From contig CP099847.1 in assembly GCA_030062745.1 (NCBI GenBank), positions 3,394,304 through 3,458,303 on the forward strand: DNA of 64,000 bases, in the 5' to 3' direction. Each line of letters begins with the position of its first letter. Within the stretch, counting starts at the first letter, position 1. A program made the translations under genes and the position numbers. The notes under the pieces are model-generated. The model saw only the letters and a list, made by a program, of their open reading frames with translations. It made no database searches and was not told where the DNA came from. This document shows positions 1 to 64,000 of this stretch, piece by piece. The DNA is from Capitulum mitella. Taxonomy: Eukaryota; Arthropoda; Thecostraca; Pollicipedomorpha; Pollicipedidae.

Positions 1-1864
1 CTGTAACCTTTCCATCGCAAAGAGCATCGAAAACCAACTTGAGCAATTAAAAGCAACGCCCAGAAAAACGTCTCATTTGTGATAATTTGTAGGATTTGCG
101 TTTTCTTCCCACGGTCAACTTGTACGGTGCATTTTTATCTGCTCTGCATTCTCAGACTGATTCAATGCTTTTTGTTGGCATTTTTGGTGGTCTCCCGTAC
201 ATTGAGGTCGGAGAGCAACTATCACCGAACTCAGACATGCGATTTACGAGTGTTAAGTTATATTCGAGCTTAATAGTTGTATTTGTTCCGTTCACTGCAT
301 GCGCCAGCCTGGTAGATGCACTCATTAGTGACACTGACGTGACAGTTTATGTAACACTGCATGAGCCTTGCGTTAATCTGGTGTGCTAGAGGTCTGGCGC
401 GTCAGCATTGGGCATATGAAAAGCCATGCATATACCTAAACATGTGAATCAATGACTTAAGAAATGTCCAAAGGAAGTCGGAATCAATTGAAACGTAAAG
501 ACCGGTTAAAGATAGGGACTCGTTTGCGGCCAATATGTTTTAACAATGTACTCACGTAGTACGAAGTGATCCAGAGGAAGTGTGCCCATTTCCGCCCGCT
601 CGACGCCCATTATCTGTGTTATGTACAAGGACGCGGGAAACGGGGGGAGGTGTCCCCCCATTTTTAGAAACTTAGCATTGACCCTATGGGCGTTGACTGG
701 AAGGAATAAATCCAAAATGCTTCTTAGCCTCCTCCTCGAATGTGGAGGAGCTCCCGCGCCCTTGGTCATGCACAATGGAGCGTATGATGCTCCCCACACA
801 CACATACAAGGGGTCGATCTGTATTTTCTTGTGAGAACCCTGACCCCCTAATGTTCATTTGCCCCCCCCCCCCTTTGGTTTGGGCTCCCGAACTGTTTTC
901 TTCCGGTTTCAACAAGGGAAACAGACAATATGAACATAAAGAACGGCCGCAGTAGAGAGGAGATAGGCAGGAAGTATAGAGTAAAACATAAAGTGATCCG
1001 TCTATCTATAGGTATATATGTGTGTATATATATCTTGTCAAAAGCGACTGCAGTATTAGCTTTTACCTGCTCGCTAATCGTTTTTCGATGGAGCGAGGCG
1101 TCGTCTTAAGATCGTTTGTTAATCGTGAAATCAGCGTCACAAAGACATTCATTTATTAACGTTTCGAAAAACTCATTTTCATCTTTAGAATGCATACAGT
1201 TATTGCGACACTGTACTTTGCGTTTGAGCAGTTACATACAAGGCCATGCGTATTAAATATGAAAGTACTTTCATTCTCGACTTTTCCTAACACTGAAAAT
1301 TCAGCGCAAAGTTTTACCGGTGGCTAGTTAAAAGTCAAAGCTATTCGTAGGTTGCATGTCACTGGTTATTCCCAAGTCCCACTGTCACGCACGACTTAAT
1401 ATGGACGTTCAGTGTCGGTTTACATTTTTGTATAAGGACCTCATGAAAGGAAAGACGTCTGTGGTCACTGCACGCCACGAGTATCGTCGTCGTGTCAGTC
1501 AGTGTCTGTCTTGTCAGAGCCTCGACATGCACCTTTCGTGAGCGCTAGGCAGGAGCACCGTCACGAAGGTGCATAGTAAGTCGTCTAGACAGAGAAGTCG
1601 TTGTAGCACCAAAGTAGTGCAATTTACGAAGCCTTGCAGTCTTCGTGTGGGCATGTGTATTAGTACGCTACATTGGTGCTTTTCCAAATGCTGTGTCTGT
1701 TAATCAAATTGTTCTTCATGTCAAGATTTTGGATCGTTTTGTTTCGGTGATAGATGGTGAGCTTAAGTTCGTCGTTTCTTGTCCTAGGGGAGTCACGTGT
1801 CTGCGTGCTACGTCTTTTATCTCCTTTCCTTCCGTTTTGTAAGCTAGAGTCACCTGATTTTAAG

Positions 1865-1868
<4 letters not shown>
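1..1868. other. gene-free left edge
   Basis: I see no recognisable coding region here. Open frames are all under 100 codons and show no family motif. There is a poly-C run near 865 and a short GT/AT-rich stretch near 1010-1035. The block near 1620-1680 (GAAGCCTTGCAGTCTTCG, CTACATTGGTGCT) resembles the 3' flank of the Penelope-like copy around 5650-5690, so decayed Penelope-like 3' sequence is possible but unproven. Confidence 0.4.

Positions 1869-1912
<44 letters not shown>
1869..1912. repeat. (AT)n microsatellite
   Basis: This is an uninterrupted run of about 22 AT dinucleotides. Reading frames through it give only Tyr-Ile repeats and are not genes. Confidence 0.95.
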
Positions 1913-1916
<4 letters not shown>

Positions 1917-1919
1917 ACA

Positions 1920-3257
1920 CGCAGAAATATTTTGTACATTAAATCTGACAAACTTAACATATACTGCCGTTGTACTGATGACATTTTTGTTGACGTATGC
2001 GACGCAAATCTCTTAACCCTCGCACATATAGGGCTTTCTGCATAACGCGGACGAATGGGGGAAGGTACGACCCCCCGGCCATTTTACGAATCGTGCGTCC
2101 CGGAGCGCTGCGGAAAAATCAGCTTGTTGCGCGTGACGAGATCTCGCTACTGGTATTACTTTTATACGGTCTCAGGTCAACGGCTGACCTTCCAAGTCGG
2201 GTCAAAGTTGAAAAATTTTCAGGAAGTGGTACTTTTCGATGGAAGCACAAATGAACGCCAAAGAATAAATGATAATGAAAGGAAACAGATATCACAGTGT
2301 TTGTCAGTCAATTATGAATCTATTTGTATTTCACATGATTGTATTTTGCCCATGGAGTCCGATCCAGGTCTTGCTAGGTCAATCTGTGTCAAGCGGGGTA
2401 GTCGGCTTAGATACGCCCTCGGAGTTACAGAAGCATTTTTGTATATAATAATAGATCTTGAAGTCAAATGTAGCATCCCCATTAACAAGACTATTGTCGA
2501 ATAACATGCAAGGGTCATCTTAGGCCATCCAGGGTCATCTTAGGTCATCCAAGGTTATTTAAAGCCAGTAGACCTACAATGACGTAGCTCTTAGCTAAAA
2601 CCGTGACTCAGATGCCTTCAAAGCATTTTTCGAGCTGACGTCCAATACAAAACCTAATTTTTGGCATACCGTGTTATTGTAGACTCATCACTCAGCGGCC
2701 AACGCTGAGCCGCCCGTCGGAGCAAATGTCAGACGTTCGCTGCATTGCGTCCTTTTTGACGAAATAAAAGACATATTGCACCAAATTTAAAGAATTCGAC
2801 TCCTTACACCTCAAGCTATCTGAACACATAGGCTGTTTTGCGATGCCTGTTTCCTGTCGCAAGCTCATGACCTCAGTTTATACCTTCGATAATTCCAACA
2901 GTGAGCATAGACCCATTATATTTATCTAACGCCTTGCAGAAGATACAATTTGGAGTCGATTGATGTATATTTTGTTGTATTTGTGCATCCCAACCCTCTT
3001 ACATTGAGACAAAACTGAGACGGTTGTAAACCGGCCGCGTCGGCGCGTGAAAACGTCTGACATGGTTCCCGTTGTGACGTCATAGCTCGTTACCATGGCA
3101 ATGTAGAGGAAAAATTTTTTCGTTGCAGGATGCAGAAAGGACGCCCCGGAAGGTACACCACGTTTCAAATGGATCAAACTAACCGTTCGAAAGTTATTCT
3201 CGGAAAGCCTGAGGGGGTGTTGCATCAACCCCTGTGATTTGATCAACCCCATCAACA
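1920..3257. other. gene-free interval with decamer array
   Basis: No coding region is recognisable. A plus-strand open frame of 149 codons at 2055-2504 has no family motif that I can see. The interval contains the decamer array listed at 2512-2560. Confidence 0.4.
2512..2560 (+). repeat. decamer array of AGGTCA-type half-sites (spacing 4)
   Basis: Five consecutive decamers follow the pattern RGGYCATCYW. The half-sites GGGTCA, AGGCCA, GGGTCA, AGGTCA and AGGTTA start at 2512, 2522, 2532, 2542 and 2552, each separated by exactly four bases. AGGTCA direct repeats with 4-bp spacing (DR4) are the classical arrangement bound by some nuclear-receptor dimers. Whether this is a regulatory element or a decamer satellite cannot be told from sequence alone. 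Confidence 0.6.
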
Positions 3258-4302
3258 AACTGGTACAATACTTTGGTGCTTTTTAAGTCATTGGTCTGGT
3301 CCGAAAGGTTATTCTTCATCAGAATGTTCGCCATTGTTTTACTTCTGTAATATATGATTAGCTGTATTTCGGTCTCAGAATCTTTAGGGCGAACGTGTCT
3401 TTTTTGATGCCTCGTAAAATGTTCTCGCTAGTTTTGTAAGAGGACGTCGTCTGGTTGTCGTAAAATAATCTGGGATTGTTTTGACGTCGTTTTGAAGTTT
3501 CATTATTCATAAAAGCTGTCATGCGTCGGTGAATGCCTTTGTCAATGTCTATGTTTGAGTAACCGTTGTTGACTACAGTCTGTCGCATTCTGTTAAGTTC
3601 TTGGTCATGACTTGTCCAATCCGAGCAGACATTAAGACCGCGCTTTATGCATGCTCAGATAACACTGATTTTGTATCTGTTGGGATATTCATTGTCGTAA
3701 GTCATGCATTGCCCCTTGTCTGTCTGTTTTCGATGTATCAACTTCGGAAGGTTCCATTTTGAGCATTAATGAAAACGACCAGAAAGGGAATGCTGAGGTC
3801 ATTGCTTAATTCAGAAGTGAATCTTAACATGGTTTTTTGTTCAAAGCAACGCCGTAGCTCCTCAGCATGATCCACATTCCGGACATCAACAAACACGTCA
3901 ACAACATAGCGGCAATAAATGTGTGGGGCCACCACTCCGCTATCATTCACAAACGCTCCCGATTCAACATGGCCCATGTAAAAGTAAGCAAAAAGTGTAC
4001 TTAGATGCCATCCCACTGCGACGCCCTCAACCTAACGAAACAGCTGACCATACGGTGAGCGGAATGCCGCTTCCGTTGTGCAGACCTCTGGTAGACTCCT
4101 AAGGATTTCCTTGGGCATTTGGAGAGGTGGTAAATTTGGATTACTATGCACTCGGTCAAGAAATGTATGGACTTTCGATGTCCAAAGGAACAAGGAGATC
4201 TCGTGGTTTCTTTGCTCTCAAGATGTCCAAAAATTCCTCAGTCGATACGAGAGAACATTCCTTGTTAACATTCGGAGACAAGAGACTGTTCATTCTGGGC
4301 AA
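3258..4302 (-). pseudogene. Penelope-like element copy A, broken reverse transcriptase
   Basis: Read on the minus strand, this copy shows Penelope-like reverse transcriptase segments: STEEFLDIL, a region equivalent to LASLDVESL, then LSTLFAYFYMGHVE and the catalytic-box region CRYVVDVFVDV at 3738-4016. A basic C-terminal segment (FMNNETSKRRQNNP, then ILRGIKK) lies at 3358-3588. The usual RYVDD box reads RYVVD, so one catalytic Asp is missing. A TAG lies in frame just before the VEGVA motif, and about 50 bp are missing near 4150 relative to copy B. It forms one arm of a large inverted repeat with copy B. No GIY-YIG endonuclease domain was seen. It is clearly non-functional. Confidence 0.8.
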
Positions 4303-4367
4303 CACAAGCAAGTTCCAAAGGATACCTCGTGACCCCACGGATAAATTTAAGGCCTCGGCCAACAGAC

Positions 4368-4412
4368 TGGACTGCATTAACACAACCATTTTGGTTGTGT
4401 TAATGCAGTCCA
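4368..4412. repeat. perfect 21-bp hairpin with 3-nt loop
   Basis: The arm 4368-4388 (TGGACTGCATTAAC...CCA) is the exact reverse complement of 4392-4412, with loop TTT at 4389-4391. It sits in the spacer between the two inverted Penelope-like copies. Confidence 0.95.
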
Positions 4413-4550
4413 AGATGCTGAACACTTCAGTAAAATCACGGGAGAATATGTACTATGACATATCTACGGAAATATGAAGATTTACAAACAAGGCCATTGC
4501 GTCCCATCATCTCGTAGGTCAAGACTCCAACGCACAGAGTAGCAAAGTGT

Positions 4551-5630
4551 TTGAACAGTCTCTCGTTTCCGTGTATTAACAAGGAATACAAGAAATGTTC
4601 TCTCGCATCGACTGAGGAATTTTTGGACATTCTAGGAATGAAGAAACCACAAGGTCTCCTTGCTTCCTTGGACGTTGAAAGTCTACTTACTAATGTACCC
4701 GTCCAAGAAAACAATTGACATAATTCTTGGTCGAGTGCATAGTCATCCAAATTTACCACCTCTCCAAATGCCCAAGGAAATCCTTAGGAGTCTACCAGAG
4801 GTCTGCACAACGGAAGCGGTATTCCGCTCACCGTATGGTCATCTGTTTCGTTAGGTTGAGGGTGTCGCAATGGGATGTCATCTAAGTACGCTTTTTGCAT
4901 ACTTTTACATGGGCCATGTTGAATCGGAAGCGTCTGTGAATGACAGCGGAGTGGTGGCCCCACACATTTATTGCCGCTATGTTGACGTGTTTGTTGATGT
5001 CCGGAATGCGGATCATACTGAGGAGCTACGACGCTACTTTGAACAAAAAACCATGTTAAGATTCACTTCTGAATTAAGCATTGACCTCAACATTCCCTTC
5101 CTGGTCGTTTTCATTAATGCTCAAAATGGAATCTCCCGAAGTTGGTACATCGGAAACAGACAGACGAGGGGCAATGCATGACTTCCGATAGTGAATATCC
5201 CTACAGATACAAAATCAATGTCATCTGAGCATTTATAAAGTGCGGTCTTAATACCTGCTCGGATTGGACAAGTCCTGACCAAGAACTTAACAGAATGCGG
5301 CAGAGTTTGGTCAAAAAAGGTTACCCAAACATGGACATGGACATGGACAAAGAAATTCACCGACGCGTGACGGCTTTTATGAATAATGAAGCTTCAAAAC
5401 GACGTCAAAACAATCCCAGATTATTTTACGAAAACCAGATGACATCCTCTTACAAAACTGGCGAGAACGTTTTACGAGGCATCAAAAAAGCCACGTTCGC
5501 CCTAAAGATTCTGAGACCGAAATAGAACTAATCGTTAATGACAAAGTAAAACAACGGCGAACATTCTGATGAAGAACAACTTTTCGGACCAGACGAATGA
5601 CTGAGAAAAAGTACCAAGGTAGTGTACCAG
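4551..5630 (+). pseudogene. Penelope-like element copy B, broken reverse transcriptase
   Basis: The plus strand reads STEEFLDIL, LLASLDVESLLTNVPVQE, TIDIILGRVHSHPNLPP, EVCTTEAVFRSP, then after an in-frame TAG at about 4853 VEGVAMGCHLSTLFAYFYM and CRYVDVFVDV (4870-5181), and a basic C-terminal block at 5295-5525. This order is that of Penelope-like reverse transcriptases. The catalytic YVDD box has lost a residue, and there is a frame change near 4715 (AAGAAAACAATTG). The stop codon before VEGVA occurs at the same codon in copy A, where family members usually have Gln. Homology with copy A continues past the coding part to about 5630 (GTACCAG). Confidence 0.8.
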
Positions 5631-6233
5631 TTCACTTGTCCACACAAAGACTGTAGGCTTCGTCCCGCACACTACATTGGTGCTACGACGACGATCTTAT
5701 CCAAACGATTAACGATGCATTTACGATATTGAGCACACGCCCAACACTTGTTAGACCATGCCAAACGACTTGCTCGACAGGTTTTGGCGGACAGCACGAC
5801 TAAACTAAAAAAAATGTCATGATCACAAGCGCCTCCCAATCACCGAGGCATTGTTTATACATTCTTTGAGGTCCGACCTAAACAAACAAATGAAATCTTG
5901 TATAACACTGTCGCTTTAGGGCCGGCTAAATTGAGATATTTCATAAATTAATAACGTATCAATGCATGGTGACCAACTGCGAACTCCATTCCGAAAGTGG
6001 ATTTAGTAATAACGACCGTTCCGTGTCAGTGTATTGAAAAAAAATACTATATTACGATGTAAAGCAGATTATTCTGAAGATGGAAAATGATGTTCCTGAA
6101 TGTTGATGTGTAAGTAATTTTGTGCATCTAATTTCACTACTAAGCTACGATTTAAACAGAAATGTTCGACTTGTCGAAAGACACACCAGAAATATCATAA
6201 TATTATATATATATATATATATAAATACATATA
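5631..6233. other. Penelope-like 3' flank and gene-free spacer
   Basis: The segment 5631-5790 resembles 7915-8060 in several short blocks, for example the shared ATGCATTTACG. It is probably 3' non-coding sequence of the Penelope-like family. From 5800 to 6200 nothing was recognised. A short (AT)n run lies at about 6203-6223, and the TA at 6232-6233 flanks the mariner element. Confidence 0.45.
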
Positions 6234-6340
6234 CAGGATGTCCATAAAGTCTCTTTACAATTTTAGAAATTTATTACAAAGGCAGTTGAGAAGATTTCTT
6301 AACTAGATTTGTTCTAATGTAATCAGTGGTTGTCAAAGTT
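6234..6340 (+). repeat. mariner left terminal inverted repeat
   Basis: The outer 30 bases match the right end at all but one position. Similarity continues through AAAGGCAGTTGA and AACTAGATTTGTT to AATCAGTG near 6329, so the repeat is unusually long for a mariner-type element. Confidence 0.8.
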
Positions 6341-6354
6341 TTTTTTCACCTCAT

Positions 6355-7304
6355 TTAATACACCCCTATATCGGCACCATTAGTTGCACGAAGCACATCA
6401 AGACGGTACTCGATTTCTTGCCATGCTCGCTGTAGCATAGCCTCATCAATGGTGGCAATGGCATCAGAAATCTTTTGCTTCAAGTCAGTAATGTCCCGTA
6501 TCTTTGTTCGATACACGATATCTTTCACATAACCCCATAGAAAGAAGTCGAAGGGAGTGATATCTGGTGAACGTGGTGGCCATGGAATTGGCCCATCCCT
6601 TCCAATCCACCGCTCCGGAAATTTTTGATTGAGGAACTGACGAACATGCAGTCCCCAATGTGGTGGTGCACCATCTTGCTGGAAAATGATGGTTGGTTGA
6701 AACTCATTCAGTTGTGGTGCCACATATGCGGTCAAAAGGTCAAGGTAAACATTCGCAGTAATTGATGCCTCGTGGAAGAAAAATGGACCAATTACTCGAT
6801 TGCATATGATTCCACACCACACATTCACTTTTGGACTATCCCGGTAAAGCTCCGTAGTCACGTAGGTGACTGATCCTGATCCTGATGAAGTTTTCTGATC
6901 CCCAGATTCTCACACTGTGTTTGTTTAATTTCCCTGAAACATGAAAGGTTGCCTCGTCACTAAAACAAACTCGCTTGAGGAATGTTTCATCCTCAGAAAT
7001 TCGTTCCAGCATGTTAACTGCAAACTCGCTTCGTTTTGGCTTGTCATTTGGCTCCAGTGCCTGTAACAGTTGCACTTTGTAAGCGTACAATCGCAAGTTC
7101 TTGTGTAGGACCTTGTGCACTGTTGAACGCGGTAATTCCAAACACTGTCCCTGTCTCCATAAATTTCCTGTGCCATGCACGAATTGAAGGACGTGATGGC
7201 GGATCTCTTCCATACTCAGTTTTATAGTTTCGCTGAATCTGCACATCTGATTTTGTCTCCTTAAACCATGATACACATTGTGCCTTCTCTTGAGTAGTAG
7301 CCAT
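6355..7304 (-). pseudogene. mariner-like (DD41D) transposase, frameshifted
   Basis: Translation on the minus strand starts at MATTQEK (ATG at 7304-7302) with an N-terminal helix-turn-helix-like segment (SWFKETKSD...RAWHRKFMETG). The frame changes near 7165, and the middle part holds the first catalytic Asp in VCFSDEATFHVSG. It changes again near 6860, where an insertion with TGATCC repeats sits. The last 168-residue frame has the second Asp in FQQDGAPPH and the third in SPDITPFDFFLWG. Counting to the Asp of PFD gives 41 residues between the second and third acidic residues. This matches the DD41D (rosa) lineage known from insects and not the DD34D mariners. Both frame breaks make it inactive. 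Confidence 0.85.
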
Positions 7305-7374
7305 TTTTAGGGCTCTATTTAACAGCACCCCTTCCACCAAAAGAATACCTGAAACACAAAATTTCAATGTGATC

Positions 7375-7484
7375 ACAAACTTTAATAAACACTGATTAAA
7401 ACAAAACAAATCTGGTTAAGATAACTTATCAACTGCCTTTGTGATAATTTTTTTAAATTGTAAAGAGACTTTATGGACAGCCTG
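7375..7484 (-). repeat. mariner right terminal inverted repeat
   Basis: This is the reverse complement of the left end, with the pairing described for 6234-6340. It ends at CCTG 7484, followed by TA. Confidence 0.8.
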
Positions 7485-7496
7485 TATATATATATG

Positions 7497-7549
<53 letters not shown>
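7485..7549. repeat. (TA)n microsatellite
   Basis: An imperfect run of TA dinucleotides with two short interruptions (ATGTA, ACA). It begins at the mariner element's right boundary. Confidence 0.95.
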
Positions 7550-7551
<2 letters not shown>

Positions 7552-7559
7552 GCCTATCT

Positions 7560-8060
7560 CTAATGAAGCCGATTGTTTGGACATGACCACATTCAGTCCT
7601 GGTGCGAATCAGACAGATCTTAATGAACAACGGTTTTTCAAATCCTCACGTTGAAAGTGAAGTACAAAGACATATGAAAAGGCACTTTGACAACCAGCCA
7701 AGACAACGCAAACCCCAAACATTCGACCGCACTACCAAAATAAAATGACGTCTGCCTCCAAACAAGACGAAAAAGCTAAACGTGAAAGCATGTCTCGATA
7801 CGTAAAAGGCAAGGACGATTACAGAAAAGACCTTGTCATTTATCATCGCAACGGAAAAATCTCTGATTTTCTTATGAGAAACAGCCCAGACAAACCAACC
7901 AAAGGCGCGCCATTGTAGTTGGTGTATCAGTTCATATGTAATCTCGAAGGTTGCAGACTTCGTTCGATATACTGTATTAATGTAACAATGTAAGCACGAT
8001 GACATCTTCACGACGTTTGACAATGCATTTACGCGACGGGGCACCACTGGAGCACATGCG
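7560..8060 (+). pseudogene. diverged Penelope-like element fragment (C-terminal part)
   Basis: From 7611 the plus strand reads RQILMNNGFSNPHVESEVQ and then RHMKRHFDNQP. This parallels the NGYSNIDIDKGIHRRMTAF region of copies A and B but at much lower identity. Frames after about 7745 are broken by stops. The 3' part, 7915-8060, resembles the sequence that follows copy B. It appears to be an older or different Penelope-like subfamily. Confidence 0.55.
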
Positions 8061-8104
8061 ACACGAACAATGACAGACCATTAGCACGACAGCAATTGAC
8101 GGGT

Positions 8105-8121
8105 ACATACATATAAATATA

Positions 8122-8172
<51 letters not shown>

Positions 8173-8206
8173 ACATATATGCATATATATATATATATAT
8201 ATATAT
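8105..8206. repeat. compound (AT)n/(GT)n microsatellite
   Basis: TA-rich dinucleotide tract with a GT segment at 8161-8172. Confidence 0.95.
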
Positions 8207-9260
8207 TTGTTTACTTAGGGGTGGACCCAGCGGCTCCATTTGGAGGGTATGGATGGTAGATCGGCCAATCTGCGACGGGGGGAGGCGAAAGACGTTGGCA
8301 GTGGGTTGAGTTCGGAGCGTCCAGCACCTTCAAATGGTAGTTTAGCAATGGCCATGCATTGCGGGGCAAATGACTGTTTACCTCTCCGTTACTGGGTTTG
8401 GGGGCAACCGTACCCCCTGGATATGCCAGTGTACATACATATGGATTTATGCAATTTTTATGTAATAATTGCTAACAAAGAAAACTTATTATTTCCGTTG
8501 GTCAAAATAAATTGGGCCAAGTCCATAAAAAAACCCAAATTTGTGGAGGTAAGCTTGTTGGACCCTTGGTTCGACCCCCTCCCAAATCATTTACACAAAA
8601 CGACACCCATGCCACCCCCATACACACAAACAAACGGGTTGGGCACACGCACTTAAAATATATATCAAACCACAGATGCAAGTAAAATGTCTTGACTTTA
8701 AAGTCATGAAATTAATATTTTTTTATTGATGGGATAGCGCAATAAAACTATTACGTTTGAAATGTTTTCAGGAGCGAATAATCTGCGTTCTGAAATCACA
8801 TACATGCAGGTTTTATCGATTTATGATGTTTAGCAGCTGCAACCGTTTTGGTCTTTGCCTTCAATTATGACGCGTTAAGGGCAAACTTTTGCATTGCTTT
8901 GTTTGCTGCGATGTTTTGATGCACGGCATTGATCAGCGTGATCTCGGTGGGGATGGTTGCTTGCAGTGTAACTGAATGCTTGCTTCGCGGATGGGAAAAC
9001 TGCTGAACGTTTGATCGAAGTCTGAAGGTTGATAGACGTCAAGGTCAGAGTGCTATTGATTTCATCGTTAGCCACGCAAAATATCGTCAGCAGAGCAGTC
9101 GACACGTGTCAGCTCCGACGTTTGAAGTGAAGAGGTACATACCGGGGAAAATAGACAGCCGTAAGGAAGAAGTACTTGGCGCCTTAACGACTACATGGGC
9201 GACTTGAGTATTTCACTGTACAATTTTAAGTTTATTGGTAGTTTAATCAGGTATTTTACG
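8207..9260. other. gene-free interval
   Basis: Open frames of up to 138 codons occur (for example 8240-8656), but none shows a recognisable motif, and the sequence looks like decayed repeat. No gene is called. Confidence 0.4.
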
Positions 9261-11334
9261 GAACCTGTTGATTTTGTTTGTACTCACTTTGACACTGCAG
9301 ATGATTGTCACTTGCCTTGAGAATTTGATTGCTTGCATTTAGTTTTGCATTTGGTTCACTTGCTTGCTTGCTTGCTTGCACATGATGTGCTTGTTAATGG
9401 GGAGTGTTATAAGCTGTCTGCATTAGTTGGTTGTTGGAGCCAAATAGTACATTTTCTTTTGTTATATGTATTTTGAACCACCATCATGTTGATCACTTTT
9501 TTAATATACCCCAGGTGGTGTATACTTCTGCAGTTGAGTAGAATGATTTGATTACAAAAACCATGGAGCAGTGCCTTATAATACCATTAGGACAATCCCA
9601 CTGACTGACAGTAACTCAAGCAATGGAAGGATGTGTTCTGTGTCATGTGTATGAATGATTCTTGGTATAATTTAAGGTGGCTTGTTTTATAATCTGTCCC
9701 ACATTTTCGGATGCTCAGATTAATCAGTTCTTTCATTGTATTAACTGTGCATCACATTTGTACCTAGATCCTGTTTTTTTATGTGGGAAATTGTAAGAAT
9801 CATAGAAAAGGGTAATAAAGGGAAATATGGACAATACATATTACTTTGATATGGGTAATTCTTCCAATAAAATCACATAATAATACCATCATTCCATCTA
9901 CTGCCTACTGCCACACCACTGGTCTTGTAGGGCTCTGCTCAAATTCTCTGGGAATTAATTTGATAACAGCATTTTTAAGGTTGAGGTATTTCACCCCTGG
10001 CAATGTCAGGAGACATTTTGCTTTACAGGTGACCTAACCTAACTGAACCAAATCTTAAGCCACTCTTGTAGCTTAGGTTTCAGTTCCCAACCTAATAACT
10101 CTAATCTAACCACCACATTAAGATTTATCAATCCTATGGTATAATTTTGTATAATTCCGTACCTAAAGTCTTCACATCCATTTGCATTCAGGTCAGGACT
10201 AGACATGTACTGTGACCCCATGGTGGGAATGACAGTGCCATTTTCATTGTCCCATCTGACAGGACATTCATTAGATTCATCATGTAGTAGGAGGTATTTC
10301 TACAATGGGAATATTTTATTGGTGTGTTGGGCCCAAATTTACACATGCAGATATGTGTATGCATATTCCATAGCATTACTTGTGTAAGATTTCTTAAAAA
10401 CTAATAGTTCTGTGGTTGTCTCTTATAAATTTGTGTCATATTAAATGTTTGAGTCAAACCTTATTTTGTGTCATACCAGCAAAGCAATTGCTTGTCAACT
10501 CAAAAAAGCATTATATATAGACAGCAACTTTTCATTAAGTTCTGGTGTTGGCTGTTTTCAACCATAAATAGGATATGCATGAAGCTTTGTGATGTGATTT
10601 TTTGGGGCTGTTTAAAGGGCTAGGTGTCATTTAAAATGTAATTATTTACTTTCTTGTGGAACTGTTTATGAATGCTGTCACTACCAGGGTCACTTCACAT
10701 TGTAACATTGTCCTTGTCAAGATAGAAGGAGAGATTTCACCATTACATAAACTAGAACCAGGGACCTTTTGGTAGTGAGGCAAGTATGGTAACCACCAGG
10801 ACTCTGGTGCCCTTTGTATAGACATTGCACAGGATTGTATTTAAATCCCCTGAATTTGTATAAATTTCATGCATGGTGCACTTCTGCATGCACACATTTT
10901 AAATGCATTCTTATGGAATGTGACAACACATTACCTCTGTTAAGTACCTACCTGCCAATTGTGACAGTGTAAAATGTGAATGACAGAAACCCAAGTTCCT
11001 TAAATGTGCAATCCCAAAATTCTTGAAGTATGAATTAATTTGGTCTTGGAAGTCTCCATACCAGTCCAATTTGGAGGATTTTCACCTTGTAATTTTTTGG
11101 GTAGCAAGAGTTGTCAGAATGAGTTTTTTGTGTGAGAATGAATATTGGGATGAGAGACCATGCTAAGCCCATTGTGTAACTTCAAGCCTGTCCCCACTAA
11201 CCAATGGCTTGAAAGAGCATATTTGCTCCATGCAGCAAATCAGATGTGTTCAAGGGTGTTTGTTGTGCTCTGGCTGCCAGCCATGCTGGCTGTTCCTTTC
11301 AGTCTGGGGGCCAAATACAGGCACAATGTTGGGA
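9261..11334. other. CpG-depleted block, no gene recognised
   Basis: By eye there are only two CpG dinucleotides (9708 and 10158) in about 2.07 kb, and none from 10160 to 11334. TG and CA are abundant. The block is AT-rich with no convincing coding exon. It contains a short (CTTG)n run at 9355-9379. From 11335 CpG returns abruptly. Such depletion is the usual trace of germline cytosine methylation, so this may be a methylated gene body (intron or UTR) or an old methylated repeat. Confidence 0.7.
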
Positions 11335-13880
11335 CGTGGCACACTGTCCAGTGCCCCTTACTCTGTTGTCTCGTTCCATTTGCGCCTGGTTACGTCGGTA
11401 ACGGTGATTCATGGTACTGCCGCACAATGCAGCCGACCCATGACTGATCAGCCTGTCCAGGAGTCATGTCGTCCAGTCCGTCCAGTTAGCAGGGAAATTT
11501 CTGATGCCCGGTATGGAACACAAAGCCAGCGTTTGGCGTTTACTAGACTCTTATTATCTGGCGTCATGTCCACCTTGCCACGATGGTGGCCATGTTGACA
11601 GCCTGGCTGTTCGTCTGTTCTCGCGTCCGGAGGTCGTTAAGATCTTGTCTGTCTAATCGGTGAATCACTTTGCATCGCAGTGTGCAACTTTGCAAGTGCA
11701 GTAGAATGCGACATCCAAGATGTATGTAATGCCAGAAACATGTGATTTGCTGTTGGCTGTTATTTGTTTCGTGGTTGCGTATAAGGCTCGCACGGCATTT
11801 CACATCAATAGTTATCAGGCAGCTAGAGTCCACTTAGACAGCATAGACGTTGATTATTGCATATTTTACCGGTTTTTCGTAGTGGTATGGTTCTTTCTTC
11901 GATCTCTTTGCTTCTGTGCGTTAAAACATATGTACATAGACTTCAAAGTATATGAATATGACATTGTTACGTACTGAATGATCTGTTGACAGTTCCTACT
12001 ACTTCGTTGAATCAGACTTGAATTGGACATGAGCTAGGAGTGTTTCTTCGAGACAAATTCTTATTGGTTTCCACCGTATTTTTCATTTACAGTTTTTAGT
12101 ACCATATTTAGGTTTTGTTTTGCGTTTTTTGGAGTTGACTAAAAGTACATGTTATCCTGTTTTCCATGTAGTACGATAGTTGTCGCTGCGTCTTTTGGCA
12201 TGCAATGTCAAACGATCGTTCTATACCACTCACCATCAAAGAAGACACCGCGATAAGCGTCGAAATGTGTAGAAAATGACCAAAAAACGAATTAGTATGC
12301 TATCTTTTCTCATATGCGCACGCGGTTTTTCTCAAGTACACCGTCACACAGCCTGCTGGCATGTGTTCTGCTATTTTCTTTTTTTACAATATGCAGCAGT
12401 CCTGCACAAGGGAATGAGTTACATTTGAAAACCAGCGCCACACACTGGAATAATTTCCCCTTCACGTATAAGTTACCTTGACTCAGGCGTGTCGCCTTGT
12501 CTTTACATTTTGTTTTTGCTCCGTTGGCTTTCTAGCGGTTCCGTCTGGTCGTGACCTGCACACGCCTCTGATGACGATAAAAAGGACGCGCCCGACGAGC
12601 CCGGGCAGAACTTTCTCTCCGAGTAACGCCGTCCTACAGACCTGACGACCGGGGGGCCCTGATGGAGCACGCCGTACGCGGGCGGCGGGCGGCGCGAAAT
12701 GATTGAGATTGTGACGCGCCCTGAGGCCCCAGCAGCAGAATGTTTGGGTTTGTGGGCGGAGTGGCAGCTGGGGGTCGTTCGTTGCGATTCTGTGCGCGCT
12801 GACGGAGGCAGTCAGGTCTGTAGAAACTGCCGGGAAATGCGGGAGGATTAGAACAAGCTCGAATAGCTGAAAAACTTTACTCCTGACCTGGCACTTGAAA
12901 TCTGGAATACCTAGGGTTTCATTCAGCTAAGCATAAGCAATGGAACGGCATAGGAAGCAACGGACATCGTGATGCACGTGGCCATTGAACGTCCGGGAAG
13001 CGGTTAAAAGGCGCGCTGTGACTGAATACAAATTTAATAGTTTCTCCCCAAACATCGGTGTTCTTCATTGACATTGACGTTCTGCATCGACGGTATCGCT
13101 CTCAGATCGTTAGATTCAGGGCTGCGGGAATGTTCTGAGCTCAGCTCAGGCCGATGTCAGTGGGGTGGCGACTTCACTGGAAGTCCTGCTCACGTCAGTG
13201 TTGTTGGCGGGCTGGTGGCCAGAAGGACCTGGGAGCTGCCGGAGAATGCCAGGAAATGCCGGAGAACCGTAGCGGCGAATGTGGAAAGCCGACGCCATTC
13301 GAATGCGCTTGGAGCGTGACAGTTTGCGTTTTGCTGTCGTCAGATATGGATCACGGGTTGTGGGCGTATTGTTCTGCATCGGAAACGAATTCGACAGACG
13401 GAGTAGTCGGATGGTTAGCGGTGATGAATGTTGATCAGTGGTGCGGCGGAATTGATAGGTCTGGGGAGGGAAGTGGACAGAGTACACGGAGAGGAATTGA
13501 CGCAGGTCGAGGAAGTGATCGGGGACGCGAACGAAGCTGGTCAGACCGTCCATGGTGCGGAATATCGGGATAGGAGACAGAGAAGAGAGGAAAACCTTGA
13601 ATGCGTTGTCCCGGAAGGAAATTGGTGGGGTGTGGTGAGGAGACGGCGATCCATATTCAAGATATAGACGTTAAATGTGGTAATTCATGAACAGAAGTGG
13701 AGCGGGGCGTATAACGTCACTGAGGCTGAGCGGGAACGGGAACTCCGGAAACAGGGTTGCTAAATGGGGCGGCTAGAACACAGAGGGCGGTGGGGGGGGG
13801 GGGCCGAGTCAGAGTGCTGTGACGGGCCGGGCTCTAGGCGGGATTTCAGCTGGACGAGCCGGTGTAAAAGTGCCGAGACG
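11335..13880. other. transition to GC-rich DNA, no gene recognised
   Basis: Base composition rises toward high GC from about 12.5 kb. An ATAAAAAG motif lies at about 12579 upstream of GC-rich sequence, which is a weak TATA-like signal with no open frame to support it. A G-run lies at 13791-13802. No coding region was identified. Confidence 0.35.
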
Positions 13881-13899
13881 GCTATCGGAATGGATCAGA

Positions 13900-14115
13900 A
13901 CACTAAGTGGAACTCGCACGGGACGTAGCGGGACCGTAGCCGGGACGTACCAGGGTACTAAGCGGGACGGCGGCGGGACACAGCGCGACGGTAGCTGGGA
14001 CAGACCGCGACAGACTGGGACACCACGCGGGACCGGAGCTGGACGTGGCTGGGACACCAGGTGACACTCGACGAGACGTAGCCGGGACATTGAGCGGGAC
14101 GCGGCCGGGACGGTA
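13900..14115 (+). repeat. degenerate GGGAC-core tandem repeat
   Basis: More than fifteen GGGAC or GGAC cores recur at about 10-20 base spacing, often as GCGGGACG or CCGGGAC. It lies about 2 kb upstream of the fusion gene in CpG-rich sequence. Peptides read from it are repeat artefacts. Confidence 0.7.
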
Positions 14116-15840
14116 AGTGGGACGGCGGCGCCGCTCCGCCCTGATGCGGTGCGATAACGCCCGGCCAGAGCGGAGAAGAACCGGCCCGGACCGGCCTTGG
14201 GCGGGCGCGGCCCGGCGCCGGCCGACGCCGCCAGTTGTGACGCTGCCGCCGCCGGGCCGGGTCGGTCACGTGACGCGCGCACAGGTGAGGCGGCGCCGGC
14301 GACTGCAGGTCACGTGCTCGCGGACGGGACGCGGGGTCGTGAAGCTCAGGGCGGAAGGGGTGGCTGTTGTCGCTTTTCACGGCCTGTTGCTTATGTACCT
14401 ATGGCGGCGTCAGGCAGGTGTGGCCGCGGTTCATTTTAATCAGCCCACATGAAATCAGCTCGTCTTATTCTGCAGTTTCGGTGACTGTTTTCTCGGACTG
14501 TCGTTTCGAGTTATTTGGCGTCCATTAGGTAGCGTATATTTCCTTTGAGGCTGCTACTTGCTTGATGGCTTTCTTCGTTTTCGTACGTCTTTACCATGAA
14601 AAGCTTGAGGCTCATGCGACACAGAGAAATGATGTGCTTGGGAATCAGGATATCTGACTTGTTCTGATGTAGGTCCTGTAACTGATCACCGCGTAATTGT
14701 TTGCTGGACCCCTTATCGTGCGCAAGTAGGCCACCACGCCGGATGTCAGTATGGGAAACATTGCAAGGCTACGTGACTGCCTGTAGAATGTTATCAAATG
14801 CATATGTATTTATGCTTCAAGCATGACTGACATCGGGATATGTAAAACTGAGCCATCTCAAGACCGTTGGCATTGCATGCCTGTTGAGACATTATGAAAC
14901 GATTGAACGTTGTGAAACGTTATGACTCATTATGGTGTGCTTAAATTTTTCGCAACAAGCATTGCCCATTAAGTGGCATCAAGATGAGGAAAGCTGCAAG
15001 ATGATCATATTCCAAACCTAATGGCCTGTCATGTCTGTTGGAACGTGCGGTTTCGTTTCATTTTCGGAAACGTGAACGGGGTGTTAGTGGAGGTCGCAGG
15101 TCGCTTACTTGAACCTTTCCCTGACAGTCGCACGCATGCAATGCCCATAATGACAGCGATATACTCATGCTATCCGTGGCGGTTTTGTTCAAGGCCTTCC
15201 AGATTCTTATCTGTCCCGAAAAATGTTGGCGGCCGGTACCTGTTTGTGCCAGCGGCGGTCAATGGCTGGTAACCGCCGCAGTCCGTCGCCATCAGCGAGA
15301 CCCTGTGACGCAGTGCCGTCGTATACGTAGTCGGCGAGGTTTTGGAATTCGGAAAGCTCCCTGTACCCAGCGTATTCGACCGGGCATTGGCGCGCGATAT
15401 CTTGCCCACATGGCTCTGGCGGGTGGGTGACGGACATTCAGGGACATTGGTTCGTAACTTGGTAGTGTAAGCTGTGAGTGGTTCTGCGCAGTTTGCAAAC
15501 ATGCCCCACGAAGGTCCACATCTGGCATTTCATGCGCCGCTGTAGTTCTTGCGCATTGTAGCATCTGCTGCGAGCGGTGAGGTGGTATTGGGCGGATGCA
15601 GAGCAGATGACAGTTCCCGGTGCACACATTTGCGTAATTACAGTAACTGGTTTTTATTGTACTGGCTGACAGCGAAACGTGCTTCGATCTGCCCCATCAC
15701 CGCTGTCTAGAACTTAGGTCATGCTTTAGACGACCATGAACCATCGAAGCCAAAGCACGTCAACGTCGGCCGCTAATGGCTGGAGGCATTGTTAAGCGGC
15801 GATGTCCGTCACGCAGTCTGCCCCGTGCCAGCTCCGCTCA
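14116..15840. other. upstream region of fusion gene, no gene recognised
   Basis: A CpG-rich segment (to about 14350) is followed by about 1.4 kb of mixed composition. No exon with family similarity was seen. An upstream non-coding first exon of the fusion gene could lie here but cannot be located. Confidence 0.35.
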
Positions 15841-16084
15841 CGCCTGTGACGTCACCACTAAGGACGGCGCCCCATCTGGGACCGGGTCGATGTGGTCAAC
15901 GTTTAACAGGCGACGCCGGCGGCCTCCGTGACGACCTTTGACCTTCATCCGGCGCCGGCTGGCGGCGGCGGTGGCGGTGGCCAGTCGTGGGCGCGTGCTG
16001 GGCCGTGCCGTGCCGTGCCGTGCCGAGCCGAGCCGAGCCGAGCCGTGCCGCCTGTGTGACGCGGTCCGTGTCCGCCCGCAGGCG
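15841..16084 (+). promoter_or_regulatory. putative CpG-island promoter / 5' region of the fusion gene
   Basis: CpG-dense sequence lies immediately upstream of the inferred start codon. It includes a perfect TGACGTCA (CRE-type) palindrome at 15847-15854 and a pentamer run of CCGTG then CCGAG units at 16002-16050. No TATA box was seen. The sequence CCGCCCGCAG at 16072-16081 just before GCGATGG also looks like a 3' splice site, so part of this may be intron after a non-coding 5' exon. Confidence 0.4.
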
Positions 16085-16259
16085 ATGGCGGCGGGTCCGG
16101 AGAGCGGCGTGCACCGCACGTTCTACCAGCTGCCGGCGGCGGACGGCGCCGAGTCGGGCCCCGGCCGGCCGGCGGACCCGACCGCCCTGCTCCACTACGT
16201 CCGGCAGCAGACGATCGGCCGGGACCGCAGCTTCCTCGGACCGTTCGGACCGAACAGGG
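16085..16259 (+). CDS. fusion gene exon 1 (start codon)
   Basis: The first in-frame ATG has a good context (GCGATGG). The exon encodes 58 residues, including LLHYVRQQTIGRDRSFLGPFG, plus one base, and ends at G|GTGAGC. No transit peptide is obvious. The AG at 16080-16081 could be an acceptor, so this exon may begin as early as 16082. Confidence 0.75.
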
Positions 16260-19200
16260 GTGAGCGGCGCGCCGCCCGCCGACCGACGCTTGGCTGTGTG
16301 TGTCTGGAGGCTGTTGTGGGGTTGTTGTTAGGTCATCTTTGTGAGTGGTGGGCTTATTGGGGTGTGGCTGTGGTTTTACTGCATTGGTTTGCCGCCCGCA
16401 GGGTGCCTTGTCCATTGGGCTCGCTGGTGTAAACGAAATTTGCGTTGTTACCTCTCATGGTGAGGATTTGAGGTGTTTTTTTTTTTTTTTGTCGACGTAA
16501 TCAGACATGAAGAGTTACCTCGGCTAATTTTCGTAATGACGCGAAGGCTACGAATGCTCCGTTCGAGACGGCTGAAGAATGAGCCCGTTTCACTTCCGGA
16601 AGCGCGCCCTCTGATTTCCGATGCCGCTGACGGAACCCGATCGCGGCTGACACCAGAGCCCGGGCCAGGTTGTGCCGTTCGGCGGTCGCGGGGCCGTGGG
16701 CCGGTGGTTATAATGCGGTGTCGGTGACCGTCTCCGTCGAGCCACGCCTTCTCCGCCTGGCTGGACCTGTGACCTGCAGGTGTCTGGTGTTAGGGAGGCA
16801 GTCCCGGCGTAAGTCCGTGGTTGTCCGGCGTTGTTCTTCCTTCTTGTCCTTGGCGATAGTTGTATTCTTAATATCCAACTGAAAACAGAACCCTAACCAG
16901 AGGACGTCTTCATCGCCAGCACCACCCCAGGTCAGATCTGGTTTGTGAAGAGGTTCTAGTAGTAGCCCAAACATCTCACGCATGTTGTTACTCCCAGTCT
17001 GTGACATATCACTGTCCTTGAACGGCAGCCAAGAATTTGGCGTTGCGTCGAACTCGCTTGTCGCTCGCGATCTCTCTCGATTCGTTGCTCCTCGGTGCGT
17101 TTTTTTTTGCGCGTAATCTGCGTTCTGTTCTCCCGCAATCCTGGATATGCGAACGCACCCCCCCCCCCGCTCGACGACGTTCGCTGTACAGCGAAGTGCG
17201 TGGCAGGGCAGCGCTGTGAAAGGCTCAGCGAAAGCTCAGGGCACCGTGAACAATCCGCCAGAGGATTACGGTTGATAACTTGTGTACTTAGCTTCACGAA
17301 GCAAGTTAAAACCAGATCTGCCTGTTCAGAGCTGGTCGCAGCTGGTAATGTTCCAGCTGGCGCGGGCTGCCGGAGCGCAAACGTGCCTTCGTGGCAATAC
17401 GGGGGCGTTTTTCACACTGTATATTGCATCAAGACACTTCAAGCCAGAATCAGGATTTCCGTCCGCCATCGTCGGAATGATGCCGTCGCGTGATTCTTTA
17501 ATGCGCCGAGTGTGGCCTGTGTTTCGCTGATGCTGGAACGGTCGCGCCTTTGCTGATGGCAAGCTGACCTCGGAACATCGGCATGTTCTGAAATCGCGCT
17601 GTTCCGTGCGCTTGAAAAGGCTCTTTAGTTTCTCTCTGGTTTCGGGTTGCCCCCGGTGCTCTCCCGGAGACCGTGACCTGTGGACCCGGCCGGCGGAAGA
17701 GTCATCAGCTGACGCCGCGGCAGCCTATAGGGGCACGCAGCGGTGCCTCCAGTAACGCACAGCGACCACACGCAATAACACACTGTCGACCACAGTAACA
17801 CACAGGGGCCCATACCAACACACAGCCGCCCGCAATAACACACAGCGGCCCACAGTAACACACTGCCCTCCCCCCGCCACAGCAACACACTGCGGCCCCC
17901 ACAGTAACACACAGGCTCACAGAAACACAGCGTCCGTACCTCCCCACAGTAACACAGTGGTCCCCCAGAGTAACACACTGCGGCCCCCACAGTAACTTAT
18001 AGCGGCCCACAGAAACATAGTGCCCCCCCCCCCCCCACAGTAACACAGTGGTCCCTCCACAGTAACACACTGCGGCCCACCAAAGCGGCTCCCCAGAGTA
18101 ACACACAGCGACCCACAGCAGCACACTGCGGGTCCCCACAGCAGCACACAGCGGCCCATGTAGCGCTCCGCTCCCCACAGTAACACACAGTCGGGTACAG
18201 GAGGCGCTGTGTTGGTCTCGGCGCGGCGTCGGCCACAGGCCGCAGTGTCGGCGGCCGCCGGACGGTTTTGGCAGGGTCAACAGACGTTCGACATCGGCGG
18301 CGCAGTTTGCAGCGGTGGCGGGCCGCCCGGCGGGCGACGCGGCTGCCGGCCTGGTGGCAGGCTGGGCGGCGTGGACCGGGCTCTGTTTACCTCTGTTGAA
18401 ATATGCCTGGACCTTCGCGGAACGGACCGAATCGGTCTGGCGACATTTGAGGTGTTATCGCCGATCGGCTGGCCCGTGGACCGGTCCGCGCGTACGATCG
18501 GTCAGAAAGGCATGACGCTCCTCGGCGTGGGACTGAGAAATCTGCTGCATCTGGAAGCTTCTGTGCATGTTTGGGTTCCCGGATCTGAAATGTAAACAGA
18601 AGCTGTTCGGAAGCCGTTGAACGTGACTCTTAGCTTCGTGAAGGAAACGTGTCATGCAGGATTTAAAAGGCGCATACCGCTTTTTCTAGGTTTGCAGTAT
18701 TGTGTTGTTTGCGCTGTTTTTGGCGTCGCCTGCATAATTGCATGGTGTATGGGAACTATCTGTTTCGAACTCTGTGCACCTTATTTGGATCATTGCCCTC
18801 CAGACGTGGCACGTAATCCTGTCTGCAAACTGCAAAAGCTTTTGCAAAGAAGAGGATTTTGCTGCAAATCCCAGGTTGTGTTTGGCTCGTGGTAAATCTC
18901 GTGCAACCCATGATAAGTTAAGTGCTGATAGAGCCATTCGGAATGGTGCGGCGGTAACCGCTGAACTGTCCATGGGCATACACTGTCATCGTACGTCCTG
19001 CCTGCAGAAGCCTCTGGTGGCCTGTAGTGTGGGTCTTCGTAGATCCAGCGTCCGCAGTGGAGTACCTCCGTCGCAGAGGACGTTGTCCTCAGAAGAGCAC
19101 GTTTGCCGGCACGAGTCGCGGCCAAGCGCGCTTAAAGGCCTTTGCCACATCGCCAGCCGGCCGGGCCGGGTGTTACTGGCGTGTGAGACGCCGTGTTGGC

Positions 19201-22200
19201 GTACCTACCGCCGGGGGGGGGGGCAGGGAGGTGGATCGGCCAACATTGGCGAGCCGCGGCCGGCCCTGATAGTGGACTGCGCCCGGCGGCTGCGTCTGAT
19301 ACGAGCCCATCTGTCAGCGGGCTCAACCGCGCGCAGTGCGGGGGAGGCGGCGGGGACGGGGTGGCGCGCCGGCCAAGGACAGACGTACAGCATATCGGGA
19401 CAGCGCGGGAGAAAGACCAGGGGCAGACCAGGGCGTGAGCCCAATGCCAGTCGGTGTGGATGGGCCGGACGCAATTGACGGAAAAAAGGCGAAACGTGTG
19501 TCCACGGGCACAGCGATGAAGAGGGCGTGCGTGTGGGTGGCAGTCATTGAGAAACGGAGCGGCGCGGATACTGTGCGTAAATACATTGTCTTTCTAGTTG
19601 TATCGACGCTGAAGTGGTGAATCGCATTCCGCAGTGGCCGCGGGATATTGTCATGTGGTAGGATAATATGGTGGACGGGTGCCAGCCGTCTTGTACCCTT
19701 GGCGCGTCGTTTGGGACCGTGCGTTTTGGGATTCTGGGCGGCAGGTGGGGTCGGAGGGTTGTTCCAGCGATTTCTCTGAGGGTCGTGACGATGTCGGCCG
19801 TGCTGTCAGGGAACGTGACAGAACGTGCCGAGCTGACCTGTGGGACATGACGTCCGGAGGAGACGGAACTCGCCTAGCCATGTAAGATGTCCGGGACCGC
19901 CTCATGACCTTTGTTGGTAACGTGGCGCTGTGTGCCGGGTTGGCCTGTGTTAACTGATTGCCTGATTGCCTTTCGTGGCGTGGCGCTAGGACACTTGACA
20001 CGTCATGGCCGGCTTACACCAGGGAACAGCGAAAGGGCCGAATGGACTTTGCATAAGCTGATGCCGTTCGGCCGTTTAAGGTGCCCAAGTAGTAGCCCGC
20101 TATCACGAGGAACCCTGGGTGGAGTTTAGGGCTGATGGTATCAGCCATGCGCAGCTGCTGTGTGACTGCGCAGAGAACCTCAGGTGCCCGTTGTATACAC
20201 CGTGTACTGGTGAGGACACTGCCCACCGTGTGCAGTTTTCCGTCCAAATTGTGTCGTGTCGGGAAAACGTATGTATGTTGCCGAGCCATGTATCGTTTCT
20301 TTATAGCCGGCAAATGTATGACCTGTTTAGTTTGGCGCCTCACGTTCAGGAGCGTCATGCATCGCGGACGTCGGGGGCTAATGAAATGCTGCAGACCCTT
20401 GCATTACCACGGGGTCGTTACATGCTGCCCTGCCGGTGTCCTTGCCCGCCAGCACGCTGTCGTCAAGCATATCATCCCGGAGAAGCGCACTGACTTTTGC
20501 GAGATGTGACCACGTTTCGGTGTGTCGGGAGGGTTTTCCGGTGTGTTTTTGGTCCGGAGGCGTCATGTTATCGAGGGACATGTGTCACGTCCAAGCCTGA
20601 TGCACCAACACTGGCTGGCGTATGGTATTCGAGCGTTACGAGACCGGACGCATTCCTTCTGGAATTCTTCAGTAGTCTTCTCCTTATATGGGAGCGGATA
20701 GTTCCATTACACCTTTCTGTGCGAAGATGAAGGATGGGCTGAGTGTGTCATCTGTCCATCGAAGTGGATAATGTGGAAAGTTTAACGCTTGTCGGTGTGT
20801 CTGGTTTACAGTCGACCGTTTTGCCACCGGCTGTGTCGGCGTCACAGCAGACTAGACTGCTGGCTGGCGGCCTCCGTGCTGGCTGCATGGATGGGGTCCG
20901 CATCTCTCTACTTCCGCCCGAATAATTCTGCAGCCGTCCGCTCTGTTTGTTTCTGGGAGTCTGGAGTATTGCATAACGCGTTTTGTTATCAAGAGACCCT
21001 CGTGTGGTCGGGTCATGTGCGAGTGTGTGTTCTGGTTACTGGTTCTTTCCGCTCGTTTTCTGCCGCCGGTGAGCTGAGACTGTGGTGATTTCAGCCGTCT
21101 ACTGCGACCACACGGCGTCCGGCAAGAGTCTGCGCTTCATCGAGGACTACATCCGAGACGAGGTGCTGCCCACCTACGCCAACACGCACACCACGTCCAC
21201 CCACTCGGCCCTGCAGACCACCTCCTTCAGGTGGGAGCGGACGGCAGCCGATACGCGGCGTGGCGCGCGTGTGGCGGGCGGGCTCTGCGACGGGTGAGAA
21301 GTGTGTTACTGTCCAGTGGTGTTCTGCATTCGACAGTCATTCACGCTCAGCATCAGAAGCCAGCGGTCGTGTTTCTGTGCATCAAACGCATTCGGACGCG
21401 GCCGCCCGGTGGATGCTCCTTCCGTTTTCAACGGCGAGCCTCAAGACCACGATCCTTGCTCCTTGGTCGGCCGGCCCTAGCTGGGCCCTCCCTGAGCACC
21501 TGTCCTGGCCCTGACCAGCCCGTCCCCGGGCCCTGACCTGCCCCTCCCCGGCCCTGACCTGACCCTCCCTGTGCGCCGCCGGGGCCCTGACATGACCTCC
21601 TGACGGCGGCCGGCCGACGCGGTCGGCTCGGCCGTCGGCCGGCCGTGTCCGCCTGGCCGTCGCCGCCGCGCCGGACCGGTTTGCCGGCCGCTGTTTTTAT
21701 CGCGGCTGCAGCCGACCGACCAGCCGGCCGCGGACCGGCGCCAGCCGTGCCGCGCCGGCTCGGTCCAGTTCGCGCGCGCGCCACCGGCAGGCGACGGCAC
21801 GCGCCGTGGGCGGCACGCGAGGCGCGGAGGGTCTGGGAGGGGAGGAGTTGCGGGGTGGGCAGCTGGCGCTGTAGCGGTCCCGTGAGAGACGTGAGATTCT
21901 GCTGTATTGCGACACCGCAGTATGGGACAATACGTTTGATGTGTGTCCGGCAAAACATCGCGACAGGGGTCTTACCACGGCCCCAAAAGGTCAGGGAAGA
22001 CGGAAAGGTTTCGGCGTCTTTCTTTGGGAAGGACAGAAAGTATTCACTTGGCTTTTCGTCTGCATCTGCCGATAGATGTGTTTTTTCTTTCTTTTTTAGA
22101 TCGTGACACCCCTTGGTCCCCATGGCGACGCCCACGTATGCCGGCGTTGTGCACTGTGCTGTGGATCGCCTGCGATATTGTCCTGCCGCTCCGGCGCCGC

Positions 22201-25200
22201 GGCGCGCTGACAGTCGCCGTTCACGGATCGACGCTCGTGACGCTGCGGCCGCCGTCGGCGGTCCGTTTCTGCCGTGACGCGGCGTCACGGGGTGGGCGGA
22301 CGGTGTTTATTGTGGTCGGGCGGCGGGCCCTGCAGGCGGTCGCTGCAGGCCGTCCGTCTGTGACCGCGGCCGCCGCCGTGGCCGGTACTTTTCCACCCGG
22401 TCCCACCTGGCCGCTGGGCGCGCTGATAACGCACCGTCGACGGGAGGACTCGGCCAGGGGTGACGATCGCCGCCCGGTCAGCCGGGCCGCCGCCGCCGCC
22501 GCCGCCGCCGCACGAAACGCAGGAAGCCAAACGTGCTGGATCGATACCTGTTCTTCGGGGTGGTGGAAGTGGGTTAGCTGCGCATCACTGGGCCATTTTG
22601 TAATGCTCTGCGTAAGGACGAATTAAATGGGTGGCCATGCCCTTTGTTGACTCAGTGTAATGTGGGCTGCTAATGGGATACCATCTATGGATGAGTAACG
22701 TCCGTTGCCGTCTGTCATCGTCATCATCCAGTGCCACTGACATTCATCTAATGCTGAACGTGCACGATGTCCGCGCTTCCCTGTCACAGTTATGTGTGTT
22801 ATCTGCATAACTGGTCGCTGCTGCACTTCCTGTGGTGTGTTCCGTTGACAGAACGTGCGCCCTTCTCTCATCTTCGTATTGTTTCCAAGTGCTGAATTGG
22901 TGTGTCAGGGTTTTGCCGTGTGTGTGATGGGTGTTCCTGGTTGTCCCAGTGTCACCGTGTGCTCGGTGAGGAATGCAGGACTGGATGTTGCCGTGTACCA
23001 GGCGGGTGTCCCGGGGTGTCCTGGCGTTACCGTGTGCTCGGTGGGTGTTGTGGGACGTCCTGTCGTTGCCGTACGTTCGGCGGGCGCTCCGGGATGTCTC
23101 GGTGATACCGTGTACCGCGCGGGTGTTGCAGGGACGAGGCGCGGCTGATCGTGCGTAACAGCGTGCAGGCGTCGGAGCACGACGCCGTGCTGTTCTGCGG
23201 CTCCGGCGCCACGGCCGCCGTGCACAAGCTGATCGGCCTGCTGGCGCTGCAGCGGTCGCCGCTGGTGCTGGTCGGGCCGTACGAGCACCACTCCAGCCTG
23301 CTGCCCTGGCGGGAGGCCGCGGCCGAGGTGGGTCCGGTACCACTGCTCTGACGACGCTGCAGCTGAAAGCCGCTTGGATGTGGGCCAGCAAAGCTGGTGG
23401 TCAGTCTTTATTGAAACACGTATGACAGTGCATTTAAGGCGATCAGTTTCCCTGTCAAGTGAAGTGCTCTTTTATTTCTGGAAACATTTATTATGTCCGT
23501 GGACATACTTTTGTACGTCAAGATAATTTAACATCACACAGTGGAAGCTGGGTTTGTCCTTGCAACACGTATCTTCAGGGAAGTTTCTCGTGTCGGAAAT
23601 GAATGACAGCGAAACGTGGTTGATCTAGGCCATAATTGGTGCCCCTCTGCCGGCCCCTGGCCGCTAGTCCAGACCTCCCACGGACTGTTGTGTGGGCCGC
23701 AGCCGTTAGTGGCTGTCTCGTCGGGGGCTTATCGGTCCCGTTCTCTGGCTCCGTCACCTGTTCACCTCCCCGGTCGTGTTACGCCAGAAGGGAAACCCTG
23801 TTCACCTCCCCGGCCGTCTTAGGCCAGGGGTGGAGGGGGCCCTGTTCACCACTCCCCGGCCGTGTTCAGTCAAGGTTGGAGGACCCTGTTCACCTCGTCC
23901 CGGCCGTGCTTGGTCAGGGTGGAGAACCCTGTTCTCCACTCCCCGGCCTTGTTCAGTCAGGGTTGGAGAACCTTGTTCACCTCTTCCTGGCCCTGTTCGG
24001 TCAAAGTTGGAGGACCCTGATCACCTCTCCGCGGACGTGTTCGGTCAGAGTTGAAGGGCTCTGTTCACCTCTCTTCGTCCGTGTCCGGTCAGGTGGTGCG
24101 CGTGTCGGAGGACCCTGTTCACCTCTCCTCGGCCGTGTTCGGTCAGGTGGTGCGTGTGTCGGGGGACCCTGTTCACCTTTCCCCGACCGTGTTCGGTCAG
24201 GTTTGGAGGACCTTGTTCACCTCTCCCCGGCTGTGTCCGGTCAGGTGGTGCGTGTGTCGGGGGACCCTGTTCACCTTTCCCTGACCGTGTTCGGTCAGGT
24301 TTGGAGGACCTTGTTCACCTCTCCCCGGCTGTGTCCGGTCAGGTGGTTCGTGTGCCGGAGGACCCTGTCACGGGCGGCGTCAGTCTACCGGACCTGGAGG
24401 CTCAGCTGATCCGTCTGGCCGGCTCGGACCGCACCCTGGTGGCCTGCTTCTCCGCCGCATCAAACGTCACCGGCCTGGTGACCAGCGACGCAGAGCTGAC
24501 GGCCGTCGTACATCGGCACGGCGGCCTGGTGGTCTGGGATTACGCCACCGCAGGTAGGAGACTACTCCTGTACTGCACGGAGGGGACTAAACTACACCGG
24601 CACGGCGGCCCGGTGGTCTGGGACTGCCCCCCCCCCCCCGAGGGGACTGCTGCACTATAGGTGCTGTAAATGAAGGATTAGGTTTGTTTATGTTTGTGCG
24701 CGTCGCCGTCGTGGTTACGTTAAGGACTTCGCTAACGAGATATGGGCGAGTGCTGTTGTGGACACATGGTGTAAAGAGCTGCACAGACTATCACATGTTT
24801 GGCATGAAGAAATCACACACGTCTAGGCGACGAAACTGAACCGCACTGCAGCTGAAATGGCGAGGTTATCTGAACTTCAGCTATATCTGAAGGCCTCTGG
24901 CCAGGCAAACTTCCCATTTATCTGGGAAAGTGGCTGATGTGTCGGTATTTGCTTTGGCGTTCACGTCTGCCCGTTATCGGGACGGACGGTCACGGATGCG
25001 GCCTATCTTGCACAATAGCCGCTTGCCGAAGGTTTGTGGGATCATTCCTCTGCCTTGGCATGCATAATTGAGTGTTCGTGGATGTATTTCGCCAGCCCGC
25101 TGTACCGCCGGCCTGTTCTGTGATGGCCTGGGAAACACTGGCGGTGTTTCGTGCAGATAAATTGCGGTGTTGGTTCTTCAGTAGTTTGTAAGCATTAGAC

Positions 25201-28200
25201 CTCGAATACTTGACGAGGTTTTCTTTTCCCAGTCCCATGTCAGTCTCCGTTTTTCTTGTGCTGCTTTCCAATGCTGTTTGCAGGCCCCCGATTTGCAGAC
25301 TTCGTTTACGTTGAATGATACGTTGATGGGGGCGTTCTCGGCCGCACGGCACTCTGTAAGCCCGACCACGGCGCATGGGACTGTGTCCGGTCTGCTGACG
25401 TCAGCGACGCCGGCAGGGCCGTACACGAAGATAGCGATGAACCCGGTGGTGGCCGGCCTGGACGCGGGGCTGACGCAGAAGGACGCGCTCTTCTTCTCGC
25501 CGCACAAACTGATCGGCGGCGTGCAGACGCCCGGTAAGCAGGCCCCGGGGCCGCACCGTTCACGCCCGGTGGTGTGCCGCTCAAACGTGCTCGGATACAC
25601 GGTTCACACCGAGTACGGAATGTCCTTAGTCGATGGGTCCGATGCGACGCACCCAGCTGTTACAGCCATTACGTGTTATCGTCTGTCGTGTGTGTTTTCT
25701 CGCTGGTGCGTTGTGCTTTTCGTAACGAGCGATAAAAGAGCCCAGGTCCTTCGGAGTGCACGACAGGCGCATCTGCTTATTGTACAGCGTGCTGTTCTGG
25801 AGTCATGGGATGTTGACATTCTGGAGATGCCGTATGCCTGCGTTTCTGATAAGGAAGTAGGGAGGTCCGTTGGTTGGTTTTGACCGTTGGTTACTTGCCG
25901 ACTTACGTCGTGCTGTTTCACTGTAAACGCGGAGCGGTCTTAAAACCGCGACGTGAGCGGCCTGCGCACCTCAGTCGCATGGCCCGGCGTCCCGGGTTTT
26001 ATGTTTCTCCAGACTTTGGCTGGATGCCACGAGCGCAGCCCGACCCAACACCGCAGACATGAACCGTCCGTAATCCCTGCGGAGGCCCAGTGCGCATCAC
26101 GCTGCGGTCACGTGACCCGTCTGGATGGGTGCCGGCTGCGCGCGGTGCACGCGAACCTCGCTGAGGTGGGGCAGGGTGCGGCGTACGCTGCGCCCGATAC
26201 GGCCCGTACAGCACGGTCCGTGGCCGGGATCGGGTCGGTGTCGGGCGGTTGCCTTCGTCTTACGAGCGCGGCGTGCCGATCCGCCGGCGTCTGCGGGCGA
26301 CTCTGGCTCGTAGCCGGCGGTCGGAGGGAGCTGTCAGCGGCGCGGGGTGTGGGACACTGCTCTGGCCGCAGCCCGGCGGTCTGCACGTGCTGTACTGGCT
26401 GCGGCGATCAGCCGCGGCCATGGTGGCGTGGATCCGGCCGCCGGTGTAGGACATCTGCTGCGCTGCAGACGGCTCAGGAATCCAAAGCATTGACCACGCA
26501 GGACCGGTTTATAGGGAAACATGAGACGGCCCGGACTCGAATGGTTGTCCAAATTACTACGGTGGCCTTGAGTGTCGTAATTCGCCGTGTCGCGCGGTGT
26601 TGTCGTTTGCCGTGTTTTTTTAACGTGCGCCGGTTCTGCTGACGGCAGGTGTTCTGGTGGTGAAGAAGAGGCTAGTGCGGAACAAGGTGCCGGATGGCGG
26701 CGGCGGCGGCACCGTCTTCTTCGTCCGCCGGCAACACCACCGCTACCTGCAGGCAGGTTTTGCACTCAGCTGACTAGAGCTCTCAAGGTTCCGCATTTCG
26801 AAAAGATGACCAAAACCAGCACGTAAAAATAGAGCCAGCGATACAAACACAAATAGAGCACAGGGCGAGTTCGCCGAACTTTATCTTCCATCTTGCCATG
26901 GCGGTGCTGTTTGGGCATTTTGTGAGTCAGGAATCTGCTTTGTAAACCTGTCTGGCCGGTTGTCGCGCGATGGCTGATGTATTGTGGCGGACTGACCGTG
27001 ATCAAATTAAACATCGTGCACGGCGCAGGAACAAAGCCGCCAGCCAGATTTGTCAACTCGTTACAAAGCATGCCTTGGAGTAGAGCGCCCTGCTTCGTCA
27101 CTTATTGAAGCCATCGCCGGGACGGAGCACGTGAACCGTTAAAAATTCGGGACGAAATATTCGGCATGCTTTCCGTGACCCTCAGTGCTTGCAGCAGTTC
27201 AGTGCGTGCGTGGCGCAGCTTGTTCATGGGAAACTTCTGCTTCGCCGGTAGCAGTGGCTGTCGTAGCGTTGGCAGGATGGGCCTCGTCATGCCCTCGCCT
27301 GACGTCAGTCTGTTCGCGCAGATTTTTTTCTACGCCGTCAGTCGAACATTGGACACCCGAGTTGCGTCCCTGTGGGTGGTTGTGCTGATGGGTTCATTGC
27401 GTTCCCGTTGAAAGTTTGCTTGTATCTGTGTGGACAGTGAGCCTTCAGGATTGGCGAGGTAGTGGGCTTTCTGAAGCCTCAGTTTGTTGAGTTAGAGGCC
27501 GTTGACCGTTGAGTTAGATTCGTTGAGTTAGAGACAGTGTCGTCGTGTGGTGCCGGGTGGGGTGGGGTGGGGATGGGGGGTGTCCGGGTGTACGGGGACC
27601 TGACGGTGCGGTCCTTCGCCAGGACGTGGAGGCCCGGGAGGAGGGCGGGACGCCCGGCATCGTGGAGTCGATCCGGGCCGGCCTGGTGCTGCAGCTGAAG
27701 GAGGCGCTCGGCCCGGACCACATCCGACTCTGGGACGACGCGATCGTCAGGTGAGTCGCCCTGACCTGGCTCAGGTCAGGCGGAGCGGCGCCACGGCCCG
27801 GCAGGTCGTTGGCGGCTGTTCGCCGACCTGCTTAGCCAGCCGTGCCGCCCCGTCCAAGTCGGCCGTCCCTGTCGGCCTGTCCCCGGCGGCCCGTCCCTGA
27901 CGGCCGATCCCTGGTGATCCTACCCTGGTACCGGCCCGTCGCGGTACTCGCCCGTAGCCAGCGCCGACCCCTCAGCCCGCTGGAGACCAGCGGAGGTCGC
28001 TGGCTGGTCCCGGCGGCGGCCGGCTTTCCCAGGCGGCGGCCGACGCTCCGCCGGCGCTGAACCTCGTCGGCGCCGCCCGGCCGCCGCGGTGACCTTGCGT
28101 GTGTGGTGACGTCATGCCGTGCTGCCGGCTCCCACGGTCTGTGTGCGGGCGGCGCCGGTCGATCTGGACGGAAGAGGGCGCGGAAGCTTTCTCTGTATGT

Positions 28201-31200
28201 GTGTGTGGGGGAGGGGGCTGTCAGACGCGCTGTGTGCCCAGTGTCGGCTGTCCTCTGGCAGCGCTCCTCCCCTCTCCTTCCCCCTGTGGCGTCATCACTG
28301 ACGTCCGCCCCGGGGCGACCTGCTGGCTGACGCTGTTCTGAGTGGCCCGTGGAAGACCGGCCTGACGCTGTTCTGAGTGGCCCGTGGCAGACCGGCCTGA
28401 CGCTGTTCTGAGTGGCCCGTGGCAGACCCGCCTGACGCTGTTCTGAGTGGCCCGTGGCAGGCCCGCCTGACGCTGGTCTGAATGGCCGTGGCAGACCGGC
28501 CTGACGCTGCTCTGAGTGGCCCGTGGCAGACCGGCCTGACGCTGTTCTGAGTGGCCCGTGGCAGACCGGCCTGACGCTGTTCTGAGTGGCCCGTGGCAGA
28601 CCCGCCTGACGCTGTTCTGAGTGGCCCGTGGCAGACCCGCCTGACGCTGCTCTGAATGGCCCGTGGCAGGCCCGCCTGACGCTGCTCTGAGTGGCCCGTG
28701 GCAGACCCGCCTGACGCTGGTCTGAGTGGCCCGTGGCAGATCCGCCTGACGCTGGTCTGAGTGGCCCGTGGCAGGCCCGCCTGACGCTGGTCTGAATGGC
28801 CGTGGCAGACCGGCCTGACGCTGCTCTGAGTGGCCCGTGGCAGGCCCGCCTGACGCTGGTCTGAGTAGCGGCCGCAGGACTCATGAGACCTGGCGTTTGG
28901 GTACGTGCGATTTCAGTCAGGACGAACTCTCGGAAACTCCAATAACCGGCGTAATGATGGCGAAGTAGACCGATATTGGTTCCGGGGTTCTGGACTGGAA
29001 ATATGTGTTCGAGAATGGACGTCTCATATGTTGATGACAAACGCTGGAGAATTGTCAAGAGCAGACGGAATGGACAATCTTTCCGTCAGGCAGCCAGTAA
29101 GGCTGTCCGTCGTCGTGACACGAAAACGGCTGTCTCGCTACCCAGTTTTACAATCATATCACTTAAGAAGATCGATATCGCGGGAAAACGAACGGTTAGA
29201 CATTCGAGTTGCTAAAGTTGCTGATGGTTCATGGATTGCTGCTGATTTTTGCAATTCACGTAGCTCATGCTATAAGCTAAAAGTACTAACTGGGGAATAA
29301 TAATGTGTAGGGAAAACGAACGGTTACGTATGAGACTAAATCATCTGTCTGGTGTGCACCACATTTGATTTCTTCGCGTCGTTTTGAAAGGTCTGTCATC
29401 GGCGGGCATGGCAAAGTTCTTTTAAATCGTAATTTCAGTTTTCCGGTGTGTATTCCATTTTTAAGCAAGATATGTGCGTGGTTCCAATGTGCTTGCCTGT
29501 GTGTGTAGTTGTGCGGATGTTTCCTTCGTCGCCGTTCGTATGACATGCGGACTACTGCCCTTGGTAGCCGCTGATCTCCGCTTACGTAACACATCTGTTC
29601 CGTTTCGCATGGTTACCGCGCGCCGGGCTCATGTGGGGACTGGTCGTTTCTACCTTGTTTATACTGAGGTGGCTTTACTGCTGTCCGACAGTGTAAGTTG
29701 GGCGGACTCTGTGCCCCGGTCGCCTGCCGTCCGGACCTTTTTTGTGCCGTAATTACGTCCAATAAGGCGGACTGACGGACGTTATCGTGCGCGGTGACGC
29801 CGGTGGTCTCTGCCGCGGTCGCTGTTCCTGAGTCGGTCTGTCGCACCGTCTGAGAGGGCCGGGCGGCGGGAGCCGTACTGGGGACGATGGCGCCGTGAAC
29901 AACTTGTCCCTCTCCGTATATCTCGAGTGACTGGGCGGGCGGCCGGCCGTGGACGGCTGCTGCCCCGATGACGTCACGGGGCCAGGCCGTTTCGTGTGTG
30001 TACATATGAGCTGTGCTCGGCAGGCGGGTCGTCGGCCGGGGAGGAGGGTTTTTGTCGTGGCCCGGCCGTCTGGCGGCCGTGGTAACAGCTGTTCGGTCGT
30101 CCTTGCCACCTCACTGAGGTGACCTGCGTTGTTGATATTCGTCGTTGGGATTGCCCCGGGTCATGTCAGACCGTGGTTGAACGTGAGGACGGGTGCCCTG
30201 AGTTAGATACGTCTTCGGCTCCTGTCTGCGTTTTGTTTGGCGCAGACAGGAGCCTTGTTTGGCCAGCGTATGTTTTCCAGATGTTGACGCCACTTGGAAA
30301 TGGCTTCTAGACGCTTCGGAAAATACCCGACTGTAAAAGGCTGTGTTTCCTCAGTTACCCTGATGTCTCGATCTACGCGTGTTTTGCGCTTTACTGACGT
30401 GCTTCTCGCTCTGTGTGCGCCTGTCATCTTGGCTAGTTAATGACTTTAGCTTATGCCTCGTTTGTGTCCGCGTCTGCCTGACTGGGTGCGCTGTCTGCCG
30501 GTAGCCGGTTCCTGCGTGAGGTCCGCTCCATGCCCCACCTGGTGCTGCTGGGACCGCGCGCCTCGCCCTGCCCCCGGCTGCCCATCTTCTCCTTCCTGGT
30601 GGCGACGCCCAGCGGCGCTTTTCTGCACCACAACTTCGTGGCGGCGCTGCTGAACGATCTGTTCGGCGTGCAGTCCCGCGGCGGCTGCGCCTGCGCCGGA
30701 CCGTACGCCCAAGACCTGCTCGGAATCGACGAACAGCTGGCCGCGCGATATGAGCACGTGCTCATCGAGGACAGGTGACGTCATCGGGCCGGGTGGTGAT
30801 GTCACTGGTGCTGAGGTGTGGCGTGATCGGGCAGCGTGGACCGCTGCAGTGGTCACCGGGCGATGTAGAACCTGTTTATTTTGTACCGGTCGCGTGTTCT
30901 GACGTACGTCGTTGACAGGTACATGTACGAGGCTATGTTTGGAGTGTGATCGGAACCACTGTGATATTTTTGGTCGGTCTGTTTTAGGCATTTGTTAGAC
31001 TGGTTGCCCAAGGTACAATGAATTTTTGGATGTCTAGGAATATAAAAGTATTGGCTTATCCCATTGTATGTGATCTATTGTTCATCAGTTGTATTATCCA
31101 GTTGTATTGAAGCCGTCACGTCCCTGTTTGGTGTCGTGTCCGCCAGGCCGGGATGTCTGTTCTGTTTGGTGTGTGTACCGGCTGATGGTCTGTCTCGGGC

Positions 31201-34200
31201 CGTCCGAGCCGTCTCTGTCCTGACGTCGGACGCCCTCTGACGTGCCCCTCTGACGTGTGTGTGCCGCCTGATGGTCGGTCTCGGGCCGTCCGAGCCGTCT
31301 CTGTCCTGACGTCGGACGCCCTCTGACGTGCCCCTCTGACGTGTGTGTGCCGGCTGATGGTCGGTCTCGGGCGTTCCGAGCCGTCTCTGCCGTCACGTCG
31401 GACGCCCTCTCTGAGTCCCCCGTCTGCGCGCCGCCCTCAGCCGGCTGGACCGGACCCACCTGCGGCGTCAGGGCGAATACTCGTCCTACGAACTGCTGCG
31501 GCCCGGCTTCACGCGCGTCACGCTCAGCTACCTGCTGACGGAGGACGAGCTGGAGCACGTGATCACCGCGCTCAGGTGAGCGGAGCGGCGCCCACAGGTG
31601 GTGGGAGAGCATGATGAGCTCTGTTCTCCTGGTGAGCCGGCCTCGTGAGGCCTTTGGTGAAGGTGGGGCGGACTGAGACCGGTTCCAGTGTGCGCGTGAC
31701 TGGTGGCTCGGGCTCCGCCGCTGTTGGTTGACCGCACTTGTCTGGCTTCAGGTTGGTGAGCGAGGAGGGCTGGAAGCTGCTGCCGCAGTACAGAGTGAAC
31801 CCAGAGACCGGCGAGTGGAGGCACCATTCCAACATGGTGAGCGGATTGGAGGGTAGCGCTGCCGAAACAGGGGCTCACGAGGAGTTTGAGTTGACGATTT
31901 ATGCATGTTTTCGTAATGACTGTTAGGATTTGGCTTCTGACGGTGCTGTTGCTTCTTCTGACAAGTTACTGTGGTATGATTGGGCATCCGCCTCGTCTGG
32001 CTGCGTCTCGACGACCCTTCGCCCGCCAGGCTCACACACGCGTCCCAACGTCTCCACGCTTTATTTCCGACTGCCGCCGACGCCGACTGCCCCCGAACGC
32101 CGTCGCACATGTCGGCCTGAAACCCGATCTGCGTCCGGGGTCGGCTCCTCAGCCCCGACGTTAAAATAACACTGTGATGGCTAAAACTAAATGATGGCGG
32201 GGATGGCCCTGACTGAATCCAGGGTCGGCACACGTGGTGACGACAGGGCGGCCCCGCTCACCAACAAAGACCACAGTTACGTGCCAGTTAATTTTTGCTG
32301 GTTAAAGTTCGCATTGGATATTGCACGCGTGGAACCACGTAGCCTCAGGTGTCTCTGTTCAGTTGCCAGTGATTGCGAACTTGAAGGCTCTTAATGGGGG
32401 AGCAATCTGCCCTTGCTGTTCCTTGACGTTTATGCCATCATAAGGTGGCCTGACGACTTGCATTTGTTTCGTATTTGGTCTACGATCGAGATTAAACAAA
32501 CGTGGGCTCAGGACATGACCTGATCTAGGGCGAGGTAATGGCCTGATCTGATCCTGACAGGGGCAGACCTCACTGACCTGACCCGAAGTCAGTTGTCACC
32601 TGTACTTAAGTCGGAGCCAATCTGTGCTGAGATTGTATCTGATCTGGCCTGAGGCCGGAGCTGGCCTGACCTGACCTGAGACCGAAGCTGACCTGACCTG
32701 GGGCCGGAGCTGACCTGATCTGGGACCGGAACTCACGTGACCTGAGGTCGGAGCTGACCAGGCCTGAGACCGGAGCTTGCCTGGCCTGACGTGAGGTCTG
32801 ACCTGACCTGACTCAGTCTCTCCTGCGGCCAGGTTCTGAAGGAGCGCCGGTGGCTGGGCGATATCCGGTACACGGCCGGTAGGATGGAGTACCGGCAGCG
32901 GACCTCCCACCCCCCGGCGCCAGACCTGCACGGCTGCCAGGCGCGGGCCCGCGCGCACATCGCCAACGCCAGGAAGGTGCGGCCCGCCGCTGAACCTCGA
33001 CCGTATGCTGGGACTGAGGTTGTGTCCCGACGATGTTTGTGTTATCTTAGCTTGGGCCGAATATTGGTCGGGTTTCTTTCCAATCCCATATCTTCTTCAG
33101 ACGCATTCCATTGCATTTTTGCTCACGTTAAAGGCAATGCAGACTGTGTCCTTTTTTATTTCATAGGCAGTAATACTATAAATATTGCACCAGATTGTTT
33201 TTGGCGCGTTTGCTTGGCACCGTTCAAGCCCCGCGAAAAGGTCCAGCTTTAGATCTTTATATCCATTATAATGTCTGCAGTATTATTAGGCATGAAGCTC
33301 CTGAAAATGAGTAGCTATTAAACAGGCACATGTGACCTGCATCTGACCTTTACCGATGACCGTGCAGTCGTCATCATGTGACTGAGCTTCCGCCCTCCTG
33401 TGACGGTGCCGGATCACTCTGCCGCGCTGTGTCCGAGGCCCAGCTGCCCTGTGTCATTGTGACCACACCGCCGCGTTGTGTCCGAGGCCCCGCTCTCCTG
33501 TGACGGTGTCTGATGACACCGCCGTTCTGTGTCCGAGGCCCCGCCCTCCTGTGACGGTGTCCGGCGGCCGTCCGCAGAACTGTCCACGCCAGCTGGCCGA
33601 CCACCGGGTCATGTTCGACGCGTCCGTGGCCGAGCTGCGCTGGTTCCTGCTGCCGAACGAGGCCAAACTGATGCTGCACGGCACGCCGGCTGACGCTGAG
33701 TCCGCCGTTCAAGCCGCGGGTCAGTACAGACGGAGCGCCGCGGAGTGGAGGCCGCGGCGGCCGGGGCTGCGGTCGGTGTCTTTCTTCGGTTGGCAGCCGT
33801 GGGGAGTAGGTTTTTGGGATTCGGAGGAATTGTTATTAAAGCTGGTGGTTGATATTTGTGTTATTGTGTTGCGACAACGACCATATAGAAACCGATAAAT
33901 ATAGAAATATAGAAACACACAATGTAGGAACCGACACGTCAGTTTCCGCATAGACATTTTACAGTACATTTTGGCGTCTCGAATTCTCGGCCCAGTTGTC
34001 TTGTTTTAATATCGCGTTGTAATTGCTGTCATATCATTTTAATATGACAAGACGGAAGCGTTTTTTTATGAATATGAAAGCTTCCCTCGACTTGCTACGA
34101 CTTTCTAGCGCCGCACAGTGCGCGGCTTGATCTCGGCGTTGAACTCTGCGTACAAACTGGTTAAGCCGCACGACTATGAACGTGGCCGCTCAGATCCGTG

Positions 34201-37200
34201 TTTTGTATTGTCTGTCGTGTTTACGTAAAGCCCGTCAGTTTACGTCGCACCGTTGACGGCCGTGTCCCGGCCGCAGGTATACTCTGGCCAGTCTCGGCCG
34301 GCGCTCGGCCGGCGGCGGGCCCTCTCTGAGAGCCGCGAGCCGCCCGCCTCGGCGCGGCCCAGCCGACACGGCGCCGACGGCCCGCCCTCGCCGGCGACGC
34401 CGCCGCAGCCGGCGGCCGCCGGCGCCGTGTCGGCGCAGTACGCCGGCTCGCTGGACCGCGAGCGGGGGCGGCCGACGCGCGCGCCGCCGGCCGCCGCCAC
34501 CACGCCGCCGGCGGCGGCGCCGCGGTCGGCGCACCTCAAGCAGCGCGCCATGAGCGTCTCGTGCGGCACCGACCGGCGCCTGTCGGACACGCGCTTCCTG
34601 GCGCAGGAACTGCACAACCTGTTCTTCAGCGGGGCGCGCGCCGGCGCCGCGCTGCGACGGCACGGCTCGGCCGGCCAGATGCCGGCCGCCTCGCCGCCGG
34701 CGCGGCCCGTCTCCGGCGACCGGCGCAGCTCGCCGGACGGCGCCGAGAGCCGGCCGCCGGCCGCCGCCGAGGCGGTGCCGGCCGCGCCGCACCGCTCCAG
34801 CTCGGCGGCCGCCGCGCTGGCCGGCTCTCCCGGCCGCCGCGTGGTGGCTGTGTCTGTGGTGGCGCAGCGGCCGCCGGCGCCGGTCGCATTCTCGTTGAGC
34901 GTTGAGTCGGACCCGGGCAGCGTGGACGCGGCCGCCAAACCCGGCGGCGGCGGCCCGGCGGCGGATGACGGCAAGAGCGATGACGTTTTCGATCGGCCTG
35001 CGGCCGGCAGCGGCCCCGCTGAGGTCGCGGACAGCTGTACCAGGGATGTCGGTGATAAGAGTCAGGTGGCATCCAAGGACGGCGGAGAAACTGAAAACAC
35101 TGACGACACTCAGGCTGCAGGTAGTGACGGCAAACCTTCTGTCGGTGACAGCAGTGAATGTGCAATCTTGGACGGCGGTGAAACAAAAAGTCAAGTTTCG
35201 GGAAGTGACAGCAGTGAGTCGCAAAGTCTTGATCGTGACGGAGCGAAAGTCAGTGCCGTAAGTGACACGAAAACCAATGGCGCCAGTGCGCCGCAACCCA
35301 GTGCAAAAGGCGTTCCAGCCCGTGACGTTAACGAGTCCAAAGTAGCCGACGCCTCTAAACTCGCGGCCGTCGGCGCCGCTGCCGCGAAGATCAGTGACGG
35401 GTATGAGGCGGACGTCAGTGACAATAACCAGCCGGAGGGCGGCGTTGATGGCGGAGCCAGGCGACAGTGACGGCGGTGAGGCCAAGATCAAGCAGTCCCC
35501 GCCGGCTGCGGTGGAGGGGGCGGCGCCAGCGAAGCCGGCAGGGCCCGCGTGGCATTCGCCCCCGCGCCCCATCTTTAAGAAGGCCGCCGAGGTATGTGGC
35601 CGACCTGATCTGTACTAGTCAAATTCTGGAATTCCGTTCGGTAAAAACGTGTCGATTTTCCGTCATCTTTCGCTGTAATGCAGACCCGTGCGCTCCCTTG
35701 TGTCTTTGCGGCCGCGTCAACGAACCGTTAAGTGATTCCTACTCTGGATGTTTTCATTGTCGAAATGGTGCACGTTGTATGATCTGTTTTATGTGTTCTT
35801 TTATGGTTTACCACTGACGCACGCCCCATTTTGAGTAGCTCGCTCTAACTTTGTCATGCGATGCGTGATATAACATGTGTAGGATATGCCAACCCGTTTC
35901 TGTTCCCATTTGTGACGATATCCAACAGCCCTGTTATGGCGTGACCGAATCTGACCACAGCTGCGTGGCCCGACATGACCTGTCGTGACCCCACATCTGT
36001 CCGACCCGACCCGCCCTGAGCTGAACCGTCCGCGTGCAGGCGATCGAGGAGTTCTCGATGCTACGGCCGGACGACCGCGTGCTGGTGTGCCTGTCTGGCG
36101 GCAAAGACTCGCTGTCGCTGCTGCACGTGCTGCGCCAGTACCAGTTCGTCTCGGCCAGCCGCGGCGCGCCCTTCCAGCTGGCGGCCGTCACCGTGGATCC
36201 GCAGAGCAGCGCGTACGACCCGCGCCCGCTGGTGCCCTACCTGGCCAAGCTGGGCGTGCCCTACTTCTACGAGGTGCAAGGTTCGTGTCATTTGGTTGCC
36301 GTCGGTCATTAGCGGTGCTGGTGTTGGAGCTGAATGGATTATTGGGGGAGTTGTGGGAGTGAGTGGCGATTTTCTGTCAGACCGTGAAAAATAACCCGAC
36401 GGTTTTGTTCATATTATGGGGTTACCCGACGTCTTATGTCTGAAAGTGACTGCAAATAAGACGCGTGAATCATTATAATGTTTGCTGCTGTCCGGAGCTC
36501 TGTTTATTCTAGGTATGAGCTGTTGTCGGTATTTGGTCGTCATAACACCATATTCCATGTTTTTGCGAGCGGAATTCTCAAGTTGTCGGAATTGAAACAA
36601 CTTCCACCAAATGGAAGCGGGCTGATATGGTATTTGTACTGGTTTCCGGCGATAAACATTCCGTAACGTCTAAATCATGTTTTGCTTTGTTAACGCTCCT
36701 GGCATGTGAAACAGCCCAGTTAGGGCGGTGCTGTTATCGTTTTCAAAGATTGGCGCTGACTCATATTTCCGCTTCGTGTGCGATTCCATGGGAGCTGTAT
36801 TTGTTTTGTTGAGACAAGGGATACGCTGGAGAGCTGTGTTGAGCATGTTTCCTGAAATGCGGTATCCACTTCGTCATTGGATTTTTATTTATTCCTGACT
36901 CGCCCATGCCGTTTTGTTCACTCTGCATGCGCTAACCATTATCGGGAGGTTGTTCTGCTTCCTGAGTTCGCCTTAAACACTGTTGACACGTTTGACACGA
37001 GCTGCTGGGTTCTGCGATATCCTCGGCTGTTTTGGTCACGTGCTGCTGACCCCTGCAGTACTATACCTATGAAGTTGCCATGTCCGACACACGTGTCGGT
37101 GGCGTCTGCCCGGCCGTCGGTCCTGCCTGACCGCCGTCGGCAGGCCGCCATCGCGCCGGTGCCGTCTGACCATTCTCCCGGCCGCCGCCGGTGCCGTCTG

Positions 37201-39424
37201 ACCATTGTCCCGTACCGCCGCCAGTGCCGTCTGACCACCGTCTTGTTCCGCCGCCAGTACCGTCTGACCATTGTCCCGTACCGCCGCCATTGCCGTGTGA
37301 CCACCGTCCTGTTCCCCCGCCTGTGCCGTCTTACCATTGTCCCGGCCGCCCCCTCTGCCGTCTGACTGCGGTCCCGGCCGCCACCGGTACCGTCTGACCA
37401 TCATCCCGGCCGCCGTCGACAGGCATTCTGCAGCAGGCCGAACAGGTGGACTGCAGCAGCATCTGCAGCTTCTGCTCCCGCATGAAGCGGGGCCGGCTGT
37501 ACGCCGCCGCCCGCCGCCAGGGCTACAACGTGCTGGCGTTCGGCCAGCACCTGGACGACATCTCAGAGAGCTTCCTCATGTCCGTCTTCCACAATGGCCG
37601 GCTGCGCACCATGAAGGCCTGCTACGCGGTGGCGTGAGTGCCGGCCGGGTTTCGAAGGGACGGCACGGCCGTCTGAACGGCGTTGAGGCGGGAACTTGCT
37701 GGGTCATTGGTCCCAGGGGATGTTTTTCAGGCAGTGCCACGACTCGGCTCGCTGGGAACTGGCTTGTTTTCTGGTGACATGCTTCCCGCATTATTTCTGC
37801 AGTTTTCAGTGTCAAATGGCCAGGGATCGGACTGATTCTGCTTTGTCGAGAAGCTAACTATGCTAATTTTGACATTTTCCCGACAAAGTCACTGAACATT
37901 GTTCCACTAGCCACTGTCTGTACTCCACCGTTGTGACTGCCGCCCGTGCGCGGTATTATGGGCTGCGGTCGTCGTTGGTGGCGGCGGGAGGGCCGGCTCA
38001 GTCGGCGGCCTGTCGGCGGTGTGCGGCCGGCGGTCAGTCGTGGCGCGTGCCTGCAGTGAGAAGGACCTGCGCGTGATCCGGCCCCTGATCTACGTCCGGG
38101 AAAAGGAGCTGCGGCAGTTCGCCGAGTCGCGCCGCCTGCCGGTCATCCCCGAAAACTGCCCGGCCTGCTTCGAGGAGCCCAAGGTCAGTCGCCGGCGCTC
38201 GATAGCGTATCAGCTCAAACGAGGCCTGTCAGCTGTTCAAGCTGATATGCGCGGGAGAGACCTAGTGTTGAGCGTGAGCCGATGTGATCTGTCCTAGCAT
38301 TAGACGTTCCGTGAGTGCCCGTTGGCGTCACCACCACCATCTTAAAAGATGGCACGGGATCCTAAAGATTTCCTTGTGATTGTGTTTTTTTCGGGCATCT
38401 TGTTTCTTTACGGAGGCCAACCTTGTTCAGCGTGTTTTAGACGTGAGGGGGATGGGGGTTATTCAGGCCAGTGATTACACTCCTAGGTGAATGGATAAGG
38501 GTCGCTGGTCGTGTTTTTCATGCCGCAATTTTCGTCTTTTCAGTTGTCAGTTTCAGTTGTATTATTTCAGTTAAAAAAAGTTTCACGTTATCGTCGGAGG
38601 TCCGTACTTACGCTGTCTGACGGACGTTCGACTTCGATAAATATGATCCGGCCACGTCAGGTAGATCAGGAGCTTTAAGGTGGCCTCAGCTTATATCAGG
38701 CGATGAGTAATTAAGTCGGTAGATCCGTTAAGCTATGAATACAGGCACGCAGAGTGGCCACAAAGCTGCGCGATGATATACGAGACAGTTGTATCAGTTG
38801 TATCAGATGAGGAACGACAGCTGTCGAGTTCAAGGATACATCGGCGTACGCAGTGGGTAAGTATTGTCCCGGGGTACGCGATATTCATCCGAACTCCGAT
38901 GAATTCGCTTGGAGGCCTACTGGTGCAAGGGGCAAGGCTTTTGCATATGTTGCTGTGTCTCTCGGGAATCACCACGACCGTGGTTGACGAAATCGAGGTT
39001 GTTTTAAGTTTTGATTGATAACGAAAGCCTTGGCGGGCAAGGCGAGCCTGCGGTGTGTGATTGCACACTATGACTAAGTTTCACTCTTGCGATAGGCTAA
39101 TCTCCAATCTCCAGCACTTCTGGCCCCCGTTTCCCGCTCCCCCCGCGACGGTCGTCGCCGGACCTGCCCGGCTGACGTGGCCCCCGCCGGCAGGAGCGAC
39201 ACCGTGTGAAGCAGCTGCTGGCGCAGCAGGAGGTGCTGTTCCCGCACCTGTTCGAGTCGCTGCGCTCTGCGCTGCGCCCGCTCTACGTCATCGACCGCAC
39301 AGGCCTGGAGAGCAGGCTGTTCGGCCGGGCCGGCGCCGACGCCGATCACGACGACGACGACGACGACGACGAGCCATGCGGCGGCGGCGACCGGATGAGA
39401 TGCCCAGACTCGGCTGCAGCCTGA
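16085..39424 (+). CDS. fused class-V aminotransferase (cysteine-desulfurase-like) / TtcA-type PP-loop tRNA thiolase, 17 exons
   Basis: Exons are 16085-16259, 21095-21230, 23132-23327, 24343-24553, 25417-25533, 26649-26752, 27623-27750, 30505-30774, 31441-31575, 31752-31836, 32833-32976, 33578-33719, 34239-35591, 36040-36280, 37423-37633, 38057-38183 and 39194-39424. The N-terminal half (about residues 58-565) is a fold-type I PLP enzyme: the aspartate of VVWDYATAG, the Schiff-base lysine of FFSPHKLIGG, and the candidate persulfide cysteine of RGGCACAGPY. A low-complexity linker covers about residues 614-1065. The C-terminal part (about 1066-1334) is TtcA-like: PP-loop SGGKDS, cysteines in CSSICSFCSRMKRG and ENCPACFE, and RPLIYVREKELRQFAE. 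Known TtcA proteins make 2-thiocytidine in tRNA with an Fe-S cluster and sulfur from a separate desulfurase. Here donor and thiolase would be one chain (inference). All junction phases agree except for one extra base in exon 13. I trust the architecture more than the exon 12-13 join or the linker frame. Confidence 0.88.
16260..21094 (+). other. intron 1 (phase 1, 4.8 kb)
   Basis: Donor GTGAGC, acceptor GATTTCAG. It contains the TAACACAC minisatellite at 17735-18195, a T-run at 16475-16490 and a G-run at about 19211-19220. No other exon was recognised inside, and open frames here have no family motif. Confidence 0.7.
17735..18195 (-). repeat. intron 1 minisatellite (about 20-26 bp unit)
   Basis: More than fifteen imperfect copies of a unit with core CACAGTAACACA followed by GCGGCCC (plus strand), variable in length. 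Minus-strand reading frames of up to 191 codons here (VCYCG repeats) are products of the repeat. Confidence 0.9.
21095..21230 (+). CDS. fusion gene exon 2
   Basis: Encodes YCDHTASGKSLRFIEDYI and VLPTYANTHTTSTHSA, the conserved N-terminal signature of this class-V aminotransferase group. It starts after TTTCAG (phase 1) and ends at TTCAG|GTGGGA (phase 2). Confidence 0.93.
21480..21605 (+). repeat. CCCTGACCTG-rich tandem repeat in intron 2
   Basis: Several imperfect copies of a unit around CCCTGACCTGCCCCTCCCCGG near the 5' end of intron 2. The long minus-strand open frames across it are composition artefacts. Confidence 0.7.
22905..23131 (+). repeat. intron 2 minisatellite reaching the acceptor
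   Basis: About five to six degenerate units of about 39 bp share the cores ACCGTGTGCTCGGTGGGTGTT and GGGACGTCCTG or variants. The last unit contains the real acceptor GGGTGTTGCAG followed by GGACGAGG, which aligns with GGGTGTTGTGGGACG in an earlier unit. Confidence 0.7.
23132..23327 (+). CDS. fusion gene exon 3
   Basis: Encodes RDEARLIVRNSVQASEHDA, LFCGSGATAAVHKLIGLL and GPYEHHSSLLPWREAAAE. The glycine-rich GSGAT is the expected PLP-phosphate region. The exon enters in phase 2 and leaves in phase 0 at GAG|GTGGGT. Confidence 0.93.
23755..24342 (+). repeat. intron 3 minisatellite built from the exon 4 acceptor
   Basis: Twelve copies carry GGACCCTGTTCACCTCTCC or close variants, at alternating spacings of about 43 and 54 bp. 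The longer units contain CGGTCAGGTGGTGCGTGTGT, matching the true junction CGGTCAG|GTGGTTCGTGTGCC of exon 4. The array is effectively a tandem amplification of the 3' splice site plus the first about 25 coding bases. Confidence 0.9.
24343..24553 (+). CDS. fusion gene exon 4
   Basis: Encodes VVRVPEDPVTGGVSLPDLEA, TLVACFSAASNVTGLVTS and HGGLVVWDYATA. The aspartate of VWDYA is the residue expected to contact the PLP pyridine nitrogen. The start was chosen at the phase-0 CAG that gives AEVVRVPEDP across the junction. A later in-frame AG at 24359-24360 is possible but would drop the conserved VVRVPE. Confidence 0.9.
24554..25416 (+). other. intron 4
   Basis: Phase 1 intron, donor GTAGGAG, acceptor GCCGGCAG. 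A partial duplicate of the exon 4 end (CGGCACGGCGGCCCGGTGGTCTGGGA) lies at 24599-24624, just inside the intron, so exon-derived duplication also occurs at this 5' edge. No other gene was seen. Confidence 0.7.
25417..25533 (+). CDS. fusion gene exon 5 (PLP lysine)
   Basis: Encodes GPYTKIAMNP and DALFFSPHKLIGGVQTPG. The lysine in SPHK is the predicted Schiff-base lysine. Phases 1 in and 1 out; donor CCCG|GTAAGC. Confidence 0.94.
26649..26752 (+). CDS. fusion gene exon 6
   Basis: Encodes VLVVKKRLVRNKVPDGGGGG and TVFFVRRQHHRYLQ. The only phase-compatible end is CAG|GCAGGT, a GC donor. The nearest GT (26757-26758) would shift the frame of exon 7. Confidence 0.88.
27623..27750 (+). CDS. fusion gene exon 7
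   Basis: Encodes DVEAREEGGTPGIVESIRAG and LVLQLKEALGPDHIRLWDDA. EAREEGGTP is a conserved family motif continuing RYLQ from exon 6. Ends in phase 2 at GTCAG|GTGAGT. Confidence 0.94.
28320..28866 (+). repeat. intron 7 minisatellite, 35-bp unit, about 15 copies
   Basis: The unit begins CCTGACGCTGTTCTGAGTGG and continues CCCGTGGCAGACCCG, with few substitutions and one-base deletions in two copies. The homogeneity suggests recent expansion. A 408-codon minus-strand frame across it is an artefact of the period. Confidence 0.95.
28867..30504. other. remainder of intron 7
   Basis: No exon or other gene was recognised. Near 30219-30252 there is a short inverted repeat (GGCTCCTGTCTGCG ... CGCAGACAGGAGCC). 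The acceptor is GCCGGTAG at 30497-30504. Confidence 0.6.
30505..30774 (+). CDS. fusion gene exon 8 (candidate catalytic cysteine)
   Basis: Encodes RFLREVRSMPHLVLLG, LPIFSFLVATPSGAFLHHNF and SRGGCACAGPYAQDLLGI. The cysteine of RGGC or ACAG occupies the position of the sulfur-accepting cysteine in cysteine desulfurases. Phase 2 in and out. Confidence 0.93.
31150..31400 (+). repeat. intron 8 minisatellite, about 85-bp unit
   Basis: Nearly three copies of a unit containing GGTCTCGGGCCGTCCGAGCC and GACGTCGGACGCCCTCTGACG. The last, degenerate copy leads into the exon 9 acceptor CCGCCCTCAG. Confidence 0.9.
31441..31575 (+). CDS. fusion gene exon 9
   Basis: Encodes RLDRTHLRRQGEYSSYELL and RPGFTRVTLSYLLTEDELE. 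Part of the C-terminal small domain of the aminotransferase. Phases 2 in, 2 out. Confidence 0.92.
31752..31836 (+). CDS. fusion gene exon 10
   Basis: Encodes LVSEEGWKLLPQYRVNPETG followed by EWRHHSNM. GWKLLPQY and the TGEWRH motif are typical of this family's C-terminus. Acceptor GGCTTCAG, donor ATG|GTGAGC, phase 0 out. Confidence 0.92.
31837..32832 (+). other. intron 10 with CCTGACCTGA-type repeat
   Basis: The 3' part, 32636-32820, is a degenerate array of GCTGACCTGACCTG and GGCCGGAGCTGACC units directly before the acceptor GCGGCCAG. No gene was seen in the rest. Confidence 0.75.
32833..32976 (+). CDS. fusion gene exon 11
   Basis: Encodes VLKERRWLGDIRYTAGRMEY, RQRTSHPPAPDLHGCQAR and ARAHIANARK. 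Closes the aminotransferase core. Phase 0 at both ends. Confidence 0.9.
32977..33577 (+). other. intron 11 with about 54-bp repeat at 3' end
   Basis: From about 33395 to 33577 three to four units contain CTGTGTCCGAGGCC and CTCCTGTGACGGTGT. The last one ends in the acceptor CCGTCCGCAG. The first part of the intron is AT-richer and holds nothing recognisable. Confidence 0.8.
33578..33719 (+). CDS. fusion gene exon 12
   Basis: Encodes NCPRQLADHRVMFDASVA and LRWFLLPNEAKLMLHGTP. It links the aminotransferase to the linker. The donor GCGG|GTCAGT leaves phase 1. Confidence 0.82.
34239..35591 (+). CDS. fusion gene exon 13 (long low-complexity linker, frame break)
   Basis: The start at 34239 (after CCCGTCAG) is the acceptor that fits phase 1 and keeps the long open frame. 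The better-looking GCCGCAG at 34269-34275 is out of phase. The first part is Ala/Pro/Arg-rich, with a more ordered segment around SDTRFLAQELHNLFFSG. The second part is Ser/Asp/Gly/Lys-rich with recurring DGGE and SDSSES patterns. The initial frame ends at TGA 35468-35470. The frame one base later carries EPGDSDGGEAK ... RPIFKKAAE and joins exon 14 in phase 0. One extra base between about 35400 and 35468, or a short unrecognised intron, explains this. GTAAGT at 35258 is a candidate donor. Likely an intrinsically disordered tether. Confidence 0.7.
36040..36280 (+). CDS. fusion gene exon 14 (TtcA PP-loop)
   Basis: Encodes AIEEFSMLRPDDRVLVCL, SGGKDSLSLLHVLRQYQF and VPYLAKLGVPYFYEVQ. SGGKDS is the PP-loop that binds ATP and adenylates the target base in TtcA/TilS-type enzymes. 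Phase 0 in, 1 out. Confidence 0.95.
36281..37422 (+). other. intron 14 with 33-bp minisatellite
   Basis: From about 37125 to 37422 about nine units contain GCCGTCTGACCATTGTCCCG followed by TACCGCCGCCA. The final unit ends in the acceptor GCCGTCGACAG. Several units carry their own GCCGCCAG. No gene was seen in the upstream part. Confidence 0.88.
37423..37633 (+). CDS. fusion gene exon 15 (TtcA CxxC)
   Basis: Encodes CSSICSFCSRMKRGRLY, GYNVLAFGQHLDDISESF and LMSVFHNGRLRTMKACYA. The CSFC pair sits where TtcA proteins carry Fe-S cluster cysteines, and GQHLDD is the conserved motif after it. Phases 1 in, 2 out (GGC|GTGAGT). Confidence 0.95.
37634..38056 (+). other. intron 15
   Basis: Phase 2 intron, acceptor CCTGCAG. 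Nothing else was recognised. Confidence 0.7.
38057..38183 (+). CDS. fusion gene exon 16
   Basis: Encodes EKDLRVIRPLIYVREKELRQ, FAESRRLPVIPENC and PACFEEPK. IRPLIYVREK is a TtcA hallmark, and CPAC supplies the likely further cluster cysteine. Donor AAG|GTCAGT, phase 0. Confidence 0.95.
38184..39193 (+). other. intron 16
   Basis: Phase 0 intron of about 1 kb, acceptor GCCGGCAG. No repeat array like those in other introns and no gene seen. Confidence 0.7.
39194..39424 (+). CDS. fusion gene exon 17 (C-terminus, stop)
   Basis: Encodes ERHRVKQLLAQQEVLFPHLF, ESLRSALRPLYVID and an acidic tail with eight consecutive GAC/GAG codons, ending at TGA 39422-39424. KQLLAQQE follows the CPAC motif as in TtcA-like eukaryotic proteins. 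Confidence 0.92.
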   Translation, partial: ERHRVKQLLAQQEVLFPHLFESLRSALRPLYVIDRTGLESRLFGRAGADADHDDDDDDDEPCGGGDRMRCPDSAAA

Positions 39425-42400
39425 GAAGGAGAGACGGCGACTGCCGCGGATTCTGCAGCCGGCGGCCTGAGGGCTCGCGAACTGCCGCGGCTTACGAGTG
39501 AGACGCAGCGGCTCGCGCGGCGCGGGAAGCGAGCGCCGACGGGCCGTGCTTTGCTGTGACGTTTCAGGTCGTGCGGACGGGGCGGGTCAGTGTTACCAGC
39601 CGGCGTGCCGGGCTCGCCGTGGGAGGGCGTTTCGCGACACGCGGCGTCACAGGGTACCGGTCCACAGCGTAACGGAAACGGCGGGCGGACTGACGGGCCG
39701 GGCCGTCCAGTGCAGAGCGTCTCGACGGACGGCTGGTGGCCCGTCGCTGCGGCGTGACGTCACAGGGTGCAGGCAGGGACAGGCCGGTGGGCAGCGCTGG
39801 GGTCTGACGCCGAGGGTCCAGTGTTGATGTTAGGAGGCGCGGCTGGCGTTTGAGCACTGACCCGGTGTGTTCGGGAGTCCGTTGCTCGTGATTCGTGGAT
39901 GCTAGCCTTACCCGCTGTCTCTGCGGTCTCCGGCCACAGGCCGGTCGCCCCGGACTCTTGTGATGTTTGTCAAAGTACGAAGCATAGCAAACAAAGTAAC
40001 GAAGCATCGTTAGGGAGGGTCTGTGGTGCGATGGATTACTGTGTGATGTGATTCGCTGCTTATATTTCGATGTTTTTTTTCGAGAGTTAGAGACGATCAG
40101 GTTTTGGGACGAAGCTAAGGCATCCCTAATCGTTGATGAAAGTAGACGGTCAGGTGGGACGGACAAAACCACCGCCCTGATGTCCTCACGGGCTGCGCTG
40201 TCCGTTAGTGCACAATGCTGGCCAGTTCGCGCCGTCCTCGCGACCGCCCGAACGGCTTCGATTGTGAACAAAGCCCCACTCTGTCCGGCTACCCGAGTTT
40301 CAGACCGCGTCCGCGGGGTCGAGAGCAGGTTTAGTGTCCGTAGCTGGGCATCGCCAGGCTTTGCTCTGCGACAGCGGGGTGCTCTAGATATTTGATCTCG
40401 ACTGCAGCCTGCACGTGAGCTGAGGCTCAGCTGACTGCGCTGGAGCAGACGTCAGACCTTCAGGCGATGTTGCGGTCGAAGCTGGCTGTCGGCGCTGGCG
40501 GGAGCTTCACGGCGGCGCGGCGGGTGCTCCGACAGGGTGTTGTTGTTAGCGGGTGGTGCGTCCGTGGCGGCGCGGACCGTGTCGTGCCTGGTTTGAACTT
40601 GCGAGCTTACCCGTGTGGCTGGCTGCCGCCGGCCGCTCGGGCTCCGGCCGGTCCGCCGGTCTCGTGTTCGGAGGCGTTCAGCCCGGCAGAACAGTGGCGT
40701 CAGCCGCGCTGCGCTGTAATGGAGTGTGCCGGATGTCGTGAGACGTGGTTTCGCCGCGGTGGAGACGGTGTTCAGGGTACTGGCGGCGCCCCAGACCGTC
40801 CGGGTACGGCCGTGGTGTGTTGTTTGACGTGTACACGGCGTCTGGTGTTGTCAGCGAGAGGCGCCCGGACGGGCTCGTCACGTGATGTGGACATCGGACG
40901 GCGCCGAGTACTTGTGATGACGTCCGCAGACAACGGGGCGCGATTCAGTGCAAATACAGGACGCACGGTCGGCTGATTCGTTGTCGTGACGGATAGACAA
41001 TGGAGTCCGAAGCTCCTCAGGATGTTGGTGGCGTTGTTTTACACTCGTGTCAAAGCGTGGTGGGGCCTCTGCTGACGGAACAAATATTTCAGAGTTATGC
41101 TGTCTTGATAAAACCTCTCATATTCTGCCACACAACGGTCCACCTCTCACACTGCATCCCACTTCATCCCGTCACGTTCCGAAGAAATCACGAGGTGCTG
41201 CGGAACGTGACAACATGCGTAAAAACTATCGTGACCGGCGTAATGCACAGAACTGCCCGGCTGACTGACCGTCCGGCCTCGTACTGGAAATCCGCCAATC
41301 TCCGCGTGGCACTGCAGAGCTGTTCTCCACTCCGGACGCCGGCGGCGGCGACCGGCCCTTGAACCGCGTCCACGGCGCTGAACTGCGCAGCGGACAGCGA
41401 ACGCGCACCGTGTACCGGACACCGGACCGCGGCCATCTTGACGCGGTCTCGCGGTCCGCCGTTCATGTGACCGGTGCTCGGTGGCGGTCGCGCTGCGGCG
41501 GTATGCTCTCGTAGAAATGCGACCTGAAACGTAGGCCGGTCCAGTCAGCGGAGCTCCAGAGGCTCAGGTGGAACTGACCTGAAACACCGAAGCCGGGGGC
41601 CGAGGCGGCAGCGGAGGGGGGGGGGACGTCCCGAGCGGGCAGCTGGCAGCCTCCCGCAGAACCGCAAACACCGCACGAGGGCATCCCAGCCGAGTCGGCT
41701 CCGCACAGGTGACCGCCGATAACCTGGGCCCATTGCTTGGGACCTGGACTGTACATGTTTATGTTTGTGAAAAAAGTATTTGGCACAGGTTCGCAAAACT
41801 TCAAGACTGTTGCTTACAAAAGTTTAAAACCCCAAATCTGTCATATTTCTCATTTGGCCAGATTTTATCCTACCAGTCAAAATAAGACATCGCCTCCTTC
41901 CAGGTCCGGTGCATTGAGCCGCCAGCATATTTACGACTTCTTATATTGCATGCCTCACGCTTGTATTTTTTTCCGAAATAATGCTTATCCGTCACGAGTG
42001 TGATATAATTTTAACCAATGTCTGTCACCCGCGTTGACTGGCAAGTTGGCACATTTGTGCGTCTCAGGCATTGGCGCGCAAAATGTGACGGACCTCGGCA
42101 TGTTACAATCACATGTAAAGCAGTACTATATACGGGGAAAACCGGTGTTGGACCCCAGGGCTGCAAACGGTTGATGAAACACCTACAGACAGGAAGATCA
42201 GCCGCATCATGCAAAGGTGTGGACGATAAAGCTAATCCACCTGTCCTCACCATTTCAAATGATAATGAAGAGGCAAAAACCAACGGTCGTTGCAAACGGC
42301 CGGTTTGAACAGTGAACTGATAACGCAGTTTCAAGATTCAAAATTTGAATGCACGATGCTATGGGTGCAGTGTATCCCAAGCTTGTGTTTCAGAAAATTT

Positions 42401-43070
42401 AAAAGGGACATAGATATTTCCATGGCTCACGGGGTCGTTCCAGTTCTGAAGTGGAAGGTTTGTACTCATATGATTACACTAGTGGTCCACATTCCTATTT
42501 AGACTAACTCACACAACGCCCTTTCGTTGCTGAGCTTTATCCGAACCTTTCAGTCCAAGGACGTGTCTGTGGCACAGGCAGTCACAGAAAAGCTTGGACA
42601 GGGCAGCATCTTACGGAAATCAGGCCTTTCTCTCAGTCTCGAGTGCGACCTCTATATCTTATAGAACGGTGCACAGCACTGCTAAAAATGGTACTCGGGA
42701 ACGAGACGTCTTGTAAAAGTTACATGCTTGGTAAGGGGCTTTATGCATCTCAGGCTTTTTAACCTTTCCCATACGACGAGATACTGATTTCAAGCACTAC
42801 TTGAATAAATAAGCTAGGTAGCTTTCTGCGTGGTGAAGCCCCAGATGTCCTCAGTCTTATGAACAACACTGAACTAACAACACCATGACTAGCGTTCAGC
42901 CTTAGCAAGCGGTTTCCATTGGACCAAATGTCAGCTGTGTGTGGGGAAATGCATCCTATACTGTCAACAATGCGTGAGGCCGGTTACAACGGTGACGGCT
43001 GCAGCACTGCTGTCGCCGCTGCCACAGCTCGTCGGCGACAGCTCGCTCTGACCCGCCCCCTGGCGGCAGC
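39425..43070. other. convergent intergenic region, no gene recognised
   Basis: GC- and CpG-rich to about 41.7 kb, then AT-richer. No open frame shows a family motif. No AATAAA was seen close behind the fusion gene stop; the clearest plus-strand one (GAATAAATAA near 42804) is 3.4 kb away. CCATCTTG at 41433 is a YY1-like word without supporting context. Confidence 0.4.
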
Positions 43071-43787
43071 TCACCGTCTCGTCCTGCCGGCGAAGCAGCA
43101 GGCGGTGGCGGCGGACGCCAGGAACACGACGGTCAGCGCCACGGCCGCGCCGCCCAGCAGCCAGCCCTCGTCGGTCAGGAGCTGATGCGCCGCCGCCAGG
43201 CAGCCGCGGCTGAAGAACGAGTTGGCGTTGGTCGGCGCGCTCTGGCAGGCGGCGGCCGTGCCGTTCTGCAGCCGGCGGCAGCAGCTGACCGGCACCGCCG
43301 TCTCCAGCGAGCCGTTGCGCGCCCAGTCGAGCCCGTTGCGGACGCCGCAGCAGTGAAAGCCGGCCTGCAGCAGGTCCCAGGCGCGCGTGACGTCACCGTC
43401 GGCGCCGTAGCTGTCCAGCGAGTCGAGCATGGCACTCTCCAGAGAGCTGGCCTCGGGGCCGACCACCAGCAGCGCGACCGCCGCCGTCAGCACGGTCAGC
43501 AAGCCCAGCAGCACGCACAGGCAGCCGAACGTGATGGCCATGCAGCGGTTGCGCAGCTGCGCGGCGCCGACGCCCAGCAGCGCCATCAGCAGCAGCAGGC
43601 CGCCGGCGACCGTCAGCAGCACGGCCGGGCCGCGCGCCAGCCGGACGCCGGCCAGCGCGGCGGCGCGCGCGCCATCCGCCACCAGCGCGTCCGCCCCGAC
43701 CACCAGCAGCAGCACGCCGCCCGCCAGCAGCAGCAGGCCGACGGCCATCAGGCTGACACGCAGACAGTCGCGCCGGATGGGCGTCAT
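43071..43787 (-). CDS. tetraspanin, single exon
   Basis: The product is 238 residues from ATG 43787-43785 to TGA 43073-43071. Four hydrophobic segments are visible: about residues 12-37 (LMAVGLLLLAGGVLLLVV), 58-83 (LLTVAGGLLLLMALLGVG), 88-114 (FGCLCVLLGLLTVLTAAVAL) and 206-232 (AAVALTVVFLASAATACC). The large extracellular loop has the tetraspanin CCG motif (FHCCGVRNG), then SCC and further cysteines (AACQ, RGC), and glycosylation sequons NGS and NGT. It is presumably a membrane organiser, but the ligand is unknown. The Ala/Leu-rich, high-GC coding matches the neighbourhood. It is convergent with the fusion gene. An open frame continues 34 codons upstream without another ATG, so this start is preferred. 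Confidence 0.9.
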   Translation of the reverse strand: MTPIRRDCLRVSLMAVGLLLLAGGVLLLVVGADALVADGARAAALAGVRLARGPAVLLTVAGGLLLLMALLGVGAAQLRNRCMAITFGCLCVLLGLLTVLTAAVALLVVGPEASSLESAMLDSLDSYGADGDVTRAWDLLQAGFHCCGVRNGLDWARNGSLETAVPVSCCRRLQNGTAAACQSAPTNANSFFSRGCLAAAHQLLTDEGWLLGGAAVALTVVFLASAATACCFAGRTRR

Positions 43788-46380
43788 TCTGGCCCGGGCC
43801 GGCCGGCCGCCGGCCCTACGGAGAGCAGCAGCAGGCGGCAGAGGAGCCGCAGTTGAGCGGAGCGGCCACACCCCCGGCGGTAACGGCACTACTGGCTATC
43901 TAACGCCACGACGCTCGCCGCGCACGAGACAATGGCGCCGCTCGTTGATACCTTACCATCTTACCAACTTGGATAAGATGGGTAAATTGTCGATATTGTC
44001 ATTGTTTGTCAAGCGTCGCTAGGGTCGTCCGTGGGAGCGTGAAGCCAATTAGGCGCGTCCCCCTTGCAAGCGCCGGCCATCGCTTGGAGCGTCTGCGCAC
44101 TTCCCGGTGCACACCGTGGCCGGGCGGCTGTGTCTGGCCTGTCTCGGCTGCAGTCGCTCGAGCGGAGGTAGCCGGTCAGTCGTCCCCTCACGGTGTGCGG
44201 GCCGCCGTACGGTCCAGTTCGAGTCGGTCCCCCGGCACCCCCGCTGATAACGCCGAATTCCTGACCGGCGGCCGTCAAGGTGGCCGGCGACCGGCTCTGG
44301 TCGCGCTGATTGGCGCCGCAGGTGCCCGCGAGGAGATCTGATGGTGCTGCCCGGTACCCGCGCGGTGTGGATGGATTGGCACCAAAGGAGCCCTCTCCTT
44401 GTATACCATACGTCACGGATGCGACGGCAGGCGAGACAGCTTTGGTCGAGACGGGGTCCTGCTGATCATGTACCTCCGTTGTCCGGGAGAGAAAATAGAA
44501 CATTTCATACATAGAAAAATAAGTTACAGTGTTCAAAACATTGCACTGTATCGGCAAAGAGGTGTGCTGTCTGTACTGTCAGAGCGCCCGCTCTATATAG
44601 CCGGCTTCGTGACGAAATAACAACGATACGCCAGCAAAGCTTTGCACGCAGTTTAAAACAGATGTTATTCGACTCGATAATAGATTAAGATCGTGACTGT
44701 TTTTTACGGCGTGTACGTACGATGTAGTTGTGTGTTTGTGTGTCTGTGTGCATTTGTGTCTTGCTTTAGATTGACTCGGCCACAGCCACTGTGCCAAGTG
44801 AACAACCCCACGATGGTATCACAATACGATGCAATATAATACTGATATCAGTGTGATGCTAAATAATCGTTTGGTGATCATGATGCGAACCATGGGCTTG
44901 GGAGCAGAGGCATGTCCCCCAGCTTCAGACTACAGAGGGACAGTCCTCTGTCCAGCTTGCGCGATGCGCAACTTGACTGCGGTAATGGTTGCCCGTCCTC
45001 GTTACTGCCTCTGACTCCTGTCGCGTTTCAGATCCACGGGTTCAACCTTTCGTTTCAATACCTGTCTCTCTTCTTCCCTGTCCCATTTGTAGCAATGGCC
45101 AGCTGTCGTGGTCCATCGCTCTGGCTTCCTGCCCGTGTCCCTTTCGTTTCTCTCGACCCTTGATTCCAATCTCGGCCCCAGTTCTATTACGGTCCCTGTC
45201 CAGTTGTCGTGTACCGGTTTCCTGTCCCGCTTCCCAGTCCTGGTTCCTTATTTAGCTCCTTGTCCTTAATATCGGTCCCCTGACGTTTCCCTGTACTCTT
45301 CGCCTGTTCTGCGTCTGGTTCTGATCTAGGCCAGAGATCGGCAGTCTAGTTTGTCGATCCCGCATCACTTCCTCTGTTCTGTCGCACGCTGTCAAGATAA
45401 TTGTCTTTAGTTATACGTCTAGCGACAGTCTTTTTTATGACGGCTTTGACGTCCAGAAATCGGAGGGCGGCTCATGCCAAGTATGACCAAATAATTCCAT
45501 TTTCAGCTTGAGAAAACGGAGCTAGATTGGATCGCGATCAGGAAAAATACGCGAAACATGACAAGTAGATCTTCTTTTCGTACGTTTTTATCCGCATCAA
45601 CCACAAAGAAGCTCGTCGAATGATTGATATGGACGTTTATGTAGCACTGCTGCTGCGTGGTCGGTATTTTTCTGGGTGGGACCTCTGCTGCTGCTGTCTG
45701 CGTTCCTGCGGCTGCATATCGGCCGGCGGTCGCCGTGAGCGGCAGCGCGTGCCGACGCAGCTACAGGTAACTGCGCTCCTGTGCCACTTATTGGCGCTGC
45801 TGTCATGAGCGGCTGCGCGCCCAGGGACCGCTGCACGTGCTGGCGCTGCTGTGGTCGGTGTATGCCGTACAGCACGATCCCGCCCTTTCGCCTTCCGACC
45901 AGCCGACCGCTCACGGATAACATGTACAGAATATCGAGGCGGCCCATTCTGACATACACATAGACAGCGTAAGACGTGGGGAAGGCGTAAGACAGGCGGG
46001 AAAAGGAAGGAAGTGTTTTGGATGACAACGTGATGGCCGTGAGCGGCAATCCTTTGGTCAACGGCCGTCCCTCTCTTTGACGTTTTGGATTTATTATTTG
46101 ATTCGACGGTTCGGCTCAGGTCTCCAGTCTAGTACCTGTAGTCCGTCCCAGAAGGCTGTCCCCGTTTGTGTGGCTTCATTACGGCCTGTTTTGCGAGCTG
46201 TGGCTGCCAGGTTTCAGGGGCACCACTGCCGCGGCCAGCCGCAGCTGGCGGAGCGCGCCGCCGGCTGCACGGCTTCGCAGGAGCACGGCCCGTTCCGTGT
46301 CGTCACCCTCGCGGTCGCGGATGACGAGCTGGTGCAGGCCGGCCGCTGCTCTTGGCATTTGGAGAGTAAGGAGCCCATCG
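43788..46380. other. tetraspanin upstream region, no gene recognised
   Basis: GC-rich to about 44.35 kb (probable promoter side of the tetraspanin gene, no TATA seen), then mixed. Between 45000 and 45290 there is a degenerate pyrimidine-rich series of CTGTCCC and GGTTCCTGTCCC words. No coding region was identified. Confidence 0.4.
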
Positions 46381-48024
46381 GGGGGGGGGGGGGATGCTCG
46401 CCATTCGAAGCTTGGCTACGGTGCGGACGGTTTCCGGGAATCACTGAGTAGAAGGAAAAGCCGCATTCAGGTGTGTCAGTGGTGTATGCTTGAGCTCCAT
46501 GGAGTGCGGGGGAGCTGTCACCCCTAGCAGATTGTTGTGTGATTTTTCGCGGTCCCGTTTGCAGAGAAAGTGATGAAGTACGGAATGAGCGAAGATTGGT
46601 TTTAACCCGACAACATGACGGCCGGGGAAGAACGCCACCAGCACGTAAACGATTACTGCGCAATAAGCCATGATTGGAGATCACAATAGTTTTGAGCTTA
46701 ACCCGGCACCGCCTGAGCTTCAAATAGGGTTGGTTCCCCTCGTTTTTTGTTGAATAACTTTTGAAGCGTTAAAGTCAGCCCAACCAAATTCTCAGAAGCT
46801 GTTTATCAACCAATTCTCTATGTTTTGGCATCAAAACTATTTTCATGCAAGGTTAGGTCATGTGGACATGACGTCATAAATGAACCCTTTATGCTTGTTT
46901 TTGCCTTTTCAGGCGGTGGTGCGAACATGCCTCGTTTTTTATAATAATTTCAGGTATAATGCATGGATTATTTGGATTTCCATAGGAAACGGTCCTCAAA
47001 AGGATATCCAATCGTGACATGTCAACATTAGAGGTCATGCTAGGTCACACACATGATGGCAACTGAACTGATTCGCATCGCAAAGAAGTTGTTGCCGATG
47101 GCTTCCTAATCGCTCAAGTCAGGCAAGCGAATCAACTTGTACTTCTTTGCAAAGTTCATCAAATGCAACGTGAGGTCATGTCAGATCAGCTCACGTCACA
47201 TGTAGATGTCAAAACGAAATGAAATTCAACATTGTGGAAGATGGTTCAGCAGGCACCAATTATTGTTCGTAGTCAGCAAAAAGAAAAATGGGTATCTGTC
47301 CTGAGCTGGTTTGACCCCGACCCGGTTAAGAGGAGACATGGCATATTTAATTATCGCGAAATGTCATTTCAGTTCTGTACTTGACGCAGTTAAGAATCGC
47401 AGCGAATTATGTTTACTCTTTGTCAGGAAGAGTAATGTAACTTTATTTGACCTTAACTAGACTGGCCTTGACTGGATGAAACACAGGTAATGCAAAACTA
47501 ATTATAAGAAGGCTTCACTTTCATTATTTTTTTGTCACGTAGATCAAAACGGTTGCAAGTATCTATCTTTGGCATGAAAAGTAAGACCAATATTTCGCCT
47601 GACCTAAGATGATCTTGCTCAAGCATTTTTAATATCTTGACTTGCATTTGATCGTGAAGATCGTGACCTGAAGATCGTGATCGTGAAGATCGTGAAGATC
47701 GTGACCTTTTGTTTGATACCCAACTGAAGGCTCTAAGACCACTATACTGATAACACGATGTACAAATACAAATGCCAGTTTTTCCGACGCCGTGTTATGC
47801 GTTTTATGTGACCTGCGACGTCATCAGTCACGTGCCCAGGGCTAACATAATATTGTCTGAATTGCAAGAGTCAGAGTTGTCGATTGGAGGCAGACCGGTT
47901 CAGATCCGACAGTTAAATCCTGAGATAGCAGGGGGTGCGCTTTTTGACACTTCCATGCGGTCGCGGGTACAAAAAAAACACACCAGGCGGTGCCGGTTTA
48001 AATTGCATGGCGAGCTAACTGTTA

Positions 48025-48025
<1 letters not shown>
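46380..48025. other. gene-free interval with short repeats
   Basis: A G-run lies at 46380-46393. AGGTCA half-sites lie at 46855, 47032, 47042 and 47173, the middle two forming a 4-bp-spaced direct repeat. A GATCGTGAA array lies at 47650-47706. No gene was recognised. Confidence 0.5.
47650..47706 (+). repeat. GATCGTGAA/GATCGTGACCT short tandem array
   Basis: About six copies of GATCGTGA followed by AGA, TC or CCT. Confidence 0.85.

Positions 48026-48066
<41 letters not shown>
48025..48066. repeat. (AT)n microsatellite
   Basis: Run of about 20 AT dinucleotides. Confidence 0.95.
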
Positions 48067-48068
<2 letters not shown>

Positions 48069-49890
48069 TAATTAGAAAGGATATTATACTTTTACCGAAG
48101 AAGACGGCGCCGGAAGCACTGCCAGCGTATTAAAAGAATGAAGGCTGGACGCCAGACCAAGCAGTTTCGTTACCTATTTCACGGACTGTGTGTGGCAGCT
48201 ATCCGCTTGAAATGTCGCTCGAAGAAGCTGAAGGGGACAGCGACATCAGTATCCAACATCATCCATATTTCTTTATCGACGGCCAAGTACGAGGACGAGC
48301 TGAGTACAGCGGAGCCACCAAGAGCCTAGGGCGTGCATCCTCACCACGTGCGCAAAGCTCCTACTGGATACCTACCTGCCCTAGCTGGGCTGCGAGGAGC
48401 TTGCTGGTCACACTTTGCCGGAAACCAAATTAGATATGAATTATGTTTGGAAGTGCGACAGTCTTAATCTGTGGACTCTCGAGTGTGTGATTCATGACGA
48501 ACGTCAAAATACGACCAGCAGTTTTCTCATTCCTGAAGGTGCAGTTTCCATGGCGGATGGTTCATATTTGGTAGTCGTACAGCTGAATACCCACAACTAC
48601 ATTGAGGAGTTACTGTTGAAGCATGCTTTCTATGAAGAAGCAGGACTTTTGGATCAGGGAGGATAAAAAAGGCTGTCGAGACAGGGGAAGGGTGTAGGTC
48701 TTCGTGAGAAAACTCCCTGAAACAGATCGGAAAGACGTACAGCAAATGAACTGGTCCGCAGAAATGAAATGCTGAAACCTACGTATTTACAAGTGTCATG
48801 GAAGATGGTCCGGGAACCGTCTCTCTCAACACGGAGTGAACGATAGGAAAATACCATGAACTTTTTCGGTCTCGCAAGTTATAATCAGTTTCTGAACGTT
48901 CAGCTTCAGCAGGTGAACCTTGAGCAGATCGCATAAGCGAAAAATGCATTCACGCGATCGAACAACAGGTCTCGTTTCTCAGCGCAACAAAAGAAAAGTC
49001 AAATGAACAGGAAAGTCGCGTCATTGTTCTTTCGGAGTTGACACGAGAATGGTGGATCAGATTTACGGCGTACAATTAGGAAATCGAATCGGAGTAAAAT
49101 GTATCAGGCTCTTTCCTAAAAGTCAAGATAATCATGTTTCGCCAAGCAACCGAAACGAACTCGGGATCTGGATACTGATCTCAATATTTTGGGTGACATT
49201 AGGTGAGGCAAAGTGCTGCCATCTTTGATTAGTAGAAAACAGGTCTGTACAATGATGATTGAATTAGCTTTAAAATTGTCACTCTTTCACGTGTTTTCCG
49301 CGGTCATTGATGACATGTTCTAATTTCTGGTCACTGCGAAAAATGTCCACTTTTCAAGAAAACGCCAAATCCCTTTTCTCTGGAGTTCCAATTTCAAAGA
49401 AATCACCAGGATGTCGTTTACGAACTGTGCTGCTTATATCGAACGCTTATGTCAGGAACTCACGTTGTCGTGTTTCTGCCTTTTATGGGACGGAAACGTG
49501 CATGTCTTTCAGGACAATTGTTGGTTTTTCCATCATACCTGCATCATTGTTTCGGCAAAAGCGTTCGAAAACATCGCCACGGAGTGTTTCATTACAGCAC
49601 CCCATTAATTTTTATCCACAGATTTTCTTAGAAATAACGAAGTTGAGAGGCAGTCGCTCGAATAAATGATCAGGCTGTCACTTCCTCCAGGAATGTAAAA
49701 CAAGCAGATGATTGTCGTCCTGATAGAACTTTGGTGCACAAAGCGGAAGTGCCCATAGGTCAAAAAGCAAAAATCATGAGATAATTAACTGAATCATGCG
49801 TGGACGGTTTAGAAGAGCAGCCAGTTAGAGCTAAAACTGATTCATGACGGCAATGCAAAAGTAGTTTTGAAAGTGAATGTCTGTTTAAAC
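48067..49890. other. no gene assigned; short open frames only
   Basis: Plus-strand frames of 80-120 codons (48188-48433, 48415-48666, 49307-49669) have fairly natural composition but no motif I recognise. They may be decayed transposon coding sequence. I do not call genes. Confidence 0.3.
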
Positions 49891-50192
49891 TACACGGCAC
49901 AAAAAAGAAACTCAGGTTGCAAGGCATATTCTTATCAGTGCACGTATTGCCAAGCATGTCTTGCTTGTCGTTGCCACGAGACCGCATCACCAGCGGACGA
50001 CGTCCATCAACCCATTGTGGGATTTGTTCAATCTCCATTCAGCGCTTTACAACTTTTTCCAAATGTTCCCGTCCCACTCTGCACTTGTGTATTGAAGATG
50101 CTCCATTAACGCCGTCTGTCTGGCGTGCAAAATAAAGGGCGATAATGAATGAATGAATGGATAAGTGAATAAATAAATAAATAAATAAAATG
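49891..50192 (+). repeat. probable 3' end of a non-LTR retroelement
   Basis: A short open frame (VPLCTCVLKML) is followed by GCAAAATAAAGGGCGATAA with AATAAA at about 50130, then (TGAA)3 at 50145-50156 and (AATA)n at 50168-50190. A poly-A-signal-like word followed by a tetranucleotide tail is typical of CR1/L2/jockey-type 3' ends. No reverse transcriptase remains upstream, so this is only a candidate. Confidence 0.35.
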
Positions 50193-52757
50193 AATCAATT
50201 GGGTCGTTCAGTAAATGTGATGTAGAGGGAGACGCATCTGTGAACTGAACGGTTTAATCTTCCGACGCCTTCTGAATGAAGGGAAGAACTGACGATTTCG
50301 CTTTCGTTCACGTACCTGTGGGGAAATACGGCTGGCTCTGTCGAGCTCGAGAGGTAAAACGGAGTGCGCCAGGCCCAGCGATCTCAAACGCAGCTGCATT
50401 ATCGCGTGTCCAATACCGCTGCATATATCGCACCTCTGCGTCGCTGCCGCGTCCGTCTATCTCGCCACGACTCTCGCCGCCGCGCGTGCCATGCCCTTGA
50501 CGATAGCTGAGCGGTTAGTTAACTAACCGCTCCGCTAACTCCGCTCCGCTTAGTTAACTATCCATGCAAACTCCCGCTTCTATCCAATACGCTGTTCGAA
50601 CTTTGGCGGCTGATTGTTCGGAAGGAGAAGGTCGGAGTAGGACGGCGGACGACGATAGTAGCACCAAACACCGCCGCAGTGTTAACCGAGTGCCAAGCAC
50701 AGCTCGCCGTCCGCCGCTTCAACGTCCGCCGACCCCTGTGTCGCTTTCACTATCGATGGCTGGTATCGACCTGTCAGCTGCACGCTCTGCTATATGAACT
50801 CATCTTCGCTACCAATGTCCTGTTCGGACTCTGGCGATCAGGTGCCCGGATAGAGGGCAACGTGGGTGAAGATGGCACTGCTGACAGCGGTGGACGTGGA
50901 ACCCGTTGCGGGACTGAACTTGGTTTTTGATCACACTGCCAAAGTGACGAAATTTCGAACGACCCAGCTTCTGCGCCGCCAGGTAATGCATCGTTATGCC
51001 CCCAAAAAAATCAAGAAAACCAAAAAACTATCCTACCGCCCATTTGTTATTGATTTCATCCTACCACTGGTGTTTGTGTCCACCTATAGCTATTGCAACG
51101 TATTAAAACACTTGCAATCCCAATGGAGAACCGCACTGATCAAGACATTAATCAAGAACGTGCTTTCCTTACTTTTCAGGCTCAGATTTCGTTTTCTATT
51201 GTTGGCTCGACTGTCTGCGTCTTTTTAACCGATGCCAGCGGCTAAATCGTTATGTTTTACGGATTTCCTTTGATTTAATCCGTTGTTACTTACTGCTCCA
51301 TTGTCGATCAAAACTGCCTTTGTCCCGTCTCTCTTTTCTCTTCCCAACCCGTTTTCCCGAACTTCATTTACTGTAAATGAGGTGCTATGTGCACTCCCGA
51401 TGTTCCCACTTCCTAGGCATGAGCAAAGAAGCCAAATCGTGGCCTGCCAGTGGGACGATCCCGCCAGACTGCTTCCAGCGCGCGAAAGTTTAACGCTGTC
51501 CGTAAGATGCTTTCCGCACTGCTGGTCGTAGAAGCCTATCAAGGAAGTGGTGTCAATATCACTTCAAACTAGTTAGGACAGTGTCAGGGGCGCGGGGATT
51601 TCTCCACATTTGGGGGGGATAAAGAAGCATTTCGGGCCAGTTTTTCCCATTCAATATCCATAAACTTAATATCAAATTAAAAAAAAAATTGGGAGCAGAT
51701 GCCCCCTGCCTCTCCCCCCTCCGCTTCCCGTGTCTTTAGACAGTGTGCTGCCAACTGCACAAATTCCGATAAAGAGCAAAAAAACTTATTGCTGTTTTTA
51801 AGCGTATGGAAATATGAAATAATAAGGGGAAGCTGCCCAATGAGCGTCACCCTGACCAACTGTGCAACTCCCCATTATCTCCTAACTGAGACAAATGATT
51901 GGCAGATAAAATGATATTTTCTGAGAGAGACAGCATGGCTGCAAATTCGATCCCTTTCTCTTCCTCTGTCAGCGAAGCAGACATGTTGTGGGTCCGTGAA
52001 GTTTCCGTGCAAGTTCGAAGTAATTTTGTTCCCTGTGATACCCGTGAATAACTGCGCTATCAATTCCGTGAAGTAAAATTGTTCCTATACAGTGCCTCCG
52101 TTGCATGCACGTATAGGAGGATTTTGCAGCCAGGATTTTCCTCAGGGGAGGCCAAATGTCAGATTTCGTCATATGCCACTGGCATATAACAAAATTCATA
52201 GGATTAAGCAGCAATTTTGTGTAATTTGCTTCATATCTAACGCACAGGAAAACATACTGTTTGTTTTTGCAACGTATATATGATCACTATTCAGTTTTCG
52301 TGCGAAATCGCCATATATCTAGTGTAGACCGCTTGGCTCCGGGAGGGCCATGGCCTACATGGTCCCCCTTGGTTACTTCTCTGCTCTGTTGTCGGATTAC
52401 TCTTCCCATTTGACCAGAATAGAGAAGATACATTCGCGCGTTTTTTATCCACGGCTTTGTCTGTTGTGACAGAGCCATTACCTTTTTTGCTCCACCATTT
52501 TCCGGGCCTTATTGCGCCAGTAGCACAATCGGGGCAGGACAACCTAACGTTGTGCTGATGGTTGCTTCAGTGTTTCGCACGTTTCTGGGACCCATGTAAA
52601 ACGATAATCACGGGGAGGGGATCTCGGCTGCAGAAGGAACACGTTGAGAGTGAAGCAAAAATGTCGCGTGAGCCTTCTTGGAAGGGCTGCAGACCTTCCC
52701 CTCCCCCCCTTCGTCGCTGAGCCGGTTCAGCCTTCGCCGTCCACTGGCCGTGAAAAC
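50193..52757. other. gene-free interval
   Basis: It contains the 24-bp palindrome at 50509-50532. No open frame shows a family motif, and no splice-linked exons were recognised. Confidence 0.4.
50509..50532. repeat. 24-bp perfect palindrome
   Basis: GAGCGGTTAGTT is followed immediately by its exact reverse complement, centred between 50520 and 50521. A partial copy (TTAGTTAACTA) lies at 50550-50560. Confidence 0.95.
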
Positions 52758-52887
52758 TTCAGTTCAGTTCAGTTCAGTTCGGTTTATTTGCGAATCATTC
52801 CAACGCGTGGATTACTGTCGGATTCGAGTCACTTCAGAGCAGCACATGCATGGCAGTCATACAGATAAAACCAGGCAGTCAGACACG

Positions 52888-53175
52888 TCAAGGTAAAGAA
52901 GATAGTTCGTCAAGTTTGCGTACAAGCTCTCCACGGGTTCGAGAGGCGGTGATGTCCGGCGGCAGGCGGTTCCAGGACGAGACTGCGCGACACAAAAAAG
53001 CTCTGCGGGCCAAAGACGGACGGAAAGTCGGCGGCTCGATGGCGACCGCCGCCGACGCCCGGGTGACACGCTGGGACACAGCGGTACGTGTTATGAACAG
53101 GGACCGGACCGCCGTCGGAGCTCGCGAGTCGTTCAGGGCTCGGAAGACACCAATGCTATCGCGTCTCGCAACCAC
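52888..53175 (-). pseudogene. non-LTR element: C-terminal domain fragment
   Basis: A separate frame encodes RDSIGVFRALNDSRAP, VSQRVTRASA and RAFLCRAVSSWNRLPPDI. This is the usual C-terminal segment of CR1/jockey-type polymerases, displaced from the reverse transcriptase by a frame change near 53200. Confidence 0.75.
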
Positions 53176-53225
53176 GTACGGCGCGCCAGCCTAGCGCCCT
53201 CAAGGTCGTCGACACCGAATCCCGC

Positions 53226-54518
53226 TTACGAGCCCCTAGAGACGATCCTGGCCCCAAAGTTCACCACCCTCTGAACTCTGCTAAGGTGGCATGACGCGGC
53301 CCCACCCCAGACCGAAAGGCAGTAAAGGGTGTGGGGGAAAACGTGTGACTGGATTAAAAGTGTCAGGACCTCGGACGTAAGGTGGTGACATAATCTGTAC
53401 AAACAGAGCAGGATCGAGTCGCACTTCTTGCTAACCTTGGAAATGTGCTTCTCCCAGGACAAGGAGTTGTCGATGGTGACTCCCGGCATCTTCACGGGCG
53501 GAGAAGGCGTTAGTATATGGCCGGCAAAGTTAAGATGGAAGGATGTGGTCTTCTTGAGGTTATGGCTTGTGCCGACAAGGAGCAGAGTTGTCTTGGATGG
53601 ATTCATTTTCAAGGAGTTGGATGTGAAGTAGGATTTGACGGCAACGAGAGTCTCCTCTTGCCGGGATTTTAGGATGGATAAATGATCAGGATGTGCGGAG
53701 TCTAGTACCTGGGTGTCTCCGGCATAGGATACTAGACGTTCGTGAGGCAGATAGCATAGAAGGTCTTTCGTGAAGATGCTGAAAAGGATAGGACCGACAA
53801 TGGACCCCTGCGGAACACCGTGGGAGAGAGGAAAGGAGAGAGAACCACCTCTCACCACCTGTCGCCGATCAGCCAGGTAGCTTTCGAACCACCTGGGATC
53901 GATGCCATACCATTGGAGCTTGGTCAGGAGGGAGTCATGGTCGACACTGTCAAAAGCCCGACTGAGGTCAATCGAGGTGACGGCGACGACTTGACCATCG
54001 TCAGTCCGACCAACCATCCACTCAACAGCGTCAACCAGGGCGTTCTCCGTCGAGTGACATGGTCTGTATGCATATTGCGATGGAGCTAAAAGATCGTACA
54101 CATATCTTCGACGGCGCAGGTAAGATAGATATGGGTCTAAAAATGCTGGCGATGTCACGCGAACCTGATCTGTGAAGAGGAAGAACAGAGGCCATCTTCC
54201 AGGAGGAAGGGAACCATAAGTGCCAATAGAGCTGTTGATTAGATGAAGTAAATGTGGCCCGAGAACGGGGAAACATTTTCGCAGCGCATACAGCGGCACG
54301 CCGTCATGTCCTACCATCCTGGACGATGACAAATCAGTCATAGCTCTCGAGAGCTCAGGGAGAGTCGAAGGACATAGACTAAGACTTGATGTGGCCACGC
54401 ATGGTGGTCTAGGTGGAAGTGGGGTGTCACCGTGGTTGCCCGCTGCCAGCTCGGCAGCGATACGAGGGCCGGCGGACGCCAAGTGGCGGGTGGAGTCATC
54501 AGCCTGCTCAGCGGACAT
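53226..54518 (-). pseudogene. non-LTR element: reverse transcriptase, broken
   Basis: The minus-strand frame shows FQYAYRPCHSTE-like (SQYAYRPCHSTENAL), SIDLSRAFDSVDHDSLL, HGVPQGSIVGPILFS and KMNPSKTTLLL motifs. The catalytic box reads SYAGD and not YADD (Gly codon at 53718-53720). The segment WKMASVLPLHRSGSRD ... FRPISILPAPSKIC lies in another frame (54031-54276), so two frameshifts near 54190 and 54120 are also present. It cannot encode active enzyme. Confidence 0.85.
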
Positions 54519-54716
54519 TTCCCCGGCGGCACCCCCTCCCCCTTGGCGGGACTGTTCGACAAGGGGTCACCGTTCTGAGAGGACAATGTACATCAACCGC
54601 ACTCCACGACACACAAATAGCCTCCTCGCTTACGGTCAATCAGCGTTTCACGGTAAACCTGGTCCGCAGTCCGACTGCAGAAGCTGGAGACAGAGCGCGT
54701 CCCAGTTCACCTTACT

Positions 54717-55703
54717 TCACGGACGAGCAGCGAAAGGCGTCGGGCGATAGCGAGGACGGCAGAAAGATGCGCTAACAATGGTGGTCAAGTGGTCGGCGAT
54801 CGGCTCCGACAGCACCTGAACGGCTGACTCCAAATGCGGTACGTTCGTGATTATGTGATCTAAGAGCGACTCCGTCGGTGAAAGGTGTGTCGGTGTTCGG
54901 ATGAGCTGAGACAGGCTGAGGTCATTTAAAACCGACTTGTATCGGCGCACACCGGGGCCGTCCGGACGCAAGAGGTCAATGTTAAAATCGCCTGAGCAAA
55001 AGGTTGGTGTACCCAGGCTCATGACGGCATGCAGATGGTCATACAGATCATCGAGGCCGACTGACATCTGCTCGGATGGTGGAGGGTACACCACGCCAAC
55101 GGCAACCGAGCGACGCCCACCACCAGCAATCGAGACCAACAGCGACTGGCAGGATGCCCCTGCACTGGTAATCGGTAGAACGTTCATGCTCAGGCCGTCC
55201 CGACATAGGATGGCCACACCGCCGCCTCGGGCCTCGGCGGCGCGGCCACGGCCGGGCTGAGCCGGCCGGTCTCGGCGCGCCACCCTAGAGCCGGGGAACA
55301 CAAGTATCCTGTCCGCGGTCGGATCGGAGAGCCATGTCTCGGTAACGCACAATTCATCGAGGTTATGGTCCTGCAGAGTCTGGAGAACACAGTCCATTTT
55401 CGGTACCAGAGACCGGATGTTCGAATGATCGACGACTAGTTTCCGTACCGGCCCAGTAGAGTTGGTCGACGTCGTATACCTTAATTGCTGAGTCCGCCCG
55501 ATGGTTTTGCGAGTTGGTACGGTGAAGGTCCGGGATCGGGGCAGCGGCCCGCATTGCGACCTCACCCGAGAGGTTGGCATTATCCCCTCGCACGGGGCGT
55601 CGGCAGGTGCCCCTCTCGACGCGGGGACGTCGCAGCTGGTGGCGTCGCCCAGCCCGGCATCCGCGCCGGCACCGCTGTCCTCGAGCCAGCGCAGCTCGAC
55701 CAT
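54717..55703 (-). CDS. non-LTR element: apurinic-type endonuclease frame
   Basis: An open frame of 328 codons contains, in order, NIRSL, CVTETWLSD (metal-binding Glu), GGGVAILCRDGL, GVVYPPPS, FCSGDFNIDLL, LLDHIITNV and IADHLTTIV. These are the expected motifs of the APE-type endonuclease that nicks the target DNA. No break is visible within it, but it runs out of frame before the reverse transcriptase. The first codon is uncertain. Confidence 0.75.
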   Translation of the reverse strand: MVELRWLEDSGAGADAGLGDATSCDVPASRGAPADAPCEGIMPTSRVRSQCGPLPRSRTFTVPTRKTIGRTQQLRYTTSTNSTGPVRKLVVDHSNIRSLVPKMDCVLQTLQDHNLDELCVTETWLSDPTADRILVFPGSRVARRDRPAQPGRGRAAEARGGGVAILCRDGLSMNVLPITSAGASCQSLLVSIAGGGRRSVAVGVVYPPPSEQMSVGLDDLYDHLHAVMSLGTPTFCSGDFNIDLLRPDGPGVRRYKSVLNDLSLSQLIRTPTHLSPTESLLDHIITNVPHLESAVQVLSEPIADHLTTIVSASFCRPRYRPTPFAARP

Positions 55704-55990
55704 GGCGCCGGCCCTGCATGACCGCGCGCGGCACGACCGCCCTAGCCGACCACGGCCTGAGTCCGCCTAATGGTCTGCCAGGCAGGCTGCAGTGGTGGCC
55801 GCTCGCCTTGGCCCGGCGCTAGGTCACGGTCGAGCCACCGCAGCGGGCTTCGGCGGAGAGCGGTTGAATGGCACATCGGTGCGCTGACTGATGGTCCTCA
55901 GCGCCACACCTCTGCCATAAGCGGTAGAACGGAGAGGCGGATGGCAAGACGGCGTCCATCCCACCGCGCCGGTATCGCCATGTAAAAGTC

Positions 55991-58900
55991 AACACCAAAT
56001 ACACCGATAAAAGCTAGGCAGCTGCTAGCTGCGGCGTAAAAAGTCATCGGCCAGCAGCACCATTGTCACAGCCGTGTCTCTGCACAGTATCACTGCCCAG
56101 TCACCTCAGACTCCTCAGAAAATCGCAGAGAAAACAGGAGCTCACGACACAGCAGCCATGACAGTCAAGCGCTCGAATCGAGATCGAGATCAAGCTAATG
56201 TAAAATATCATTTTTCTCATGCATCATGTAATCTGCGCCCCAAGCCTCGCAGGTAGCCCCTAGGCTGAGAATCTTGGCGACTCCCTAGGAAGGAGAACTT
56301 CCCATCAATCTTGCGGATCAATATGTTTCAGATTTTTTCCAGTTCATTCCATGGGGGTGGTTCGCCGCTGACCGCACTGACTATGTCGTTAGGAGCCAGG
56401 TGACCTCGCTGTGCCCTTCTCCATCGGGGGATTTACCTGCCACTACAGGAATTTGCTCGCCAAATGATTTGCTAAATGGATCCTGAAGGGGGAGAATACA
56501 CCCTTTTCATACCTCAAACCACTTATGATTTCGGTGACTTTACTTGGACAGTTAGGAAACACAGGAGAATTATATTTTGGGGTTAAAGAGGAAAACATTT
56601 CTGAAGAACAAGGGAGGTATCGACCCCAACCCCACTGGATGCGCCTATGTAGCCACCTCCATGGGGCTGTCCGTAGAGGTGGCCTTGTCGGTATCTGAGC
56701 ACCTTTCCCCACCTGTTCGAAAGCATTGGCAAAAAGAATAAAAGTAAAACTGTTTCATAACATACCAGATAGTGGTTCACTATGTCTTTTGCCGCCGCGA
56801 AGTACCTGGAACTCCGTATCATTTCTATGATGGCGCAGTAACGAAAATCATGCAGCACAAACATGGCAAGGTTGCCCTAATTGCGCGTGTTTTGCAGTGT
56901 CTTGCTAGAAACTGAATAAGAAATAGTAGGCAAGGACTGAAGTTTTAAAACAACGGATATGGTGGTCAGAGGAACAGAGAAGTGGGAAATGCATTTGGGA
57001 AGAGAACGTATATGAGAAAGAATAAGACAGTTTTTCCATATCACAGTGATAGTGCCCGTTTTCGAAAAGGTGGCGCAAATTGGGCAGCCGGCCCATACCT
57101 ATAGGTTGTGAATCGCAAAATGCGTTTGAAACAGTGATTTAAATAAGACTGAAAGCTTAATTTCGGGTGAGGCTGGATACCATTTGTCTCTTCCATGTCT
57201 GGGACGACTTTAGGCTAGCCCTACCATTTTAATGTCTTCTCCTGCACTCACTGGCGCAGCCAAAAGGGGGCCGGAGGCCCCGGCCCCCCCCCCCCCAGGT
57301 CCGCTATGGGAATATTTTGGTTTTCCTCTGTGCTTTATCTCATCCTCGACCGTCTACTCAAGAACTGGGGGGTTTCCAGCCCCAGTTACTAGACAAGGTA
57401 AAAGTGATTCAACATTAGTATATTGTTCGGATACCACCTCCATTTCTAAAAATATACAAATGGTAGCATGCCGGCCTCTCAGATCCCTCAAGGCACAGGT
57501 GCAGAGAAACAGATCTAAGGAATACCGCTTCACTAGTTACATCCGACAAAACTACGTACGGAGATTGCCATGACCAAAAGTACTTAACCACTACTACTAC
57601 ATATTACGAGGTGAGGTACACAATCTACCAAGTTCCTACAAGACCGAGTATTTTTCGTTCTGGCCAAGCCAGAACGGAATTTCGGCAGTCTCTTACATGG
57701 TTTCGCCGGTGGGAGGTCGCTCCCCTACGTCAGTCGAGACGGCGTCACGGTGTGAGCCCAACGCAGGAATCCCTCGAACTCCGCCTCCCTCGAACTCCCG
57801 CCTACCGGCCGGCGGAAGCTTTTATACCCCCGCGCGGTTCCAAGTTTACGCGTTCTCCGCCCCCGGCGCCTACTGCTTATGTCACGTGACGAGCTGTCCC
57901 TCGCGTGGCGTCAACGATCCGGCGGAGAATTCCATGCGCTCATTTGCGGCCATCTGCTCAGGATTAGAAGTCCTCGGTGCCCTGGGGCGCTTACGCGTTC
58001 TCCGCCCCCGGCGCCTACTGCTTATGGACTCGCCCTGCCGGTCGCCGGTCGGCCGCCGGTGCCGAGGAGGGAATTTGTTCCACATCCCTCCCTTCTTAGT
58101 CTTCCTCAGATGATTCCGACGTCGGGGTGGGAAAACGTCGGACTCCGTTCCTGTGAATCGAAAAGTGGTTTCAACATTTTCTCTGACAAAAACGGGTCTG
58201 GCGGACAACTGGACACGCATGGGAGGCTAAACCCCATTACTTTGAAATTTCGTATTGAAAATGCTTACATCAACAATTCGAGGTACTTTAGGGGTACGCC
58301 TCCTGGTCACCGTCGGGGTCGCCCGGTGCTCGGTGACTCGGGTCAGGAGGGGGACCGCCTTCAGCTCGTCCCGGACCTCCTTCCTGGGTTTCGTCTTTGT
58401 AGGAGGGAATTTGTTCCACACCGCATGTTTTGCAAAAACCATTGCATATCGTCTTCCCAGAGGCGGTTTTTATGGTTTCAGATCGCGCTGAGCTCCGCCC
58501 CCGCCCTTAAAAAAATCCTGGCTACGCCTCCGCCTGCACTCATGGAAAGGGTGTAAGCAATGAAGACCGAAATATAGCACGGAATGTGTGGTGCAGGTGT
58601 GATTCAAACGAAAAATTTATTAGCTGTTGACCTTCATTCTCTTGCTTCATTAATGACGCTATTAAGACAGTCTATGGCGACATTTTTAACTAATGTAACT
58701 ACCGGTAACCTTCATGGATTACCGATTGGTAGACAAGAACACCGGTGAATCGAATCAGTGCTGTGGCTGTCTCATTCTCGTCGACGTCCCAACGATGGAC
58801 AACATTACGGAAGTGTCCACGGAGCCTCTTGGGGAATCGCACTATGTGAAACCCCTGTTGATGCGTTACAAACAGGTATGCACATGTACCATTTGTACAG

Positions 58901-58993
58901 TCCTCGGCACTCTCGACAAAATCGTGGGCACGGATCTAAAAAACACAGTCGTCAGGATACAAGCGGCTCTGGTGCGAACGGAGCAGTAACCCG
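55991..58993. other. repeat-rich interval, no gene recognised
   Basis: A C-run lies at 57286-57297. GGCCGGAGGCCCCGGCC near 57270 is self-complementary. Two copies of CGCGTTCTCCGCCCCCGGCG occur at about 57849 and 57994, and two copies of AGGAGGGAATTTGTTCCACA at about 58065 and 58400. These look like remnants of transposable elements. An open frame at 58714-58989 (91 codons) has no recognisable motif. Confidence 0.45.
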
Positions 58994-60385
58994 CATGCAG
59001 ATGACATGATCACTGTGCAGTCCTAAGATAGTGGTGCAGGCCTTGCATTATCAAATGTGTGGTCACAAAAGTCTTGACTGAGCAGGGAAGTTTAAATGTG
59101 TGAGATTTATTTCCTGTCTTCTCAGGTGCACATATGGTTGGGTAGGGCACTGTGTGTGTTTTGATTCATATAATAGCTGTATCTTGCAAGGTTGGAACAG
59201 GAGTGGAGTCATGTTGTGTAAAGTCTAATTATGCTGCTTGCCTGGTCTTGGACATGACAATTGTATACTTGCTCAAGGAAGGTGTCATTAATGCTCTTGC
59301 AGGATTTAATGCAAGTCTTTGGTATCCTGTGCATTTGGGAAGTGTGGCAGGCCTACACTGCACCTTGCATCACCATAAGCACTACTTCATTTTTATGAAA
59401 GAAAGCAAAAGGGCTTGGGTGGGATATGTGAAACATACATCTGTGGTGTGGGATTTTCATTGCCAAAAATACTGTTATTACAGTGCCATTTACTTTGGAG
59501 GGTGTCCATACAGTTTGGTTCAGGTTAATTCTTGTTTTTGCCCCATGATGGGAGATGTGCACACAAATTTCCCTCATCTTGGGATTTTGTGTGGACTTGT
59601 GCATACACCCAACTCCTGTTAGTGCTTATTATTGGGAGCTCTGCTTTGCTTTTGATATTGGCCATTAACTCCATGGTCATAGCATTTGGGTTAGTCACTC
59701 AGACTCATAACTGCAAGGTTGCAAGGTCCCAGAACAAATTTTGATACCATCAGCTCTAGATCTTGTGACATGTATGGTGTGGATCAGACATTGGATGCCT
59801 GAGCTCAAGTGACTGTGCACCCTGACCCAAACCAGCCAACAAACCATGTAAATTGATCCATGTTTTGTAGGAATCATTTTCCTTCATTATATATTTGCAA
59901 TGGATTTGTTCAAATTTGTAAATTAGACTTAATACTTTTGAACTCATTTCATTGTGGTGTAAATGTGCAGACAGTGGCACTCCTAGTGATGACAGATGTG
60001 GGGAGGTCATCTAGATTGCATTAGTTTTCTTCATGCAGTTACAGATTTTGAGAACAAAATGGCCTGGTGCATATTGTGCTTAATTCTAGACACTCCAGGA
60101 AACAAGATTTCATGTTGGGCCTTTCCTCAGTTATCCTTTGTCACAGCAATAATCAGAATTGTTTTGGTGTGGATTTGTGATCCCACACCAATGCAGTTTG
60201 CTTTAAATGTTCCATTTATGCCATTTAATAGGTACTTTGCATTGTGCCTAGTTTTTGTGCAGACTAATGAATTTTTGTCACCCATATTGTTGAAACCATG
60301 GTGTTAACTGTAGATTTCAATGTTTTCTGTTCATTTAAAGTACATGGAATAATTGATTGACATGGTTATAAGCATAGGTGGGCAT
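58994..60385. other. CpG-free block, no gene recognised
   Basis: Read base by base, I find no CG dinucleotide across about 1.39 kb. The preceding CpG is at 58992 and the next at 60386. The sequence is rich in TG and CA. The plus-strand open frame of 156 codons at 59152-59622 shows no motif and is probably chance. Confidence 0.75.
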
Positions 60386-60520
60386 CGTTACTCAAAAATG
60401 TAACTTCGTTACTCCTTACTACGTTACTCAGAAAAGTCACTCCGTTATTCGTTACTCCGTTACTCTGCCGTAAAAAGCAACGGAAGTTACCGTTACTCCG
60501 TTATTCCGTTACCTTTTTAA
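60374..60520 (+). mobile_element. hAT-like terminus with GTTACTCC subterminal repeats
   Basis: TAGGTGGGCATCGTTACTCA resembles hAT transposon ends, and GTTACT or GTTACTCCGTTA words recur at least eight times up to 60512. No second terminus or transposase was found, so it is a truncated or non-autonomous copy. It starts exactly where the CpG-free block ends. Confidence 0.45.
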
Positions 60521-60941
60521 ATGCAGTGAAAACCAAGCGAGTGCTGGTTTTAAGTCTTTTATGCTGCTTTGTGGTTGTAAAACATATTCCCTATACAGAC
60601 AGCCAACTCACTTGCGTATGACAGAGTAGCGGCTTCTGAAGGCATTATAATTTTTGACAGGCTCAGGATTTTCAGGATTTCACGTCAGCGGTTACAGAAA
60701 ATAGAAAATGTCGGCATGCGAAATTACCTTCAAAACCAGGACCTCATTTTTATTTTTCAATAAGATACCAGCACTATGATAGATATTCCTGTTACCGATG
60801 ACACTCTCTCGATCTAGTTCTGGTCGCTGAAAGACCCGCTGCAAAAGACCTCTGCTTCGGTTTTAACACGAGCAGTTGGCTTTTGCCTTCAGACTGCTGT
60901 CATATTTGTGGCGGTGTTTGGGCAGGCTGTGCCATGGCTGT

Positions 60942-60945
<4 letters not shown>

Positions 60946-60995
<50 letters not shown>
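60946..60995. repeat. (AT)n/(GT)n microsatellite
   Basis: AT dinucleotides to about 60979, then GT dinucleotides. Confidence 0.95.
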
Positions 60996-63901
60996 TTTTC
61001 CGGGTTGAAGGAATAATAGAATATGATACAACGCGCAATTGATATATTTCGGATTTTTCGGAAAATTCGAGGTCAATAACCTAAGGTGAGGTCAGTTTTA
61101 GCCATTTTCGGATTTGGCCTAAATTTGGGCCGATTTTTATGGGATCTTGATGCTCATATATTATCAGCAGCATGATCCCTAACATGTGCTGCCATCATGA
61201 CACCAGAGCACCAGTGACTTTGGGTCAGGTCATGACCCAATATGGGACTACATGTTGCAAAATCCAAACGGTTTGCTCAGAATTGGCAGTTTGTTGGCCC
61301 TTGAGGTAAACATGGACGCTGGGTGCAAATTCACGGCCAAAAAAAGCTTACCTAGCACCATGGAAAAAACGAGATCACTGGAGATCATCCAAGGTCATCC
61401 GAGGTCAATGACGTCTTTTGACCTGAGCGGTGCACCAAAAAGTTTTCTTGGCCTTGGATTGGTCTCTGTAGTGCGTAAAGATAATGCAAAAGGCAAATCG
61501 ATATTATAAAGCGCATACTAGATGGTCATGCAATTTGTTATTTCTACCGGCGGTCAGCGAAGGTGGCGCTGGATACTAGCGGCGAACGAAATACAGGGCA
61601 CATCAGTGACATCAGCTCACCTCATGCGACCTCTCCCGGTCATCAATGGGACTTCCTGACCGCGGAAAAAACATTCTTCTAGCAACGCGAACCCCGTAAA
61701 AACGTTGAATTTTTCGATTCTGATCATTTAAAAATTTGACCTTAGTTGACCTTAGCTGGCCGTTGGGTCAACCTAACATGGTGCTTAGGTACCACAAGGG
61801 TGCTTTAGTACCTCTTCAGCACCCTTGAAAATACAAATTAGTTATAAAAGCATGGTCATAAGTAAGATGCATCGGAGGATGTTAGCCGATCACAAGTGGA
61901 CCATTTTGGAACGATGATGTGACCTGACCTGATCCCTGTGAAAGGCCAAAATTGATATCAATAAACTCCCTGTTGTCTTACGGCCCAGAATATGTCCCTT
62001 AATTTCAGCTTTTCAAGGACAAAGTATTGTGTCTACCTAATTCCAAGGACGTGTTTTGACCTTTCGTGGCGTCTGGTGGCCTCAAAACTGACCTGAGGCG
62101 AAAATTCCTGAATGTTTCCGCCTCGGTTTGACAAAAACTTTCCGCCGGTGTCTTCCTTTTTCCGTGCGATGTATAGGAGCCGAGATCTTGGGAGGTGCGG
62201 AAATCCGCCCTCCCCCCGGCCGGGCAAAGGGCATTCTGACCCCGGCCGGAGACGGGTTAAAAACACTTCATTTAACCCTATTCTCTGTGGGGGGGTAGAT
62301 TCTGCTCTTCGTGTACTTTTGCTTGTCGCTCCCACACTGTTTGCCGCAGCGCCACAAGATTTTCTGGCATTTCATGGAATTCATACACACGTGTTTTGTC
62401 AACATTTAAAAAAACCGGTCCCGCAGAGGCGGTTCCAAGTCCCGTTTTTGGCGGTAATGTGCTGTGCGTGAAGCTGCAAAGTTGTGCGGTTCACTATCGT
62501 GACATTCTGAGTAGAAATAAAGATCACTGACTCATTTATATAATCATACACATCCTAAACAATGCGTATGCACACACATTTTCAGGCGAACGCACACCCA
62601 AGTCTTGAAAAATGGGGAAGCACACTAGTATGCTTATGGTGCCCTCCCAATTTCGTTTACCTGGATCCACCTCTGCGCTACATATAAACTTAAACTGGCT
62701 TGCAAGTTATACATCTGATGTTTATATCACCCAAAATAAACAAAAACAAAGGAAATTTATTATTTCAAAAATCGCCCTCCTTGCCCTCCCTGGAACTGCC
62801 TATGGTTTTCTATTTTAAATTTCAACTTTCGATATATCAATGACTTGGACATTCCAAGCTGATTGGACATTCCAAGGACATTCATGTTATTCCCATGAAA
62901 ACTGGTTGGTAAACATGGCCGCAGTGACGTGTCAAAATTCCCCAAATTTTGGAGTTTGTGCCATATTTTCGAAATTTTTGAATTTTTGGGGTCCGGAATT
63001 AGAGATCTCGTCGAAACATACTGAATGGCATTCATCCCATTAACATTGGACGAATGAATCTCGAGATTTCTGAGAGGGCGGGGGGGGGGGGCAGAATTGG
63101 TAATCTTCACCTTTCGGCCAATGCATATTTTTCGCCGGTGCAAAAGTGGCAACGGCTTATATCATGTTTGCGTTTGGGCCCTCACTTCTGCGTCTACAAA
63201 AAATAATGTGTCAGCCGAAAGGTGTTTTGGCCAGTTGGTATTTTTTTCGGGAACGTAGTAGTAACTCGAATCGCATGGACAACGCAGCCTGTCCTCCAAG
63301 TTAAAAATGATTTAACCTAACCAAACCTAAAACCTACTGTATGGTTGCAGGGATTGCCCTAGATGGGCATGTAAAACCGATTTTTTGTTAGGTTGAATTT
63401 GCCTGGCTTTTGATTTGGTTAACTCGTATCGGCTGAAGGCAAACATGTGTCAAATGAATCAAAATGCAAGAGTTACCTAACCAAGTCAGTTTACATACCC
63501 AGTAAGGGCCAATGCTTGGAAAAATACCTGAATGGGCTAAATTGTTCATACAACTTGCATTGCCACTTCGGCGTCTACAAAAAATTACACGTAAGCGTCG
63601 GCCGAAAGGTAGATTACCGCAGATCTGCCCCGCCGCAGGCTAATGGAAATCTCACTGTCTACAGAGAACATGGTTAAGGCAAATAATCCAAGCAATAGTC
63701 GACAAGCTTCATAATTATGCTTCACTATTGACAACTTATTGTGTACATTCTGTTCTCGCCTGGAAATATTGTAAATAATGCTTCTTCTTGATATGTGCCT
63801 TTAGGTCTGAAAGGCTACTCTTGTGACCTTGATCATAACCTCTTTCGGTCGGCACAGGACACACGTAAAGATGACGTTTATTTCCCTCCTCCTTCTTAAA
63901 C
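60996..63901. other. repeat-derived interval, no gene recognised
   Basis: AGGTCA or TGACCT words are dense between 61070 and 61930, including a 4-bp-spaced direct repeat at 61392-61407. Segments near 63191-63220 and 63570-63610 share CGTCTACAAAAAAT and GCCGAAAGGT, with an inverted partner near 63105-63120. The segment 62100-62420 looks like part of a decayed element. No coding region was identified. Confidence 0.45.
61392..61407 (+). repeat. AGGTCA direct repeat, spacing 4
   Basis: AGGTCA at 61392 and at 61402, separated by TCCG, preceded by GATCATCCA. The decamer AGGTCATCCR is the same as in the 2512-2560 array. Confidence 0.6.
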
Positions 63902-64000
63902 TTAAAAGTACGTTTCTAGATGTGGCAGTGGGTGACCAAGACCGGGCTCGTTCTCTGCCTCCGAAGCTGAGGCACCGTCGGACTCGGAGTCAAGGTTTTC
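63902..64000 (-). CDS. possible C-terminal coding end entering from the right edge
   Basis: The minus strand is open from the window edge to TAA at 63904-63902 and encodes an acidic, serine-rich tail (NLDSESDGASASEAENEPGL). A minus-strand AATAAA lies about 20 bases beyond the stop (63882-63877). This fits the end of a gene or transposon transposase, but 32 codons are too few for identification. Confidence 0.25.
   Translation of the reverse strand, partial: ENLDSESDGASASEAENEPGLGHPLPHLETYF

What the first reader, a model, noticed from the sequence alone, without database searches (positions are those of the whole stretch)
16085..39424. Cysteine-desulfurase-like enzyme fused to a TtcA-type tRNA thiolase in an animal gene
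Seventeen exons with matching phases join a PLP class-V aminotransferase (SPHK lysine, RGGC cysteine) to a PP-loop TtcA domain (SGGKDS, CSFC, CPAC). In bacteria TtcA receives sulfur from a separate desulfurase (IscS). Animals are known mainly for the CTU1/URM1 route to thiouridine. A self-contained donor-plus-thiolase chain would be a distinct tRNA (or other RNA) 2-thiolation system in a metazoan. The substrate is not shown by the sequence.
Basis: partly seen in the sequence, partly recalled or inferred. Interest (0 to 1): 0.8.

Follow-up and report, generated by a model that had tools for sequence, protein, structure and literature searches.

The report
Animal gene fusing desulfurase with thiolase
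One animal gene appears to encode, in a single chain, an enzyme that takes sulfur from cysteine and an enzyme resembling a bacterial one that puts sulfur on transfer RNA; a protein with the same two parts was already noted in a parasite, but neither protein's action is known to have been tested.

Summary
Window 16085-33719 carries twelve exons for a complete class-V PLP enzyme, 39-49% identical to bacterial stand-alone proteins. 36040-39424 carries four exons for a TtcA-like PP-loop domain. Exon-wise searches of the 477-Mb genome found both halves only here; a CTU1 homologue lies elsewhere. The PLP lysine, the cysteine that aligns with SufS (second C of RGGCAC, not the first), SGGKDS and both CxxC motifs are present.
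The weak point is exon 13. Frames match only if it starts inside a longer, partly coding-like stretch (34277-35470) that lies in another frame, so the exon 12-14 join is plausible but unproven.
The architecture is not unprecedented: a 2022 paper reports class-V aminotransferase and PP-loop regions, in the same order, in one Toxoplasma protein and named it TtcA. None of 88 bacterial loci I fetched holds a TtcA gene.
Most likely it is a self-supplied RNA thiolase: persulfide from the first half feeds an Fe-S PP-loop half. The substrate (tRNA C32?) is inferred. A review assigns s2C to bacteria and archaea only, so 2-thiocytidine in this animal would be a real surprise and is directly testable.

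The parts
16085..33719 (+). N-terminal half: 12 exons (16085-16259, 21095-21230, 23132-23327, 24343-24553, 25417-25533, 26649-26752, 27623-27750, 30505-30774, 31441-31575, 31752-31836, 32833-32976, 33578-33719), 614 aa class-V PLP enzyme
25497..25508 (+). SPHK motif; lysine K270 codon 25506-25508, aligned with the lysine of CsdB/SufS (its role as Schiff-base lysine is recalled knowledge)
   Evidence: sequence; alignment; 89 of 89 relatives
30677..30694 (+). RGGCAC: C417 (30686-30688) and C419 (30692-30694); C419 aligns with the CA of the SufS/CsdB active-site stretch
   Evidence: sequence; alignment; 89 of 89 relatives
26753..27622 (+). intron 6, GC donor (CAG|GCAGGT)
34277..35591 (+). linker region: acceptor 34277 (9.9 bits), partly coding-like low-complexity frame 34277-35470, then a different frame (35461, 35530 or 35542 to 35591) that joins exon 14; frame break unresolved
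36040..39424 (+). C-terminal half: 4 exons (36040-36280, 37423-37633, 38057-38183, 39194-39424), TtcA-like PP-loop domain
36094..36111 (+). PP-loop SGGKDS
   Evidence: sequence; invariant in A2
37464..37475 (+). first CxxC (CSFC)
   Evidence: sequence
38157..38168 (+). second CxxC (CPAC)
   Evidence: sequence

Best explanation
One gene encodes a two-domain enzyme. The N-terminal PLP domain (SufS-like, of a bacterial stand-alone subfamily) removes sulfur from L-cysteine and holds it as a persulfide on C419. The C-terminal TtcA-like domain binds ATP by SGGKDS, adenylates the C2 position of a pyrimidine in tRNA, holds an Fe-S cluster on three of the four CxxC cysteines, and inserts the sulfur passed on within the chain or dimer. 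A linker, probably disordered, joins them. The likeliest product is 2-thiocytidine at tRNA position 32. Shown: domain identity, motifs, order, and no second copy found. Inferred: the splice across exons 12-14, desulfurase activity, cluster, sulfur relay, substrate and base. It is an extra system beside CTU1, not a replacement.
For: Pfam and NCBIfam hits for both halves. K270, D235, C417, C419 and R471 invariant in 89 of 89 relatives (80 genome loci, 8 plasmid loci, 1 viral-collection contig). EHHS and ASNVTG were search patterns for the genome loci, so their conservation is partly by selection. The TtcA alignment keeps SGGKDS, CSxCSR and the second CxxC; passages say cysteines 122, 125 and 222 of TtcA are needed for cluster and function (PMC5372745). 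Both halves collinear and found only here. Exon 12 ends at a 7.2-bit donor not used to train the matrix, and both halves share codon-position composition (GC3 0.909 and 0.904). Toxoplasma TGGT1_294380 has class-V aminotransferase stretches followed by a PP-loop (PMC9420914, passages). An artificial B. subtilis MnmA-YrvO fusion complements loss of MnmA in Plasmodium, so thiolase and desulfurase can act in one chain; B. subtilis MnmA alone succeeded in one of four attempts (PMC10219651, passages). Of 8 plasmid loci with a relative, 5 have an Lrp/AsnC regulator nearby, 3 an MBL-fold hydrolase, 1 a TauE/SafE exporter, 2 an aminothiazoline-carboxylate hydrolase, which suits cysteine metabolism.
Against: No transcript was available, and the exon 12-13-14 join has a frame problem. 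The TtcA score of 196.8 is under that model's cut-off of 272 and the SufS score of 104.5 is under 475.1. The glutamine that SufS/CsdB has beside PLP is T238 here and A in 84 of 89 relatives. None of 88 bacterial loci has a TtcA gene in the fetched DNA, so bacteria give no independent functional link. A review assigns s2C to bacteria and archaea only (PMC7694415, passage). The lack of AATAAA between the halves means little: the first one after the stop codon is 3.4 kb on, at 42804.
Confidence: 0.55

Rival explanations
1. Two neighbouring genes: a class-V PLP enzyme ending after exon 12 or in intron 12, and a TtcA-like gene with its own start (for example the ATG at 35448 in the TtcA frame) on the same strand.
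For: The TtcA frame has in-frame ATGs at 35403 and 35448; the frames of exon 12, the 34277 stretch and exon 14 do not chain; an ATTAAA lies at 33835; the bacterial relatives are stand-alone.
Against: Exon 12 ends in a donor, and an exon starting at the 34277 acceptor needs an upstream exon; the same order of domains is in one Toxoplasma protein.
Confidence: 0.22
2. One fusion protein, but the N-terminal PLP domain is not a cysteine desulfurase for the thiolase: it catalyses another reaction on cysteine or a related amino acid, and the TtcA half takes sulfur from NFS1 or free persulfide.
For: Glutamine beside PLP replaced; relatives lie in amino-acid-catabolism-like clusters in some plasmids; SufS model score far under cut-off.
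Against: The cysteine and lysine that align with SufS are conserved in 89 of 89 relatives; the fusion itself suggests coupling.
Confidence: 0.25
3. One fusion and a working thiolase, but the product is not s2C32 (for example 2-thiouridine at another position, another RNA, or a small molecule).
For: Relatives of the same superfamily act on other bases (TtuA, NcsA; weaker hits to both); no substrate evidence in the sequence.
Against: TtcA is by far the best profile (196.8 bits against 54.1 for TtuA and 28.3 for NcsA).
Confidence: 0.35
4. A decaying pseudogene of an old fusion.
For: Apparent frame breaks in the linker.
Against: The 16 domain exons are open in the frame used, motifs intact, GC3 about 0.9 in both halves.
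Confidence: 0.06

Closest known systems
Toxoplasma gondii TGGT1_294380 ('TtcA', PMC9420914)
   Same: class-V aminotransferase stretches N-terminal (62-149, 571-719) and one PP-loop domain C-terminal (1353-1528) in one protein (passages)
   Different: longer chain; its sequence was not compared here; no functional test of it in the passages seen; a very distant eukaryote
Bacterial TtcA (tRNA 2-thiocytidine synthetase)
   Same: SGGKDS, CSxCSR, second CxxC; 31-37% identity to four bacterial rows (two annotated ttcA, two taken by similarity only)
   Different: stand-alone; takes sulfur through IscS (passages); window score under the NCBIfam cut-off
Bacterial stand-alone 'aminotransferase class V-fold PLP-dependent enzyme' subfamily
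   Same: 39-44% identity to 8 plasmid rows and 42-49% to 80 genome loci; RGGC[SA]CA motif; C-terminal extension with LRWF in 4 of the 8 plasmid rows
   Different: not fused; no TtcA gene in any of 88 loci fetched
SufS/CsdB cysteine desulfurases
   Same: lysine, EHH and active-site cysteine align
   Different: best E among solved chains 1.2e-21; PLP glutamine replaced; SufS score 104.5 against cut-off 475.1
CTU1/NCS6 with URM1
   Same: PP-loop with cysteines
   Different: separate homologue at G000:C3:746556, with NcsA as best hit of 2 of 4 pieces and zn-ribbon_14 on a third; TtcA is best here

Membership tests
TtcA | PP-loop SGGKDS | tested here: met
   invariant in the 5-row alignment
TtcA | two CxxC motifs (three cysteines bind the cluster) | tested here: met
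   C107, C110, C197, C200 invariant; role of cysteines from passages
TtcA | NCBIfam NF007972 score at or above 272 bits | tested here: not met
   196.8 bits
TtcA | [4Fe-4S] cluster and s2C32 formation | not testable with these tools
   biochemistry needed
cysteine desulfurase (SufS-like) | PLP lysine and catalytic cysteine aligned | tested here: met
   K270 and C419 against solved SufS/CsdB chains, (roles recalled)
cysteine desulfurase (SufS-like) | glutamine beside PLP (recalled as a feature of SufS) | tested here: not met
   T238 opposite Q in the CsdB alignment; A in 84 of 89 relatives
cysteine desulfurase (SufS-like) | TIGR01979 score at or above 475.1 bits | tested here: not met
   104.5 bits
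cysteine desulfurase (SufS-like) | desulfurase activity | not testable with these tools
   assay needed
fused Aminotran_5 - PP-loop architecture (as in Toxoplasma) | both domains in one chain, PLP domain first | tested here: inconclusive
   collinear halves found only here, but exon 12-14 join unproven
CTU1/NcsA | best profile NcsA and C-terminal zinc ribbon | tested here: not met
   NcsA 28.3 bits against TtcA 196.8; zn-ribbon_14 not among the Pfam hits

The most novel reading that the evidence does not exclude
Animals of this lineage carry a complete, single-chain RNA 2-thiolation system (cysteine desulfurase plus TtcA) that makes 2-thiocytidine in eukaryotic tRNA, kept since an early eukaryotic fusion shared with apicomplexans and lost in most studied animals.
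Probability: 0.35. Interest if true: 0.85.

Novelty: new variant of a known kind. Interest (0 to 1): 0.62.

Why it matters
A review passage assigns 2-thiocytidine to bacteria and archaea only (PMC7694415). An animal gene with both a sulfur-mobilising and a thiolating half makes the question 'do some eukaryotes make s2C, and with a dedicated sulfur donor?' directly testable by nucleoside mass spectrometry and knock-down. A built-in donor would also be a natural example of sulfur passed within one chain instead of through IscS or NFS1 and carrier proteins.

Tried and rejected
The same search found TtcA in 4 of 4 TtcA loci, but those had been fetched by similarity to the same query (two annotated ttcA, two not), so the control is easy.

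Recent transfer from a bacterium: the tree of 90 rows puts the window protein on a long branch (2.94) in an unresolved fork. No donor can be named, and the tool warns about long branches.

Conserved gene neighbourhood among the 88 loci: clustering gave no neighbour in more than 6 of 88 loci, but the ORF picker chose the opposite strand at the core gene in 31 loci, so this test is weak. The plasmid gene tables are incomplete by the tool's own note.

Viral origin: one scan of viral contigs gave 1 relative of 28 pattern matches, a stand-alone frame at 30% identity with no TtcA hit in the stretch held.

Single exon 13 from 34277: rejected as an in-frame join. Intron inside 34277-35591: the donors (over 4 bits) and acceptors (over 3 bits) listed gave no phase-correct bridge when I checked them by hand; not exhaustive.

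Not answered: whether CTU2 (PF10288) and NFS1 (TIGR02006) are in this genome; the genome search was busy each time. Structure prediction was not run because the tool, by its description, takes only proteins read directly from the DNA, and this one is spliced.

PF01171 over the genome gave 0 matches, since the gene is searched exon by exon; the protein query then found the exons.

Full report
What is there. The window is eukaryotic DNA with introns; it lies at C9:3394304-3458303 of a 477,042,490-base genome in 16 contigs. The barnacles Capitulum mitella and Pollicipes pollicipes have 16 chromosomes, and C. mitella assemblies of 463, 478 and 512 Mb are reported (PMC8416341, PMC11331182; passages), so a barnacle is my guess; no call names the organism. 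Exons 1-12 (16085-33719) translate without a stop to 614 residues, and exons 14-17 (36040-39424) to the second half, with GT-AG borders except one GC donor.

First half. Pfam Aminotran_5 E=3.8e-32; best NCBIfam model SufS E=5.4e-30, 104.5 bits against a cut-off of 475.1. tblastn finds relatives in 171 plasmid records, 79 of them covering at least 80% of the query in one place, best 44% identity. The C-terminal extension with LRWF is shared with 4 of 8 plasmid rows, so exon 12 closes a complete domain. K270, D235, C417, C419 and R471 are invariant in 89 of 89 relatives. In the alignment with solved CsdB/SufS chains C419, not C417, meets the catalytic cysteine, and T238 stands opposite glutamine. 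The roles of these residues are recalled knowledge.

Second half. TtcA model E=4.8e-58, 196.8 bits (cut-off 272); TtuA 54.1 bits; NcsA 28.3 bits. Against four bacterial rows (two annotated ttcA, two by similarity only) SGGKDS, CSxCSR and the second CxxC are invariant at 31-37% identity. Passages in two reviews say that TtcA has a PP-loop and that three cysteines hold a [4Fe-4S] cluster (PMC5372739; PMC5372745).

Genome context. With the first half as query the genome gave 14 matches: 12 here, one per exon, and two weak ones elsewhere (E=0.08 and 6.2). With the second half it gave 5: 4 here and one at C3:746556, E=0.19. That locus is a CTU1 homologue: NcsA is the best NCBIfam hit of 2 of its 4 pieces (TtuA and TIGR00269 of the others), and a third piece has zn-ribbon_14 at 1.2e-15. 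So no second copy was found, within the limits of a best-candidate search, and the window gene is not the animal's CTU1.

The weak join. Exon 12 ends in phase 1 at donor 33719 (7.2 bits). The acceptor at 34277 (9.9 bits) opens a 397-codon stretch that needs phase 0. Its first 600 bases look coding: GC by codon position 0.795, 0.735, 0.95, and log-odds 0.26 per codon against -0.37 and -0.25 in the other forward frames. But one reverse-strand frame scores 0.20, the second half of the stretch scores -0.07, and the true exons 0.55. The acceptor at 35011 (10.7 bits) is in phase but its frame meets stops at 35259 and 35343. The TtcA-side frame is a third frame, phase-correct from 35395, 35419, 35461, 35530 or 35542; only the last two starts score above 3 bits (6.1 and 6.0). 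The splice matrix was trained on 15 introns of this gene itself. A repeat (CAGTGACGGGTATGAGGC at 35392, CAGTGACGGCGGTGAGGC at 35465) recurs 73 bases apart and reads SDGYEA in one frame and SDGGEA in the other; 1 of 60 simple shuffles gave such a pair, a test chosen after seeing the repeat. This suggests one long coding linker with small frame breaks in the assembly or allele, but a short exon 13 or two genes also fit. No AATAAA lies between the halves; this says little, as the first after the stop is at 42804, and one ATTAAA does lie between, at 33835.

Bacterial context. Of 8 plasmid loci, 5 have an Lrp/AsnC regulator, 3 an MBL-fold hydrolase, 1 a TauE/SafE exporter and 2 an aminothiazoline-carboxylate hydrolase within 7 kb (the gene tables are incomplete). 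By general knowledge of these families this suits cysteine or amino-acid catabolism. Wider neighbour clustering was weak. None of 88 loci has TtcA in the DNA held.

Prior art. Passages of PMC9420914 say that Toxoplasma TGGT1_294380 has one PP-loop domain (1353-1528) and two class-V aminotransferase stretches (62-149, 571-719), and the authors named it TtcA. PMC5749711 lists TGME49_294380 as a putative cytosolic thiouridylase (passage). A krill transcriptome paper lists a transcript annotated TtcA (PMC3714250, passage), so a crustacean TtcA-like transcript has been reported. My searches (open-licence PMC papers only; listings, few of which I opened) brought up no paper on an animal fusion of these domains. 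An artificial MnmA-YrvO fusion works in Plasmodium (PMC10219651, passages).

Verdict. The finding is real and more than chance. The best reading is a self-supplied TtcA-type RNA thiolase encoded by one gene. The fusion in this animal is likely, its chemistry plausible, its substrate unknown. It is a new variant of a known kind, shared in outline with Toxoplasma.

Noticed in passing
window 43071-43895 (-): Open frame with a Tetraspanin domain (E=1.8e-29), the nearest other recognised coding frame downstream among those I scanned.
   Followed up: partly
window 53226-54566 (-) and 54717-55766 (-): Reverse transcriptase and endonuclease frames of a LINE-like element.
   Followed up: no
window 6355-6909 (-): Weak DDE_3 transposase frame (20.4 bits, under the cut-off of 28.6), mariner-like.
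   Followed up: no
window 28327-28866: 35-base tandem array, about 15.5 copies, inside intron 7.
   Followed up: no
L089 5962-7290: A 306-kb contig of the viral collection encodes a stand-alone 442-residue relative of the first half (30% identity; Aminotran_5 E=4e-44).
   Followed up: partly
L106 (G000:C3:746556): CTU1/NcsA homologue of the same genome with C-terminal zinc ribbon.
   Followed up: yes
L003 1-11648; L004 203-11744: Relatives of the first half sit in a cluster with an Lrp/AsnC regulator, ABC transporter, FAD oxidoreductase, L-2-amino-thiazoline-4-carboxylic acid hydrolase and M20 aminoacylase, a possible cysteine-precursor route.
   Followed up: no
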